From positions 40,078,890 to 40,142,889 of the forward strand of contig JAOANR010000001.1 in the NCBI GenBank assembly GCA_030278955.1: a stretch of DNA of 64,000 bases. Direction: 5' to 3'. A program made the translations under genes and the position numbers. Of the stretch, positions 1-64,000 are shown in pieces. Numbering within the stretch: position 1 is the first letter of the stretch; every line of letters starts with the position of its first letter. The notes below the pieces were generated by a model. The model worked only from the letters and a program-made list of their open reading frames with translations. It searched no databases and had not been told where the DNA came from. The stretch is from Hygrophila difformis (taxonomy: Eukaryota > Streptophyta > Magnoliopsida > Lamiales > Acanthaceae).

Positions 1-1538
1 TCGTGGCTTTATAAATTTCATTCTTATTGGATTGGGATAAGACAATTAAAAACTACAAGTATTAAATTCCTTTGATTGCAGTGTTTGATAAAATGATACT
101 TGCTCACTAAATCGGGCTTACAAATCGAGCATTGTTGTCGTCAACCCTTCATGAATGTCATGTTTGAGAAATGCTAGGATTAAAAATTAGAATTAAGGTA
201 TGACATGAACATATTTAATGAAACAGAGCCTCACATATGATAAACTTGGACAATTCACTCATTCTCAAGAGGGTTTAATCATTGTACTCTCAAAATAAAA
301 TTTGATTGAACTATCCCATAGGCTTGCAATTAGACTAAACTCGCCACCGGCTCATTTCCTCAAATCGAGCTCATGAGGTCTTATTTAAGGGTTATAATGG
401 GGCATACGGTTATAACATTTGGTAAGAAAGGGAATTATTGGGCTAAAAAGTGGCAAGAATTTATTCAATCATCAATTCGCATTTTTATTTAAAATCTATG
501 ATCATCAATTATTTCTTTTTCTTTTGATTTTCTTTTTCTATTGCATGACATTAGACTACGTTTAATTGCTTTGTCATTTGCAATTTATTTTTGTTGAATG
601 AGGCTCAACATTTTTTTTTTGAATCGGTTTAAAGAACACCGATTGATACATTTTTGATGATCATAAATTTAATGCCTTGAAAGAATTTATTCTTGCACAC
701 TTGGGTTGAATATATTGGTCTTTTTGTAAGGATAAGGGAAATGTAGAGGGTTTCAAGAAAAATTAGGCTTAAAGGCTCAAAGTGGTTAATCCTAAAGGGA
801 AAATATTTTTGGGTTTGGATTTCAAAAGAAGGCCAAAAATTTGGGTTCACTAGGTGCCTCGATCATATGCTTGATTTTTTGGAATATGACATGGTCTTGA
901 ATCGGTCCCAATCGCAAGTTCTAGTTTCCTTTAATCAAATTGATTCACACATCGAAGAGAATAAATGAGTAAAAGTGACTCATGGCTCAAATCTCACAAG
1001 GCTCAAATTAATCAAAGCTTAATTCTAACAATTTATTCAATCAAAATTTTCAACATGAAGTTTTATTACCCAAAAAGATGATTGCATCATTAAATTTTTA
1101 TAGCTCAAAACCCTAGGAATTTATTTCATGCATGTTTTCAATTATATTATCCCAATTTAAAAGTTTGAAAATTTAATCACAAGCCTAAATTCAACATGTG
1201 AATTTAGAACAGGTTTATGCATACTTTTTGCTGGTTATTTAGTTTAAAGCAGTAAAGAGGCACTGTTAACATACAAAGTATGTCAACAGCATATTTTTGG
1301 CCTGACAGTCACTTATTCATCTTGGACTGTCAGACATCTTTTTCTCAAATAAAATTGTTTGGACCTCAAAAGTGAAGTTCCATTTTGGAAAGCAATTAAA
1401 TACATCACTCACAAGAGATTCTTATGCAGTTAATACGAACCTGCATGCAAAAGAAGAATTCCCTTATATGATGTTTACAATCAAGCTTAAGATAAAATAA
1501 AGCATTTAAAGATTCATTCTTCCTCCATTCCTCTCCTC
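1..1538. other. AT-rich stretch without a gene; two small hairpins
   Basis: I see no coding region or recognisable domain. There are two clear inverted repeats. One is 1263-1289, with arms CTGTTAACATAC and GTATGTCAACAG. The other is 1302-1333, with arms CTGACAGTC and GACTGTCAG. The stretch lies downstream (minus strand) of the F-box pseudogene and may be the rest of the accessory region of element 1 or flanking DNA. Confidence 0.4.
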
Positions 1539-2223
1539 CTAGGGAAAGAAGATTCTGCTCCAGAAGATGAAGTTTGTCAAGTCGCAGCGCAGGCACCAAC
1601 CGTTATGTTCCTCCAGGTTTCCTCGCCTCCTTGGGCAGTAGATCCGGTCTGCCTAGCCACCAAATAAACCAGGGGTGTCCTCGTTACTCGACATCCAGGA
1701 GATGGTGTTGGTGGCCGTATAGACCAAGATTGATCTATTGGTTGCCATTCCCTCTATCATCTTTATCCCCTGCAGAACTTGACCTTCATCCATTTTGCTC
1801 AGCAGCATGAAAGCCCGTGTGAAAATTGATGCCCTATGATTATCTTCAATCCCTGGCCGCAGTATCTCGCAGGCTTGCTCCTCATTCCCACCCGCAAATG
1901 CTAGTAGTGCTGGAACGATCTGGAGGTTGAAGTTTCCTGCCTCTACACACGTCTGCAGGAATTCCTCCTTTTTCCCTCCGGACGTGTTGTTGCCACACCT
2001 TCACCGAGGAGGTTTCCAGCTCGCATCGTTTGTAAACGATGGTGAGTTTGCCTGCGTCCCTCAGCTTCTTGCATGTTTCCTGGGTTGTGAACACCTTCTT
2101 GATGTCATCCTCTCCTATTCGGGAAAGGATTTCACCGAGAAGCTCCTTTGGAATCGGGAAGATGTTGCCCCTGAAAGGATAGGAAGTAATGAATCCAATT
2201 TTTATAATTTTCTCAAAAACCAT

Positions 2224-2295
2224 TCAAGTTTGGAAACCAACATCCTCACATTTAGAGCTTTGCTCTAGATGTGAGGTTATTAAATTTCCAACTTG
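2224..2295. repeat. Imperfect hairpin containing a PPT-like motif
   Basis: The arms are about 33 nt with a 5-nt loop. The left arm contains CCTCACATTTAGAG (2244-2257) and the right arm CTCTAGATGTGAGG (2263-2276). On the minus strand the left arm reads CTCTAAATGTGAGGATGTTG, close to the polypurine tract of element 2 at 44871-44887. It lies in the F-box intron, 54 nt upstream of the acceptor. Confidence 0.75.
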
Positions 2296-2739
2296 AATTT
2301 TAATATAAAGCATAGAAATTTTTTTTTCTTTTTACATTTTGAGAGAACTTTTCAAAGCAGTGAGTTATTAGGAAAAGATAGGGGTCATTTGGCCCCTAAA
2401 TATTTTTTTTAATGGACTTTTAAGTCCAAAATGGAGCAAAAATGGTCATGGACCAAAAATCTTTTTAATGAGCCATAGAGCCCAAGAACTTGATTTTCCA
2501 ATTTTTAAACAATCCCGAGATGATTGTTGAAAGTGCAGTGGAATGGGATGGAATGGAGAGTGCAAATGGAGATGCGGCGGCTCGGAATTGCTTGACTTGG
2601 ACTGTTTTGAGAAGGGGAGTGGACAGTCCAAGTTATAAAAATAAGGAGAAACCAATTTTTAATTTTTAATAAAGGTTGACCAAATTTATTTAATAAAAGG
2701 TGGGATTTTGTGGTCCCAATTTTTGAAATTTTCTTAAAT

Positions 2740-2774
2740 AATAGCAGTCTACATGAGGAGAAAAGACTGCTATT
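2740..2774. repeat. Short perfect hairpin
   Basis: AATAGCAGTC (2740-2749) and GACTGCTATT (2765-2774) are perfect 10-nt arms around a 15-nt loop inside the long F-box intron of element 1. The rest of the intron (2296-3569) shows no gene or domain. Confidence 0.6.
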
Positions 2775-3510
2775 TTATTACATTAGTTTATGTTCCATTG
2801 GGAACAAAACAAGTTGGTCAATCTTAAATAGAAAGAACCTACCTACTATTTTGTCTTTTTCAAAATGTCACTTTTATTGAAAAGTGGTAAGCACTCATTG
2901 GCTGCTTGTACCATGTTTCCCAAAATAGGCAAACATTTATTCTCACAAGATTTTAAAATGTTGGAACAGATACGCTAAAAATAACACCCAATTGAATGTT
3001 CTTTTTACCCACATCAGCAAGCATAAATCATAATGAGGGATTCAGCAAACATTAACACAAAATTAAGCCCTAAACAAGGTTTGAACAAAAATTCAAAAAC
3101 AATCATTCAAGCTTCTGTCAAGATCTCAAGAATAGATGAACTAACAACATCATGGTGTCCAAAATAACACCCTAATGCTCATCAATTTATTCTTTCAAGT
3201 TTTAGGTTTCAAAAATTTTCGAACCCTAAGAGTTCTAACATCAAGGTTCTTGTGGGTTTCAAAAATCACATGCTCAACTAGATTAAACATTCTCAACCCT
3301 TAACAACAGCCCAAAATCAAACATCCATTTCCTCCTCATGCTCGGTCAACACAGGAAGTGCCAAAAGAAACACAGGAACGCTCCCTACTCGAAACCGAAA
3401 GCAAACAAAACCCAAAACAAGAAAATAATCAAGCAACTCAAAGCACATTATGCTATTTACAAGCTATTTATAAGCATAAGATACAAAATGCTCAACAACA
3501 TCAAATAACA

Positions 3511-3533
3511 GGGGGGGGGGGGGGGGGGGGGGG
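3511..3533 (+). repeat. Homopolymer run of 23 G
   Basis: An uninterrupted G run sits just downstream (minus strand) of the proposed F-box exon 1 donor. Its exact length may be a sequencing or assembly uncertainty. Confidence 0.9.
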
Positions 3534-3756
3534 CTCGAGAATGGAAGGGGGGAAAGTAAAACTTCTTACTCCGGTCGTCTACCCCTGGATGAGGATGGCG
3601 ATGGTCCCAGATTCGGGAAAACTTGGAAAAATCTGGACATGGTGTCCCCATGGATTTGGGTGGAAGATGTTGAGAAGAACTGTGCGTTCTTTCGTCGGAA
3701 AAGGGTTTGGGAGTGAGAGTGTGAAGAGTGAAAATGGGGAAGAAGAAGGGTCGGGA

Positions 3757-3764
3757 TATTTATA
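3757..3764 (-). promoter_or_regulatory. TATA box of the internal F-box promoter, element 1
   Basis: TATAAATA on the minus strand lies about 117 nt upstream of the proposed F-box ATG (3640) and directly downstream of the inverted-motif array at 3782-4024. The TATA-plus-array arrangement mirrors the LTR promoter of the same element (TATA 14004-14015, array 14073-14340). Confidence 0.55.
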
Positions 3765-3781
3765 GGAGGGAAGAAACGTTG

Positions 3782-4024
3782 CTACGACGCTACGCTTGTC
3801 CTACGACGCTACACTAGCGTCGTAGGGTGAGTTTAGCGTCGTAACTGAAATAGGGGGAAGAAAGTCAGCCACGACGTTATACTAGTGGTACGACGCTAGT
3901 GTAGCGTCGTAGGATAAGTATAACGTCGTAGGTCTGGAGTGAGATTAAGGGGTACTACGGCGCTATCCATTTACTACGACGTTATACTAGGATAGCGTCG
4001 TAGTTGAGGACTGCGTCGTAACTG
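3782..4024. repeat. Array of TACGACGCTA / TAGCGTCGTA motifs in the internal promoter
   Basis: About a dozen direct and inverted copies of a ten-base motif (TACGACGCTA, TAGCGTCGTA, variants ACGACGTTAT and ATAACGTCGT) sit in about 240 bp. A perfect pair is at 3889-3898 and 3902-3911, separated by GTG. The same motif family fills two parts of the 5' LTR (12775-13372 and 14073-14340). It is absent from the other elements. Confidence 0.85.
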
Positions 4025-4413
4025 AACTGAATTCCATCAGCTCAGATTTTAAAAATTTTTCAAAATTTAAGAGGCGGACTGGGCCCAAGAAGGTGAATTT
4101 GGGCCTCAGTTAAGTTTATTAGTTTTGGACTTGAAAATCTGTTAGTCCAAAACATTTTTCATGCATAAATGTGCTTGACATAATTAAATTTCTACTTGCA
4201 TAAGATATGTTGGATTAATTTCACTTGTTTGCAAAAATTATTTCGGATTTTAAATTGCTTTAATTTTTGGAATTATTTTCTTAAATTCATGGGATCAATC
4301 CAACCGGGAACCTGGTTTTCTGCTTTATTTTTCTGCTCCTTCTTTTTGGTGGTTCCATGGTTTCTGCAAGACAAATAAATTACCCATGTTAGATTTTCTC
4401 CAATTATCAACAT

Positions 4414-4445
4414 CCTCACATTTAGAGTCATAGTACTCTAAATGT
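4414..4445. repeat. PPT-like hairpin at the pol / accessory-region border
   Basis: CCTCACATTTAGAG (4414-4427) pairs with ACTCTAAATGT (4435-4445). On the minus strand it reads CTCTAAATGTGAGGATGTTGA, matching the true polypurine-tract region of element 2. The sequence following it (leftward) does not match the LTR start of element 1, so this is a PPT-like copy and not the LTR border. Further left, around 4360-4366, is a good splice acceptor (tttgtcttgcag) followed by an ATG and a short basic reading frame beginning MEPPKRRSRK. Confidence 0.6.
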
Positions 4446-4531
4446 TTAATTGACTTTGGATCCTTTCTGTTTTTGAATTAAAACAATGCATAAATACACA
4501 GAATGAAATTTTTATAATTTTAATGTTGTTT

Positions 4532-6447
4532 TTATTGAATATAAGCCGGGTCTGCCACTGCTTGGCTCTCTTTCTCCGGATCATAGTGTCCTATGTACTC
4601 CTTCAAACGTTGTCCATTTACCACCTGATTTCCTTTTTCAGTTCGGATCCTGACTGCACCGTTCTCAAACACCTCCAACACCTCATATGATCCTTCCCAT
4701 CTGGATCTTAGCTTTCCGGGGAATAGCTTCAACCTAGTATTGAACAACAAGACATTTTGGCCAACATAGAAGTGTTTAGGCTTAATTCGGCGATCGTGCA
4801 ACTTCTGGGTCCGCTCTTTGTAGATCCTTGAGCTTTCATAAGCTTGCGCACGTATTTCCTCAATTTCATTGAGGTCCAACATACGTTTGCCCTGAGCAAC
4901 TCTTGGATCAAAATTAAGCGTTTTTACGGCCCAGTAAGCTTTATGCTCTAGTTCTACGGGCAAGTGACAAGCTTTTCCGAAGACAAGCCTATAAGGGGAC
5001 ATCCCGATGGGAGTCTTGAATCCAGTGCGGTATGCCCATAGAGCATCATTGAGCTTACGTGCCCAATCCTTACGGGTTATCCCAACCGTGGCTTCGAGTA
5101 TATGTTTGATCTCGCGATTTGATACCTCGACTTGTCCACTAGTTTGAGGATGATAAGGCGTGCCTATCTTATGGAGGATTCCATTTTTACTCATTAAAGT
5201 TTCAAAAGCTTTATTAATAAAGTGTGTTCCTCCATCAGATATCACCACCCTAGGTACGCCAAATCTACTAAAAATGTTGTTCTTGAGGAACTTGATGACT
5301 TGGCTACCATCATTGGTAGGTAATGCGACAGCCTCTACCCATTTGGACACGTAATCGACAGCTACCAAGATATAGTAGTTTCCACCAGATGGTGGGAACG
5401 GTCCCATGAAGTCAATGCCCCACACATCAAAGATCTCAAGTGCGAGAATCCCCTTTTGAGGCATCTCATTCCTCTTAGAGATGTTTCCTAATCTTTGGCA
5501 TCTGTCGCAGGCTTTTACATACACCTTGCAGTCCTCATAAATAGTAGGCCAGAAAAAGCCACACTCGAGTACCTTGTGGGCAGTTCGAGTGGGACCATGA
5601 TGACCTCCATATTCAGATTCGTGGCATTTCTTGGTGATCTGGTAAGCCTCAGACTCAGTCACACACCGTCTGATTATTGAATCAGCGCAGTGTTTGAACA
5701 AGAAGGGGTCTTCCCAGAAGTAATTTACTACTTCTTTGAAGAATTTTGCCCTTTTGTATTTCTGCTGGAATGGTGGAACTATCCCACATGCTAAAAAGTT
5801 AGCGATGTCGGAGAACCATGGACACGCTTGATCATGCAAATGCAGTGCGAACAACTGTTCATCCGGAAACTCTTCATTAACGGCTTTGTCATTTTTATCA
5901 TTTTCTAATCGAGATAAGTGATCAGCAGCACCATTATCTCGACCTCGCCTATCTTTTATTACGATGTCAAACTCCTGCAAAAACAGCACCCACCTGATTA
6001 AACGAGGCTTTGCATCTTGCTTGCTAAACAAGTATCTGAGTGCACTATGGTCAGTGTACACTATAGTCTTTGTTCCAATAAGATATTGTCTGAACTTATC
6101 AAATGCAAAGACTACAACATACATCTCTTTCTCTGTAGTGGTTTTGTTTATTTGGGCTTCATTCAAGGCATGACTTGCGTAATGAATTACACAATGTCTC
6201 CCATCCTTATGTTGCCCTAAAACTGCACCTACTGCAAGACCACTTGCATCACACATCATCTCGAATGGCAGTGACCAATCGGGTGGTTGCACAATTGGAG
6301 CAGAAGCTAACATTATTTTGAGCGTGTCAAAGGCTTGGACACACGCTTCACTTATTACAAAAGGATTTTCTTTACAAAGAAGGTTAGTGAGCGGCTTGGC
6401 AATTTTAGAGAAATCCTTAATGAATCTCTGGTAAAAACCGGCATGCC
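4532..6447 (-). pseudogene. Element 1 pol: RNase H and integrase
   Basis: The long open part is 4532-6313. It begins in RNase H ([24 protein letters not shown]) and runs into integrase, with an HHCC zinc finger ([10 protein letters not shown]...CDRCQRLG), a D,D-35-E core ([31 protein letters not shown]) and a C-terminal region ending near [20 protein letters not shown]. No chromodomain follows, as expected for Athila/Tat. The stretch 6314-6447 continues the tether and RNase H start but is out of frame with the preceding RT because of a shift near 6520. Without the shift this would be one polyprotein with gag. It copies and inserts element cDNA in cells where it is functional; here it cannot be made as one product. 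Confidence 0.85.
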
Positions 6448-6921
6448 CTAAGAAGCTTCTAACCGACTTGATAGAGTTGGGGAGAGGGAGATTGGAAATG
6501 ATGGAGACTTTGGCTGGATCGCATCAATGCCTGCACGTGAAATGCGATGACCTAACACTATGCCCTCAGTGACCATAAAATGACACTTTTCCCAGTTTAA
6601 AACCAAGTTAGTGTCCTCACATCTATTTAAAATCTTTGCAAGATTGGTCAAACAGTCCTCAAAATTATCTCCATACACAGAGAAGTCATCCATGAAAACT
6701 CCAATGCATTTTTCAATAAATTCAGAAAATATTGACATCATGCAACGTTGAAAAGTGGCAGGTGCATTGCATAGTCCAAAAGGCATGCGCCTATCGGCAA
6801 AAGTGCCATAGGGGCATGTGAAAGTTGTTTTTTCGTGATCCTCACTGGCGATCACTATTTGATTATAACCTGAATAACCGTCTAAAAAGCAATAAAATTC
6901 CCTTCCCGCCAACTGTTCCAA
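6448..6921 (-). pseudogene. Element 1 pol: central reverse transcriptase
   Basis: This segment holds the RT palm: FLDGYSGYNQI, MPFGLCNAPATFQRCM, the catalytic FMDDF motif (the F/Y-x-D-D box) and NWEKCHFMV. It is joined to the upstream fragment by a frameshift near 6920 and leaves frame again near 6520, after [10 protein letters not shown], where one base appears to be missing. The catalytic aspartates themselves are intact. It is homologous to the RT fragments at 55840-57077. Confidence 0.85.
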
Positions 6922-8014
6922 CTTCCAACATTTGATCGATAAAAGGTAAAGGGAAATGGTCCTTGCGAGTGGCCTCGTTCAACTTCCGGTAGTCTATGCA
7001 GACTCTCCATCCGGTGACCGGCCGTGTAGCAATTTCCTCCCCTTGTTCATTCTTGGTGATGCACATCCCACCCCGCTTGGGAACAACCTGCACAGGACTG
7101 ACCCATTTTCTGTCAGAAATTGGGTATATAATACCGGCATCTAACAGCTTGATCACTTCCTTTCTCACCACTTCTTGCGTGGGTGGGTTCAATCTTCGTT
7201 GGGGCTGGCGTGAGGGTTTGAAATTCTCCTCCATTAGGATCCTGTGCATACAAACAGAAGGGCTTATTCCTTTGATATCAGAAATGGTCCAACCGATTGC
7301 ACGCACATGTTTTTTAAGCACTCCCACCAGAGCATTTTCTTGATCTTGTGTTAGCTTAGCTGACACAATTACCGGTAGTTTTTTATGTTCTGCGAGAAAC
7401 GCATACTTAAGATGTTCCGGTAAAACTTTTAGTTCAAGCTCTGGTGGGCATTCCACTGAAGGAAGTAATTTGCGAGAATTAGATGGGGGAAATTCAGATT
7501 TACCTGTCGGATCCTGTATCAGTACAGGATCCGCCTCCTCTTGGTCGGCGTCTTCATGGAATTCGGCACCGTCAAACTCCTCCAAATCCCCTGTTTCGGG
7601 ATCGGCAAAGTGAACGGCGCTACAACCTTCGTGCTTCGCGCCTGCAGGCTTCAGTACCTGCTTTGATGGGTCATTCAACACCATTTCATCATCAAGTCCA
7701 GAGTCAAGCTCTCTCTCCTCACTCCTAACTATTACATCATCAAATGAAAAACAAGAATTGTCATTTGGGAATTTCTGCAATTGAGCCATGTCGAAGACGA
7801 CCTCATCTTCGTCTACTCGGAGCGTCACTTTTCTGGATTTGGCGTCGATCAAGGCTCCGCCTGTGGCCAAGAATGGCCTGCCTAAGATGAGAGGCATGTC
7901 GGAATCCTCTTCGATGTCCAGAATAATAAAATCCACTGGAAATGGTGTGCTGCCTGCTTTAATGATTACGTCCTTCAGGATTCCGATTGGCTTTGTGATT
8001 GAACTATCTGCCAA
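6863..8014 (-). pseudogene. Element 1 pol: end of protease and N-terminal reverse transcriptase
   Basis: It starts within the retropepsin (PVDFIILDIEED, LILGRPFLATGGALID), passes an acidic spacer, then LPEHLKYAFL and the RT fingers (KEVIKLLDAGIIYPI, VCIDYRKLN). It overlaps the preceding fragment (7975-8721) in another frame, so a frameshift lies near 8025. A second shift near 6920, after PFIDQMLE, ends it. Domain order and spacing match the homologous reading frame at 57078-58637. Confidence 0.85.
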
Positions 8015-8721
8015 TTGGGCCTCATTTTGATGGGTTCCACCAATCCGAGCTTGAGACGTTTAACCATGGTTAATGGCATGACGTTGATGCTGGAGCTGAG
8101 GTCACATAATCCTTGTCCAGCGCTGACTTGGCCAATTCTGATCGGCAGAGTATAGCATCCAGGGTCTTCTTTCTTCTCCGGCAGCTTCTTTTGAATGATA
8201 GCACTGCAAGTGCTATTGAGTACCACTAATTCATCCTGCTCAACCTTTCTTTTTCCTGAAACCATTTCTTTTAAGAACTTAGCATAGGTTGGCATTTCAG
8301 AGATCATTTCAATCAAAGGAATGGTAATCTCAACTTCTTGCAGTCTTTTCAGAAATTTTTCAAACTTCGAATCTTGTTGTTTATTTTTCAGCCTTGCTGG
8401 GTACGTGACCCTTGGCATGAACTTGTTATTATCAAAAGCTTTTTGTGGTGAAGGGTCAGAAATTGTACCTTCACCTTTACCATTGTTAGCCTTGTCTTCT
8501 GCAGCTTCAGTCTGCAAATTGGTTGTTTCTATTTCTGCATCATCTGCTTCCTCATCAGCAACATTGTCCTTCCTAGATTCATTTCCTTTTTCCACATCAT
8601 CCTTTCCTTTTGGTCCAGCCAATGTTTTTCCAGATTTCAAAGTTATTGCCTTGCACTGTGGGTTTTTCTCTGCTGCGCTTGGCAATGCTCTCTTATCCCA
8701 TTTTTGCAATTCACTGGCCAT
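7975..8721 (-). pseudogene. Element 1 pol: linker and N-terminal protease
   Basis: NPQCKAITLKSGKTL near the start is the gag-pol linker motif typical of Athila-type polyproteins. The retropepsin active site reads CDLSSSINVMPL; the family has D-L/T-G-S/A, so the active-site Gly is replaced by Ser here, while element 2 keeps CDLGSSINVMPL. The reading frame is the same as gag and is separated from it only by a TAA at 8722-8724, immediately followed by ATG. That suggests gag-pol was once one ORF. It ends in a frameshift near 8025. Confidence 0.8.
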
Positions 8722-10530
8722 TTAAGTCACTTGGGTTTCCACATTTCTGATGGAGGCCTTCAACTGTGTATTGATCTCCTTCTGGCTTGTGATAAAATCA
8801 GTCATCAAATTTTCCAGCCTTGATGGAGGCTTTTGGTTTTGATTCTGATTCTGGTTCCATTGGCCCTGATTGGGTATGAACTGTGGCTGGGGCTGGAAGT
8901 TCTGGAAATTTTGGTTAGGCTGCTGGAAATTTTGATGGGGTCTTTGCTGTATTTGAGGCTGAAAGTTTTGGATTTGGTTTTGAAAATTTGGTCCTTTGTT
9001 TTGATTAAATCCTTGATTCTGCTGAGGGTTGAACTGTTGTGGCTTGTTCAGAAGATGGGAGTTGAGGGCATTGTTGTTGGAGTATGACAAATTCGGGTGT
9101 CTGTTTGGGAAAGCTCCTGCAAAATTACAGCTTTCAGATACAACCTGTTCACATGTGTCAGTTGCATGAGCACCCTGACACAACCCACAAATCATATCTG
9201 TTTGCTGTCCTTGAGCAGGGCTGCCGGCTCCTTGATTTACAGAAAATGCCGCCACTTGCTCTTGCAGCTTCTCAAGATCTGTCTTTTCCGCTGTACCTAC
9301 GGCACAAAGTCCACGGGGAGGGGTGACATTAGTGTTATCATCATTCAATCCGGACCTATTCACACTCATTGTTTCAATTTTAGCCCATGCTTGATCCATG
9401 GGCATGTGCAACAGGTGTTGCCCTCCCGCAGCATCTAACATATGCTTCCATGCGTCTGTCAGCCCATTGTAAAACTTTCTCAACTGTTCCCATCCCTGAA
9501 AACCGTGCTGAGGACATTTCCTTAACAGATTCATAAACCTCTCTTTTGCATCATACAAAGATTCTTCAGGCTTCATCTTAAACTCAGAGATCTTCGACTT
9601 TCCTTCATCTACCTTCCATTCCGGAAAGTATTTTACCAAGAAATTTCATACAATATCCTCCCATGTGCTCCTTTGGTTTACTGGCAATGATTTGTACCAG
9701 GTTTTTGCTCCACTACACAATGAGAACGGGAACAACATCATCCTAATGGTGTTCTGAGAGACGCCCTGATTCTTGATTGTGTTGCAGAGTTCCAAGAATG
9801 TTGCCAAGTGATCATGTGGATCTTCATGGTTGGCCCCTGCAAATTGGCTATTCTGCAACAAGTTGATCAAAGTAGGCTTGAGTTCGAAAAATCTGGCTAC
9901 AATTGGTGCTCTGCCTGGCACGTTCAAGTATGGTTCTATAATTGGTTGTATGTAATCAGCAGCAGCAGGCTGCTGGTTGTTTCCTGAGCCTCCTTGATAT
10001 TGTCCCTGATACTGTCCTTGGTATTGGTCCCGTGGGTTGAAGTTCTGGTTAGGATAGAAGTTTCTCGGATCATTGTGATCTTGCGGGTTTGGATTATACT
10101 GGTTTAGATTGAATTGGTTGGGATTCTGATACTGCTGATTCTGGAAGTTAGGGTCATTTTGGAAATTTTGGTTAATGGGGTTGTTTTGGGGGTTTTGGTG
10201 GTTTGGTGGAGGCACTTCGAAGGGTTGTTGCTCGAGATTTGGGGGGTTTCCACCTCCCTGTATGACCTGAGGAGGGGGATCCTCCAAGTTCTCGTCATCA
10301 ACGTCTTATGGGTCCTCTTGGATATTTTGGAGTGGTGGGTTAGGTGGTATGATTGGGGGAATGCCGTGGTTATCCGCCATGTCTGAGATGTCACTACTTG
10401 TGCTTGGAGAGAGTAGTGCTTGCCTTTCCCGTTCTTTCCTTTGTCTAGCCTCTGCCCTCAGACGACGAGCTGTTTTTTCGATCTCTGCGTTGAACGGGTT
10501 CTCAGCTGGGGTCTCCTTTCTCTTTTGCAT
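8722..10530 (-). pseudogene. Element 1 gag with two internal stops
   Basis: Three open stretches share one frame: 10306-10530, 9646-10287 and 8722-9639. They are interrupted by TAA at 10306-10308 and by a stop (TGA) just after codon DIV near 9646. The N-terminus is basic and low-complexity, followed by an Asn/Gln/Pro-rich region, then the capsid-like core (MMLFPFSLCSGAKTWYKSL, KYFPEWKVDE, RKCPQHGFQGWEQLRKFYNGL). A zinc knuckle is present, CGLCQGAHATDTC (C-x2-C-x3-H-x4-C). Gag packages the element RNA into particles. It lies directly downstream of the primer-binding site. Confidence 0.85.
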
Positions 10531-10668
10531 AGAACAACGGTCTCAGCTATGACAGTACCTGTACATTCCCCAGGTTAGAATTGGTTCGATTGTGTATACA
10601 TATTTATAGATATAAGCTAACTATGAGCAATCATGAATGTAATTCTCTAATAAAACGGCGTTGCATCC

Positions 10669-10686
10669 TCCCCGGCAACGGCGCCA
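10669..10686 (-). other. Primer-binding site, tRNA-Asp type (element 1)
   Basis: The plus strand reads TCCCCGGCAACGGCGCCA, identical to the 3' end of plant tRNA-Asp including CCA. On the element strand it is the complement and sits directly after the LTR. The same 18 bases occur at 60325-60342. Confidence 0.95.
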
Positions 10687-12774
10687 TGAAACTTTTCGAC
10701 AATCTCCCACTTTATGAGCATTTTTCTAAATAAAAGAATAATGAATCCCGGTTTGATTTATTTAAAGAATAAAGATTGGACAAGATTTAGATAAAACACA
10801 ATTAAACTTCCATTTTTATACACAAATCTTTGTTTGGGGATAATCCTGTCAGATAGCTAATTCTCATGCTCTCAGTACTATGTTCCCTTTAACAGACAGG
10901 TATTTACAGTATGAGTTTACATGTTCTTAAGACCACAAATTCTAAGATACCACAGATTCATAACTGCCCCGGCCAGGGTATGATATTTCATCTGTGGTGG
11001 TCAAGCAACACCTGACAAATCATTAGTTGAAGTGCCAAGTACTGCTATCATTCCCCCATGTCACACCCAAAGTCTAAAATTAAACCTGAACTATCCCTTA
11101 ACTCTCAGTCCTAGTAGCAGTTAGAAGATCTAGTGACATATCCGAGTGACCTCTACGAAAGTGGTTAAAAGAAAGCAGTAAAGAAAGCATTTTAAAATCC
11201 TATCACTCGGAAGTTTCAAAAGCTTCGTACTGGTAGTAAAAGAAAGCCCCTAGTCAGGATGACCCGGTGTGGATCAAGAATTCCCGGACCTCAGTGAACC
11301 GCTCGCAGTGTTCACTTCTTTCCGGGTGGTTATGAGATACAAACTAATGAAACAGACTAATAAATTAGTTCGTTCCGGATGCACTCACTCAGGACTCAAA
11401 GATAGGCTTTGGCAGAAGAGGATAGTAGTTGAAAGAAACTCAACCCTATCTTAGAAAGTAACCAAGGCCTATGTATTGTTCCTCTAGAATTATCTAACAC
11501 ACTGCATTTGAATCCAAGTGGATCCCATCTCGGTGTGATAGTTAAGACTAAATTCCCAATACACAGCTATTTCGGAAAATAATAAGTGTGAAAACCATTC
11601 CCTAAACAGGTACTAGACTCCCAATAAGAACACAGACCCTTTCAGTCTAGATGAGACCTAATTGCTGACTCTGCTTCTAATTTCTCAAAATTTAACCCTT
11701 GACAGAATATGAACTAGACATAACTGAGGAATTTATCCCCTACTCAGATCCGAATTTTATAAATGAATTTTTGTTGGAGATTTAATATGCGATATCTGTT
11801 TTAAATCCAGACTTCTTATGTCCAAGGGAAGGATCCCAAAATATTACAGACCACAATAGCTACGTAATAATATCATGCATAAGGATATATGGAAGTGTAA
11901 AATTAATCAACCCAAAATATAATGGTGGGTTTAGACAGAACGTGGGACACAGATATGAGGTAGTCGTGGGGCCAAAAGTGATGGCAGAATAATCGGGTGG
12001 AATGCAAACTTCTGCTTTCCAGTTTCTCAATTACTCGGATGGAGCAAATTTAGACAGCAAAAACCCTGAAATGGCAGTGTCGCTACCAGTTGGGCCCCTA
12101 CTGTCTGTGAATTCTGATAAAGACCTACATGCTTCCTCTCAGTAATGCTTATTAGCTAATATTGACAGATATTGGCTGACTCACATCACAGATTAGAATT
12201 TGGGTTTTGGAAATTAAGATAAAGAGAATAAAACTGTATTTGGACAATAATTAACTGAGTTGCTACTTCATTTCCCGGTGAAAGGACCGTTCGCCTGACC
12301 TCGTTATTCATTATCCAAACCATGCAAAATAACAAACAGTAATTGATATACAGACTACGGGCTACTTCATTTCCCGGTGAAGGGACCGTTCGCCGACATT
12401 ATTCTGTAGTATCTCTTACTGTTTATTCACACATCACGAAAAAGATAAAATAAAGTAAAAATAAAGACAGTGCCTTGTATGAGAGACATTGCTTTCTCAT
12501 GCAAGGTTATGGAATTAATCCATAACTAATGTCTTAAATAATCCTTCATACCATAATTAATTACAGTCCGGATTATCTACTTAAGGCATTAAGGTTTTGT
12601 TTATAGAAAAATATTTTAAGGAAAATTGAACAAAGATCCTTTAATCAAAGTAATTATCGATCTTAATCATTGCCAATCATGACCTTTAATTATTGACTTA
12701 AGGGTTCAATTAATTAATGAAGGAAATGGAGAAATGGAAAATCTGGCAGAAACTGCCAATTACGATGCTAAACA

Positions 12775-13372
12775 GATTTTTACGACGCTATCCTAGGACA
12801 GCATCGTGGGGACAGCGTCGTCATGGGTTGGTGAAAGAGATGCAAATTTTGGAATTAAAAGGGGTTATGCACGACGATGTACATGTTTACGACGTGATAC
12901 AATGTTCCACGTCGTAGTGTTGACGTCGTGCATGGGAATTTAGAAATGAGGGCCTACGACGCTATGCATGTCCGACGACGTTAAACATGGTTTACGTCGT
13001 AGGGTCTATCGTCGTAGTAAGAAGAGATGGTTTTGAAAAAGAGGAGGATGCTACGACGCTATCCTAGGATAGCGTCGTGGGTGTAGCGTCGTAGGTGGAA
13101 TTTTCTGGAGTTGAAAAAAATGGGGGTTTACGACGTTATGCACTAAATTACGACGCTATCCTAAGATAATGTCGTGGTCATAGCGTCGTAAATGGGTTGG
13201 TGAAAATGAAGATTTTTGGGGTCCTACGACCTTAAACAAAAATTATGACGCTACCCTAGGATAGCGTCGTAGGTCTAGTGTCGTAGGGCAAATTTTCTTG
13301 AGTTCGAAGCAACTACGACATCAAACCCTTCCCTACGTCGCTATCCTTGGATAGCGTCGTAGCTACCCCAGA
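12775..13372. repeat. Palindromic ACGACGCTAT array in the transcribed part of LTR 1
   Basis: Many inverted pairs are present. The best, 13053-13078, is a perfect 26-bp palindrome with half-site ACGACGCTATCCT. Others are at 12781-12817, 13150-13190, 13247-13270 and 13330-13362. Downstream of the LTR TATA box they would be transcribed and could form hairpins in RNA. Confidence 0.85.
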
Positions 13373-14003
13373 ATATGTTGTTGGTCGGGTAATGCAATCT
13401 CTGCGATTGCAAACCCTGTTTTCAAGTTCATGGTTCATCAATGCAAGAACAGTAATAAAATAAGGTGAAAACAGTAAGCCAAAATGCATAAAAACATGAT
13501 AAAATAAGCCAAAAGCATACACCCATGAACCACAAACCCAAATGAGGGTTTTCAACCATAAAAACATGCATAAGAACCCAAAAAGAAGAAAAGGACAGAA
13601 ACTCCACATTGTAAATAGAAAATGAGATGACCAAATGGTCATTTAAGCAAAGATAAAGCAAGTAAATCCATGGACCCATGTCCATTTCATGTTTTTGGGA
13701 TTCTTTTGAAGCTTAAATGCCCATTTTATATCAAATGGTTTGATAATACCCATCATTTGGGTATTTCAAACCTAAACAAAGAGTTTAACAAAACTGAAAC
13801 AGTATGAAAATGGCTATCCTAAGCTGAACAAGAAAGAAAAACACTAAGCTATGCAAGAAATTAAACTAAGCTAGATGCATAAATTAAATAATACATAAAA
13901 ATAAAAACTAACTACTCTAACTAACCTAGCTACACTTCTCAAGAACTGAGGTTGTCTTCAAGTTGGGGAATGTATGAAGGGACAAGACCTGGGAGTCAAC
14001 ACC

Positions 14004-14015
14004 TCTATATATAGG
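14004..14015 (-). promoter_or_regulatory. LTR TATA box, element 1
   Basis: The minus strand reads CCTATATATAGA. It lies about 60 bp downstream of the motif array 14073-14340 and about 605 bp inside the LTR, a typical U3 promoter position. Confidence 0.65.
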
Positions 14016-14072
14016 CGAGAAACCCTAGGCCCATGGGCCCTCAGGCCCTTGAATTTGAATTCTGCAGCTTGG

Positions 14073-14340
14073 TACGACGCTATGCATGACTTCATCGCTA
14101 TCCATTACTACGACGCTATAGGTGTAACGTCGTAGTCTTCCACTTCGAATACACTCTTTGTCTCTAAGTGAACAGCCTACGTCGCTATACTCCGTTACGT
14201 CGCTACACTTGGTCTACGACGCTATGCTTGATGTCGTAGTTCTCCTCCTTCAGAATCTTACCTCCATTTCTGCCTACGACGCTATACTCGGCCTACGACG
14301 CTATACATGGTTAACGTCGTAGTTGAGTGTAGCGTCGTAA
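14073..14340. repeat. TACGACGCTA array in U3 of LTR 1
   Basis: At least ten copies of TACGACGCTAT, its inverse or close variants lie just upstream of the LTR TATA box. The order (array then TATA) is the same as in the internal F-box promoter at 3757-4024. Confidence 0.85.
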
Positions 14341-14626
14341 TTTCCTGAAAAATTTGACTTTTTTGTGGGTTTTTATTTATTTTCCCATCTTTTTGTTTCC
14401 TTTTTCTTTTCTTTTCTTTTTCTCATGTTTTTGGATTTTTCTAGCATAAATGTGTAACAAAATTACATATTTATGCATTTTTTATACCAGCTCAATATTT
14501 TTACAGCTATGCATAAATCAGTCCAATTCGACTGCGTTCTTATTTAATATAAGACCGGAATGCGATCAAATGCCCGTTTTAAGACACGGAAATGGATTGA
14601 AATAATGGACATTTCTGCCATTATCG

Positions 14627-14745
14627 CCGGTTTTTCGCTAATCATCTCCGAACCCGTCCCATAACTACCCTAATGGATGGATGGGTTCAGTGATTGATTA
14701 GGATAGTTATGGGACGGGTTCGGCGATGATTAGCGAAAAAACCGG
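14627..14745. repeat. Foldback with 48-bp arms
   Basis: The arms 14627-14674 and 14697-14745 are inverted with about two mismatches and one extra A, around a 22-nt loop. The left arm starts CCGGTTTTTCGCTAATCATC. It begins six bases outside the inferred LTR 1 border. It could be a MITE or a small-RNA hairpin; I see no target-site duplication that I trust. Confidence 0.8.
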
Positions 14746-14942
14746 GTTCATGGACAGGTTCGGTGAAGATTATGGTAGCTACGGAACGGATTCGTCTAAT
14801 TTCATATTTGTGAGATTGTTTTGGAAAGTTTTTAAAATTATGGGATGATATTGGTTTTTTTTTCCATGTTAATGTTTATAAGATAACATCTTTTTAAAGA
14901 ATGAAATTTTTTTATTTTATTATTTTTTTAGCAGCCAAAACC

Positions 14943-15082
14943 AGAGAAAGGAAAGTGGGAGCCCATGCCACACAAACTACAAAGAGATAAATGGGAGGGA
15001 TAGGGCGCCGGGTGGGGAATCGAACCCCAACCCTATGGTTAGAAGGCATGGACTTGCCGTTTGGGCAATTCCTCATCCCAAT
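14943..15082 (-). mobile_element. tRNA-derived SINE-like sequence
   Basis: On the minus strand a box B-like GGTTCGATTCC occurs in a tRNA-like 3' half (GGGGTTCGATTCCCCACCC), preceded by an imperfect box A-like GCCCAAACGG. The borders are not certain, and no duplication was confirmed. Confidence 0.45.
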
Positions 15083-15160
15083 TTCTTTTGGTGAATTACT
15101 AGGTATCCATTTTTTTTAACAGAATTAAGAAAAACTCACCCAAACATAAATTGTCGAAAA

Positions 15161-15344
15161 GTACTAACAGCAGTTGACTTGAGTGGATTGAGCATTTGGA
15201 CTCTAGTCGCTTAAGTAAGCTTTCGGGTTCGAGCCTTGTTTGTGCAAAAGACTGCTTTGGGAGAGACATCCTTCATTGCCCATAGAGATCCTAGAGGGAT
15301 TAATCTTAGGTCCAATGCGGCATGTGAATACCCGATAATTCACC
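15161..15344 (+). mobile_element. SINE with perfect 12-bp target-site duplication
   Basis: The body has a box A-like TGACTTGAGTGG and a box B, GGTTCGAGCC, the two internal pol III promoter boxes of tRNA-derived SINEs. It is flanked on both sides by AATTGTCGAAAA (15149-15160 and 15345-15356), a perfect 12-bp duplication of the kind left by LINE-driven insertion. The element is 184 bp long. Confidence 0.85.
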
Positions 15345-15539
15345 AATTGTCGAAAAATTGGATTAGAAAGCAAGAAACGTAAAAATTAAAATAAAATTGT
15401 AAAAATTAGAAAATTTCATATATTGAAATTTTACATTACTAATGAATCTTTTCCAAGGCGATCATTGTATTAGCATTCTGTTTTTATTTAATTTAGTGAC
15501 TTAAATTATATTTACTTTGAAATAGTTAGTTGCGTACAA

Positions 15540-15567
15540 CAGCAGTTGGCTTGAGTGGATTGGAGCT
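15540..15567 (+). mobile_element. 5' fragment of the same SINE family
   Basis: ACAGCAGTTGGCTTGAGTGG repeats the head of the SINE at 15167 with one change, then diverges. No box B follows, so this is a truncated or decayed copy. Confidence 0.6.
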
Positions 15568-16018
15568 TAAACATCCAAACGTAATCTTATAAGATTTTCT
15601 ATAATGTAAACATGATCTCATAAGATTTTAATTTTTCAATCAAACCATTTTGGGAATTTTTCTATTAATTATCTAATTATATTTGCATTGTCATTAATAT
15701 TCCGTATTAGATAGCATATATTTACAAGACATTCGCAATATAAAAGCTGTTTTCTAAATTAATTAAATACTAGTTTCTCTTTATTAACTTTTAGAAATAT
15801 GAAGTATATATATGGAGTATTTTTTAATGTTAACTTCTTTCACTAATTAAATGTTGATAATAACTTGAAATTGTAATTTTTAATACTACCCACAAACAAA
15901 CATTAACTGCACTGTCTATCACTTTGCAAGAGGCGCCAAGGTGGCCTTGGTTATAAATAAATTCACGTATCAGGCCCTTTGTCATAAAATTGCATTTCAC
16001 TCAATTTCAAACATTAAA

Positions 16019-16441
16019 ATGTCTTCCTCGACCACGACCACCCTTCTTTTGCTTCTCTACTTCCTAATTCTATCACCACCAGCAGCACAATCAGCACCAC
16101 GACCACCACAGCCTCTTGAGCCTTGGATTTCCCTCAATTACAAATATCAACATTTCGATATGACGCTACAAGTAATTGTGCATCCCCAAACTCCTCCTGG
16201 CTTTAATCGATTTAGTCACGTGGGCTATGGTATGGTTTATAGATTAAGGGTCGCCGCGCCGACTCTTGGCCTGCAATATTTTTTTAACCTGACTGCAACT
16301 AAAACTGGGCGGAGGACTCCAGAAAAAATAACAGATAATGTCTACTTTGAGGCTTTCAATTATCGTCTTCATGGACACTTTGACAAAATGTCTTATATAG
16401 CCAACGCCACCGGCATATATCTAATATACCCAATAATGTAA
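16019..16441 (+). CDS. Small secreted protein of unknown function
   Basis: The 140-residue protein starts at ATG 16019. This start is preferred to the in-frame ATG at 15941 because a TATA box (TATAAATAA, 15951-15959) lies about 60 nt upstream of it, and because a clean signal peptide then begins the protein: MSSSTTTT, a Leu-rich hydrophobic core, and a likely cleavage after AAQS. The mature part of about 110 residues has one N-glycosylation site in FNLTATK, another in ANATG, and no Cys. The stretch GLQYFFNLTATKTG...NVYFEAFNY weakly recalls the strand pattern of plant cystatin-fold proteins, but the QxVxG inhibitor loop is not visible, so I do not assign the family. It may continue in a further exon near 16557. 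It is the only likely non-transposon gene in the window. Confidence 0.55.
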   Translation: MSSSTTTTLLLLLYFLILSPPAAQSAPRPPQPLEPWISLNYKYQHFDMTLQVIVHPQTPPGFNRFSHVGYGMVYRLRVAAPTLGLQYFFNLTATKTGRRTPEKITDNVYFEAFNYRLHGHFDKMSYIANATGIYLIYPIM

Positions 16442-18845
16442 GTATATAGTGTCCATGACATAGTATTTATTTCATTACTATTTATTTCGTCTAGATTGTT
16501 TCCAGTAGTTTATTAGTTCTAATTATTCTTAGATCAATTTGGCTTTCATTTGTTGTAGAGATTCGAGGTTGAAGAGGCCGACCAGTTGGAGTTGGAATCG
16601 TCTTCCTGTCCATGGGATCGCGGCTCAGGATTAATCCTCTAAAGAGTATCTATCTGTTGCTTAAAGACTTCCAACTCTAAAAACTTCAATAAAATTATCC
16701 TTGGGGACAATAAGACTAGTCTTTTGAATCATTAAGACAACAACTGGAATTGCACTCTTTTTCGTGAGTTTTTGGATTATATACTGATTGCATTATGATA
16801 CTTTTTACCAGGCCGTCTCAAATTAAACATCTTCAAGGCCCTGAGCAAAATTTAAATATGGGCCCTTGTGAGTTTTTTTTTTGTCTCTCCTATGGTGTTT
16901 CGGGTACTATTCACACACGCACTTTAACTTAAAGTTTTATCATAGTTATACATGTTTTTTTTTCCCACGAAATCATAGTTATACAAGTTAAAATATAGCC
17001 AAGTGAGATCATGTTAGATTCATATCGTCATTTAGTTTATAAATATCGAACTTGTAGAATTTTTACTTATACCGAACTTGAGTTGTTAATAATTTAAAAT
17101 GTGCATTGGATTGCGCGCTGGATAAATTCGTAACAAACAATAAAAAAAACAGATGAAGTAATTTTTTGTTTTAACGATTAAAATATTTCAACTTCGATGA
17201 TTCAATTAATAATTGGTTAGCGATCAAATTCGATATCAAAACTCATTAACTACCAATAATTTATCAATTGAATTAGATAATGATTTATCAAAAAACATGT
17301 CAAATGAAAGAAAGAGACTGATTAAAATATAAACATAGCACATCACATAAAAGAAATTTTAATTTTACAAATTTCAATTTTAACTACAGATTTCGGTTAC
17401 CAATTTTTTTATATTTAACTGAATTTTGTTGCGATTTCAATTGCTATCATTTTTGGTAACCGAATTTTGGGGTTTGTCGATCAAAATTTTCAGTGGCCCA
17501 AAAAAACACAAATTTTGGAATACCCTCAAATACGGAATGAATACACCAAACCAAATACTACTAATTAACTCGGTGATAGATTGGCTTGCGCAAATTCCTA
17601 TGACTAGCTAGGTTTGTTCGAGCAATCCCCATGCATGATGCTATTTTACAATGCCTCCCGATCTTCTGCATGCCATTTATTTATTTTTATTTTTTGATAA
17701 ACTGGAACTGAAACAACCATCATTTACCAGATGAATTAGGGGTAGAGATAGGAATCAATGTAGATTGAATTTCCAACCCAAGAGTTTGGGATATGATAAT
17801 TAAGGCCTAATGGTGTTTAAATACTCCTATTAGGTTGTTGAAAAATGAAAAGTGAGGGGTAAGTATGCACACCTGACACCAAATAAAAGCAAAGTCCAAA
17901 AAGATGGAAGTAGGTCAATTCGATTAGTGAATGTTAATATGTTTGTTCCTCTTTAAATAGGCAGACCTAACAGACACGTACAATTTAAGAGCTGCTATTT
18001 GGACATATTATATCCATCAAATAATAATTGCGGCAGATTTATAAATAAAAGAAAAATGACCTCTCTCCCTATACATAATCCTCTATATTTTTATATATAT
18101 TAATATAGTTTTAGGTGTGATATACATTGATTGAGAGGCACATGCAACCATATGGTTGGTTAAAATAGTGATTGAATGGTCTCTGTGTTAGCCTGAAGTA
18201 ATAATTAAATTCATGCCATGCATGTTCTTCCCTCAATCAATATATACACTATACAATTACTTCAACCTCAGGGTATTTGAAATTTTCTTACACTTCATAA
18301 ATAATTTATAATTTTTTTGGTGAAGAAATGATTTATAATTTTGAAGAACAATACAGATTTTTTTTTTTTTTTAAAAAAGGCCATTGCTGACGTCTCATAA
18401 GCTATCATAAAAACGTCAGTAAGTAAAAAATGTGAGGTTTTCGACACTTTCACAAAATGTAAATCAGGTCAAACCAGGCCAGATCAAATCAAATTACACC
18501 AGAAACATTCACCACGCCAGAAAGATTTAGACCAGATCTTTAAAAAAAAAAAAATAGATTAGAACAGCTTATTTAGTGAACATGGCCATAATAGGCCTTA
18601 TGGCCGAAAGCATAAATTTGTAGAATAAAGATTCAAAATATACATGAATCATGAAACAAATGTGAAAATAAGCTTTGTTGAATAATACTACTATGTTGTA
18701 AAATACCAGAAGGATAGCTCTAATAAAAGGCCCTGAGAAACATATACAGGGAACTCAACTAACAAGCAAGCTTAAATTTAATTTTCTTGCCATTAGACAA
18801 TACTGTACATTGGATTGTGAATGTCACTTTCCCGGAACAACATAA
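16442..18845. other. AT-rich intergenic sequence
   Basis: No gene is recognised. A small inverted repeat, TTGCTGACGT (18384-18393) and ACGTCAGTAA (18413-18422), follows a T run and may be a MITE end. The rest is AT-rich host-like DNA leading to the target site CATAA of element 4. Confidence 0.5.
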
Positions 18846-19988
18846 TGCCACAAAAATCCGGATTAACCGAATCAATTACTCGATCAGGTCTGACGAGGGT
18901 ACAAAAGACCCGGCTAAATTAGAAGACCCAGGACCCATTACCCATTAATCTGGGTCCTGCAATCTCGACCTGAGTCGGAAGAAGGAGACCTCAAGATGCA
19001 CTTATAGATCAAGATTAGCATAAAGAAGTCAAGGAGGAGGACCCCACCGTCACCGTCGCCGTCGCCGGAAGTTCGTCGAAGCTTCGGCGAGGTTGTCGGA
19101 ATCTGGCCGAAAGTTTGCCGGAGAAACTACCGATCAACGGAAGTCAACGCCGGAACAGTGGACCTCCAGCCACGAATAATTCAAAGGGAAATCTGCAAGT
19201 CCAGGACCCCCATCGCAAGCCGTATCCCACGTCGCAAGCCTCTTACCCGTCTTAAGTCCAAGGCTCACGACATGAGACACCTGTCGCAAGACCAAGGCTC
19301 ACGACGTTAGACTCCCGTCGCAAGACCCCCTCTCACGACGTGAGACCTCCCGTCGCAAGACTACCCCGTCGCAAGCCTTATCTCTCACATCGCAAGGCCC
19401 CGGTTCACGACGTGTCTCCAGGCTTACGTCGGGCTTCCTCTAATTGTGCGTCCTTCACGTCGCCAGTCTCCACCCCGTCGCAAGACGAAGCTTCACGACG
19501 TGATCAAGGCTCACGACGGGCATATTCCAGTTTTTGTTCTCTTTGTTCAAAACATTCCTAGGGTTGTTTAATTCCTGTTTTAGGTTGTTTAATGGGCTTG
19601 GTCTATATATATGACCTTCCCCTCATTTGTAAGACATCTTTTGCTTATTGAATGAAATCAACTTCACTTTCAAAAGATCAAACCAAGAGCATACTCCCTC
19701 TCACACACCTTTGTATGTTTGTTGGGAAACATTAATCAACCTTTGGACCAAAGCTACCATTGTTGATCATCAAACCGAGGCTCGAGTGGAAGGATTGGGT
19801 TGAGGTCAAAGTTTCTACACTTTGGTTGCTTCCCCCGACGATTCTTATTGCGGTTTTGCTTCCTTATCCCTTTTATTTTCATTTTCGGTTCCACATCTTC
19901 ATCCTTAATCTTCACCACCTTCTTATTCTTCCGCTTAATCATCTCTTAATCCATTTTAAGCAAGTTAGTAACCAAGAGATCCATGGCA
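18846..19988 (+). repeat. 5' LTR of element 4
   Basis: It starts TGCCACAAAAATCCGG and ends CCATGGCA. A TATA box (CTATATATATGACC) is at about 19609-19622, followed by a transcript-start-like region. The array of GTCGCAAG and TCACGACGTGA motifs lies in U3 (19190-19530). Confidence 0.9.
19190..19530. repeat. CCGTCGCAAG / CTCACGACGTGAG motif array in LTR 4
   Basis: About ten copies of CCGTCGCAAG alternate with the near-palindrome CTCACGACGTGAG. The array repeats in the right LTR (23560-23865), and related motifs recur in the interior (20520-20598 and 21275-21560). Confidence 0.85.
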
Positions 19989-20000
19989 TCTTAATTTGTT

Positions 20001-20012
20001 TGGTATCAGAGC
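20001..20012 (+). other. Primer-binding site, initiator tRNA-Met type (element 4)
   Basis: TGGTATCAGAGC matches the complement of the plant initiator tRNA-Met 3' end. It begins 12 nt after the LTR end, a longer gap than usual. Confidence 0.85.
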
Positions 20013-20519
20013 CTCTTGGTTCTACTTTTGTTTTTATCATCTTTCAAAAACCCTAAAAATAGAAATATCCCTCCAAAACCGAAAATCCAAAATATTGTGT
20101 TGTTTGAAATTTCCCTATCACTGCAGTGTCTTGATCTCTTGCTTAAACCCTCATTTACTTATTGTGTGTTGTTAATGCATGATATTAGAGTCCAACTTAT
20201 TATTTGAGCATTTTAAAACACAACCGTGGGGTTGATTAGGGTTTGGAGTGTGAGATTGTTCCTGTGTTCTAGGGAAAATATTGTTGGTGTTCATCTTGTC
20301 CACCCGAGCTTCATATTATTCTTGCTAAATTATTATAATAGATTTTTGCATGTAAAAGGCTAGTGTGTAATAGTCATTATCATTAAATGTCCAATCATAT
20401 ATTGTAAATTCGGCTCCTTGAACAGTGTGTGGAGCATTGGGATATTATATATTATTGCATGCATTTAATTTCCCAAGGAGGTACAAGATAAGCTGCAGGA
20501 AAAGGAGGAAAGTCAAAAA

Positions 20520-21560
20520 TAGCGGGCTAGTGAAAGACCCGTCGCTAGCCTGCCCCGTCGCAAGGCACTCCGTCGCCAACCTCCTCTCACGTCGCTAGTA
20601 AGGGTGGCTAAATAAATCGGTATACCGAAATACCGACACCGATACCGTACCATACCGAATTTTCGATATGGGTAAAAATCATACCGATACCGATACCGAA
20701 TATTTTGGTATACCGATTTTCGGTATACCGAAAATTTCGGTATCCTATAATATATACCGTTACCGAACCGAAAATTTACATATACCGTTACCAAACCGAA
20801 AATTTACCGTACCGAATTTTTGATTTTTGCCGAAAAATCCAAAAATTTTACATACCAAAATTTATACCGTATCGAATTTTCGGTTTTTACCGAAAAATAC
20901 TGAAGATTTTACTTACCGAAAAGCATTATATACCGTTATAAATTGGCATACCGAACAATACCGCAATACCGATGATAGGTTGGGCTTTAAGAGTTGGGGT
21001 TTAGGGTATTACAGTATACCGAAATACCAAAATGCCGATGATAGAATACTGAGAATTTAAAATAATGGTTAGATTAATTTTTCGGTATTTCGGCATACCT
21101 AAATATCGAAAATCCTGTATGCTACATACCGTTACCGTACCATTTTTTTCGGCATACCTAAATTTCGGTATACGTAAATTTCGACATACCTAAATTTCGA
21201 TATTTTTGAGTAATTTTCGATACGATAAGCTCGGTACACCGAGTTTTCAATAATTTTTTCCACCCCTAGTCTCTAGCCAAGGCTTGCGACGTAATTGCTC
21301 AGAAGAAGAAACAAGGCGTACGTCGCTAGAACCGGCCCGTCGCAGACACCTTTCACGACATGAGCCCAAGGCTTGCGATGTGAGCTCCTGAGATCCAGTC
21401 AAGGCAGGCCGTCGTAATCCTCCTCTGTCGCGAAGCTCCCCGTTGCTAGACCCACCTTCAAGACGTGAGCCTAGGGTTTGCGACGTAACATCCAAGAGAA
21501 GAACGAGGAGGCCGTCGCCAACCACCCATCACAAACCTCTCTTGCGACGTGACCCTCTTA
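20520..21560. repeat. Interior copy of the LTR 4 motif array, split by the MITE
   Basis: 20520-20598 and 21275-21560 carry CCCGTCGCAAGG, CACGTCGCTAG, GCTTGCGACGT, TCACGACATGAG and similar, the same vocabulary as the LTR array. The hAT-like MITE at 20599-21268 interrupts it. The array lies upstream of the ORFs at 22228-23122. Confidence 0.75.
20599..21268. mobile_element. hAT-like MITE built of TACCGAAA repeats
   Basis: The ends TAAGGGTGG and CCACCCCTA are inverted with one mismatch. Flanking octamers GTCGCTAG (20591-20598) and GTCTCTAG (21269-21276) match at 7 of 8, fitting the 8-bp duplication of hAT transposons. The interior is almost entirely degenerate TACCGAAA/TTTCGGTA units and encodes no transposase. 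Confidence 0.8.
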
Positions 21561-21665
21561 ACGCGATCAGATCCGGGCAAGCAGAAAAATTCAAATTTCA
21601 AGTTTTCCCGCCTTTATTCCAGATGATGCCACGTGTCATATTTGAGAGAATTTGAGTGATAATAC

Positions 21666-21795
21666 AATAAAGTGAATATCGGACTGGCACAATCGTGAAA
21701 CCTAGCCCGAAAAGCCACTTGAGTATTTATACAATAAGGTGGATGTGGGACTGGCACCCTTGTGAAACCTAGCCCGAGAAGTCATTTGAGTATTA
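21666..21795 (+). repeat. Two-unit tandem repeat of about 65 bp
   Basis: Both units contain GACTGGCAC, TCGTGAAACCTAGCCCGA (TTGTG in the second) and TTTGAGTATT, with about 80% identity. It lies in the leader of the interior ORFs of element 4. Confidence 0.75.
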
Positions 21796-22227
21796 CGGAT
21801 ATCCGAGTGTTTTTATTTGGTGAGGTTTAATTTTCCACTTCTATATCGGGATTGAATACACTGTTGCTTGTGATAATTGCTCATATAAGGTGTCGAACTT
21901 GAATTGAATGCATTGCATATCATATCACCCCACCTTATATTTTTGAATTGAGTCGAGCAGATACATTTGATCCGTGTATTGTGCGTCCCTCATCTCAGAC
22001 CTCACCCTCCGGATACTTGGGTATTTGTTTGCGATCACTGTGGACTACAGATTCTACCAGGTTGTGAATTAACCCAGCAATTCAGCCATTGGGTTGTGAG
22101 CAAACTGTGTGATTCTACCGAGTGATCCAGATAAATTCCACCTATTATTCTACATAATATTTTCATCTTCTTTTGCCTAACATTTTCATCTTCTTTGCAT
22201 ATACTGCTTAAAATTTCATGTGTCTAG

Positions 22228-22563
22228 TTGTCTAAATGGCAGGTTCATGTCAACCTTCCAACCAGGATGGACATGCTGCAAAAGATAGATGCCAGACTAG
22301 AGAGCATGGTTCGGAAAATGTGTAGCAAGTGCAGTAAGGTCGACGAGTCCAGGAGGGCGGCACAGTTGGACTGCGGGCCCCTAAGGCTCCTAAACACTAA
22401 TTACGGAAAAGAGCAAACTGAACAGGAATTTCCTGAGAAGTCAGATGACAGTGAAGAATATTCCGAGAGACTTTATGTGGAAATCAGCACTGGGGACACG
22501 ACTACTAACACTTTTGAGCAATACCCAAAGCCTCCAAGGGTAATCTTATCATTTTCTACTTAG
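22228..22563 (+). CDS. Unknown 111-aa ORF of element 4
   Basis: I do not recognise this protein. It is hydrophilic, with a cysteine pair CSKCSK at residues 33-38 and an acidic stretch (EFPEKSDDSEEYSE). It begins inside a region that may be an exon: the sequence 5' of it shows no start context, and the ATG choice is uncertain. It lies between the inner motif array of element 4 and a second ORF in the same direction. It could be a decayed gag fragment or a captured host sequence; the CxxC pair alone does not decide. Confidence 0.35.
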   Translation: MSKWQVHVNLPTRMDMLQKIDARLESMVRKMCSKCSKVDESRRAAQLDCGPLRLLNTNYGKEQTEQEFPEKSDDSEEYSERLYVEISTGDTTTNTFEQYPKPPRVILSFST

Positions 22564-22654
22564 GGAATAGCCCGAGATCTCAAGTGAATACATTGATCCA
22601 ATTTGGGAGTATACTGAAGTTTTTAGACTGGACCAATATCAGTATCAGTATCAT

Positions 22655-23122
22655 TTGCATTTGCTTGAAAAATCAATTTTGCCTGATAGAATGACTGCTA
22701 ACTGTGGTCGAGTTCATTACACTGGAAAGATCCCAGTGAGTCACTTGTCTTATCTGGTCAAGTCATTTGGGTCAAAGGCTATCAAAGTGCACCTACGTGC
22801 CCGTCATTTCCCATTCTCTGACAAGAAAATTCCTTTTGATCATGAGCAATCTCCGCCAGTGACACGTGTTGGATTTTCTAAAGTAGCGCAAGTGAAGAAT
22901 AATCCAGGACCGTCTCCAATTCTTGAGAAATTTAAAGCTGCTTATCGAGGAACAATTACTATTGCATCTGATGAAAACAATTATTGTTATAGGAAATTGA
23001 GGTCTGGAGTTGAGGGCGATCGCACCTTGGACGTCCTCTTAGAAGCTAAAACTGAGAAATATATCTGCTCTCTGGAAAACAATTCTGATGATTTTTTTTT
23101 CATTTTTGTTTTTCTAGAATGA
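22655..23122 (+). CDS. Unknown 155-aa ORF of element 4
   Basis: This protein is not recognised. It is basic and mostly polar (HLRARHFPFSDKKIPFDHE) with a hydrophobic, low-complexity end (FFFIFVFLE) read from a T-rich run, which may be untranslated sequence in truth. It is followed in another frame by a short purine-rich tail and the polypurine tract. There is no retroviral enzyme motif. Together with the ORF at 22228 it fills the place where gag-pol would be in an autonomous element. Confidence 0.35.
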   Translation: MHLLEKSILPDRMTANCGRVHYTGKIPVSHLSYLVKSFGSKAIKVHLRARHFPFSDKKIPFDHEQSPPVTRVGFSKVAQVKNNPGPSPILEKFKAAYRGTITIASDENNYCYRKLRSGVEGDRTLDVLLEAKTEKYICSLENNSDDFFFIFVFLE

Positions 23123-23225
23123 TGCAAAAATATAAGATTTATCAGAGTCCGGTTTGTGCAGGTTTATCCCACACGGTTGATCCGTCTCGAGTAATGACTC
23201 TTCCCGCTTTGGAGTCCAAAGCTGT

Positions 23226-23240
23226 TGAAGGGGGAGAGGA
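23226..23240 (+). other. Polypurine tract of element 4
   Basis: TGAAGGGGGAGAGGA lies directly before the 3' LTR start TGCCAG, the expected plus-strand primer site. Confidence 0.85.
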
Positions 23241-24332
23241 TGCCAGAAAAATCCGGACTAACCGAACCAATTATTCTATCCGGTCTGACGAGGGTACAAA
23301 AGACCCAGCTAAATTAGAAGACCCAGGACCCATTAATCTGGGTCCTGCAATCTCGAACTGAGTCGGAAGACGAAGACCTCAAGATGCACTTACAGATCAA
23401 AATTAGCATAAAGATGTCAAGGAGGAGGGCCCCACCGTCACCGTTGTCATCGCCGTCGCCGTCACCAGAAGTTTGCCGGAGCTCCAGCGAGTTTGCCGGA
23501 ATCTGACCGGAATCTGGCTGGAAGTTCGCCGGCGAAACTGCAAGTCCAGGACCCTCGTCGCAAGCTGTATCCCACGTCGCAAGCCTCTTACCCGTCGCAA
23601 GACCAAGGCTCACGACGTGAGACACCCGTCGCAAGACCAAGGCTCACTACGTGAGACTCCCGTCGCAAGATCCCCTCTCATGACATGAGACCTCCCGTCA
23701 GAAGACTACCCTGTCGCAAGCCTTCTCTCTCACGAAGCAAGACCCCGGTTCACGACGTGTCTCCAAGCTTACGGCGGGCTTCCTCTAATTGTGCGTCCTT
23801 CACGTCGCCAGTCTCCTCCCTGTCGCAAGACGAAGCTTCACGACGTGATCAAGGCTCACGACGGGCAGATTCCAGTTTTTGTTCTCTTTGTTCAAAACAT
23901 TCCTAGGGTTGTTTAATTCCTGTTTTAGGTTGTTTAATGGGCTTGGTCTATATATATGACATTCCCCTCATTTGTAAGATATCTTTTGCTTATTGAATGA
24001 AATCAACTTCACTTTCAAAATATCAAACCGAGAGCATACTCCCTCTCGCACACCTTTGTATGTTTGTTGGGAAACATTCATCAACCTTGGACCGAAGCTA
24101 CCATTGTTGATCATCAAACTGAGGCTCGAGTGGAATGATTGGGATGAGGTCAAAGTTTCTACACTTAGGTTGCTTCCCCCGACGATTCTTGATGCGGTTT
24201 TGCTTTCTTATCCCTTTTATTTTCATTTTCGGTTCCACATCTTCATCCTTAATCTTCACCACCTTCTTAATCTTTCGCTTAATCATCTCTTAATCCATTT
24301 TAAGCAAGTTAGTAACCAAGAGATCCATGGCA
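23241..24332 (+). repeat. 3' LTR of element 4
   Basis: It matches 18846-19988 with many substitutions and short deletions, including loss of about 50 bp near 23540. The TATA region (CTATATATATGACATTC) is kept at about 23949-23963. It is followed by the duplicated target CATAA. Confidence 0.9.
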
Positions 24333-24337
24333 CATAA

Positions 24338-25903
24338 CCATGAACAATGAGAGAGCACAGGTAGAGACATTCCTATGAGAAAATATTCGAACAAGCTTAT
24401 TATTGTCCACAGAATTTGAAATAATAATCAATAACAGCCAACATCTCAACAAGAAATAGTTTGTGTTAGGAATTCGGATCCATCGGATCCTTCATTGGTG
24501 TCCCCTAATATCCTAAACTTGCAAAATCAAGCCACATGATAACACAAAAACAGTCAGTATCATTTAGTTGAGAGAACCCCAAACATAAAATATATATCCA
24601 ACAAGAGAACAGTGAAGACGATTCCTCAACCCAATCACACTTTCATTGCCGCCCCCCCCCCCCCCCCCCCAATCCCATTTTGAGAGGACCACAAATAGAA
24701 GGTTTCCATAACACAAAAAGTGATAATGCGGAGGATGGCGCTTACCAACCGTTTTAACCAAAGATGAGAGGGAGGATCGATATTTAAATAGGGTTGAACA
24801 TGAACTCCCTACCCTCATGGACCAGACCCACAATCAATGGTCCATCGATGACAGTAAAAATTAATTACATGTCATTTACATTCATTTTTGTGTCCAAACA
24901 TGGGAATTCCAATCACAATTAATGATAATTTGCATAAGGAACCGATTAAAATGCGCAATAATTAATACTATATTTTTTCGCCCGCTACACACGGGTGTTG
25001 AACTAATACGACAGTATAAAATGAGAATATAGTGTTTTTTGAATTACATGAGATTCAAAGTTATTTGCTTAAATAGTGGTTGGAATGCATGCAACAAAAA
25101 ATTAAAAGGAAACTAAATGAGATAATAAGATGAATGAAGAAAATTCAAACCCAGGTGGACATAATATAAAATAAATTATTTTTACTGTTAAAAAATTTAA
25201 ATATATATAGTTTTATTTCATATCTAATATGATGAGAGCAAGTGGAAAATAAATACCCTTAACTATTAAAAATTAGAAAAAATTACTCTATCCGTCCCAC
25301 TAATTCTGTCTCACTTTTCTTTTTGGTTCGTCCCGCTACAATTGTCACATTTCCCTTTTTACAAAAAACTTACTCCATAAACATCAACTAAAATATCGCA
25401 TCAACTAATTACTTCGCTTTATCACAGTAACTCATTATACCTAAAATATCGTGCCCAAAAATTGGGACGGTATTACCGGAACTTATGGAGTATATTTTGC
25501 ATTATTAATGTTCTAAAAAAGTATTATTTTACTCCCTAATATGTTGTACATTTTGACTATTATCCCCAAAGTTTTTAAAAAATACTTCTTATTTATACTT
25601 TTTTTTGTTATCTTTTTATCATTTAAAACTTAAATTTTATTATGTAATAATATTTTTGCGATAAAAGTTGTCTATCATGAAATCCCTAAATTTGTTAAAA
25701 TTAAGAGCCATATTCCTAACAATTTGTAGGTTGGTTATGTGAGGAAATAAGCCATCCAAACATTTCACCGCATCACAAACGTTGAACCAGACAAAAGAAT
25801 AAAGGTGGTTGGAAGATCCGAAAAGCATTTATGTGCGCAAAAAGAGCAAATTTTGCTCTGTTGGCCATACCAACTTGTCACACTGCAGGGGGAAAAAACA
25901 CCC
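24338..25903. other. AT-rich sequence between element 4 and the copia LTR
   Basis: No gene is supported. It contains a run of 19 C (24652-24670) and a Stowaway-like MITE relic. The short minus-strand frame at 25640-25828 has no known motif and is not called. Confidence 0.5.
25286..25490. mobile_element. Stowaway-like MITE relic
   Basis: The left end is CTCTATCCGTCCCACTAATT, preceded by TA. The right end is GGGACGG...TATGGAG, followed by TA. The terminal CTCYNTCCGTCCC pattern and TA duplication are those of Stowaway/mariner MITEs. The right end carries extra bases, so it is decayed. Confidence 0.55.
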
Positions 25904-26823
25904 TGTTAGGTCCGTTTGCTAGGATAACCAGTAAACTAGTCCTGTAAAACTAGTTCAGACACATTTCGTGGACACGTTAAACAGTTTTAATAATGATAAG
26001 CAGCGGAATATAAATAAACTGTGAAAGAACGAAACAAGGTTTGTTGACCCAGTTCGGCACAAGCCTACATCTGGGTGATACCAATCCAGGAGATTTCACT
26101 ACTTATTTAACTTGATCCACAATTAAACAATAGTGATGTGAATTGCCCAACTCCGATCTCCAAGCGGTTCGAATTGTCGACCCAAACCACTCCCCCTGCC
26201 TTGGTGAAGATCTCCCCGACCTTCCTCCAATTCCTTGAAGGCTCCTCCTCCAAGTCACCCTTGGCCGAAACCTGTTGGCAATTTCTCCTTCACGAATGTA
26301 ATCAATTAAGCTCGTGCAATGACGACTCCTCGAAAGGCTTGATTGAATTCGTCGACTTCAATCAAGAACACAGTAGCACAATCTCGATCAAGTCACCCGA
26401 GGAAGTGTTGATCGAAAATCTTCCTTCAATATGATATGATCATGAACACTGGAATGAATATGAATCTCTGTCTCTCTATTAATTCAATAGCACAAGGGAG
26501 TGAGTGTGTAATGTGAGCCGTAAGCATTTCATCCCTTGGCCGGCCTATTTGAAGAGAGACCACAATCCTCCATTCCAAGGTAAGATCTTCTTACCATAAT
26601 TATACCGATCCTTAGAATGGAGTTGCCCGGATTAGGAGATCTTGATTTCCAAACTTCTTGAGCACAAACCGGGCAAGAATCAGCTGACCGTTGGAGATGA
26701 TCTTCATGTATATTCGTCAGCTACCGTTTCTATAAATAGTTTGTCGAACATGATATGAGGTGGTTCGCCAAAGTAGTCCAGACATCGGTTGTGAACACAT
26801 TTGCTCAAAACTGGTTCCCAACA
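25904..26823 (-). repeat. 3' LTR of the copia element
   Basis: It runs from TGTTAGGTCCG to GGTTCCCAACA on the plus strand, i.e. TGTTGGGAACC...CCTAACA on the element strand, 920 bp with TG...CA ends. The inner side abuts the PPT. It contains no long ORF of its own. Confidence 0.8.
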
Positions 26824-26837
26824 ATCTCCCCCTTTTT
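26824..26837 (-). other. Polypurine tract of the copia element
   Basis: The element strand reads AAAAAGGGGGAGAT directly before TGTTGGGAACC, a form very common in SIRE-type elements. Confidence 0.9.
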
Positions 26838-26889
26838 GGCAGAATGTGGGCCAGTATATGAGTTGATCCAACCGATGTCTAAGCAATTT

Positions 26890-29490
26890 TGTAATACCCG
26901 AGAATTTTCCAACATAAAATAAAACGATAATTAAATAAATAAATAATAAATAAAATGAGTACTATAAATAAATAAACCAATCCAGCAAATAAAAGAAATA
27001 AATAAAGATAGGGAAATGAGAAATGAGATTTTTACTTAAAAAAGAATTAAAGAAATTTAATTAAATAAAAGGATGGATAAATGGTACACCAAAACCCGAC
27101 ACTAATGAACTCGAGTATTCGAGTCCAAAACATTCAATTAGACTGGGAATAAAATTAGAGAGAAAGTATGAACCCGAATATACCCCGGAAATCGGAATTC
27201 GGGAGCATAGAGGGATAGAAACCCGAAAGAGAGGCGGAAAAGCACGACGGATCACACGACCCGCCCGGACCGAAGTCCAGGCGAAGTCGGCGCGGTGGCT
27301 GCGCGGTGGAAGGGCTTCAGCGCGCCACGACCGCGCCACCCCACAGATTTGTTTGTTGCGTGAATCTCTCACCCGAACGCGGATTTTTCGACTTTCGGTT
27401 GAACATCTCTCGACTCCAGACTTCTAGCTCGGTTGTGGACGCCCTAGGGACTTAGAATTCTATAAATAAGCCCCTTGGGAGCCCCGAACAAGTTTACAAA
27501 ACCCTAAAACATTCTATACGTTCGAAACCCTAAATCCGGAGTCGTCGGAGGCACGAAACCAAGACGAACGTTGTTGGACGAGTTTCTCTACAGATCTCCA
27601 TAGTCGTGGTAAGTCTCGGTCCAATCTTTATTCAATAAACGATTCGAAAACGAATCCTAATCATCTCCTTTTTCTTTCTACACCCCCGTATCGAATCTAG
27701 ATCGTAGAACCCGACGAACGGAGAGGAGAAACGGTGATCTGGGAGCCACGCCTCCGAATTGGACATTCCCGACGTTCATAGACACTGTAAGTTAACCTTA
27801 CATGGTTTTGGGAGATTTTAAAACATTCGAAACCTAAAAGATTTGACAAGAATCATAAATCTGTCCACTTTTGTTTTCCTACCGACGCAACAGAATTGTT
27901 GAATTTTTCCGACCTTTAAAACGAACTCAAACGGAAAAACTTAAAAGACGAAAAACGTTCCTAAGACTTAGACCTAGCTACTGTAAAAATTTGAGAATTT
28001 TTGGAGCTGATTTGGTATGTGAAAACCCGTTGAAACCGAACTGTTTAATTCTAGATCTTGAAATCTTGGACAGAACTTAGGAATGATCTTGATCACGTTT
28101 TTGACATAGGATCTAGGATGTTTTAGATCTTTGGCCGAACATGAAAGTTGTAGATAAATGTCTTAAGATGATCCCTGTCAAATTTCATTAAATTTGGAGT
28201 TGAATTGATGGGGTAGAAATTGAAATCTTTGATCTGTGATGTGTTAAACTCGGACAGATTTCTTGTTATGCGAAAACTGGTGATTTTGACCTACTTAGGT
28301 ATCTCGGATTGAAAAAGTTAAAACACGAAAGTTGTAGATCTTGATGTTTCCGAGTCAGATATGAAATTTTGGAATTTTTGGAATTAAATCTGATTTTAGA
28401 CGAATTTTGGAGTAAACTGTGATTTACCGAGACGAAATTTTGAAATCTTGTTGAAACATGGAATTAACCTTTAGGGTTGAAACGAATTGAGATATTATTT
28501 CTAAATTAATACATTGGAAGGCAGATCTTAAAAACTAAATCCCCTTACAAACTTGATAAATTAAAATTAGGGGTGAGTGCTCTGCAGGGTGCCCCCTAAC
28601 GATTCACTTCGTGCCGTAATGGACGATGGTGACCCCGCGCGCTATACTTGAAATGTGATATTGCCAAAACGGCGAAACTTAGAGCCTACACTCTCGTGAA
28701 TATCCGTATGGATTTCCCGAGGCTCCGGAGTGGTACTGGGTATGGCTGATACGGCTGCGGCCGCCGGGCTACCGGCTAAACTTGTTGACATCGCGATCTT
28801 TATCGTGAAACTTTGAAATACCAAATCGGGAATGTAACGGGGATTCTAAATTAAATTAAAGTAGACTAAATTATATTGTTGTCCAATTAAATTATTTAAA
28901 TGCTTTATTTAAATTATGGCTATTATCTTGAACCATGTGATATGTGTTATTAAATAGAGCCTGAGTTGGATTGTGCTATATGATATGGATTATATGAAAT
29001 CAAATATTATGTTATTATCATGCTTTTGATAAATTATTAAAGTTATGGCTTTTAAACCCTACGATCATGCATGTGTTAACTTACTCAGCAATTTTGCTGA
29101 TCAAAACCATTTTTATTCCTTTCTTTACAGAATATGTGGAATGAGCATGTGTGAGCACGAATCATGCATGGGATTTTGGGAACTTTTATTTTGCTTTTAA
29201 ATTTCGTACTTAGACTATATTATGAACGGGCCTGTTTAACCCGTGTTTTGGCCATGTCGGCCCTTTTTATATTTTCCGCTGCGATACTGTACTAAACTAA
29301 ATATTTCCGCTGCGCTATGCTATTATTATTTTCGAATTATATTGTATGGGCTATTTTGAATGCTTTAAATGTTTTAAATACTGCAATACCTAGCCTTGCA
29401 TCTCTTTAGTAAGCTCGGAGAAACCGTGTCTTACTAGGGAGATGTGGCGGTGACATCCCGACCTGGGTTACCAAAAACCGGGGTGTTACA
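26890..29490 (+). repeat. 5' LTR of element 3
   Basis: It starts TGTAATACCCGAG and ends CCGGGGTGTTACA. A TATA box (TATAAATA, 27461-27468) lies downstream of a GC-rich block with CGCGGTGG and CCGCGCC motifs (27285-27345). The bulk is noncoding R-U5. Confidence 0.95.
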
Positions 29491-29493
29491 AGT

Positions 29494-29504
29494 TGGTATC
29501 AGAG
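29494..29504 (+). other. Primer-binding site, initiator tRNA-Met type (element 3)
   Basis: TGGTATCAGAG follows the LTR after three bases. The next base is A where the consensus has C, giving an 11-base match before a mismatch. Confidence 0.85.
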
Positions 29505-29509
29505 ACCGG

Positions 29510-29905
29510 CTATTTTAAAACTATTATTTTTAAACCATTACTATTTTTAAACTATTATTTAAACCACTATTATTTTTAAACTATTATTTTTAGACCATTA
29601 TTATTTTTAAGCTATTATTAATATTTAGATTATTATTTTAAATTTTAAATTTTTATTTCCATGGAGAAATTTTATTTTAAAACTCATGGGAAGAATATAT
29701 ATAGTGCATTAAATTAATATTGGGGGGAATTATCATTTGCATATGCATGTTGCATCTCTGCTATGAACTTAGAATCTTGGAGACTTGAACTTAGAATCTT
29801 TGCGAAACTTGAACTTAGCATCTTGGCGAAACTTGAACTTAGAATCTTGGAAACTCGAACTTAGAATCTTGGCGAATTGAACTTAGAATCTTGGCGAATA
29901 TTAAC
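29510..29905 (+). repeat. Leader repeats of element 3
   Basis: 29510-29650 is a degenerate CTATTATTTTTAAAC repeat. 29765-29905 is a minisatellite with six or seven units of 20-28 bp built on GAACTTAGAATCTTGG and CGAAACTT. Both lie between the primer-binding site and the sense ORF. Confidence 0.75.
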
Positions 29906-29927
29906 GTAGATCTCTTGCTTTCGCTAG

Positions 29928-30527
29928 ATGGCTAGTCAAGATATGATGCAGTTGATGATCCAGATGATGAACGCTCACCTTGACACCCAACAAACCATAC
30001 AACAAATGAAAAATCGTATAGCTCACTTGGAGGCAAATCTGCACCAAATGGGAGACTTAAGGGAAGCTGACCTCCAGCACTTCCTGAACTTGAGAGCCGC
30101 TGATCAAGATCGCATAAAAGACTTAGAAACTCAAGTGCAAAAACTCACCGAACGGAGCGATGCTGTGATAGATAGAGTTGAGGATCTAGGGTCGGACTTG
30201 CTTGACCTCACTGATATAGTAGTACCTTATAGCCCTGTTGAAGACCACTTGATGGGACCACGAAGCCCAACACCCCCAGTAGAGAGCCCATCCGGCCTTA
30301 TCCATGGACGCTACGGAACCCTTGGGCTCTGGCCCCACATGGTCCGCCCATCGCCAAACCCGAGCCCCGTGGAGAACCATCTGGAGGGGACACCGGACCC
30401 AGTTCCGGAAGCTGTCGATCCACCATCCCCAGTGTTTCATGGACCTTTGAGCACCGGCCAGGTCTCTGATGAGGAGGATCCTATGGAAGACCCCGCTACT
30501 CTGTCAGAGGACGCGGAGATCTTTTAG
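29928..30527 (+). CDS. 199-aa coiled-coil protein of element 3
   Basis: It starts MASQDMMQLMIQMMNAHLD and continues with heptad-rich, Gln/Leu/Glu-rich sequence (residues 10-80) suited to a coiled coil. The second half is Pro-rich and acidic, with two repeats of the type SPxPPVES / SPNPSPVENHLEG. No zinc knuckle or capsid motif is seen. Its place after the leader is that of gag, so it may be the N-terminal remnant of gag or a replacement for it. It ends with a stop, then a 17-A run at 30645-30661 before the convergent antisense gene. Function unknown. Confidence 0.5.
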   Translation: MASQDMMQLMIQMMNAHLDTQQTIQQMKNRIAHLEANLHQMGDLREADLQHFLNLRAADQDRIKDLETQVQKLTERSDAVIDRVEDLGSDLLDLTDIVVPYSPVEDHLMGPRSPTPPVESPSGLIHGRYGTLGLWPHMVRPSPNPSPVENHLEGTPDPVPEAVDPPSPVFHGPLSTGQVSDEEDPMEDPATLSEDAEIF

Positions 30528-30644
30528 ATACTTTATCCTAGATAGTACATTTATTTTGCGCATCCTATTACTTGTATTAAATTTCTTTTAAAGGAATAAA
30601 ATGCAAGTTGATTTTTTTTTGGAATTCTTCAGCCAGAAATCATT

Positions 30645-30661
30645 AAAAAAAAAAAAAAAAA
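30645..30661 (+). repeat. Run of 17 A between convergent ORFs
   Basis: The run lies downstream of an AATAAA-like signal (GGAATAAAATG, about 30593) behind the sense ORF. It may be a copied poly(A) tail marking a cassette border, or a simple slippage run. Confidence 0.5.
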
Positions 30662-30839
30662 GGGGAGAACTGGAACAGTTTCATCGCAATGACAACAGTC
30701 AAAACAGTCAACAAGGTTACAACGGGAACATAAACTACGAAACAAAACACATCAATGATCATCCTTGTACAGTCCATAAGAAAACAACTAAATAAAACAC
30801 TACTACAGCAAGCCTAGATGGAAACGCAGAAACAAAGGA

Positions 30840-32135
30840 TCACTGGTCGGGAGGCGGGAACTGACGACGCATATACTCGTCCATCTGATGCATGTAGGCA
30901 TACATATCGGTCATGGAGGCCTGCTGCTCCAGCTGTCTCGTAGTGATCGTATCCATGCGAGCCTGGTACAGGTCCATCCTGGCATCCAGAGCGTCGTAGC
31001 GAGCCTGCCCGGCTGCAAACCCAGCATCCATACGAGCGAACCCCGCATCCATACTAAGCTGCATACCCTGCAGCATCTGAACTATCTGCGGCATCTCCGC
31101 ACCCTGCTGGGAAACCTCGGGAGGCGGAGGTGGCTGCTCAGGAGGAACAACTAAAATCAAACCATCACCGTTGGGCTCCGGGCGAAGGACAGCCGGAGGA
31201 GCCCCACGTCGAAGAGCACTGCGTCGAGGGGCGTAGCTAGGGATACGGTAATAGCCGCCAGCGGATAGCTCGTAAGGATCCGTCTCTGGTGACGTACGGA
31301 TCCCCTGAGCCGCACACATGCCGCAAATAAGATGAACATGGGTAATCACCCTGCTTCCTCGTCCTCGGCGCATACCCCTCAGGTTGTCCGCGATACAAGC
31401 CCCAACATTCACCCTACCACCCCGGGCGAGAAAGCAGATGGTCTCATAGACGTGGTCGATGACAATGTGGCTCCGGGTGATCGGCCGGACACGGCCTAAC
31501 CATATCTGAGCTAGCTCGCGCCACGGAGAGTCCATCGTCGTCAACCTCAGCTCGTGATCATGCTCGAGCAGAGGAGCCGTCAAGGTGCATAAAACGCCCC
31601 ACGCAGGCGGGGGTATACGACCCTCAGGCTGCGGCCGGAACACGCCGTCGTCAGGAAGGCCAAAGTAGACGTTGATCGCCCGAGCACTGAAATCTAGATG
31701 GCGACCCCGAACCCAGACTTGAGACAAGTCACTGTTCTTCCCGAGACCGCCAATGTTGGCAATGACCTCCATAGCTAAGTACCCAGAAGCGACGCCCTCG
31801 GGATGGCGCGCAAGCCCAGTCCACTGAAGAAGATCCAAAACTGGACCAACCCTGTCGTCGTCCATATGGCGAGGATATATGCCTCTCTCCGGGACATAAG
31901 ACATGTTTCGACGAAGCTCGTCGAAGTAGAACTCCTGAGAGGCCATAGTAGCGAACCGATACCTGTCGTGTCGACGGGGACGCACCTCGTCGGGGAGACC
32001 CCTGAGCTTAGGGCCCCGCTGCTCCTCGTCCTCCTCAGACTCGCTCTCGTCAAAATCAGACATCGCCGGAGCGGCAGTGCTAGGACCAGCCTCATCGCGC
32101 TGAGCAACTCGTCTCCTGGTCCTCGGGGGACACAT
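30840..32135 (-). CDS. Antisense 'putative plant transposon protein' of element 3
   Basis: The preferred start is ATG 32135 (MCPPRTRRRVAQRDE); an upstream in-frame ATG lies at 32171. The 431-residue protein has a basic then acidic N-terminus, a core region resembling the putative plant transposon protein domain of Athila- and SIRE-type accessory ORFs (GRHLDFSARAINVYFGLP, then SHIVIDHVYETICFLARGG and CGMCAAQGI), and a C-terminal run of heptad-like MDAGFARMDAGF / LDARMDLYQARMD repeats. It is transcribed against the element. A 5' leader intron is likely: acceptor at 32173-32175 (atttgcag) and donor GTATGC at 32761-32766. Upstream sits a CpG-rich hairpin block. The role of this protein family is not known; the family call is from memory of motifs, with moderate confidence. 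Confidence 0.65.
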   Translation of the reverse strand: MCPPRTRRRVAQRDEAGPSTAAPAMSDFDESESEEDEEQRGPKLRGLPDEVRPRRHDRYRFATMASQEFYFDELRRNMSYVPERGIYPRHMDDDRVGPVLDLLQWTGLARHPEGVASGYLAMEVIANIGGLGKNSDLSQVWVRGRHLDFSARAINVYFGLPDDGVFRPQPEGRIPPPAWGVLCTLTAPLLEHDHELRLTTMDSPWRELAQIWLGRVRPITRSHIVIDHVYETICFLARGGRVNVGACIADNLRGMRRGRGSRVITHVHLICGMCAAQGIRTSPETDPYELSAGGYYRIPSYAPRRSALRRGAPPAVLRPEPNGDGLILVVPPEQPPPPPEVSQQGAEMPQIVQMLQGMQLSMDAGFARMDAGFAAGQARYDALDARMDLYQARMDTITTRQLEQQASMTDMYAYMHQMDEYMRRQFPPPDQ

Positions 32136-32867
32136 GAGTGACGCCAAAACAATCCACAAAAAAAGCAGCATCCTGCAAATATCCAACCAATACTAAATGT
32201 AAGGATAAATCCTACACGATGATTACATGAAGTATAATCCAAAAACCACGAGAACATGAAAAGTGAGCTTTAACACGAACGATCAAGAAGATAACCAAAC
32301 CAAGACTATGTCTAGAAAAGTCCCAAACCCCCTTGGGACATTTCGTCGAACACGTTGAGTGCGCGATAAATCAAGACCAAAGTTTACTTGTAAACACATG
32401 GGGAACGTCCCCAAAACAAAACAAGTGCTTAGACAATAACTTATCAACATAATAGGGCACAAATCGACGACAACGAACTCATCCGCATGCCCACAATACC
32501 AATACAAATCGGGAAACTCATGCTTCCTTAAAATATGGGATCTAGTAAAACTTCCTCAAACTAGGCATGCATTGTGGCACAAATACTTCCTAATCAACAA
32601 AAATAACACCAAGTATCGCCTAAACTCGCTAATTGCATAAATTAAGTCTAAAAACAACAAACCCCCAATTCTTGTCTCTAAACCCTAATTTTGAAATTCG
32701 CCCAAAGATTAAGGCTAATCAAGACATAAAATCTGAAATTGACAAGTAGAAGCAGTAGATGCATACCTTGCAAAGGAAAATCGAAGCCGGGAATGAGAGA
32801 ATCGGGGGATGGGAGGACGAATTTGAGAGAAAACTAGAAGAAGCCTCGGAAGTGGAAATGGGGCGGA

Positions 32868-32958
32868 ATGGCTCGCGCTCCGCGCGAGCCCTTTTACTCG
32901 AACTTCTACGGCCGCGCGGTCGCCGCGCGCCACCGCGCGGGCACCGCGCGAGCCTCAC
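32868..32958. promoter_or_regulatory. CpG-rich inverted motifs at the antisense gene promoter
   Basis: GGCTCGCGC and GCGCGAGCC form a hairpin at 32868-32889. CCGCGCGGTCGCCGCGCG, CCACCGCGCGGGC and ACCGCGCGAGCC follow. Similar CGCGCGGTGG / CCGCGCCACC motifs occur in both LTRs (27285-27345 and 35908-35968). It lies just upstream of the predicted untranslated first exon of the antisense gene. Confidence 0.55.
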
Positions 32959-32984
32959 AGTTTGTTTTTTTTTAATTTTTTTTA

Positions 32985-33460
32985 CTTTCTACTGTTTACT
33001 CGATGAGCTATACGGCAAGCTGTCGAAATGTGACTTCTGGCTGAAAGAAGTGGCATTTCTCGGACACATAGTATCCGCTGATGGAGTATCAGTGGATCCG
33101 GCAAAAGTCTCTGCCGTAACTGAATGGGCAACTCCGAAAAGTCCAACGGAAATAAGGAGTTTCCTTGGATTAGCCGGATATTACAGACGATTTGTAAAGG
33201 ACTTTTCAAGGATTGCACGTCCTTTGACCCAGCTACTTAAGAAAGGAGCAAAATACGAGTGGACCGAAGCATGTGAGACATCGTTTCAAGAGCTGAAGAA
33301 ACGACTCACAACCACACCCGTATTAACACTACCATCAGAGAATGGTGACTTCGAAGTATATAGCGATGCTTCGAAGGAAGGTTTAGGTTGTGTTTTGATG
33401 CAAGACTCGAGAGTCGTAGCCTATGCATCACGCCAACTAAAACCTCACGAGGAAAATTAG
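32985..33460 (+). pseudogene. Element 3 pol: C-terminal RT and start of RNase H
   Basis: It starts abruptly at [11 protein letters not shown], the RT segment just past the catalytic YxDD box, so the fingers and active site are absent. Then come [16 protein letters not shown] (tether) and RNase H with [17 protein letters not shown] at 33458-33460 stops the frame after KPHEEN, where the family has a Tyr. The sequence to its left is the T-rich edge of the antisense cassette. It is non-functional as RT. Confidence 0.9.
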
Positions 33461-34828
33461 CCGACACATGACCTGGAGTTGGCAGCGGTCGTTTTCGCTC
33501 TAAAGATATGGAGACATTATCTTTATGGGCGGAAGTGTCGAATGTTCACCGACCACAAGAGCTTGAAATATATATTCACTCAAAAGGAGTTGAATTTGAG
33601 ACAGCGAAGGTGGTTGGAACTTATCAAAGACTACGATTTAGAGATAGCATACCACGAGGGGAAGGCGAATGTGGTAGCCGATGCCCTAAGTCGGAAAACC
33701 CAACACGTGACAAACTCGTTGGTAATTCCGCCGGCATTGTACATGGATTTGGCAAGATTGGAGTTAGAGCTTGTGCACCCTGGCACAGTGGGAGAAACGG
33801 TCAATGCTATGGTCGTAGAAACTCCAATATTAGACGAGATTCGACTCGCTCAACCGGGCGATCCGAAACTCGAGAAGATAAAAGGGTATATTGCCGAAGG
33901 AAAGGCAATAGGATTTGCTGTCCACGAGGATGGAAGCATCCGTTTTAAAGGTAGATGGTGTGTGCCTCTTAAATGTGCCGAATTGAAGCAAAGGTTGATG
34001 GAGGAAGGGCACAACACGCCATACTCCGTACATCCCGGAGGTGACAAGCTATACAAAGATCTGAAGAAGATCTATTGGTGGCCGGGAATGAAGAAGGAAG
34101 TGGCAAATTTCGTGGCGAGATGTCTCACCTGCCAAAAGGTTAAGGCAGTGCGACATAAACCCTTAGGATTGATGCAACCACTAGAGATTCCAAGTTGGAA
34201 GTGGGATAGCATCTCAATGGACTTTGTCTCGGGATTACCCCGATCACCTAAAGGCATGAACAAGATTTGGGTGATTGTGGATAGGCTAACGAAGTCAGCC
34301 ATATTTATCCCAATGAAAGACACGTGGACTATGGACCAATTGGCCCGAGCCTACATTGATAACGTGGTACGACGACATGGAGTACCACACGATATCATTT
34401 CCGATAGAGACAGTAGATTTGTCTCTCATTTCTGGACGGAGTTACAAAAAGCTCTCGGTACTCAAATCAAAATGAGCACCGCATTCCACCCGATGACGGA
34501 TGGACAAACCGAGAGAACAATCCAAACACTAGAAGACATGCTGAGAGCATGCGTGTTGGAATCCAAAGGGAATTGGGAATCTCATTTACCCTTGATTGAG
34601 TTTTCCTATAATAATAGTTACCATGTGAGTATTGGCATGGCACCTTTCGAGGCATTGTATGGACGAAAGTGCCGAAGCCCTTTGAGCTGGGAAGAAAACG
34701 ATAAGTCCGTGGTAGTGGGACCACAACTTATCGAAGACATGGCTCAACTAATCAAAGTGATCCAAGGGAAGATGAAAGCCGCACAAGACCGTCAAAAGAG
34801 TTATGCCGACGTGAGACGAGAGACCTAG
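33461..34828 (+). pseudogene. Element 3 pol: RNase H end and integrase
   Basis: It is in the same frame as the preceding segment, after the TAG. RNase H ends with [10 protein letters not shown] and [11 protein letters not shown]. Integrase shows the zinc finger ([11 protein letters not shown]...CLTCQKVK) and the D,D-35-E residues in [21 protein letters not shown] and [10 protein letters not shown]. It leaves frame at about 34824 through an apparent two-base duplication in GAGAGA. The catalytic residues are intact. Confidence 0.9.
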
Positions 34829-35283
34829 AATTTCAAGTGGGAGATAGAGTCATGCTAAAGATATCACCCATGAAGGGGGTGATGCGCTTTGGCAAACGAG
34901 GGAAGTTAAGTCCTCGATACATAGGACCTTACGAGATTCTAGAACGAGTCGGAACTCTAGCCTACCGATTGGCTTTACCGCCACACTTAGATCGAGTTCA
35001 TAATGTCTTCCATATCTCACAACTAAAGAAGTATGTGCCGGACCCGACACATGTACTTCAACCAGAGATAATTGAGCTCGATGAAGACTTGACTTACGAA
35101 GAAGTCCCAGTGCGTATTCTCGATACTAAGGAACGAGTAACGAGGAACAAAACCGTCAAAATGATCAAGGTTCTTTGGTCAAACCACGAAAGTGAGACGG
35201 CAACTTGGGAAGTGGAATCCGATATGAGGGAGCGATACCCGACATTGTTCCAAACCGATACCGACACAGTTATGGGGACATAA
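34829..35283 (+). pseudogene. Element 3 pol: integrase C-terminus with chromodomain-like end
   Basis: The GPY/F-type module (SPRYIGPYEILERVG, RVHNVFHISQLKKY) is followed by a chromodomain-like segment (ILDTKERVTRNKTVKMIKVLW, ATWEVESDMRERYP), which in chromoviruses guides integration to particular chromatin. It is in another frame than the preceding integrase part. It ends 230 nt before the 3' LTR. Confidence 0.85.
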
Positions 35284-35498
35284 CTGCAATCTTAAGGGGG
35301 AGAGGATGTCATACCCCCTAATTTTTCGTGCATTTTTGTAAACTTTTGAACTACGTTATGGCTTGATCCCTTTACCGGGTACGTAGGCAGCTTAGAAGTT
35401 TTAATTCTAAGTTCAGTCACAACATAATAAAACAAACACAAGACCTTAGCACGAGACGAGGAAAGCCGAAACACAACTTCGAGGACGAAGTTGATTCT

Positions 35499-35512
35499 TA
35501 AGGAGGGTAGAC
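35499..35512 (+). other. Polypurine tract of element 3
   Basis: TAAGGAGGGTAGAC lies directly before the 3' LTR start TGTAATACC. Confidence 0.85.
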
Positions 35513-38113
35513 TGTAATACCCGAGAATTTTCCAACATAAAATAAAACGATAATTAAATAAATAAATAATAAATAAAATGAGTACTATAAATAAATAAAC
35601 CAATCCAGCAAATAAAAGAAATAAATAAAGATAGGGAAATGAGAAATGAGATTTTTACTTAAAAAGGAATTAAAGAAATTTAATTAAATAAAAGGATGGA
35701 TAAATGGTACACCAAAACCCGACACTAATGAACTCGAGTATTCGAGTCCAAAACATTCAATTAGACTGGGAATAAAATTAGAGAGAAAGTATGAACCCGA
35801 ATATACCCCGGAAATCGGAATTCGGGAGCATAGAGGGATAGAAACCCGAAAGAGAGGCGGAAAAGCACGACGGATCGCACGACCCGCCCGGACCGAAGTC
35901 CAGGCGAAGTCGGCGCGGTGGCCGCGCGGTGGAAGGGCTTCAGCGCGCCACGACCGCGCCACCCCACAGATTTGTTTGTTGCGTGAATCTCTCACCCGAA
36001 CGCGGATTTTTCGACTTTCGGTTGAACATCTCTCGACTCCAGACTTCTAGCTCAGTTGTGGACGCCCTAGGGACTTAGAATTCTATAAATAAGCCCCTTG
36101 GGAGCCCCGAACAAGTTTACAAAACCCTAAAACATTCTATACGTTCGAAACCCTAAATCCGGAGTCGTCGGAGGCACGAAACCAAGACGAACGCTGTTGG
36201 ACGAGTTTCTCTACAGATCTCCATAGTCGTGGTAAGTCTCAGTCCAATCTTTATTCAATAAACGATTCGAAAACGAATCCTAATCATCTCCTTTTTCTTT
36301 CTACACCCCCGTATCGAATCTAGATCGTAGAACCCGACGAACGGAGAGGAGAAACGGTGATCTGGAAGCCACGCCTCCGAATTGGACATTCCCGACGTTC
36401 ATAGACACTGTAAGTTAACCTTACATGGTTTTGGGAGATTTTAAAACATTCGAAACCTAAAAGATTTGACAAGAATCATAAATCTGTCCACTTTTGTTTT
36501 CCTACCGATGCAACAGAATTGTTGAATTTTTCCGACCTTTAAAACGAACTCAAACGGAAAAACTTAAAAGACAAAAAACGTTCCTAAGACTTAGACCTAG
36601 CTACTGTAAAAATTTGAGAATTTTTGGAGCTGATTTGATATGTGAAAACCCGTTGAAACCGAACTGTTTAATTCTAGATCTTGAAATCTTGGACAGAACT
36701 TAGGAATGATCTTGATCACGTTTTTGACATAGGATCTAGGCTGTTTTAGATCTTTGGCCGAACATGAAAGTTGTAGATAAATGTCTTAAGATGATCCCTG
36801 TCAAATTTCATTAAATTTGGAGTTGAATTGATGGGGTAGAAATTGAAATCTTTGATCTGTGATGTGTTAAACTCGGACAGATTTCTTGTTATGCGAAAAC
36901 TGGTGATTTTGACCTACTTAGGTATCTCGGATTGAAAAAGTTAAAACACGAAAGTTGTAGATCTTGATGTTTCCGAGTCAGATATGAAATTTTGGAATTT
37001 TTGGAATTAAATCTGATTTTAGACGAATTTTGGAGTAAACTGTGATTTACCGAGACGAAATTTTAAAATCTTGTTGAAACATGGAATTAACCTTTAGGGT
37101 TGAAACGAATTGAGATATTATTTCTAAATTAATACATTGGAAGGCAGATCTTAAAAACTAAATCCCCTTACAAACTTGATAAATTAAAATTAGGGGTGAG
37201 TGCTCTGCAGGGTGCCCCCTAACGATTCACTTCGTGCCGTAATGGACGATGGTGACCCCGCGCGCTATACTTGAAATGTGATATTGCCAAAACGGCGAAA
37301 CTTAGAGCCTACACTCTCGTGAATATCCGTATGGGTTTCCCGAGGCTCCGGAGTGGTACTGGGTATGGCTGATACGGCTGCGGCCGCCGGGCTACCGGCT
37401 AAACTTGTTGACATCGCGATCTTTATCGTGAAACTTTGAAATACCAAATCGGGAATGTAACGGGGATTCTAAATTAAATCAAAGTAGACTAAATTATATT
37501 GTTGTCCAATTAAATTATTTAAATGCTTTATTTAAATTATGGCTATTATCTTGAACCATGTGATATGTGTTATTAAATAGAGCCTGAGTTGGATTGTGCT
37601 ATATGATATGGATTATATGAAATCAAATATTATGTTATTATCATGCTTTTGATAAATTATTAAAGTTATGGCTTTTAAACCCTACGATCATGCATGTGTT
37701 AACTTACTCAGCAATTTTGCTGATCAAAACCATTTTTATTCCTTTCTTTACAGAATATGTGGAATGAGCATGTGTGAGCACGAATCATGCATGGGATTTT
37801 GGGAACTTTTATTTTGCTTTTAAATTTCGTACTTAGACTATATTATGAACGGGCCTGTTTAACCCGTGTTTTGGCCATGTCGGCCCTTTTTATATTTTCC
37901 GCTGCGATACTGTACTAAACTAAATATTTCCGCTGCGCTATGCTATTATTATTTTCGAATTATATTGTATGGGCTATTTTGAATGCTTTAAATGTTTTAA
38001 ATACTGCAATACCTAGCCTTGCATCTCTTTAGTAAGCTCGGAGAAACCGTGTCTTACTAGGGAGATGTGGCGGTGACATCCCGACCTGGGTTACCAAAAA
38101 CCGGGGTGTTACA
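35513..38113 (+). repeat. 3' LTR of element 3
   Basis: It has the same length as the 5' LTR. Nearly all of the roughly 14 differences are transitions (for example 27256/35878 A/G), the pattern expected from decay of methylated cytosines. The TATA box is at 36084-36091. Confidence 0.95.
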
Positions 38114-38499
38114 AATTTACACAAGAACAAAAAAGAAGAATTGTTTCCCATTTAGTCCCAACCACCGATTACAATTTTTTCCCGAATCAAGACAAACTAT
38201 TCTAATGCTCCGTACAAATAAGCCTATCTATTTACTCTAGGAGCATTCACATCAAAACAGGCACATGGCAATAAAACCAAATAAGGCAAGAAAGATCACA
38301 ATTTAATTATTACAGGCCATAGTGCAATTGTCAAAAAACAGTCAAAACAGTTCACAAAAGTAGTTCAAGAAAAAAAAAATTACACTTCAGCAGTAGCGGC
38401 GCAGACTCCCCCTTCTCCTAGTGCTTTCCAGAGGAACCGATCATCGGTTAAATCAACTGAACTCCTCCTCTGGCGCACATTTTGCCCAAAAAGGGAAAA

Positions 38500-40547
38500 T
38501 CACTCTGATTCATCAGAGGAATCCACATCAGAATCCCCAGACTCCTCCTCTGGATTGGTATCCAACTCCTTTTCTTCATCCGACCACACGTCAGGAAGCT
38601 GTCTGAACAGCTTTTCAGCAGCTTGAACACGAGTGTGCACTTGAACTTCCAGTGCTTGAAGATGGCTGATGTGGTCGGTGAGTTCATCACGCAGCATGGA
38701 GAAGGCATCTTTGGCAGGGATCCTTCCTCCAGGTCCAGCCAAATCAGGCTTCTTCTTTGCAAGTGTCGAGGAGAGTTTGAAATCCGCAATGTCCTCAAGA
38801 CGATCATGTTTGCTTCCAAGTATGTGGAGATGCTGGAGGAATCGGTTCAGGGCCCTGGCTTTGAGTTCGAACAGCTCTCCATGTGCATAGCTGAGTTCAA
38901 ACCAGGGGCTTTTGGTTTTGAGGACGTCAGCGCTCACGTTTGCATAGAAATGCCAAACTAGCTGTCCTTTGTACTGCTTGATCTCCATTCCCCAGAATAG
39001 TAGAGACCTTTCCTCCAAGTATTTGTGCCATCCCATTTCCTCATATCTTGCAGCAGCAAACCGAATTTCTAGATGCACATTCATCCTTTCCAGAACAGTT
39101 GTGAAATTTTCTCGGACACTTCATAGTAGAAGGCAGTGGACATGGCATTCCCAGCGTCAATGATCTCTGGTTCATGATCCGCAGAAGAGGATTCGGCAAT
39201 CTTCCGCTTCTTTGATCCAGTAGCTTTGACAGATCCTTCAGGTTCAGAATGAGTCCGCTTCTTTGGTTCGGATTCCTTTGGTGAACGTCTTGCAGGTGGA
39301 GTTAGTTCTCGAATTTCAGTCTGGGGTTCCTCCTCTTCCATGTGATCAGGTTCGACACCTTCTTCAGCTTTTTCCTCAGATTCTTCTTCTTCCTCTTCGG
39401 ATCCTTCTTCCTCGGACTCTTCCTCCTTGCTTTGAGTGTCTTGAGATCCCAATTCCTCGGACTGATCTTCAGTGGGATTCTCCCCCTTAGTTGGGCCAGG
39501 GGCATTATCCTGAAGATGTTCAGTGTCACCTCCGGACTCCTTGTTCTAATCATCCTCGGAGCTTGAGGAATCATCGACCTCCTCTTCTTCTTCCTACTCA
39601 ATTTCAGTGTGAACAGGTTCTTTGGCTGGAGCAATTTGTTCAGGTTCCTTCCTCAGGACATGCTTCCTCTTCTGACTTGCAGTCCAGGCAATCTCTTCGG
39701 TAATTTCATTAACAGCATCATTCCTTTCGTCATCTCTGATGTCGGTCATGGATTCATCTCCGGAGCTTTCATCATCTGCCTCTTGCACATAGTGCGAGTC
39801 AAGTTCTTCTTCAGTTACCGGTTCCGACACCTTGGGTGGACTGGTTTGAGTCACTGTGGTAGTAATCTGCAATGGTTCTTCAGGATTTTCCACCATTGTC
39901 GTGTTGGGAGTAGGATCAGACACAGCACTTGGTTGCACAACCGCCTTCTTCGCTGGAGTTTTCTTCACGGGCTCTGTAGTGGACACTTTGGATGCATCCT
40001 TGGGTGCGGGATCAGCAACTTTAGCGGGCACGTCTGCTTCGGTGATCTGACCAGATCCCATAGAGGGAATGTTCGCCAGAATAGAATCCAGGGGTTCCAG
40101 TGCTTTGGCGAGGTCTACCTGAACTCGTTCACTGATTGAGGCATTCTTCTTAGCAACGGCTTTCTCTCGAGTTTTTGTGGTGGAAACAGCTTTTCCTTTC
40201 ATCTTTTGGGCTTCGACTTCTGTTTGCTTCATGGTATTGGCTCCGGCAACTTCGGATCGAATGTCAAGAGGATCTCGAACAACAATAGTGGTACCCTTCT
40301 CTCCGGCAGTGGAAGGAGATGAAGAAGGGAATGGAACAACAACAAGAGATGGGGTTTCAGAGATGGTCTGCTCCACAATCGCCTTTTGAACAGCTTTGGC
40401 ACGTCCCTTGGCACTGGATTTCTCAGGGGATATCACCTTCTCACTTCCTTTGGATGAAGTAGGGGTGGGGTCTTGTGATTTCGAACTTCGGCTCCCGCGA
40501 GTTCTCACCATTGCTGCTGAAAAGAAAAACCTTTTTGACAAGAACAA
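38500..40547 (-). pseudogene. Broken env-like/plant transposon protein ORF of the copia element
   Basis: Three open stretches in different frames follow each other: 39594-40547 (Ser/Pro/Lys-rich, likely start at MVRTRGSRSSK), 39081-39452 (Glu-rich, then basic KKRKIAESS) and 38500-39084 (folded part with RYEEMGWHKYLEERSLLF and VWHFYANVSAD, acidic end SGDSDVDSSDESE). The FYAN-type motif is typical of the accessory ORF found after pol in SIRE- and Athila-type elements, often called env-like or putative plant transposon protein. Frameshifts separate the parts near 39590 and 39090. No transmembrane segment or signal peptide is seen, so an envelope role is not supported here. Confidence 0.65.
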
Positions 40548-40982
40548 GTGAAGAACAAAAGAATTTTTTAAAAGTATAAGATGGGAGTTTTATGGAGAGA
40601 GAGAATTAGGAAATATGGAAGCACGATCAAGGGAGATATGGACACAGTTTTGAAGGGAAACTTCCTTTGTTTGAAATTGGAATGAGAATCACGGTTACCA
40701 AAATGGTAATGATCACTATTTTGAATAGTTGTGTGCGGATAACCGTTCCCGCCGATCTTCTTCCCTGGACGTGTCATGATGGGCTGTCAAATCAAATTCA
40801 AAAATAACTCCTACCAATTTGAATTATAACCATGGTTTCTTGGTGATCTGCAAAGATTTCTTTCCAAACAAGTTAGTATAGAATAAAATATTTAAGGAAA
40901 TAAAATATATATATATATATGGCTAACCAAAAAATGAAAATTTGCTAAAATAAAAAAACTTATTCCAAAATTTTCGGGATTC

Positions 40983-41547
40983 TTAGGAGATCGTGCATAA
41001 TCCGAGACCTCTCCTCAATTTTTCGAATCTTTCTCGATCTAGTGCCTTAGTGAAAATATCCGCATGTTGCTCAGTAGTTCCGAAATGTTGGATGGACACA
41101 ATTCCTTCTTCAACAAGATCTCTTATGAAGTGGTGTCTGAGCTCAATATGCTTGGTTCTCCCATGTTGAACTGGATTTTTTGAGATGTTGATTGCACTCA
41201 TGTTGTCACATAGTATAGTGAGGACTTCTTGATCAATTCCATAATCTCTTGTTTCATCCATAGCAATTGTGCACAAGAACTTCCAGCTGCAATATATTCG
41301 GCTTCAGCAGTTGAGAGAGAGATGGAACTTCGTTTCTTGCTGTACCAACAGACTAGGTTGGTTCCGATGTAGAAGCACCCTCCGGTTGTGCTTTTTCTAT
41401 CGTCCGCATCACCTGCCCAATCTGCATCACTATAACCAAGTAGTGAAAGATTAGATTCTTTGAAATACCATATACCAAGATCACTTGTTCCAGAGACATA
41501 TTTGATCACTCTTTTGGCAGCTTTCAAGTGTGATTCCTTGGGATCGG
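40983..41547 (-). pseudogene. Copia RNase H (left part of split pol)
   Basis: It begins at the element 2 insertion point with DPKESHLKAAKRVIKYVSG, contains YSDADWAGDADDRKSTTGG and STAEAEYIAA, then DNMSAINISKNPVQHGRTKH and ADIFTKALDRERFEKLRRG, ending at TAG/TAA near 40983. A one-base shift near 41250 separates the two open stretches. The right-hand continuation is 63654-64000, across element 2. Confidence 0.9.
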
Positions 41548-44500
41548 TGAAGCTTTGAGGTAAAACCCGCTGCAATGCCCCCGACAGCCTTTACACTATA
41601 ATCCTATAGGACTGTTAAAGAGCTTGCCTAATTTTTCCTACCGAAAGCGCACGGTATCAAGCTGCAATATTTATTTTTATTGTCGGGATCGTTCATTAGA
41701 GAGTTACACGATAGAAGCGTTTTAATAGGATTATTAGTTCTAGAACCTGTATCTTCTCTTGGTTTAAGGATGGTGTAATGATGACTACTAAGAATTTAAT
41801 GCTAAAATGTAAATGCATAAAGCTGTAAACGGTAATAAAGAAAACAATTGAAATGATGTCGAGTGTTGTGATTATGTTCATGAGTTTAAAATAATACGGA
41901 CCAAATCAAATAAACGAAATAAGAATATGATGAGAGTATCATACTTCAATGGTTAAAACAAAATGAAAGTTCATTGAGACAGACAAATCCTTTATGCAAC
42001 TTAATCAAATCTTCATGTCTTAAATCACTTCCCAAGACAGGTACTTGTGATTCAGTGTCATGACATTCTAAGCACTGAAATCATAGGATACCGTCATCGC
42101 AGAATGATCGGTCATACTCATTCTGTGACAAAAGCTTTTTAGAACTGTCACTTAATCTATTTCTTTCGGACTCAGATTAAGCCTTTGACAACTCAAGGTC
42201 ACTTCTAAATCATCTTATATTCATCTAAACTTGAAGTTGTTCTTTTTATTACTCTGAATCAAACTGATCTCATGACCCTATGTTGGATGTCCTCTACAAG
42301 AAGTGAAAAAAACAAGTATTTAAATCTATCATCCAATGTTTTCATAAGACTTGTATCCTCAGAGTAATTCCTTCAAGTATTTGTAAGAAGTAATAGTCCT
42401 GTAAGTATATCAAGATGAAATTGCTATTCAAAATCCTTGACTTATCCAGACCACTCAGATTCATATAGATGCTTTAGCTTGAGAAATCTCTGTAAACAAT
42501 TCCAAATACCCATGATTTAACTCAGGATTAGTAGGACTATAGAAAGAATACTTAATCTCCTACCCATAGCATATAGTGGAACTATAAAGCTATGAACCCT
42601 GGAAATTAATCTTCCTAAGACTCCACTAATTATTAGGACAAAAGATGGTTTTTGAAACACCTTTCCCTTTTAAATGACAGGTACTAAATGCCCAACTAAA
42701 GAACAAGTTTGTTCTTCATTAACCTGAGTAAATAATGATTGAGAAAACTTATATCATCATCTTCCTCAATGTACTAATGAAAATAGTAATATGAAACTAC
42801 AGATATGAATTATGAGTCTGTAATTATGAAGTAAGATCACTCATCATGAACCGAGAAATATCCCAAAATATTATGTGTATAGGTAGTATTATATGTATAA
42901 AGAAACGATGAGGGTTCTGAATCCTCTTAATCAAAATGATAGAGTGTTTCCAAAATATACACTGGAAAATAGACAGAATTAGGAAATCACTTTCCTATGA
43001 AAAAGATTTAAGAAATAATTCTGCAAAATAGGTGTCCAAACTAGCTCGCAGTAACTACTTTGGGTTTCAAACTATGAACATTCCAATTTTCCGCACACTA
43101 TGTCTGTACAGCGTGGAGGGAGTTAATATTCAAAGAATGTTCCTCAGATTTTGTTTATACAAAGAACTAAATGCCTCGCAGTAATTTCTGTAAGAATGCG
43201 GCGAGGTATCCAATTCCTACTTATAAGATAGGGGTTATATATGTATAAGAAGTAGAAGTGAGTAGTTGATGCCCCAAGAAATGGATATCAATTCTGATGC
43301 TATTATAAGTTGATTCTCTCGCTTTGTCGAAATGACATCGCGAGAGTATTGAAATAGCCTCTCTTAAAACACAGTTATCTGGATATATCCTCGCATCATC
43401 TTTTAGGATGAAGCGTGGCTTTATCCTTATGCGAAGTAAATGATCAAGTCTTATAACTGTCATAACTACCCTCTGGAATTTCTGTTCAGGAAATAATGAG
43501 TACAGAACCGCTCACATCCAAATTCGTAAACTTAGAGTTGTTAATTCTTAAAGATTATCATGCGATGATTAACACTGCATGGGTCTTTAGGAACCTTTTG
43601 GAGTTCTGAACATTAATCTCTGTGATTTCTCCCGAATTTGTGATCAAGACATAATATCAACAGAAAATCGATTGAATTCACAATTCTGCCAGTTCATACC
43701 TAACTCGGTTACAATATTCAAACTTCTTGTGTAATTAGAACGAACAAATTACGAATTTAAGATATGAAAGTATTATGATCTTCGAGAATCAAATTATCGA
43801 TGTGATGCAAATTCCAAAAAGTGAACATTGTAGTTGAGGTTTATACTTCTCTGAAACAGAATTGAGAAATGAAAATTGAAACCAGAAAGATAAGAAATGC
43901 ACGATTTGATAACCGATCATTCTTCATGTATCTTGAATAGCAAAGAATTAAAAATGAATACACCTGGAAATCTGATTACAATCAGAATAATGCAAAGGTG
44001 AGCGAAGAAGTCGGAAGTTAGATGGTGATCGTCGTGATGGATGAACAAGCATTCCGTTAGCAATTCTTCTTCCAGGGTATCCTCAAACTAATCTACTAAA
44101 AATATTCTGAAGAAAATCTACTGCGAAATTGAATTACAAATCTGAAGAACTTAAGTAAATTGCAGTGAAACGTAAACCCTAGCTAACCTACCTACTGAAT
44201 TCTAAAAGTGAACTGGAGAATAAAATTGAGCTATTCTCTTCAATCTCCCGCTACTTGAGCTGATCCCCCAAGGGTCTTATTTATAGATGGGCATTGTAAC
44301 TACTTCAGCCTTGGATGATAACCGCTCGCATCAGAATAGCTCTCCTCTAGCTTTGTCCAGTTCCTTCAAAGCGAGAGTCAGAAATGTAATTATCTTTCTT
44401 GACAAGGCGAGATCTCACAGTTTCTTCAAAGAGTTTGCTTCTCGCCATAATATCTAAAGCTTCCTGTCTTGCACAGACTTTCTTTCCTCGCGATGTCAAA

Positions 44501-44870
44501 CAATCATCGCGTGGACTTCAGCGTCTGAACATTTTCCTCAGATCTTTTCCTGATTTCGTATGTAAGTCCTCGCACCATTCCTTCTCTTTCCTCGCTATGT
44601 CTTTTTCCATCTTCTGCTGCTTTCCAGCTTAACTTCCTGCTAAATGACAAAGCGTGAGTCAGTTCAAACATAGCGTGCGAGACTTGCAATGAAAACTTAG
44701 AATTTCAAGCCATTTTCAGTGTAATTCCAACTTCTTCACAATCTTAGTTCTTCTTCCATCTTTTCTGATCTTCCATGATTATTCATTAAAAACTAATGGA
44801 ATTAAGAACAAAAGATCATCATTAAGACACTAAATTGGACGCAAATGATAGTCATAAAAGACTGTCATCA
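41548..44870 (-). repeat. 3' LTR of element 2 (3,323 bp)
   Basis: The plus strand runs TGAAGCTTTGAGG...GACTGTCATCA. A TATA box (minus strand TATAAATA) is at 44278-44285. Upstream U3 (44325-44690) carries CGCTTTGT, AAAGCGAG and CGCGATG motifs. The short minus-strand frame at 43221-43463 recurs in the other LTR and is not thought to be a gene. Confidence 0.95.
44325..44690. repeat. AAAGCGAG / CGCTTTG motif array in U3 of element 2
   Basis: Copies include TTCAAAGCGAGAG, GACAAGGCGAGA, CCTCGCGATGTCA, CATCGCGTGG, CCTCGCTATGTC, GACAAAGCGTGAG and ATAGCGTGCGAG. The same block is at 63108-63465. Matching motifs lie in the internal promoter 53930-54205, and single copies upstream of F-box genes C and D. 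Confidence 0.75.
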
Positions 44871-44887
44871 CCATCCTCACATTTAGA
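44871..44887 (-). other. Polypurine tract of element 2
   Basis: The minus strand reads TCTAAATGTGAGGATGG, directly followed by the LTR start TGATGACAGTC. It is not a pure purine run, but the position is fixed by the LTR border. Variants of this sequence recur inside elements 1 and 2. Confidence 0.75.
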
Positions 44888-45148
44888 AACACTTGTCCTC
44901 AAGTGGTATGAAACTTGTAAAGTTTCAAAGAGTAAGTCCAATTAGTGGCTCCCAGGATTTAGATGTTCATGTAAGATTCTCCTGGATCACTACCTTCTCT
45001 TTTCCAACTATCTCAAGCTCAACTCTTTCAACTGATTGATGCTTCATACCTAACTTCAAATTCACCAGATTTCATGAAAACATTAACAAAAGTGATTTGC
45101 ATTTATGTGAATTATTGTTCTGCTCCTTAGTTAGTCAGATTTCTCTTC

Positions 45149-45643
45149 TCACGCACAATCCTGTCCTTCTATATTATTTCTTTCAACAATCTGAGCCTGT
45201 TGAAGATCAGTGATCGGTTTAGTTGACCCTTGTTCATCAGGTTGATGTTCATCGATACATGCTCTCCAGCCTTCCGGATCTATATTTTCCACTTCCAAAT
45301 TACTATAAGGAGTGAGTTCCAACCTCTCTGTATAGGGGACTATCCCTAAAGTTGGTTTGACTTTTTCTTCCTCAGAGCTGGTATCATGTACCACATACTT
45401 AGGCTTCCTAGCCTTCATCTTTATTCTGAACTTCTTAACAGGTTTTTCAGGTTCTTTTTCTTGTTGCTTTTCTTTCTCAGGAGTGATTCCCAATTGTTCT
45501 ACATTCTCAAGAGAAGACCCTTGCTGCTTAAGTTCTTCAGGATTAGTCTCCTTCTGCTCAGAAGGTAACTTTCCTCTCCTCTTGTAAGTAACAACTTCTT
45601 TCTTTTCTTGAGCTGATTGTAAAATCTCAATATCTTCATCCAT
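45149..45643 (-). CDS. Unknown 164-aa charged protein (accessory ORF 2 of element 2)
   Basis: I do not recognise it. It is highly charged: Lys/Glu-rich repeats (EKEKQQEKEPEKPVKKF), a basic patch (KFRIKMKARKPKYVV) that could be a nuclear signal, then a more structured end (SNLEVENIDPEGWRACIDE). Its ATG overlaps the stop of the 584-aa ORF as TAATG (45641-45645). That arrangement is known to permit termination-reinitiation in some retroelements such as the LINE SART1. It could also be the C-terminal part of ORF 1 split by a frameshift. It ends about 260 nt before the polypurine tract. Confidence 0.6.
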   Translation of the reverse strand: MDEDIEILQSAQEKKEVVTYKRRGKLPSEQKETNPEELKQQGSSLENVEQLGITPEKEKQQEKEPEKPVKKFRIKMKARKPKYVVHDTSSEEEKVKPTLGIVPYTERLELTPYSNLEVENIDPEGWRACIDEHQPDEQGSTKPITDLQQAQIVERNNIEGQDCA

Positions 45644-47397
45644 TAAATCCCTTGCTTTTGGAACTTCAAGTCCAGAATTTCTTTGGCTGCTAGCTCATAT
45701 TCATTCTTCCTCTTCTTTGGAATTCGGCTAGTTTTCTCAGACTTGCTCGTCTCCACCTTTCTCTCAGTCCTTTTCTTAGCTGATGGTACTTCTTCTGAAG
45801 TGCCTGAACTAAGATTGTGTGACTTTCTCTTCCTGGTGGATACTTTCTTTTTACCTTTCTTATCTTGAGTTTCCATGAGTTCCTCCCATTCACGGTTTGC
45901 CTTTTGTCTGTTTGCATAATAATAATCCATGCTTTCTTGCAGAATCGGATGGAGTTCATCATTTCCTTCTTTCCTTTCTCCTACAATAGTTGTGACTTCA
46001 TCTACTACTCTCATTTTCTCAATTCTTTGTTCATCATCTGTGTTGTCTTCATCTGAATCATGCTTCTTGACATAAAAATTTTTGCCCATTCCTTTCAACA
46101 TGACGTTCATTCCCTTTCTATTCAGATATTTCTCATTCCATGCATCCCAATCATCAATGATTACCTGCTGAATTCTTCCTTGTGTTTGATCAGTATAGGG
46201 TCTATGCTCTTTGTATGCATTTTCTCTGCACATAGCATCATATCTGATATACTTCTCAATGAATTCTTTCTTTCTCTCCTGTACATATCCATGAACTTCC
46301 TGTTGGAGAGTTGGAGGTAATCTCTTCATGATCTTGTTAGGTCTGTCTGTAATGAGTAGATCTGCATCTGCTGATGTTATTGATGGGGCTGAAATTTTCC
46401 TGAAATTCGTTATAGGTTCCAGTCCTTCATTAACAACAGATTCTCTGAAAATGTTCCTTACTATATTTTGTGGTGTCTGTTTTGCATCTGATCTTTGTTT
46501 CCTGTTCTTCCCTGATCTCTCAGCTTCTCTCTCCTCTGCATCCTTAACCCATGCTTGCTGTTCTGGTATCAAATCAGCAAACTCTTCTAGTGGAAATTCC
46601 TCATTAGGTTTCCTTGTCAACCCTGGTTTAAGAATCCTTCTCTTCAGATTTAGTCCCTTAGCGCACTCATTCATATGTCTGATCCAGCTATTCCTAGCTT
46701 CCTGAATGGTTCTAAGGACATCTTTCCATACCATCTTGCCGTGTTTAGCTTTCTTGAAATGAGGCTCGAGGTCATGTCTCAAGTTGATTCGAGCATCAAT
46801 AATTCTATCCAGGGCCAAATTTGTCAAGAAATTCTTTTCAATGGGTCCCTTCTTATTCAAGAATGTTGGAGGCATGTATGCAGGGAGTGCCTGCTGAGCA
46901 TCATAGACTCTAGCATTTCGGATTTCTTGAAGTTTGCAGCAATGTTTGGTGAGTCGCTTCACATATTTAGGTAGTGGTTGAGGATCAAAGTAATCCAACT
47001 CCAGCCCTACTTGATCTTTTGGATTGATAATTCTGTAGCATTCCTGATTCCACTCAGCCATGCACTTCTTTTCCCTTTCCAAAAGTCTTTCAAGTCTGAT
47101 TTCATTAGGCAGATGTCTGTCATTGATGAGGAATATCATTTGGTCATCCCAAAATTTATTCATCTTATCCCAGAATGCTTCTTCTAAATCAATCATCAGC
47201 GATTCTTTTTCTTTATCTGGTATATGTTGAATCATGAATGGATTGACATAAAAGATCGGAGGTGAAATTTCCATCCCTGACCATCCACCGCTTTTCCGAA
47301 TAGTTTCCACCATTTTTGCTGTTTTCCTCATCGTCAAGAATGATTTCTCTTTCTTATCTGATTCTATACCTCGAGCTTGAAGTTCTTCATAGGTCAT
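45643..47397 (-). CDS. Unknown 584-aa hydrophilic protein (accessory ORF 1 of element 2)
   Basis: The first ATG of the main frame that fits is 47397 (MTYEELQARGIESDKKEK); upstream in-frame codons include a non-ATG start. The region just upstream (tttctttcttaag) resembles a splice acceptor, so a spliced leader is possible. There is no signal peptide, membrane span or enzyme motif that I recognise. The N-terminal two thirds look folded (AFWDKMNKFWDDQMIFLIND, LDRIIDARINLRHDLEPHFK). The C-terminus is a basic tail with several nuclear-signal-like clusters (KKGKKKVSTRKRK, SAKKRTERK, RIPKKRKNE). The lack of transmembrane segments argues against an Athila env-like protein. It is intact although gag-pol of the same element is broken. 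Confidence 0.7.
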   Translation of the reverse strand: MTYEELQARGIESDKKEKSFLTMRKTAKMVETIRKSGGWSGMEISPPIFYVNPFMIQHIPDKEKESLMIDLEEAFWDKMNKFWDDQMIFLINDRHLPNEIRLERLLEREKKCMAEWNQECYRIINPKDQVGLELDYFDPQPLPKYVKRLTKHCCKLQEIRNARVYDAQQALPAYMPPTFLNKKGPIEKNFLTNLALDRIIDARINLRHDLEPHFKKAKHGKMVWKDVLRTIQEARNSWIRHMNECAKGLNLKRRILKPGLTRKPNEEFPLEEFADLIPEQQAWVKDAEEREAERSGKNRKQRSDAKQTPQNIVRNIFRESVVNEGLEPITNFRKISAPSITSADADLLITDRPNKIMKRLPPTLQQEVHGYVQERKKEFIEKYIRYDAMCRENAYKEHRPYTDQTQGRIQQVIIDDWDAWNEKYLNRKGMNVMLKGMGKNFYVKKHDSDEDNTDDEQRIEKMRVVDEVTTIVGERKEGNDELHPILQESMDYYYANRQKANREWEELMETQDKKGKKKVSTRKRKSHNLSSGTSEEVPSAKKRTERKVETSKSEKTSRIPKKRKNEYELAAKEILDLKFQKQGI

Positions 47398-47452
47398 CTT
47401 ATGAATCCTTAAGAAAGAAATAAGAATAAACTGGTTAACTAGTGTCACCATA

Positions 47453-47583
47453 CTCACATTTAGAGCTTGACTCTAAATGTGCAGATGATAAAAGGAAACA
47501 TACTACCAGGTTTTCCTTTTTATATTCATCATTCTTTTCATGATATCTCCATACTCACATTTAGAGATTTGCTCTAAATGTGA
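47453..47583. repeat. Two PPT-like hairpins between the accessory ORFs and F-box gene A
   Basis: CTCACATTTAGAG/CTCTAAATGTG occurs at 47453-47465/47471-47481. CTCACATTTAGAG/CTCTAAATGTGA occurs at 47554-47566/47572-47583. On the minus strand both left arms read CTCTAAATGTGAGTATGG, one base from the true PPT CTAAATGTGAGGATGG; the first is also followed by TGACA, like the LTR start. 47584-47745 has no gene. Confidence 0.75.
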
Positions 47584-47745
47584 AGATTTCACTGCTGACT
47601 AAGTCTACTTATTGCAGAATAAAAATAACAGAGAACTTATAATCATAACATCATCAATCAAAAACAAAATATAGAATTCATCAGATTCTTGCTAATAATA
47701 TGGAATTACAAAGCATGGTGTTTCTTATGACATTCAATCTATCAA

Positions 47746-48493
47746 CTACAAATGAGGGGGCGTCTCTGCCTCAATTCCAAATCTGAGGAACAGATTACAG
47801 TGCTCAGAGACTAAGCACCTCATGCAGTAAATTGAGGTGACTCCATAAGTGTTCCTTGATGGGCCGTGATTATTATTATAATAGTTCCTAAGATTGCAAA
47901 GTCTCTTCTTAGGTTGTCCTTGAAAAGGTGAGATAAATTCCTCATAATTTGATAGCCACCCTCTGACTTGAAGCCGAAGATCCTTGAGCCTTCGTCTATT
48001 CTTACACAGAGTAGCAAAGAGCCAAATTCCCTTCTCTTGTTCTTCAACTTCATCCTTACTCAAAAGCATAAGAGCTTTTACATAAATGGATGGGGGGTGA
48101 TTATCAGTGATTGCAGGTTTTAAAAGCTCAAATGCTGCTTGTTCATTCTTAACTTGAACAAACAAACGCAGTGCCTCTTGTAGCTGGCATATCCAATTTC
48201 CTGCATTTCTGCAACTTTCAAGAAAAAATCTTTGTGTCTCTTCAAAAGTCCCCCATCCCCACGCAGAAAATTCTTCAAGAGAAGCTTTTTTCAAGACTAA
48301 AGGATGATGGGTAGCCTTTTCAAGCTCTTTGCAGACTAATTTACAGTTAAAGACAGTCTCAAGGTGATCAAATGCCAATCTCGATAGAATGTTTCCAAGA
48401 ATCTCATAAGGAAGATCTGTGATCTGAGTTTCCCCCGATCCAGATTTCTTTATTGAAGTCCTTGGTTGCTTTGAAGAGCTTCCAATTTCACAG
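47746..48493 (-). CDS. F-box gene A, second exon (At2g35280/At1g67623-like)
   Basis: The exon follows a clear acceptor (aatcctactcag). It is in phase with the 17-nt first exon at 50550-50566 (MAGNNP), giving 254 residues. It has the F-box LPYEILGNILSRLAFDHLETV, then helical repeats typical of this F-box family (FFLESCRNAGNW, AFELLKPAITDNHPPS, GIWLFATLCKNRR), and a Cys-rich end (RLCNLRNYY...YCMRCLV). F-box proteins bridge SKP1 to substrates in SCF ubiquitin ligases. Only about 150 nt separate it from gene B, leaving no room for its own promoter. It therefore depends on splicing from an upstream exon or is silent. It is closest to gene E and the relic at 50959. Confidence 0.75.
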
Positions 48494-48645
48494 CTGAGTA
48501 GGATTAAAAACAATAGTTGAATTAAAAACTAGAGAATGAAATTCATTAATGCAAAAGGAATGTACAGTTTAGGTCATCCAGAGAATTCTTTGCCCAGCAC
48601 AAAAGATTACAAGCAAAGGAGATTATGAACTGCTTGATTTCTACA

Positions 48646-49399
48646 CTAGTCTAATTCTAGCAATTCATCTTCATTCTGCTCTTCTTCTCCATTGTTCCAT
48701 TTCTCCCAATCAAATAATATGCCCAGTTCTCCAATTGCTCTTCTGTATTGCTTGACATAGTCAAACAATTCACATGTAACACACTCCATCCTTTCATTGA
48801 AGGTTAATTGCTGTCGCTTTTGAAGGGAGTGATTCTTACAAAAACTCCTTTCCTCTTGATCAGGGAATGGATTTGGGAACTTATCACCGTAAAGAAGCCA
48901 GTGCAGAACACTAATTTTAAGGAAAGCTAAATCGAAGGGATCCTGGGTTACAGATTCAATCAATTGAATTCCTTCCTCATCCAGTTGTGGGTCTTGTTTG
49001 GAAAGCAATAGAAGAGATCTTATGAAAACAGTTGGTTTGTGTTTATCATCTAATCTGGGCTTTAAGATTTCATAAGCTTTTTCTTCATTTTTATCATCCA
49101 CAAAGGCTATCAGTGCAGGCTCGATGATAAACATATGGTTGCCTACATCCTGACATTCTTTAATGAACTTGACCTGATTACTTGGGTAAACATTTCCTCT
49201 CCAAATAGCACAAGTTTCTAAATTAGCTCTCTTTAGAGCTAATGATGACCTGCTTGCTGAGAAGAACTGCTTAGATGCTTCAGATGCTCTAAAAAGTGTC
49301 TTTATGCTCTCCATTCCTAATCTCGACAGAATGTCTCCCAGTAACTCAGTTGGTAAATCAAATATTTGAGTTTCCAAGAGTTGAGGGATTTCGACATTT
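48646..49399 (-). CDS. F-box gene B, second exon
   Basis: Acceptor cttttcag precedes 49399. Joined to the exon at 50550-50566 the frame is kept (771 nt, 256 residues). F-box: IFDLPTELLGDILSRLGMES. Repeats: KFIKECQDVGNHMFIIEPAL, AYEILKPRLDDKHKP. Cys/His end: RSFCKNHSLQKRQQ...CVTCELFDYV, then a strongly acidic tail (NGEEEQNEDELLELD). It is most similar to gene D, including FGT/LET-QI before the F-box, so B and D look like a duplicate pair. The reading frame is open throughout. It lies in the same tandem as A and C, about 200 nt downstream of the C coding end. Confidence 0.75.
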
Positions 49400-49598
49400 C
49401 TGAAAAGTAAAGGAGGAAGAGCACAGAATTAAGAGTAAAACTCATCATTTATGCAGTAATTAAGAAATAGAGATTAGATTTTATTAACAAAACCAAGCTG
49501 CATTACATGATACAAAAGACTTGATTTGGTGACAGTTTCAAAATCTAATACCAGAAGACTTGTCACACGCATCAATCTCTTCTTTCTTCATCCAAGAA

Positions 49599-50566
49599 TT
49601 ATTCATTAATGCTATGGTTATCAGAGTTCTCCTTTGCTGCCATCCTAAAATCAGCTATTGCTCTACTTATATCACAACAAAGATAGTTGATCTGATCTGC
49701 TCTATGATTAAAATATAATGGCCTATGAAAGTTTTCCAGATCATGATCATCAATAATGCAGAATTCCCTCTTTTTCTGTCCTAAGAAGGGATTCGGGACA
49801 TATTCCCATTCTGAGAGTAAAGTGAGAAGATCATTTCTAAAATCGTAGCTATTTAACCTATCATTTAATATAGGACTAATGAGATGAAGCCTTGCATCTA
49901 TTTCCTTTCTAGAAACTCGGCTTAAACAACATAAGGCTTTAAAATATTGAGAAAACTTGGAATTATCTTTATCCCTTCTTCCAGGATTTGAAACGCCTTG
50001 TATTCTTTACCCTGTGTGAACAGTTCCATAGCCTTATGTAGGTTCAGTATATGATTTTTAGCCTTTCTGCAGGAGTGTAGGAACTTGGCTTTTCAAGGAG
50101 ATTCATTAGAAATCCTTTTAAAAGCCGGATCCTCTACATTAAATCTCTGGAAAACAGTAGGGTAGTTTGAAACCATTTTGAATGTTGAACAAGTTCGTTT
50201 GCAATGGAGCAAATCTTCGAAGCTGCTCTGCCCTACTCGTGACAAAATCTCCCCAATGACGTCCAGTGGAAGATCAGTCAAGTGTAAAGCAGAGAACTCA
50301 GAAGCCTGCTCTTTACTGCTGTTTGAGCGAGTTTTAAAGAAGGAAAATCAGATGTTTGTATTAATGAAATTATACTTCAAAATTTCTACAATTTTAAGGA
50401 AAAATGTGAATGAATGAAGGGAGATTATGCGAAATGTAAAATATAAACCCTAGTATACTAGTCAAGCATTTAGATGCAGGATGCCGAAGAAAAATCTGAA
50501 GAATTGAAACACCAGGAAGAATGAAATGAAGTATGAATGGAAAGCTTACGGATTGTTGCCTGCCAT
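49599..50566 (-). pseudogene. F-box gene C, broken, with the shared first exon
   Basis: Exon 1 is 50550-50566 (ATG plus 14 nt, donor GTAAGC). Exon 2 starts at 50315 or 50318, because the acceptor is doubled (acagcag). The F-box LPLDVIGEILSRVGQSSFEDL is followed after 62 residues by an in-frame TGA just before KAKFLHSCRKAKNHIL. A frameshift follows in the repeat region near 49985. The other frame then continues to the family-type end (NPFLGQKKREFCII...NYLCCDISRAIADFR) with TAA at 49599-49601. Exons total 734 nt, not a multiple of three, confirming the shift. A TATA-like GTTATA (50711-50716) and an ACAAAGCGAGG motif (50903-50913) lie upstream. Confidence 0.8.
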
Positions 50567-50902
50567 TTGAGAGTGTTCCTGGAGTTGATGGTATTTCGAA
50601 CGGTTCTGAATGAAAATTTCGCAAATGGAAGAAGAGAAGCTTGATAATGGCGGTTTCTCCTTCGAGAGAGAATATGGACAGATATGAAAACGATTTGAAA
50701 AGATATGGGGGTTATAGGGTATAAAAAGAAGTGGGCTGGCCTAGTTTAAAAGCTGCAGAGTAGGATACTCAAGCGTTTTTCCTCTCTTAGATTATACTCA
50801 TTAGGTCTAGGCCTGCCACATCAGTGGGTTTGAATATTAACTTAAAATTTGAGTTAATAAACCCACACAAGCAAAGCTTGGACAAAAATAGATTAGTTGA
50901 AA

Positions 50903-50913
50903 ACAAAGCGAGG
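50903..50913. promoter_or_regulatory. ACAAAGCGAGG motif upstream of F-box gene C
   Basis: It is identical to the arms of the perfect inverted pair at 53972-53996 and to motifs in the LTR U3. A similar copy, AAAGCGAGG, lies at 52879-52887 upstream of gene D. It is a candidate shared promoter element. Confidence 0.45.
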
Positions 50914-50958
50914 GGTAAAAATTGAAAAGTATTAAGGCTACTAAATTATGCATTGAGT

Positions 50959-51260
50959 CTAGTTAGATTTTTTTTTTTTATCAGACTCTAAATCCAATTC
51001 ATCTTCATACTTATCAAAAGCTACCCTCAATTCCTTCATTAAGGTTACCAATCCTTTCCTTTCATTCCTTGAATATACTCCTCTTTCAGCCTAAAGGATG
51101 TTTAGAAGCCTCATTCAACATTTTGCAATTGATGGTTAAACGCCAAGCTTAAGAGATTTTCTCAAGAATCTCATAGTGAAGTGCTGTGATCTGAGTTTCC
51201 CCTGATCCAGACTCCTTTGATAACATTTTTGGTTTCATGAGGAGCTTCCAGTTTCATCAC
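50959..51260 (-). pseudogene. F-box relic with its middle deleted
   Basis: The 5' part (51140-51260) follows an acceptor-like AACTAG. It is nucleotide-similar to the start of gene A exon 2: GGAAGCTC, TCTGGATC, GGGGAAACTCAGATCACAG. The 3' part (50959-51110) encodes a family-type C-terminus read as LVTLMKELRVAFDKYEDELD, like gene E. The F-box repeats between them are gone, and stops are present in the first part. It shows that the cluster once held at least six copies. Confidence 0.7.
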
Positions 51261-51442
51261 TAGTTAATGATTGGATTGAATTAAAAAAAAAATGAGCATA
51301 AAGGAGAGAAAGTACAAGAATTGTAAAGTAACAGGTTTAATAAAAACATATTAATAGGTGGTTCCAAATTACATCCCAAGATTCCTGAAAATACAAAAAT
51401 TATAGCCATAGCATTTCCTTACTCTAGAAAATACTGAACTAT

Positions 51443-52549
51443 TCAAGGATTAACAATTTCCTCATCATCAGAATCAGTCCACAGAAATTCATCAGGGAAC
51501 ACCTCACCACAATATAATCTGAATTGCCTTACCATGTCAAAGAATTGACAAGGAATACAGTCCATCCTAATATGTGGTGGTAACAAGGCCCGTTCCTGCA
51601 ATGTATGAGTCTTACAATAACTTCTCTCTTCTCGGCCTTGAAAAGGGTTTGGGATTCTTGGAATATGGATTAACCAATGAAAAAGGTAGAGTTTAATGAA
51701 AACAACCTCTAAAACATTTGAAGCTGCTGTTTTGATCAACTCTAAACCTGCTTCATTTAGCTTGTCATCTTGTTTTGTTAAGAGAAGCATTGTTCTGAGC
51801 AGAATGGTGGGTTGATGTTCATCGTCTAGTCCTGACTTAAGGAGTTCAAAGGCTTTCTTCTCATCCCGTTCATCAACAAATGCTATCAATGCAGGTTCGA
51901 TATTGAACATAAAGTTCCCTGCATTTTGGCATTCTTGAATGAATCTTTTCTGATTATCAGGATAGACATCTTCCCTCCACCTCATACATGATTCCAGGTT
52001 TGCTCTCTTGAACACAAGATGAGTTTTGCTCGCTTGATAGAATATTGGAGAGACTTCTGCTACCCTAAAGAGTTCCCTTACATTGTCTTTTCCAGGTCTT
52101 GACAAAATATCTCCCAGCAACTCAGTGGGTAAATGAGATATCTGAGTTCCAAAGAGTTGTGGATTCCTAGCATTTCTGTTTCCAGAAAAGAATACAATAA
52201 GGAATACAAAAGCGAACTTTTATCTAAAATGGTGGAACTAACAATTCGAAAATGGGATTTCATTTCTATTGCGAAGCTCCAATAGTCTCATATAGACAAT
52301 GCATCAGTTACAAACTATAGATTTCAGAAGAAACTCTCCAAATTAATCATTGTTTAAATGAGTTTAAAGAAACGGCTTTCAGTTATGAGAAATCTAAATG
52401 TTTAGTTTTTCCGATTTCTAAAGCCAAAATGAACTTTATCGAAAATTCAGAATCATGAACCCTAGGTCTAAAAGCGTAATCCGGGGACAAACATTCAAGA
52501 ATGTGAAAGATAGGATAAACTAGATTGCTTACGGATTGTTCTCAGCCAT
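51443..52549 (-). CDS. F-box gene D, two exons
   Basis: Exon 1 is 52533-52549 (MAENNP, donor GTAAGC); exon 2 is 51443-52175 after acceptor aaacag. The 357-nt GT-AG intron splits a codon, and the joined frame is 750 nt (249 residues). F-box: ISHLPTELLGDILSRPGKDN, with Pro where the others have Leu. Repeats: RFIQECQNAGNFMFNIEPAL, AFELLKSGLDDEHQP. The end has YCKTHTLQERALL...CIPCQFFDMVRQF and an acidic tail (DSDDEEIVNP). A TATA-like CTATAT is at 52702-52707 and an AAAGCGAGG copy at 52879. It is an intact candidate SCF substrate receptor encoded by a retrotransposon. Confidence 0.85.
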
Positions 52550-52960
52550 GTTTGTCCGTCGACTGGGTTTCTGAATGAACTTGCTACGAGAATGATTGAG
52601 AATGGTAGTATTGGTGTGTGACGATTTCTTCTCGGAAGAGAAAAGGAAAGAAAGACTGATGAAAAGTTTTGAAATGACAACTGAGAGGAATGACTGCAAG
52701 GATATAGCCGCCCTATTTCTATCTAAGAACTGCAGGGGTCAAGATAGTAAATCTTGTCTCTGCAGAGAGTAATGATTAAGCCTAAAATAAGCCTATTTGA
52801 AAACAAATTTATTTAAAATGACTCAGATAAGAATCTAGTGTAAAAGATAAGATCAAGTCATTTTCTTTTCACAAGAATAAAGCGAGGAGTAAAAAAAAAA
52901 TCGTATTATCATCATCAGAGGGCTCAAAATCAAACAAAAATTAAGAGAATACATAATCAT

Positions 52961-53701
52961 TTAATTTGAATCTGAATCAGTTTCTAATTCTGACTCAGAT
53001 TCAATTACATGTTCACTGAAATCTTCTCTTAATTCTCTAATCAAACTAGTAACCTCACAACACAAACAATCAATGTTTGTGGCACCATAATTATAGTGTG
53101 GAGGTTCCCTAACTAAGTCCCTACTGTGTGGCGCTATGTAATCACAGTAATAGCGATGCCCTTGTCCCCGAAAAGGATTAGGCTCTTCTTCACTGTCGAT
53201 AAACACCCTGCTGATCTTCTCCTTAATCTTGTGGATATGTTCTCCCTCTTTAAGGATTGATCCAAGCAGATACAATCCTTCATCAATCTCTTCAAGGCTC
53301 TCTGAACTCAGAAGAATGAAAGCCTTGATGAAGATTGAAGGGTGGTGATTATCTTCAATTCCAGGCTTGAGGATTTCAAAAGCGGCTTCCATGAGCCCTG
53401 TGTTGCAGAAAACCGAGAGTGCAGGTTCAAGTTTGAGCATGAAGTTCCCTGCCTCTCTGCATCTTTGCATTATCTGAGTGTAGTGAGCATCAAGCGTTCT
53501 TTCCGCAGTGATTCGCCTCACTACATTTGCTCTCCTCCATACTACAGGCGCCTTACTTGCTCTAAAGAACTTCTTGCAAGTTGGAGCTGCTCTGGCTACA
53601 TCCTTCATCTCTTCCTTTCCCAGTCTTGAAAGAATGTCTCCTAAAATTTCGTCAGGAATATCTGCAATAGAGGTTCTAGCATTGGGAGCTGCTGTGGCCA
53701 T
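52961..53701 (-). CDS. F-box gene E, intronless
   Basis: It starts at ATG 53701 (MATAAPNARTSIADIP). The longer frame from 53812 is rejected because a TATA box (53782-53789) lies inside it. 246 residues: F-box IADIPDEILGDILSRLGKEEMKDV, repeats (QRCREAGNFMLKLEPALSVF, AFEILKPGIEDNHHPS, GLYLLGSILKEGE), then the conserved end NPFRGQGHRYYC...NIDCLCCEVTSLIREL and an acidic tail (ESESELETDSDSN). Where gene D has its intron, between MAENNP and NARN, E reads APNAR without interruption, so the intron was lost exactly. It is the gene nearest to the internal promoter array (53930-54205). Confidence 0.9.
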   Translation of the reverse strand: MATAAPNARTSIADIPDEILGDILSRLGKEEMKDVARAAPTCKKFFRASKAPVVWRRANVVRRITAERTLDAHYTQIMQRCREAGNFMLKLEPALSVFCNTGLMEAAFEILKPGIEDNHHPSIFIKAFILLSSESLEEIDEGLYLLGSILKEGEHIHKIKEKISRVFIDSEEEPNPFRGQGHRYYCDYIAPHSRDLVREPPHYNYGATNIDCLCCEVTSLIRELREDFSEHVIESESELETDSDSN

Positions 53702-53781
53702 TCTAATTTCTAATAATGGTTGTAGGATAATTGTTCTAATGTGGGAATGTTTGAGATGAAAGGAGAGAAAGATTCGACTAG

Positions 53782-53789
53782 ATTTTATA
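53782..53789 (-). promoter_or_regulatory. TATA box of F-box gene E
   Basis: TATAAAAT on the minus strand, about 80 nt upstream of the ATG at 53701. Confidence 0.7.
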
Positions 53790-53929
53790 GCAGAAAAACT
53801 AAATTCTGCCATAATTACAAGCGGTTGAAACGACGTGTGATGGTTAGCGTAAGGGAAAAAGAAGGTCTGAATAAGGGGTATTTTGGTCTTAAGAAGTTTG
53901 AAAATCTATCCGTTCAATATTCCCAGGCT

Positions 53930-54205
53930 CTCGCTTTGTCAATTGTCATCGCGTGGTTATAGAAACCGTCTCTCGCTTTGTAAATTACAAAGCGAGGAAA
54001 GATTCTTGCACAACTTTCAGAGAAAATGGTCACGCTTTGTATCTCGACAAAGCGTAAACATAAAACTCTTATTATTTAAAAACATATCAGATTTCATAAA
54101 ATGAGAATTTGAACTGATCACCTCGCTTTATAACTTTTACAAAGCGTGAGTGAGAGTAGTTCTTTTTAAATCACGCTTTGTCAAAGTTAACAAGAGCGTG
54201 GCCTC
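53930..54205. repeat. CTCGCTTTGT / ACAAAGCGAG array in the internal promoter of element 2
   Basis: There are at least four inverted pairs. CTCGCTTTGT (53972-53981) and ACAAAGCGAG (53987-53996) are perfect around AAATT. CGCTTTGT (54033-54040) and ACAAAGCG (54047-54054) follow, then pairs at 54121-54150 and 54172-54200. The LTR U3 of the same element carries the same motifs. The array sits between the end of pol and the TATA box of gene E. Confidence 0.85.
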
Positions 54206-54436
54206 AGAATCTATTCATACTTTATTTCCAAACACTTAATACTCAAAAACCTGGTTGAAGATCTGTATCTCATCCTTCTTCATTCCATCACAGCTTAATT
54301 TCTCGAATTCCTGAAAATATAGAATATAAGAATTAGAGATGAAACATATATCAAAAGAAAAGGGAAATACTACTCAGTTAACCTGGGTAGTATCCACCCC
54401 CTATTTTTTTTTATTTTTTTTAGATAAGAAGAAATA
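54206..54436 (-). other. Pol / accessory-region junction of element 2
   Basis: Just after pol the minus strand reads a purine-rich AAAAAATAGGGGGTGGAT, resembling a second polypurine tract. A strong acceptor (ttctatattttcag) follows near 54311. It may be a splice site for accessory transcripts, as known for the downstream ORF of Athila elements. No gene is seen here. Confidence 0.4.
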
Positions 54437-55839
54437 CTAAGGGTTATCCAAATATTCAGTTTGGATATTTAAATCTTGTTGACCAATATATTCTTTTAGC
54501 CTGTGTCCATTTACAGTCTTTTCTCCTTCACTGAGCATGATTGTGACTGCTCCGTTGTCATGAACAGCTACAATGGGGAATGGTCCTGTCCACCTTGATC
54601 TGAGCTTACCTGGAAATAGTTTCAAACGAGAATTATAAAGCAAAACCAATTGACCAACAGAAAATTCCTTATGTTTAATTTTTGAATCATGAATTTTCTT
54701 GGTTCGATCTTTATAAATCTTGATGCTTTCATATGTTTCCAGTCTCATCTCTTCCAACTTAGACAGATCAAACTTCCTCTTGTCTTGTCCTGACTGAAGA
54801 TCCATGTTGAGCATCTTAATGGCCCAATATGCTCTATGTTCTAGCTCAACTGGAAGATGGCAAGCTTTTCCAAAAACTAATCTGTAGGGAGACATTCCTA
54901 TAGGAGTCTTAAAAGCAGTTCTGTATGCCCATAAAGCATCATCTCCAGCTTCTTTGACCAGTCTTTTCTTGTAATATTCACAGAAGCTTGTAAGATATGC
55001 TTGATTTCCTTATTAGATACCTCCACCTGTCCACTTGTCTGAGGATGATATGGTGATCCAACTTTATGATGAACACCATACTGTTTCAGCAACTTCTCAA
55101 AGAGTTTATTTACAAAGTGAGATCCTCCGTCAGATATTATGGCACGAGGGGCTCCAAACCTGGTAAAAATATTCTTTTGCAGAAATTTAGTAACTTGTTT
55201 AGCTTCGTTATTGGGTAAGGCTACTGCTTCTACCCATTTTGAGACATAATCAACAGCCACTAGAATGTAGTGATTACCAAATGATGGGGGAAAAGGTCCC
55301 ATAAAATCAATTCCCCACACATCAAATATCTCTACTTCTAAAATTCCTTTTTGAGGCATTTCTTCTCTCATTGAAATGTTTCCCAATCTTTGGCATCTGT
55401 CACACATCTTTATAAGTTTCTGGCAATCCAAAAAGATAGTTGGCCAGTAAAAGCCACAGTCTAGAACTTTTCTAGCAGTTCTAGCAGGACCATGATGGCC
55501 TCCTAGAGGATTCTCATGACACTTTCTAACAATTTGAAAACCTTCCTTTTCATGAACACAGCGTCTAATAACCTGATCAGAACAAAACTTAAATAAAAAG
55601 GGATCATCCCAATAGTATTTCTGAATTTCTCTGAAAAATCTTGACTTCTGATGAGAGTCTTTAAACTTTGGAACAATCTTGCAAGCTAGATAATTAGCAA
55701 AATCTGAAAACCAAGGGCAATCAAATTGATGCAACTGCAAAGAATACAACTGTTCATCTGGAAATTTATCATTTACAACTTCCTCCTTCTCTGTTTTCTC
55801 CTCCAATCTAGAAAGATGATCTGCTACTCCATTATCTTT
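54437..55839 (-). pseudogene. Element 2 pol: integrase, frameshifted
   Basis: The stretch 54898-55806 has the zinc finger (HENPLGGHHG...CDRCQRLG) and the catalytic core ([32 protein letters not shown]). A frameshift near 54900 moves the end ([34 protein letters not shown]) into 54437-54895. It is separated from RNase H by a TGA after DRK at 55840-55842. All catalytic residues are present, but no single product can be made. Homologous to 4532-5870 of element 1. Confidence 0.9.
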
Positions 55840-56535
55840 TCATTTTCTGTCTTTAATAATAATGTCAAACTCTTGTAAAAGTAAAACCCATCTTATCAGC
55901 ATAGGTTTGGCTTCTTGCTTTGAGAAGAGATATCTTAATGCAGTATGATCTGTGTAAACTATATTTTGAGCTCCAATAAGATACTGTCTGAACTTGTCAA
56001 AAGCAAAAACTACAGCATACATTTCCTTTTCTATAGTAGTGTAGTTTATCTGAGCATCATTAAGAGTATGGCTAGCATAATAGATAACATGATGTTTGCC
56101 TTCTTTATGTTGCCCCAAAACTGCTCCTACTGCATTCTCACTTCCATCACACATAAGTTCAAAAGGTAGACTCCAATCAGGAGACTGAACTATAGGTGCA
56201 GTGATTAGTTTCTCCTTCAAGGTCTTAAAAGCAGTCAAGCAATCTTCTTCAAAGCTAAATGTCACATCCTTATGAAGAAGATTACATAAAGGTCTTGCTA
56301 TTTTAGAGAAGTTAAACCTTCTATAAAAACCAGCATGACCAAGAAAACTCCTTACTGCCTTAATCGTTTTGGGTGGCGGTAGATTTGCTATCACTGAAAC
56401 CTTAGCCTTATCTACTTCTATTCCTGCTCTAGATACTTTATGTCCTAGGACAATTTCTTCCTGAACCATGAAATGACACTTTTCCCAGTTAAGAACCAGG
56501 TTAGTGTCCTCACATCTCTGCAAAATTTTTGACAA
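55840..56535 (-). pseudogene. Element 2 pol: RT thumb and RNase H
   Basis: It reads [28 protein letters not shown] (missing two or three residues compared with element 1), [14 protein letters not shown] and [17 protein letters not shown]. It is out of frame with the preceding RT part and ends at TGA 55840-55842. The first codon of the open stretch is not ATG, so it is a fragment and not an independent gene. Confidence 0.85.
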
Positions 56536-57077
56536 ACTTCAAAGTCAGTTCCATGAACAGTAAAATCATCCATAAACACTTCAATTCATTTTTCAATAAA
56601 ATCAGAGAAAATACTCATCATGCATCTTTGAAAAGTAGCAGGAGCATTACATAATCCAAAAGGCATTCTTCTATAAGCAAATGTTCCATATGGGCAAGTA
56701 AAAGTTGTCTTTTCATGATCTTCACTAGCAATAACTATTTGATTATAACCAGAATAACCATCTAAGAAGCTGTAAAATGGTTTACCTGACAGTCTTTCTA
56801 ACATTTGATCAATAAAAGGTAAGGGAAAATGATCTTTTCTTGTGGCAGTGTTTAATTTTCTATAATCAATGCAAACTCTCCAACCAGTTACTGGTCTTGT
56901 TGCCACTTCATCACCATGTTCATTAGTCACAATGCAAATCCCACCCTTTTTGGGTACAACTTGTGTTGGACTTACCCATTTACTATCAGAAATAGGATAG
57001 ATTATACCTGCATCAAGTAGCTTGATTACCTCCTTCTTGACAACTTCCTGCATTGGTGGATTTAGCCTCCTTTGTGG
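56536..57077 (-). pseudogene. Element 2 pol: RT catalytic region with stops
   Basis: It reads KEVIKLLDAGIIYPI, VCIDYRKLN, FLDGYSGYNQI and MPFGLCNAPATFQRCM. Then comes TGA at 56586-56588 after FIEK, just before the catalytic FMDDF box, and a frameshift near 56535. It is preceded by TAA at 57078-57080. The catalytic box is thus cut off from the fingers. Confidence 0.9.
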
Positions 57078-58637
57078 TTATCTGGATGGTTTGTATTCAT
57101 CTTCCATCAGGATCCTATGCATACAAATGTGTGGACTGATGCCTTTGATATCTACTATAGTCCAAGCAATTGCCTGAATATGATTTTTAAGAGTACCTAC
57201 TAGAGCTTGTTCTTGTTCTTCACTCAATTTGGATGAAATTATTACCGGAAGCTTCTTTTTGTCTGCCAAAAAGGCATACTTAAGATGTTCTGGTAATACT
57301 TTAAGTTCAAGCTCAGGTGGGTTTTCTATTGATGGAATTAATTTGCTTCGAGTTTGCACTTCCATCTTTAAATCAGATCCTTCTTTAGAAAGATCTGTTT
57401 TATCAATGTCATCCTCAGATTGTTCAGAAGATGACATATCCTCACTTTCTGATCCATCCTTGATTTCACCAGTCTCAGGATCAGCGAATCTGACCGCACA
57501 CAAGTAAGCAAAAGTAGCATCTTCAGCATTTGTGAGTGGGGTGAGATTGTTCTCAATTACATCAGTGGTAAAGAGATTATAGTAATCAAAAAGATTTCCC
57601 CCCTCCATAGTACTAGAATCTAATCCCTTTCCCGCTACATTGGTTTCAAAAGCATTAAAAGGATATGTTGACATCTTCATCATGTCGAAAGTAACTTCCT
57701 GGTCATCAACATGAAGTTTTACTATGCCATTCTTTGCATCAATCATGGCTCCCGCAGTCACCAGGAAAGGCCTTCCTAATATGGTAGGAATCCTGACATT
57801 TTCATCGATATCAAGAATGACAAAGTCAGCTGGAAAACAAAGGCCTCCTGTCTTGACTAAAACATCTTCAATGATCCCTTCTGGTCTGGTGCTCGATTGG
57901 TCAGCAAAGAAGAGAGTCATATTAACTGGCCTCATCTTCCCCAAGTCCAAACGTCTAGCCATAGCAAGTGGCATTACATTGATGCTGCTTCCTAAGTCAC
58001 AGAGCCCTCGCCCAGCTTCTTTACAGTTGATAATCAGGGGTAAAGTAAAACTCCCTGGATCTTCAAGCTTTGGAGGAATCCTTTGTTGAAGAACCAAGCT
58101 ACAATTCTGATTTAAGACCACCATTTGCTGCTCTCCTGCACTTCGTTTACCTGAAATCAATTCTTTCAGAAACTTAGCGTAAGTGGGCATTTCAGCAATT
58201 AATTCAACCAAAGGGATTGATATTTCAATGGCCTTAATCTTTTCAAGAAATTTCTTAAATTTAATTTCTTGAAGATCATTTTTGAGTCTCCCAGGATATG
58301 GTATCCTGGGCATGTGTTCATCCAGTGAATCCTTTTTGTTACCTGTAGAGTTAGGATTATCATTACCTCCCTCTGTTTCCTTTGGAAAGGAGTGTCCTAA
58401 GACATTCTTTTCCAAACCCTTATCCTCAAGTATCTGTCTTTGTTCAAGCTGATCATCTTCTTCCATCGTCTGAACATCCTTGAACTTTTTCTGCTGCAGC
58501 AACCTATCTCTTTTCTTTTCAAATTCAGGATCAACAACCTCTTTTCCTCCCCTCAATGTAACTGCCTTACATTGTGGATTTGTTTCAGAAGAACTTGGTA
58601 ATTTTCCTTTTTCTCTCTGCTGTATTAATTTGGCCAT
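57078..58637 (-). pseudogene. Element 2 pol: linker, protease and RT entry
   Basis: This is a 519-codon open stretch. The linker motif NPQCKAVTLRGGK is at residues 20-32. The retropepsin (GRGLCDLGSSINVMPLAMA, PADFVILDIDEN, TILGRPFLVTAGAMID) has an intact D-L-G-S site. An acidic spacer follows, then LPEHLKYAFLADKKKLP, ending in TAA after EYKPSR where element 1 continues with QPQRR. It is in another frame than gag, so a shift or loss lies at the 58640 junction. Confidence 0.85.
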
Positions 58638-58642
58638 CTCTG

Positions 58643-60057
58643 TTAATTTTCAACATTCTTGATTGAAGCCTGCAGTTGGTTATTCGTCTCTGTCTGCTTA
58701 ACAATAAACTCCTTCAGAGCATTCACCACCTTTAAAGAATAAGTATTATCCTGAACAACAGGATAAGGTTGCTGTGGAAAAATTGCAGGGACTGGTGCAA
58801 ACTGTCCATATGGTCTATTCTGTTGATTCATCTGTTGAGGAGATCTCTGAGGGTACATTTGCTGCTGTGGATAAAATGGTTGTTGAGGACGAAATTGCTG
58901 CTGATTTTGTTGAGGTGGATTCAAAAGATGTGCATTCTGTGCGTTCTGAGTATTACCATAGCTCAGATTCGGATGTTTGTTCTGGAATCCAGTGTAATTA
59001 CAGCTCTCATCCTGCTTTGGTGTTTCCTGGAGTTGTGGGCACTGATCATTGTGATGTGGCCCTGAGCATATTCCGCACTGATAAACTGATTCCATTGGAA
59101 CAGGTTGAAGGATCATCACTGGTTGTTGTTGATGTTGATGTTGAACTTGTTGACTTGTTTGCTGAGCTAGCTGTAACTCAGCAATCTGTTTAGTGAGTGC
59201 TGCAAATTTCTCTTCATTTTTGTCTGTGTGGATGACAAGACTCTTTCTTGTAGGAGATGGTGGGTCATCATCTTGGAGGACTGCTCTGCTAGCTGTCATG
59301 GTGTCTATTGTTGACCACGCTCTGTCAAGTGGCATCTGAAATAATTGTTCCCCTCCACTGGCATTAATCATCATATGCCAGGTGTGAGTGAGTCCGGTGA
59401 AAAAGATCTTTAAAAGTCTTCTTTCTGTGATACCATGCTGCGGGCATCTCTTAAGCATATCAAAGAATCTGTCTCGAGCATCCTTCAAAGATTCTCCTTT
59501 TCTCATCTTGAAGCTAGAAATCTTATCTACCCATTCATCTACTTTACTTTCTGGAAAATATTTGAGCAAGAAGTTTCTGACTAGTTCTGGCCAAGTAGCC
59601 TTCTGTTGAGCATTTAATGAATCATACCATTCTTTCGCAGAGCCATCCAGAGAGAATGGAAACATTGCTAGTTGAATGGTTTCCCTTGAGGCTCTTCCCT
59701 TCTTCACTGTCTTACTCAGTTCGACAAACTTTTTGAGATGTAAGTGTGGATCTTCAGCACTCAGCCCATAAAAAGCTCTGGAAGATGCCAAGTTTAATAT
59801 ACCAGTGGTATATCAACCTCTTCATCCGTTCCAGCTAGATACTGATCAACGTTTGGTTGCCATGGTTGATATTGTTCTTCTTGAGGATTTGGAGCAGGAT
59901 TAGCAAAATTTGGTGGAAAGTAGTGCTGATGAACGAATTGTGGTGCAGCAGCCCTCTGTGGTGCTTGAAAATGTCCTCGAAGTGGTACATTTTGCTGATT
60001 GTCAGGTTGTCCATTTGGTAAGTTTCCAGGTCCGTCATTTTGTCCATTGTTAACCAT
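58643..60057 (-). pseudogene. Element 2 gag, frameshifted
   Basis: The N-terminal stretch 59794-60057 is Asn/Gln/Pro-rich. A frameshift with TAA near 59793 separates it from the capsid part (58643-59791): MFPFSLDGSAKEWYDSL, KYFPESKVDEWVDKI, LKRCPQHGITERRLLKIFF, the zinc knuckle CGICSGPHHNDQC (C-x2-C-x3-H-x4-C), and a Gln-rich stretch before the linker. The region 60058-60324 between gag start and primer-binding site is leader. Confidence 0.85.
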
Positions 60058-60324
60058 CCTAGTTATTGTTGAAAGATTCCCTTCTAGAAGATCTCTCTAT
60101 CTCCTTCTAGCACTTGCTCTGATCAGCCTTGCTGTTCTCTCAAGTTCACAATTAAAGGGAAGCAAAGGTTGCCTTGAAGATCGAGTTATTCTTTCGCTCA
60201 TAAACTGTTGAGACTTCTCTGTGAACAAAATGAAAGAACTAATGAATTTGTTATGGTGTTAAGTAAATAATTACAGTTAAACCAAAGAGTATCTACAGTT
60301 CTAAAAATTCATAACGCTACACAC

Positions 60325-60342
60325 TCCCCGGCAACGGCGCCA
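60325..60342 (-). other. Primer-binding site, tRNA-Asp type (element 2)
   Basis: TCCCCGGCAACGGCGCCA on the plus strand, identical to that of element 1, directly inside the 5' LTR. Confidence 0.95.
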
Positions 60343-63300
60343 TGAAGCTTTGAGGTAAAACCCGCTGCAATGCCCCCCGACAGCCTTTACACTATAATCC
60401 TATAGGACTGTTAAAGAGCTTGCCTAATTTTTCCTACCGAAAGCGCACGGTATCAAGCTGCAATATTTATTTTTATTGTCGGGATCGTTCATTAGAGAGT
60501 TACACGATAGAAGCGTTTTAATAGGATTATTAGTTCTAGAACCTGTATCTGCTCTTGGTTTAAGGATGGTGTAATGATGACTACTAAGAATTTAATGCTA
60601 AAATGTAAATGCATAAAGCTGTAAACGGTAATAAAGAAAACAATTGAAATGGTGTCGAGTGTTGTGATTATGTTCATGAGTTTAAAATAATACGGACCAA
60701 ATCAAATAAACGAAATAAGAATATGATGAAAGTATCATACTTCAATGGTTAAAACAAAATGAAAGTTCATTGAGACAGACAAATCCTTTATGCAACTTAA
60801 TCAAATCTTCATGTCTTAAATTACTTCCCAAGACAGGTACTTGTGATTCAGTGTCATGACATTCTAAGCACTGAAATCATAGGATACCGTCATCGCAGAA
60901 TGATCGGTCAGACTCATTCTGTGACAAAAGCTTTTTAGAACTGTCACTTAATCTATTTCTTTCGGACTCAGATTAAGCCTTTGACAACTCAAGGTCACTT
61001 CTAAATCATCTTATATTCATCTAAACTTGAAGTTGTTCTTTTTATTACTCTGAATCAAACTGATCTCATGACCCTATGTTGGATGTCCTCTACAAGAAGT
61101 GAAAAAAACAAGTATTTAAATCTATCATCCAATGTTTTCATAAGACTTGTATCCTCATAGTAATTCCTTCAAGTATTTGTAAGAAGTAATAGTCCTGTAA
61201 GTATATCAAGATGAAATTGCTATTCAAAATCCTTGACTTATCCAGACCACTCAGATTCATATAGATGCTTTAGCTTGAGAAATCTCTGTAAACAATTCCA
61301 AATACCCATGATTTAACTCAGGATTAGTAGGACTGTAGAAAGAATACTTAATCTCCTACCCATAGCATATAGTGGAACTATAAAGCTATGAACCCTGGAA
61401 ATTAATCTTCCTAAGACTCCACTAATTATTAGGACAAAAGATGGTTTTTGAAACACCTTTCCCTTTTAAACGACAGGTACTAAATGCCCAACTAAAGAAC
61501 AAGTTTGTTCTTCATTAACCTGAGTAAATAATGATTGAGAAAACTTATATCATCATCTTCCTCAATGTACTAATGAAAATAGTAATATGAAACTACAGAT
61601 ATGAATTATGAGTCTGTAATTATGAAGTAAGATCACTCATCATGAACCGAGAAATATCCCAAAATATTATATGTATAGGTAGTATTATATGTATAAAGAA
61701 ACGATGATGGTTCTGAATCCTCTTAATCAAAATGATAGAGTGTTTCCAAAATATACACTGGAAACTAGACAGAATTAGGAAATCACTTTCCTATGAAAAA
61801 GATTTAAGAAATAATTCTGCAAAATAGGTGTCCAAACTAGCTCGCAGTAACTACTTTGGGTTTCAAACTATGAACATTCCAATTTTCCGCACACTATGTC
61901 TGTACAGCGTGGAGGGAGTTAATATTCAAAGAATGTTCCTCAGATTTTGTTTATACAAAGAACTAAATGCCTCGCAGTAATTTCTGTAAGAAATTACTAC
62001 TTATAAGATAGGGGTTATATATGTATAAGAAGTAGAAGTGAGTAGTTGATGCCCCAAGAAATGGGTATCAATTCTGATGCTATTATAAGTTGATTCTCTC
62101 GCTTTGTCGAAATGACATCGCGAGAGTATTGAAATAGCCTCTCTTAAAACACAGTTATCTGGATATATCCTCGCATCATCTTTTAGGATGAAGCGTGGCT
62201 TTATCCTTATGCGAAGTAAATGATCAAGTCTTATAACTGTCATAACTACCCTCTGGAATTTCTGTTCAGGAAAAATAATGAGTACAGAACCGCTCACATC
62301 CAAATTCGTAAACTTAGAGTTGTTAATTCTTAAACATTATCATGCGATGATTAACACTGCATGGGTCTTTAGGAACCTTTTGGAGTTCTGAACATTAATC
62401 TCTGTGATTTCTCCCGAATTTGTGATCAAGACATAATATCAACAGAAAATCGATTGAATTCACAATTCTGCCAGTTCATTCCTAACTCGGTTACAATATT
62501 CAAACTTCTTGTGTAATTAGAACGAACAAATTACGAATTTAAGATATGAAAGTATTATGATCTTCGAGAATCAAATTATCGATGTGATGCAAATTCCAAA
62601 AAGTGAACATTGTAGTTGAGGTTTATACTTCTCTGAAACAGAATTGAGAAATGAAAATTGAAACCAGAAAGATAAGAAATGCACGATTTGATAACCGATC
62701 ATTCATCATGTATCTTGAATAGCAAAGAATTATTAAAAATGAATACACCTGGAAATCTGATTACAATCAGAATAATGCAAAGGTGAGCGAAGAAGTCGGA
62801 AGTTAGATGGTGATCGTCGTGATGGATGAACAAGCATTCCGTTAGCAATTCTTCTTCCAGGGTATCCTCAAACTAATCTACTAAAAATATTCTGAAGAAA
62901 ATCTACTGCGAAATTGAATTACAAATCTGAAGAACTTAAGTAAATTGCAGTGAAACGTAAACCCTAGCTAACCTACCTACTGAATTCTAAAAGTGAACTG
63001 GAGAATAAAATTGAGCTATTCTCTTCAATCTCCCGCTACTTGAGCTGATCCCCCAAGGGTCTTATTTATAGATGGGCGTTGTAACTACTTCAGCCTTGGA
63101 TGATAACCGCTCGCATCAGAATAGCTCTCCTCTAGCTTTGTCCAGTTCCTTCAAAGCGAGAGTCAGAAATGTAATTATCTTTCTTGACAAGGCGAGATCT
63201 CACAGTTTCTTCAAAGAGTTTGCTTCTCGTCATAATATCTAAAGCTTCCTGTCTTGCACAGACTTTCTTTCCTCGCGATGTCAAACAATCATCGCGTGGA

Positions 63301-63653
63301 CTTCAGCGTCTGAACATTTTCCTTAGATCTTTTCCTGATTTCGTATGTAAGTCCTCGCACCATTCCCTCTTTCCTCGCTATGTCTTTTTCCATCTTCTGC
63401 TGCTTTCCAGCTTAACTTCCTGCTAAATGACAAAGCGTGAGTCAGTTCAAACATAGCGTGCGAGACTTGCAATGAAAACTTAGAATTTCAAGCCATTTTC
63501 AGTGTAATTCCAACTTCTTCACAATCTTAGTTCTTCTTCCATCTTTTCTGATCTTCCATGATTATTCATTAAAAACTAATGGAATTAAGAACAAAAGATC
63601 ATCATTAAGACACTAAATTGGACGCAAATGATAGTCATAAAAGACTGTCATCA
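60343..63653 (-). repeat. 5' LTR of element 2 (3,311 bp)
   Basis: It is nearly identical to 41548-44870; the main difference is a short deletion near 61990 and a few small indels. The TATA box is at 63063-63070 and the U3 motif array at 63108-63465. R-U5 would be about 2.7 kb of noncoding RNA leader. Confidence 0.95.
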
Positions 63654-64000
63654 ATCGGCTTGATAGCGAGCACATACACCAACTGCATAGCTTATTCTGG
63701 TCGACTTGCAGCTAGGTATAGAAGACTCCCTATGATGCTTCGATAGAGTTTTTAATCCACACTTTGACCACTCACCCTATAGGAGTTCGGACCGGTTTGC
63801 TGGACTCCATTCCGAACTTTTTAACAATGTTCCGAGCATATTTCGTTTGGCTAAGAAATATACCATCTTTCTTTTGTGCAACCCGCAAGCCAAGAAAATA
63901 TGTTAGTTCCCCAACCATGCTCATTTCGAACTCCTTACCCATTATTTCGATGAAGTGGTCTTTGAGCACATGATGTGTTGATCCAAAGACTATGTCATCT
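63654..64000 (-). pseudogene. Copia reverse transcriptase C-terminal part (right part of split pol)
   Basis: It reads EFEMSMVGELTYFLGLRV, DGIFLSQTKYARNIVKKFGM and KPVRTPIG, the end of a Ty1/copia RT. It continues in a decayed frame (IGSLLYLAASRP) up to the element 2 insertion point, and the frame resumes at 41547. The sequence beyond 64000 is outside the window. Confidence 0.9.

Follow-up and report, generated by a model that had tools for sequence, protein, structure and literature searches.

A row of F-box genes lies between the LTRs of a retrotransposon in the window (the whole 64,000-nucleotide stretch of Hygrophila difformis DNA analysed here), and we asked whether these genes belong to the element and, if so, what they may do for it. 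The initial annotation had placed an element with matching LTRs, a target site duplication (TSD) ATCGG and gag-pol at 41548..63653, which was confirmed by LTR alignment and Pfam matches. The element, Ty3/Athila-like and 22.1 kb long, is on the minus strand with its 5' end at 63653, as delimited by the LTR alignment, the TSD and the primer site. The 5' LTR (60343..63653, minus strand), which has 41 matches among those listed in its own genome, and the 3' LTR (41548..44870, minus strand), placed by alignment to it, are 98.7% identical over 3329 columns with 19 mismatches. Both TSD copies (63654..63658 on the 5' side, 41543..41547 on the 3' side) were read in the sequence and by joining the flanks; when this joining was done by script with one TSD kept, a copia RNase H frame read through the empty site, bearing out the earlier claim that this frame is continuous once the element is removed. 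Directly after the 5' LTR comes the primer binding site TGGCGCCGTTGCCGGGG (60326..60342, minus strand), which we take to fit tRNA-Asp. About 62 kb away lies a duplicate, 98.7% identical, of the 3' end of this copy together with its outer flank, which shows that the insertion was followed by a rearrangement of the region.

Paired LTRs, a 5-bp TSD and a primer site are the features of an LTR retrotransposon, and the coding region, all on the minus strand, gives its lineage. Gag (58643..59791) matched PF03732 (E 4.9e-17), and the pol region (54437..58637), split over several ORFs in the window copy, matched PF00078, PF17917, PF00665 and PF17921. Within pol, Pfam placed the RT at 56589-57053, the RNase H at 55843-56535 and the integrase at 54898-55806, that is, integrase downstream of RT and RNase H as in Ty3/gypsy (Metaviridae) elements. 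The scan, confined to the pol ORFs and so leaving aside the gaps between the split frames, matched one stretch of RNase H; a second, archaeal-type RNase H marks Tat elements, according to the sections available of a survey (PMC6317226), which also lists tRNA-Asp among the primers of non-chromoviruses. As in Athila, an extra ORF lies between pol and the 3' LTR. The Athila ORF-1 domain PF03078 had no match among the ORFs scanned, and in the same available sections it is present in only 16% of the Athila elements surveyed (PMC6317226). The Athila assignment of the initial annotation, a putative one, fits the layout and the primer site.

A diverged second Athila-like element was found in the window (1548..10690, minus strand), continuing beyond it. 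On the minus strand it has a primer site (10670-10690), gag (8737-9861), pol (4547-8721) and, after pol, an F-box gene detected by tblastn (1548-2223); no LTR pair of this element emerged when the first 16 kb were searched for repeats.

In the first element, gag-pol is followed by F-box/TPR_27 genes A, B, C, D and E plus a relic, a further ORF and the 3' LTR. The six loci reported initially were confirmed, all on the element (minus) strand, with A, B, D and E open and C broken by one stop and a frameshift. The position between pol and the 3' LTR also holds, with the correction that the further ORF (47457-45149) separates the array from the LTR. Gene A (52961..53701) has one exon starting MATAAPNART, in a frame open up to 53812; its ORF (52961-53812) matched PF12937 (9.7e-08) and PF23310 (1.5e-05). 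Gene B has a leader exon with an ATG (52533..52549, reading M A E N N P) before a donor GTAAGC (52532-52527), and a second exon (51443..52175) after the acceptor ..GGAAACAG, with PF23310 at 8.9e-07. A relic of an E-type exon was detected at 51065..51235 (tblastn with E, 2.6e-06). Gene C has a similar leader exon (50550..50566, ATG, M A G N N P, donor GTAAGC), whose GT donor is present in 6/6 copies, and a second exon (49599..50318) that is broken in the window copy and open in copy L040. Gene D (48646..49399, PF23310 2.1e-06) follows an acceptor ..TTTTCAG whose AG is present in 6/6 copies, and gene E (47746..48493, PF23310 1.7e-12, PF00646 3.8e-05) follows the acceptor ..CCTACTCAG; in the sequence of the window copy no leader exon of its own was seen for either.

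The ORFs of B, C, D and E have no in-frame ATG themselves; the leader exon with ATG and donor precedes B and C, where predicted splice sites, read on the strand of the element, flank an intron, and gene A lacks an intron exactly at this B/C junction. B and D are 49-50% identical. The last ORF remains in the window copy as a 604-aa and a 164-aa frame (45149..47457, minus strand), as judged from the ORF list and comparison with other copies, in which it is longer; about 3.3 kb missing here are kept in 4/5 other copies read, and the missing half gives a weak PF20167 match there, below the curated cut-off.

We then considered how well the domains are supported. E is above the PF00646 cut-off (23.9 vs 20.5) and A above that of PF12937 (32.1 vs 24.3), D is below both (19.3, 19.9), and B, scanned from an internal start, matched no F-box model. 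For TPR_27 (PF23310, cut-off 27 bits), B (29.0), D (27.8) and E (47.4) are above and A (25.0) just below. The AlphaFold model of E, built on a six-row alignment, was too poor for use (mean pLDDT 52.1). Foldseek, run with this model, returned no PDB structure at E <= 0.001, and the best hit of a profile search against PDB sequences (E 0.045) was unconvincing. None of 523 candidates from a wider protein database reached E <= 0.001, so that neither relatives nor a host parent gene of the array was found there. In the genome, the Pfam model of the F-box listed 150 places, which are other F-box loci; the listing did not extend to the array.

The initial annotation had argued that the F-box cluster moved with the element and had proposed a search for LTR pairs and their F-box content, which we carried out in the same genome. 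Each of the 11 LTR pairs examined is flanked by a separate 5-bp TSD, with K2P of 0.006-0.015; these are the pairs with both LTRs fetched, pairs on C6 and C2 (42.4 Mb) and a triplet on C11 (9.4 Mb) being left out, and in two of them one terminal LTR base is changed and the TSD was taken beside it. At least one F-box gene was found inside 9/11 pairs, the other two being left out of the reading, and C, D and E have identical order and strand in 5/5 other insertions read, on other chromosomes. The first look at the 915-Mb genome gave 6392 candidates for E and 6209 for A. The best 150 of each were scored, ranked by protein score, so these lists favour intact copies; the frame is stop-free in 135/150 listed E and 128/150 listed A, and among six copies it is open in 3/6 for E and 1/6 each for C and D.

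The spacing was constant as well. At 68 of the 150 listed A places a listed E follows within 0-12 kb on the same strand, 60 of them at 4.9-5.3 kb, while the control gave no E upstream and none on the opposite strand. E was found at a fixed offset before ORF3 at 34/73 listed ORF3 places and at 10/10 sampled from the remaining 39. The leader exon with its donor has exactly 529 genome matches (reversed control, 0), and on C1 and C2 it stands 2.1-4.8 kb upstream of 41/46 listed E-type copies. The array is a fixed part of a high-copy family, its position, order and orientation staying constant from one independent insertion to the next. That the cluster moved with the element is thus supported by the five insertions read, the TSDs of all 11 pairs and the fixed A-E-ORF3 spacing; the opposite outcome foreseen initially, other copies without F-box genes and LTRs from separate insertions, was not borne out.

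F-box proteins are substrate receptors of SCF ligases. We consider it rather probable, from the sequence, that the proteins of this high-copy Athila-like family act as SCF receptors degrading a host protein that restrains the element, to the element's benefit. The mRNAs of B and C would carry the short ATG leader exon spliced onto the F-box exon, and D and E are probably alternative last exons with a common leader exon. The RNA that is reverse transcribed would stay unspliced, resembling the arrangement of retroviral accessory genes, and gene A resembles a form that has at some time passed through a spliced RNA. Judging by the domains, the F-box would bind SKP1, while TPR_27 and the C-terminal part would bind the target. 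By analogy, a silencing factor is our tentative first guess for this target, the alternatives being another host factor or the element's own proteins. More tentatively still, the region might be accessory in a retrovirus-like sense, a bank of F-box proteins with a shared start exon and alternative last exons that turns SCF on the silencing machinery, with different or evolving targets.

A role outside silencing has also to be weighed, in which the F-box proteins serve the element through SCF control of its own proteins (Gag, integrase, the product of the last ORF), of competing copies or of the cell cycle. No particular target is indicated by the data, and the array paralogues are 23-49% identical to one another, so different targets are possible; we regard such a role as somewhat unlikely.

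We asked whether the array genes might instead be mere passengers, host F-box genes picked up once by chance and copied since without use. Plant LTR elements are known to take host genes (Bs1; PMC13317346, in the part available), several of the F-box genes are disrupted in particular copies, and C and D are little constrained among the copies read: counted as pN/pS between six copies, D gave 0.46 and C 0.80, a constraint that is weak or absent, and B could be compared in one pair only. Gene E behaves otherwise. Its pN/pS was 0.15 in 42 copies, in which the bins reach pS 0.3 and 208/861 pairs are above, and 0.22 in 16 copies not chosen by E, two of which are incomplete over E (L088 and L091, 706 and 507 of 738 nt). 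In this second set the ratio was 0.20-0.24 at larger distances, and the net value between two subfamilies was 0.126; the shifted frames used as control gave 1.1-1.4. A ratio of 0.79 is confined to the four closest pairs of the copies not chosen by E, as expected if decay starts after insertion. Among the parts of E compared, the F-box part had the lowest ratio (0.09 and 0.13). E is therefore under purifying selection between copies while the element multiplies, and chance capture is disfavoured for E; for the array as a whole we hold it improbable. Such selection means that E matters to whatever gets copied and says nothing of its function; a benefit to the element and a benefit to the host fit these data alike.

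Finally, the F-box genes might lie outside the element, either because unrelated LTRs interrupt a host gene cluster or through an error of assembly. This reading could appeal to the nearby duplicate of the 3' end but is extremely improbable given the clean empty site, the separate TSDs of all 11 pairs and the array shared by 5/5 other insertions on other chromosomes, which together, in our view, rule out chance inclusion, separate LTR insertions and an assembly artefact, and given the A, E and ORF3 spacing fixed at the listed places genome-wide.

The claim that no retrotransposon with a multi-gene F-box array had been described stands in the literature searched, with the caveat of one lone F-box 'LTR-gene' in Thlaspi arvense (PMC8764390). 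The papers compared here were available in part, and the likenesses below are limited to those parts. This Thlaspi gene, TaChr6G576, is an F-box family gene tied to an LTR element and tandemly duplicated, but it is described as a lone gene, from the viewpoint of the host, whereas here a fixed array sits in a high-copy family (PMC8764390). Athila, Calypso and Diaspora (PMC6317226, PMC1142308) share the Ty3 gag-pol order, the long element and the extra ORF between pol and the 3' LTR; that ORF is envelope-like or Athila ORF-1, whereas here an intron-bearing multi-gene F-box array precedes the last ORF. Retand and Grande (PMC11963269, PMC7264820) likewise have extra genes between pol and the 3' LTR, retained in most copies, including in Grande a gene with its own promoter, according to a cited title; in Retand these ORFs run mainly in antisense, with TRP28, whereas here several F-box genes are in sense, and 'F-box' has 0 occurrences in the available main texts.

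In orchids, a host-type domain is fixed in a Ty3 family, an m6A demethylase, found in a screen of 121 angiosperm genomes with 15 extra domains (PMC9289625); this is one AlkB-like domain as against an F-box array, and F-box has 0 occurrences in the main text available. Maize Bs1 also holds host-gene-like sequence within an LTR element, but as fragments without full-length ORFs (PMC13317346), whereas the array has several genes of full length, present in very many copies and one of them under selection. As a model, the array may be likened to VANC of VANDAL DNA transposons, an accessory protein acting against host silencing (PMC5735166, PMC10398659), although both element class and protein differ and an anti-silencing role of the array would be putative. 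Polerovirus P0 and host FBW2 may likewise serve as analogues, being F-box proteins that both act on the silencing protein AGO1 (PMC6593998, PMC2914764).

In conclusion, plant LTR elements are known to carry a single extra ORF or domain; the case described here is a multi-gene array with splice sites, fixed in a large and recently active family. As one array gene is under purifying selection, it becomes directly testable whether plant retrotransposons encode ubiquitin-ligase receptors of their own and what these are directed against. Moreover, the best 150 TPR_27 matches in the genome are nearly all E-type copies (by open frame and profile span), so domain-based F-box gene counts of the host genome could include many copies of the element.

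The 22.1-kb element runs on the minus strand of the window (C1:40078890-40142889, in a genome of 915 Mb and 246 contigs) from 63653 to 41548, as delimited by paired LTRs and an empty site. Its LTRs measure 3311 and 3323 bp, with 98.7% identity across 3329 aligned columns, and K2P between them is 0.0058 (19 differences in 3305 bases compared), which at the substitution rates that we assume would correspond to roughly 0.2-0.4 million years. Pfam recognises gag, RT, RNase H and integrase in it, the pol region of the window copy being split into several ORFs, and its layout and primer site, of tRNA-Asp type, suggest an Athila-like lineage. The 3' end and outer flank of the element (40044-46372) are duplicated at C1:40056842-40063165, about 62 kb apart and at 98.7% identity; as the duplicate includes the outer flank, duplication of the segment must postdate the insertion, unless the assembly has placed two haplotypes next to each other. 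Among the genome-search matches listed, many ordinary F-box genes come in twos of equal score on one contig, separated by 70-450 kb, perhaps through segmental duplication or because the assembly left haplotypes unmerged.

Six F-box loci lie between pol and the last ORF, all on the element strand; in the window copy A, B, D and E are open frames, C is broken and the sixth is a relic. The curated F-box cut-off is passed by E and A, and that of TPR_27 (PF23310) by B, D and E, with A just below it; paralogues share 23-34% identity, B and D 49%. B and C each have a leader exon of 17 nt (ATG, five codons plus two bases) followed by GTAAGC, and the acceptor ahead of the F-box exon matches it in phase. 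The acceptors of D and E share this phase; for neither was a leader exon seen in the sequence. Splicing of leader to F-box exon is predicted from these splice sites; six copies retain a donor GT and an acceptor AG for C, D and E, the C acceptor being displaced by three bases in one of them (L041). Because the C introns have the same sense as the genomic RNA and persist in 6/6 insertions, the RNA that is reverse transcribed must usually be unspliced. Gene A is a single exon with the start MATAAPNART, whose P codon is the split point of B and C, and no intron crosses that junction in 147 of 150 listed A places (best 150 of 6209 candidates); we read this as exact intron loss via spliced RNA. Several inverted CTCGCTTTGT...ACAAAGCGAG motifs were observed upstream of A (53930-54180, minus strand) and in the LTRs, and seven of the window's 12 copies of the 8-mer ACAAAGCG, counted on both strands, fall within 53932-54174.

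The element with its F-box array is a family and not an accident. The initial annotation had proposed that the cluster moves with the element, and had called for other LTR pairs to be searched for F-box content. The LTR search listed 41 matches, with 40 scored out of 1994 candidates; all 11 pairs for which both LTRs were fetched carry their own 5-bp TSD (K2P 0.0058-0.0149), and at least 9/11 hold one or more F-box genes, counting places from the E and A listings, the pairs outside the sequence read being those at 54.1 Mb on C1 and 41.7 Mb on C9. In five other pairs we read the 9.3 kb adjoining the 3' LTR, and C, D and E were present in 5/5 with identical order and strand. Together with the copia-type RNase H frame, interrupted by the element and whole again once the flanks are joined, this strongly supports the view that the cluster belongs to the element. 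B is visible in L040, the sequence read from the other four ending before it, and A is at the expected place in four of the five, the fifth, on C4, being absent among the A matches listed (best 150 of 6209).

Genome-wide, first-look candidates number 6392 for E and 6209 for A, which are not counted copies; among the best 150 scored for each, 135 E and 128 A are stop-free. The leader-plus-donor pattern has 529 exact matches in the whole genome (reversed control, 0), and on C1 and C2, whose list is whole for this comparison, 41 of 46 E-type copies are preceded by it at 2.1-4.8 kb on their own strand. A listed E follows within 12 kb downstream of A in 68/150 listed A places, 60 of those at 4.9-5.3 kb, and in 0/150 is one upstream or on the opposite strand. 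Listed E was found at a fixed offset from ORF3 in 34/73 ORF3 places, and ten sampled evenly from the other 39 all had E at the offset, some damaged. Nearly all of the 150 best TPR_27 matches listed are E-type copies; dozens tie at 50.8 bits, suggesting that one E subfamily expanded in a recent burst.

We also compared pN/pS among copies of this one genome, taken from ranked listings of best matches. For 42 copies spread down the E listing (best 150 of 6392) the ratio is 0.148 over 861 pairs, a value biased low because the listing is ranked by protein score. It is 0.241 in six LTR-chosen copies, window copy included, 0.210 in ten ORF3-chosen copies and 0.217 for both sets together, while shifted-frame controls gave 1.39 and 1.42 for the set of 42, and 1.13 and 1.18 for the set of 16. 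The E ratio is 0.79 among the 4 pairs with pS < 0.03 and drops to about 0.2 with distance, as neutral decay of inserted copies superimposed on constraint between generations would produce. The 42 copies split into two groups of 21, with a net pN/pS of 0.126 between them. In both sets the F-box has a lower ratio (0.088 and 0.128) than the other parts compared, and residues 67-80, a short stretch with few sites, reach 1.18 in the set of 16. Among the six LTR-chosen copies ORF3 gave 0.30, ORF4 0.49, D 0.46 and C, counted partly in a shifted frame, 0.80; B gave 0.09 from a single pair. Evidence of selection is thus strong in E, thin in B and weak in D, and C shows none.

A second, diverged Athila-like element (1548-10690, minus strand, extending past the window start) carries gag, pol and, after pol, one F-box/TPR gene in the orientation of the array. 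Its identity to the first is 40% in gag, 87-90% in RT and 60-66% in integrase, and its primer site is of the same kind. The F-box gene, with one stop, aligns to A and D in two pieces at 32-42% identity, and its acceptor phase is that of the array. Since both elements have an F-box gene after pol, the association is probably older than the divergence of the two families, barring two independent gains. The motif CTAGAGCnnnGCTCTAAATGTGAGGATG, partly a hairpin and possibly a repeated 3' cis-element, occurs on the minus strand twice before ORF3 (about 47460-47620), in a shorter form directly before the 3' LTR (44871-44900) and ahead of the second element's F-box gene (2240-2280). Between the two elements, a 2605-bp direct repeat, 99.4% identical (26890-29494 and 35513-38117), flanks plus-strand matches to RNase H and integrase (33026-34612) and probably marks another young Ty3 element, and ORFs from the extra gene region of a further element lie at 38448-40547 (minus strand), one with a weak PF20167 (Transposase_32) match.

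As the initial annotation had supposed, no retrotransposon with a multi-gene F-box array, or any F-box array, was found in the open-licence papers searched. The main text of a gene-capture review (PMC13317346) has no occurrence of 'F-box', and the count is likewise 0 for two studies of extra ORFs (PMC7264820, PMC11963269), a classification survey (PMC6317226) and an extra-domain screen of 121 angiosperm genomes (PMC9289625). The nearest precedent is a single F-box 'LTR-gene' of Thlaspi arvense (PMC8764390), whereas the element has an array. No host parent gene of the array was found in the one genome examined.

The strongest constraint falls on the F-box part, from which we would predict that the proteins bind SKP1 and join an SCF ligase, while TPR_27 and the C-terminal part would hold the target. 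Plant viruses and hosts have F-box proteins that act on AGO1 (PMC6593998, PMC2914764), and VANC is an example of an anti-silencing protein encoded by transposons (PMC5735166, PMC10398659); silencing factors are therefore plausible targets, by analogy, the likeness being the F-box in the first case and a transposon-encoded accessory protein in the second. Removal of a host factor that restrains it would benefit the element, which would most simply account for selection between copies.
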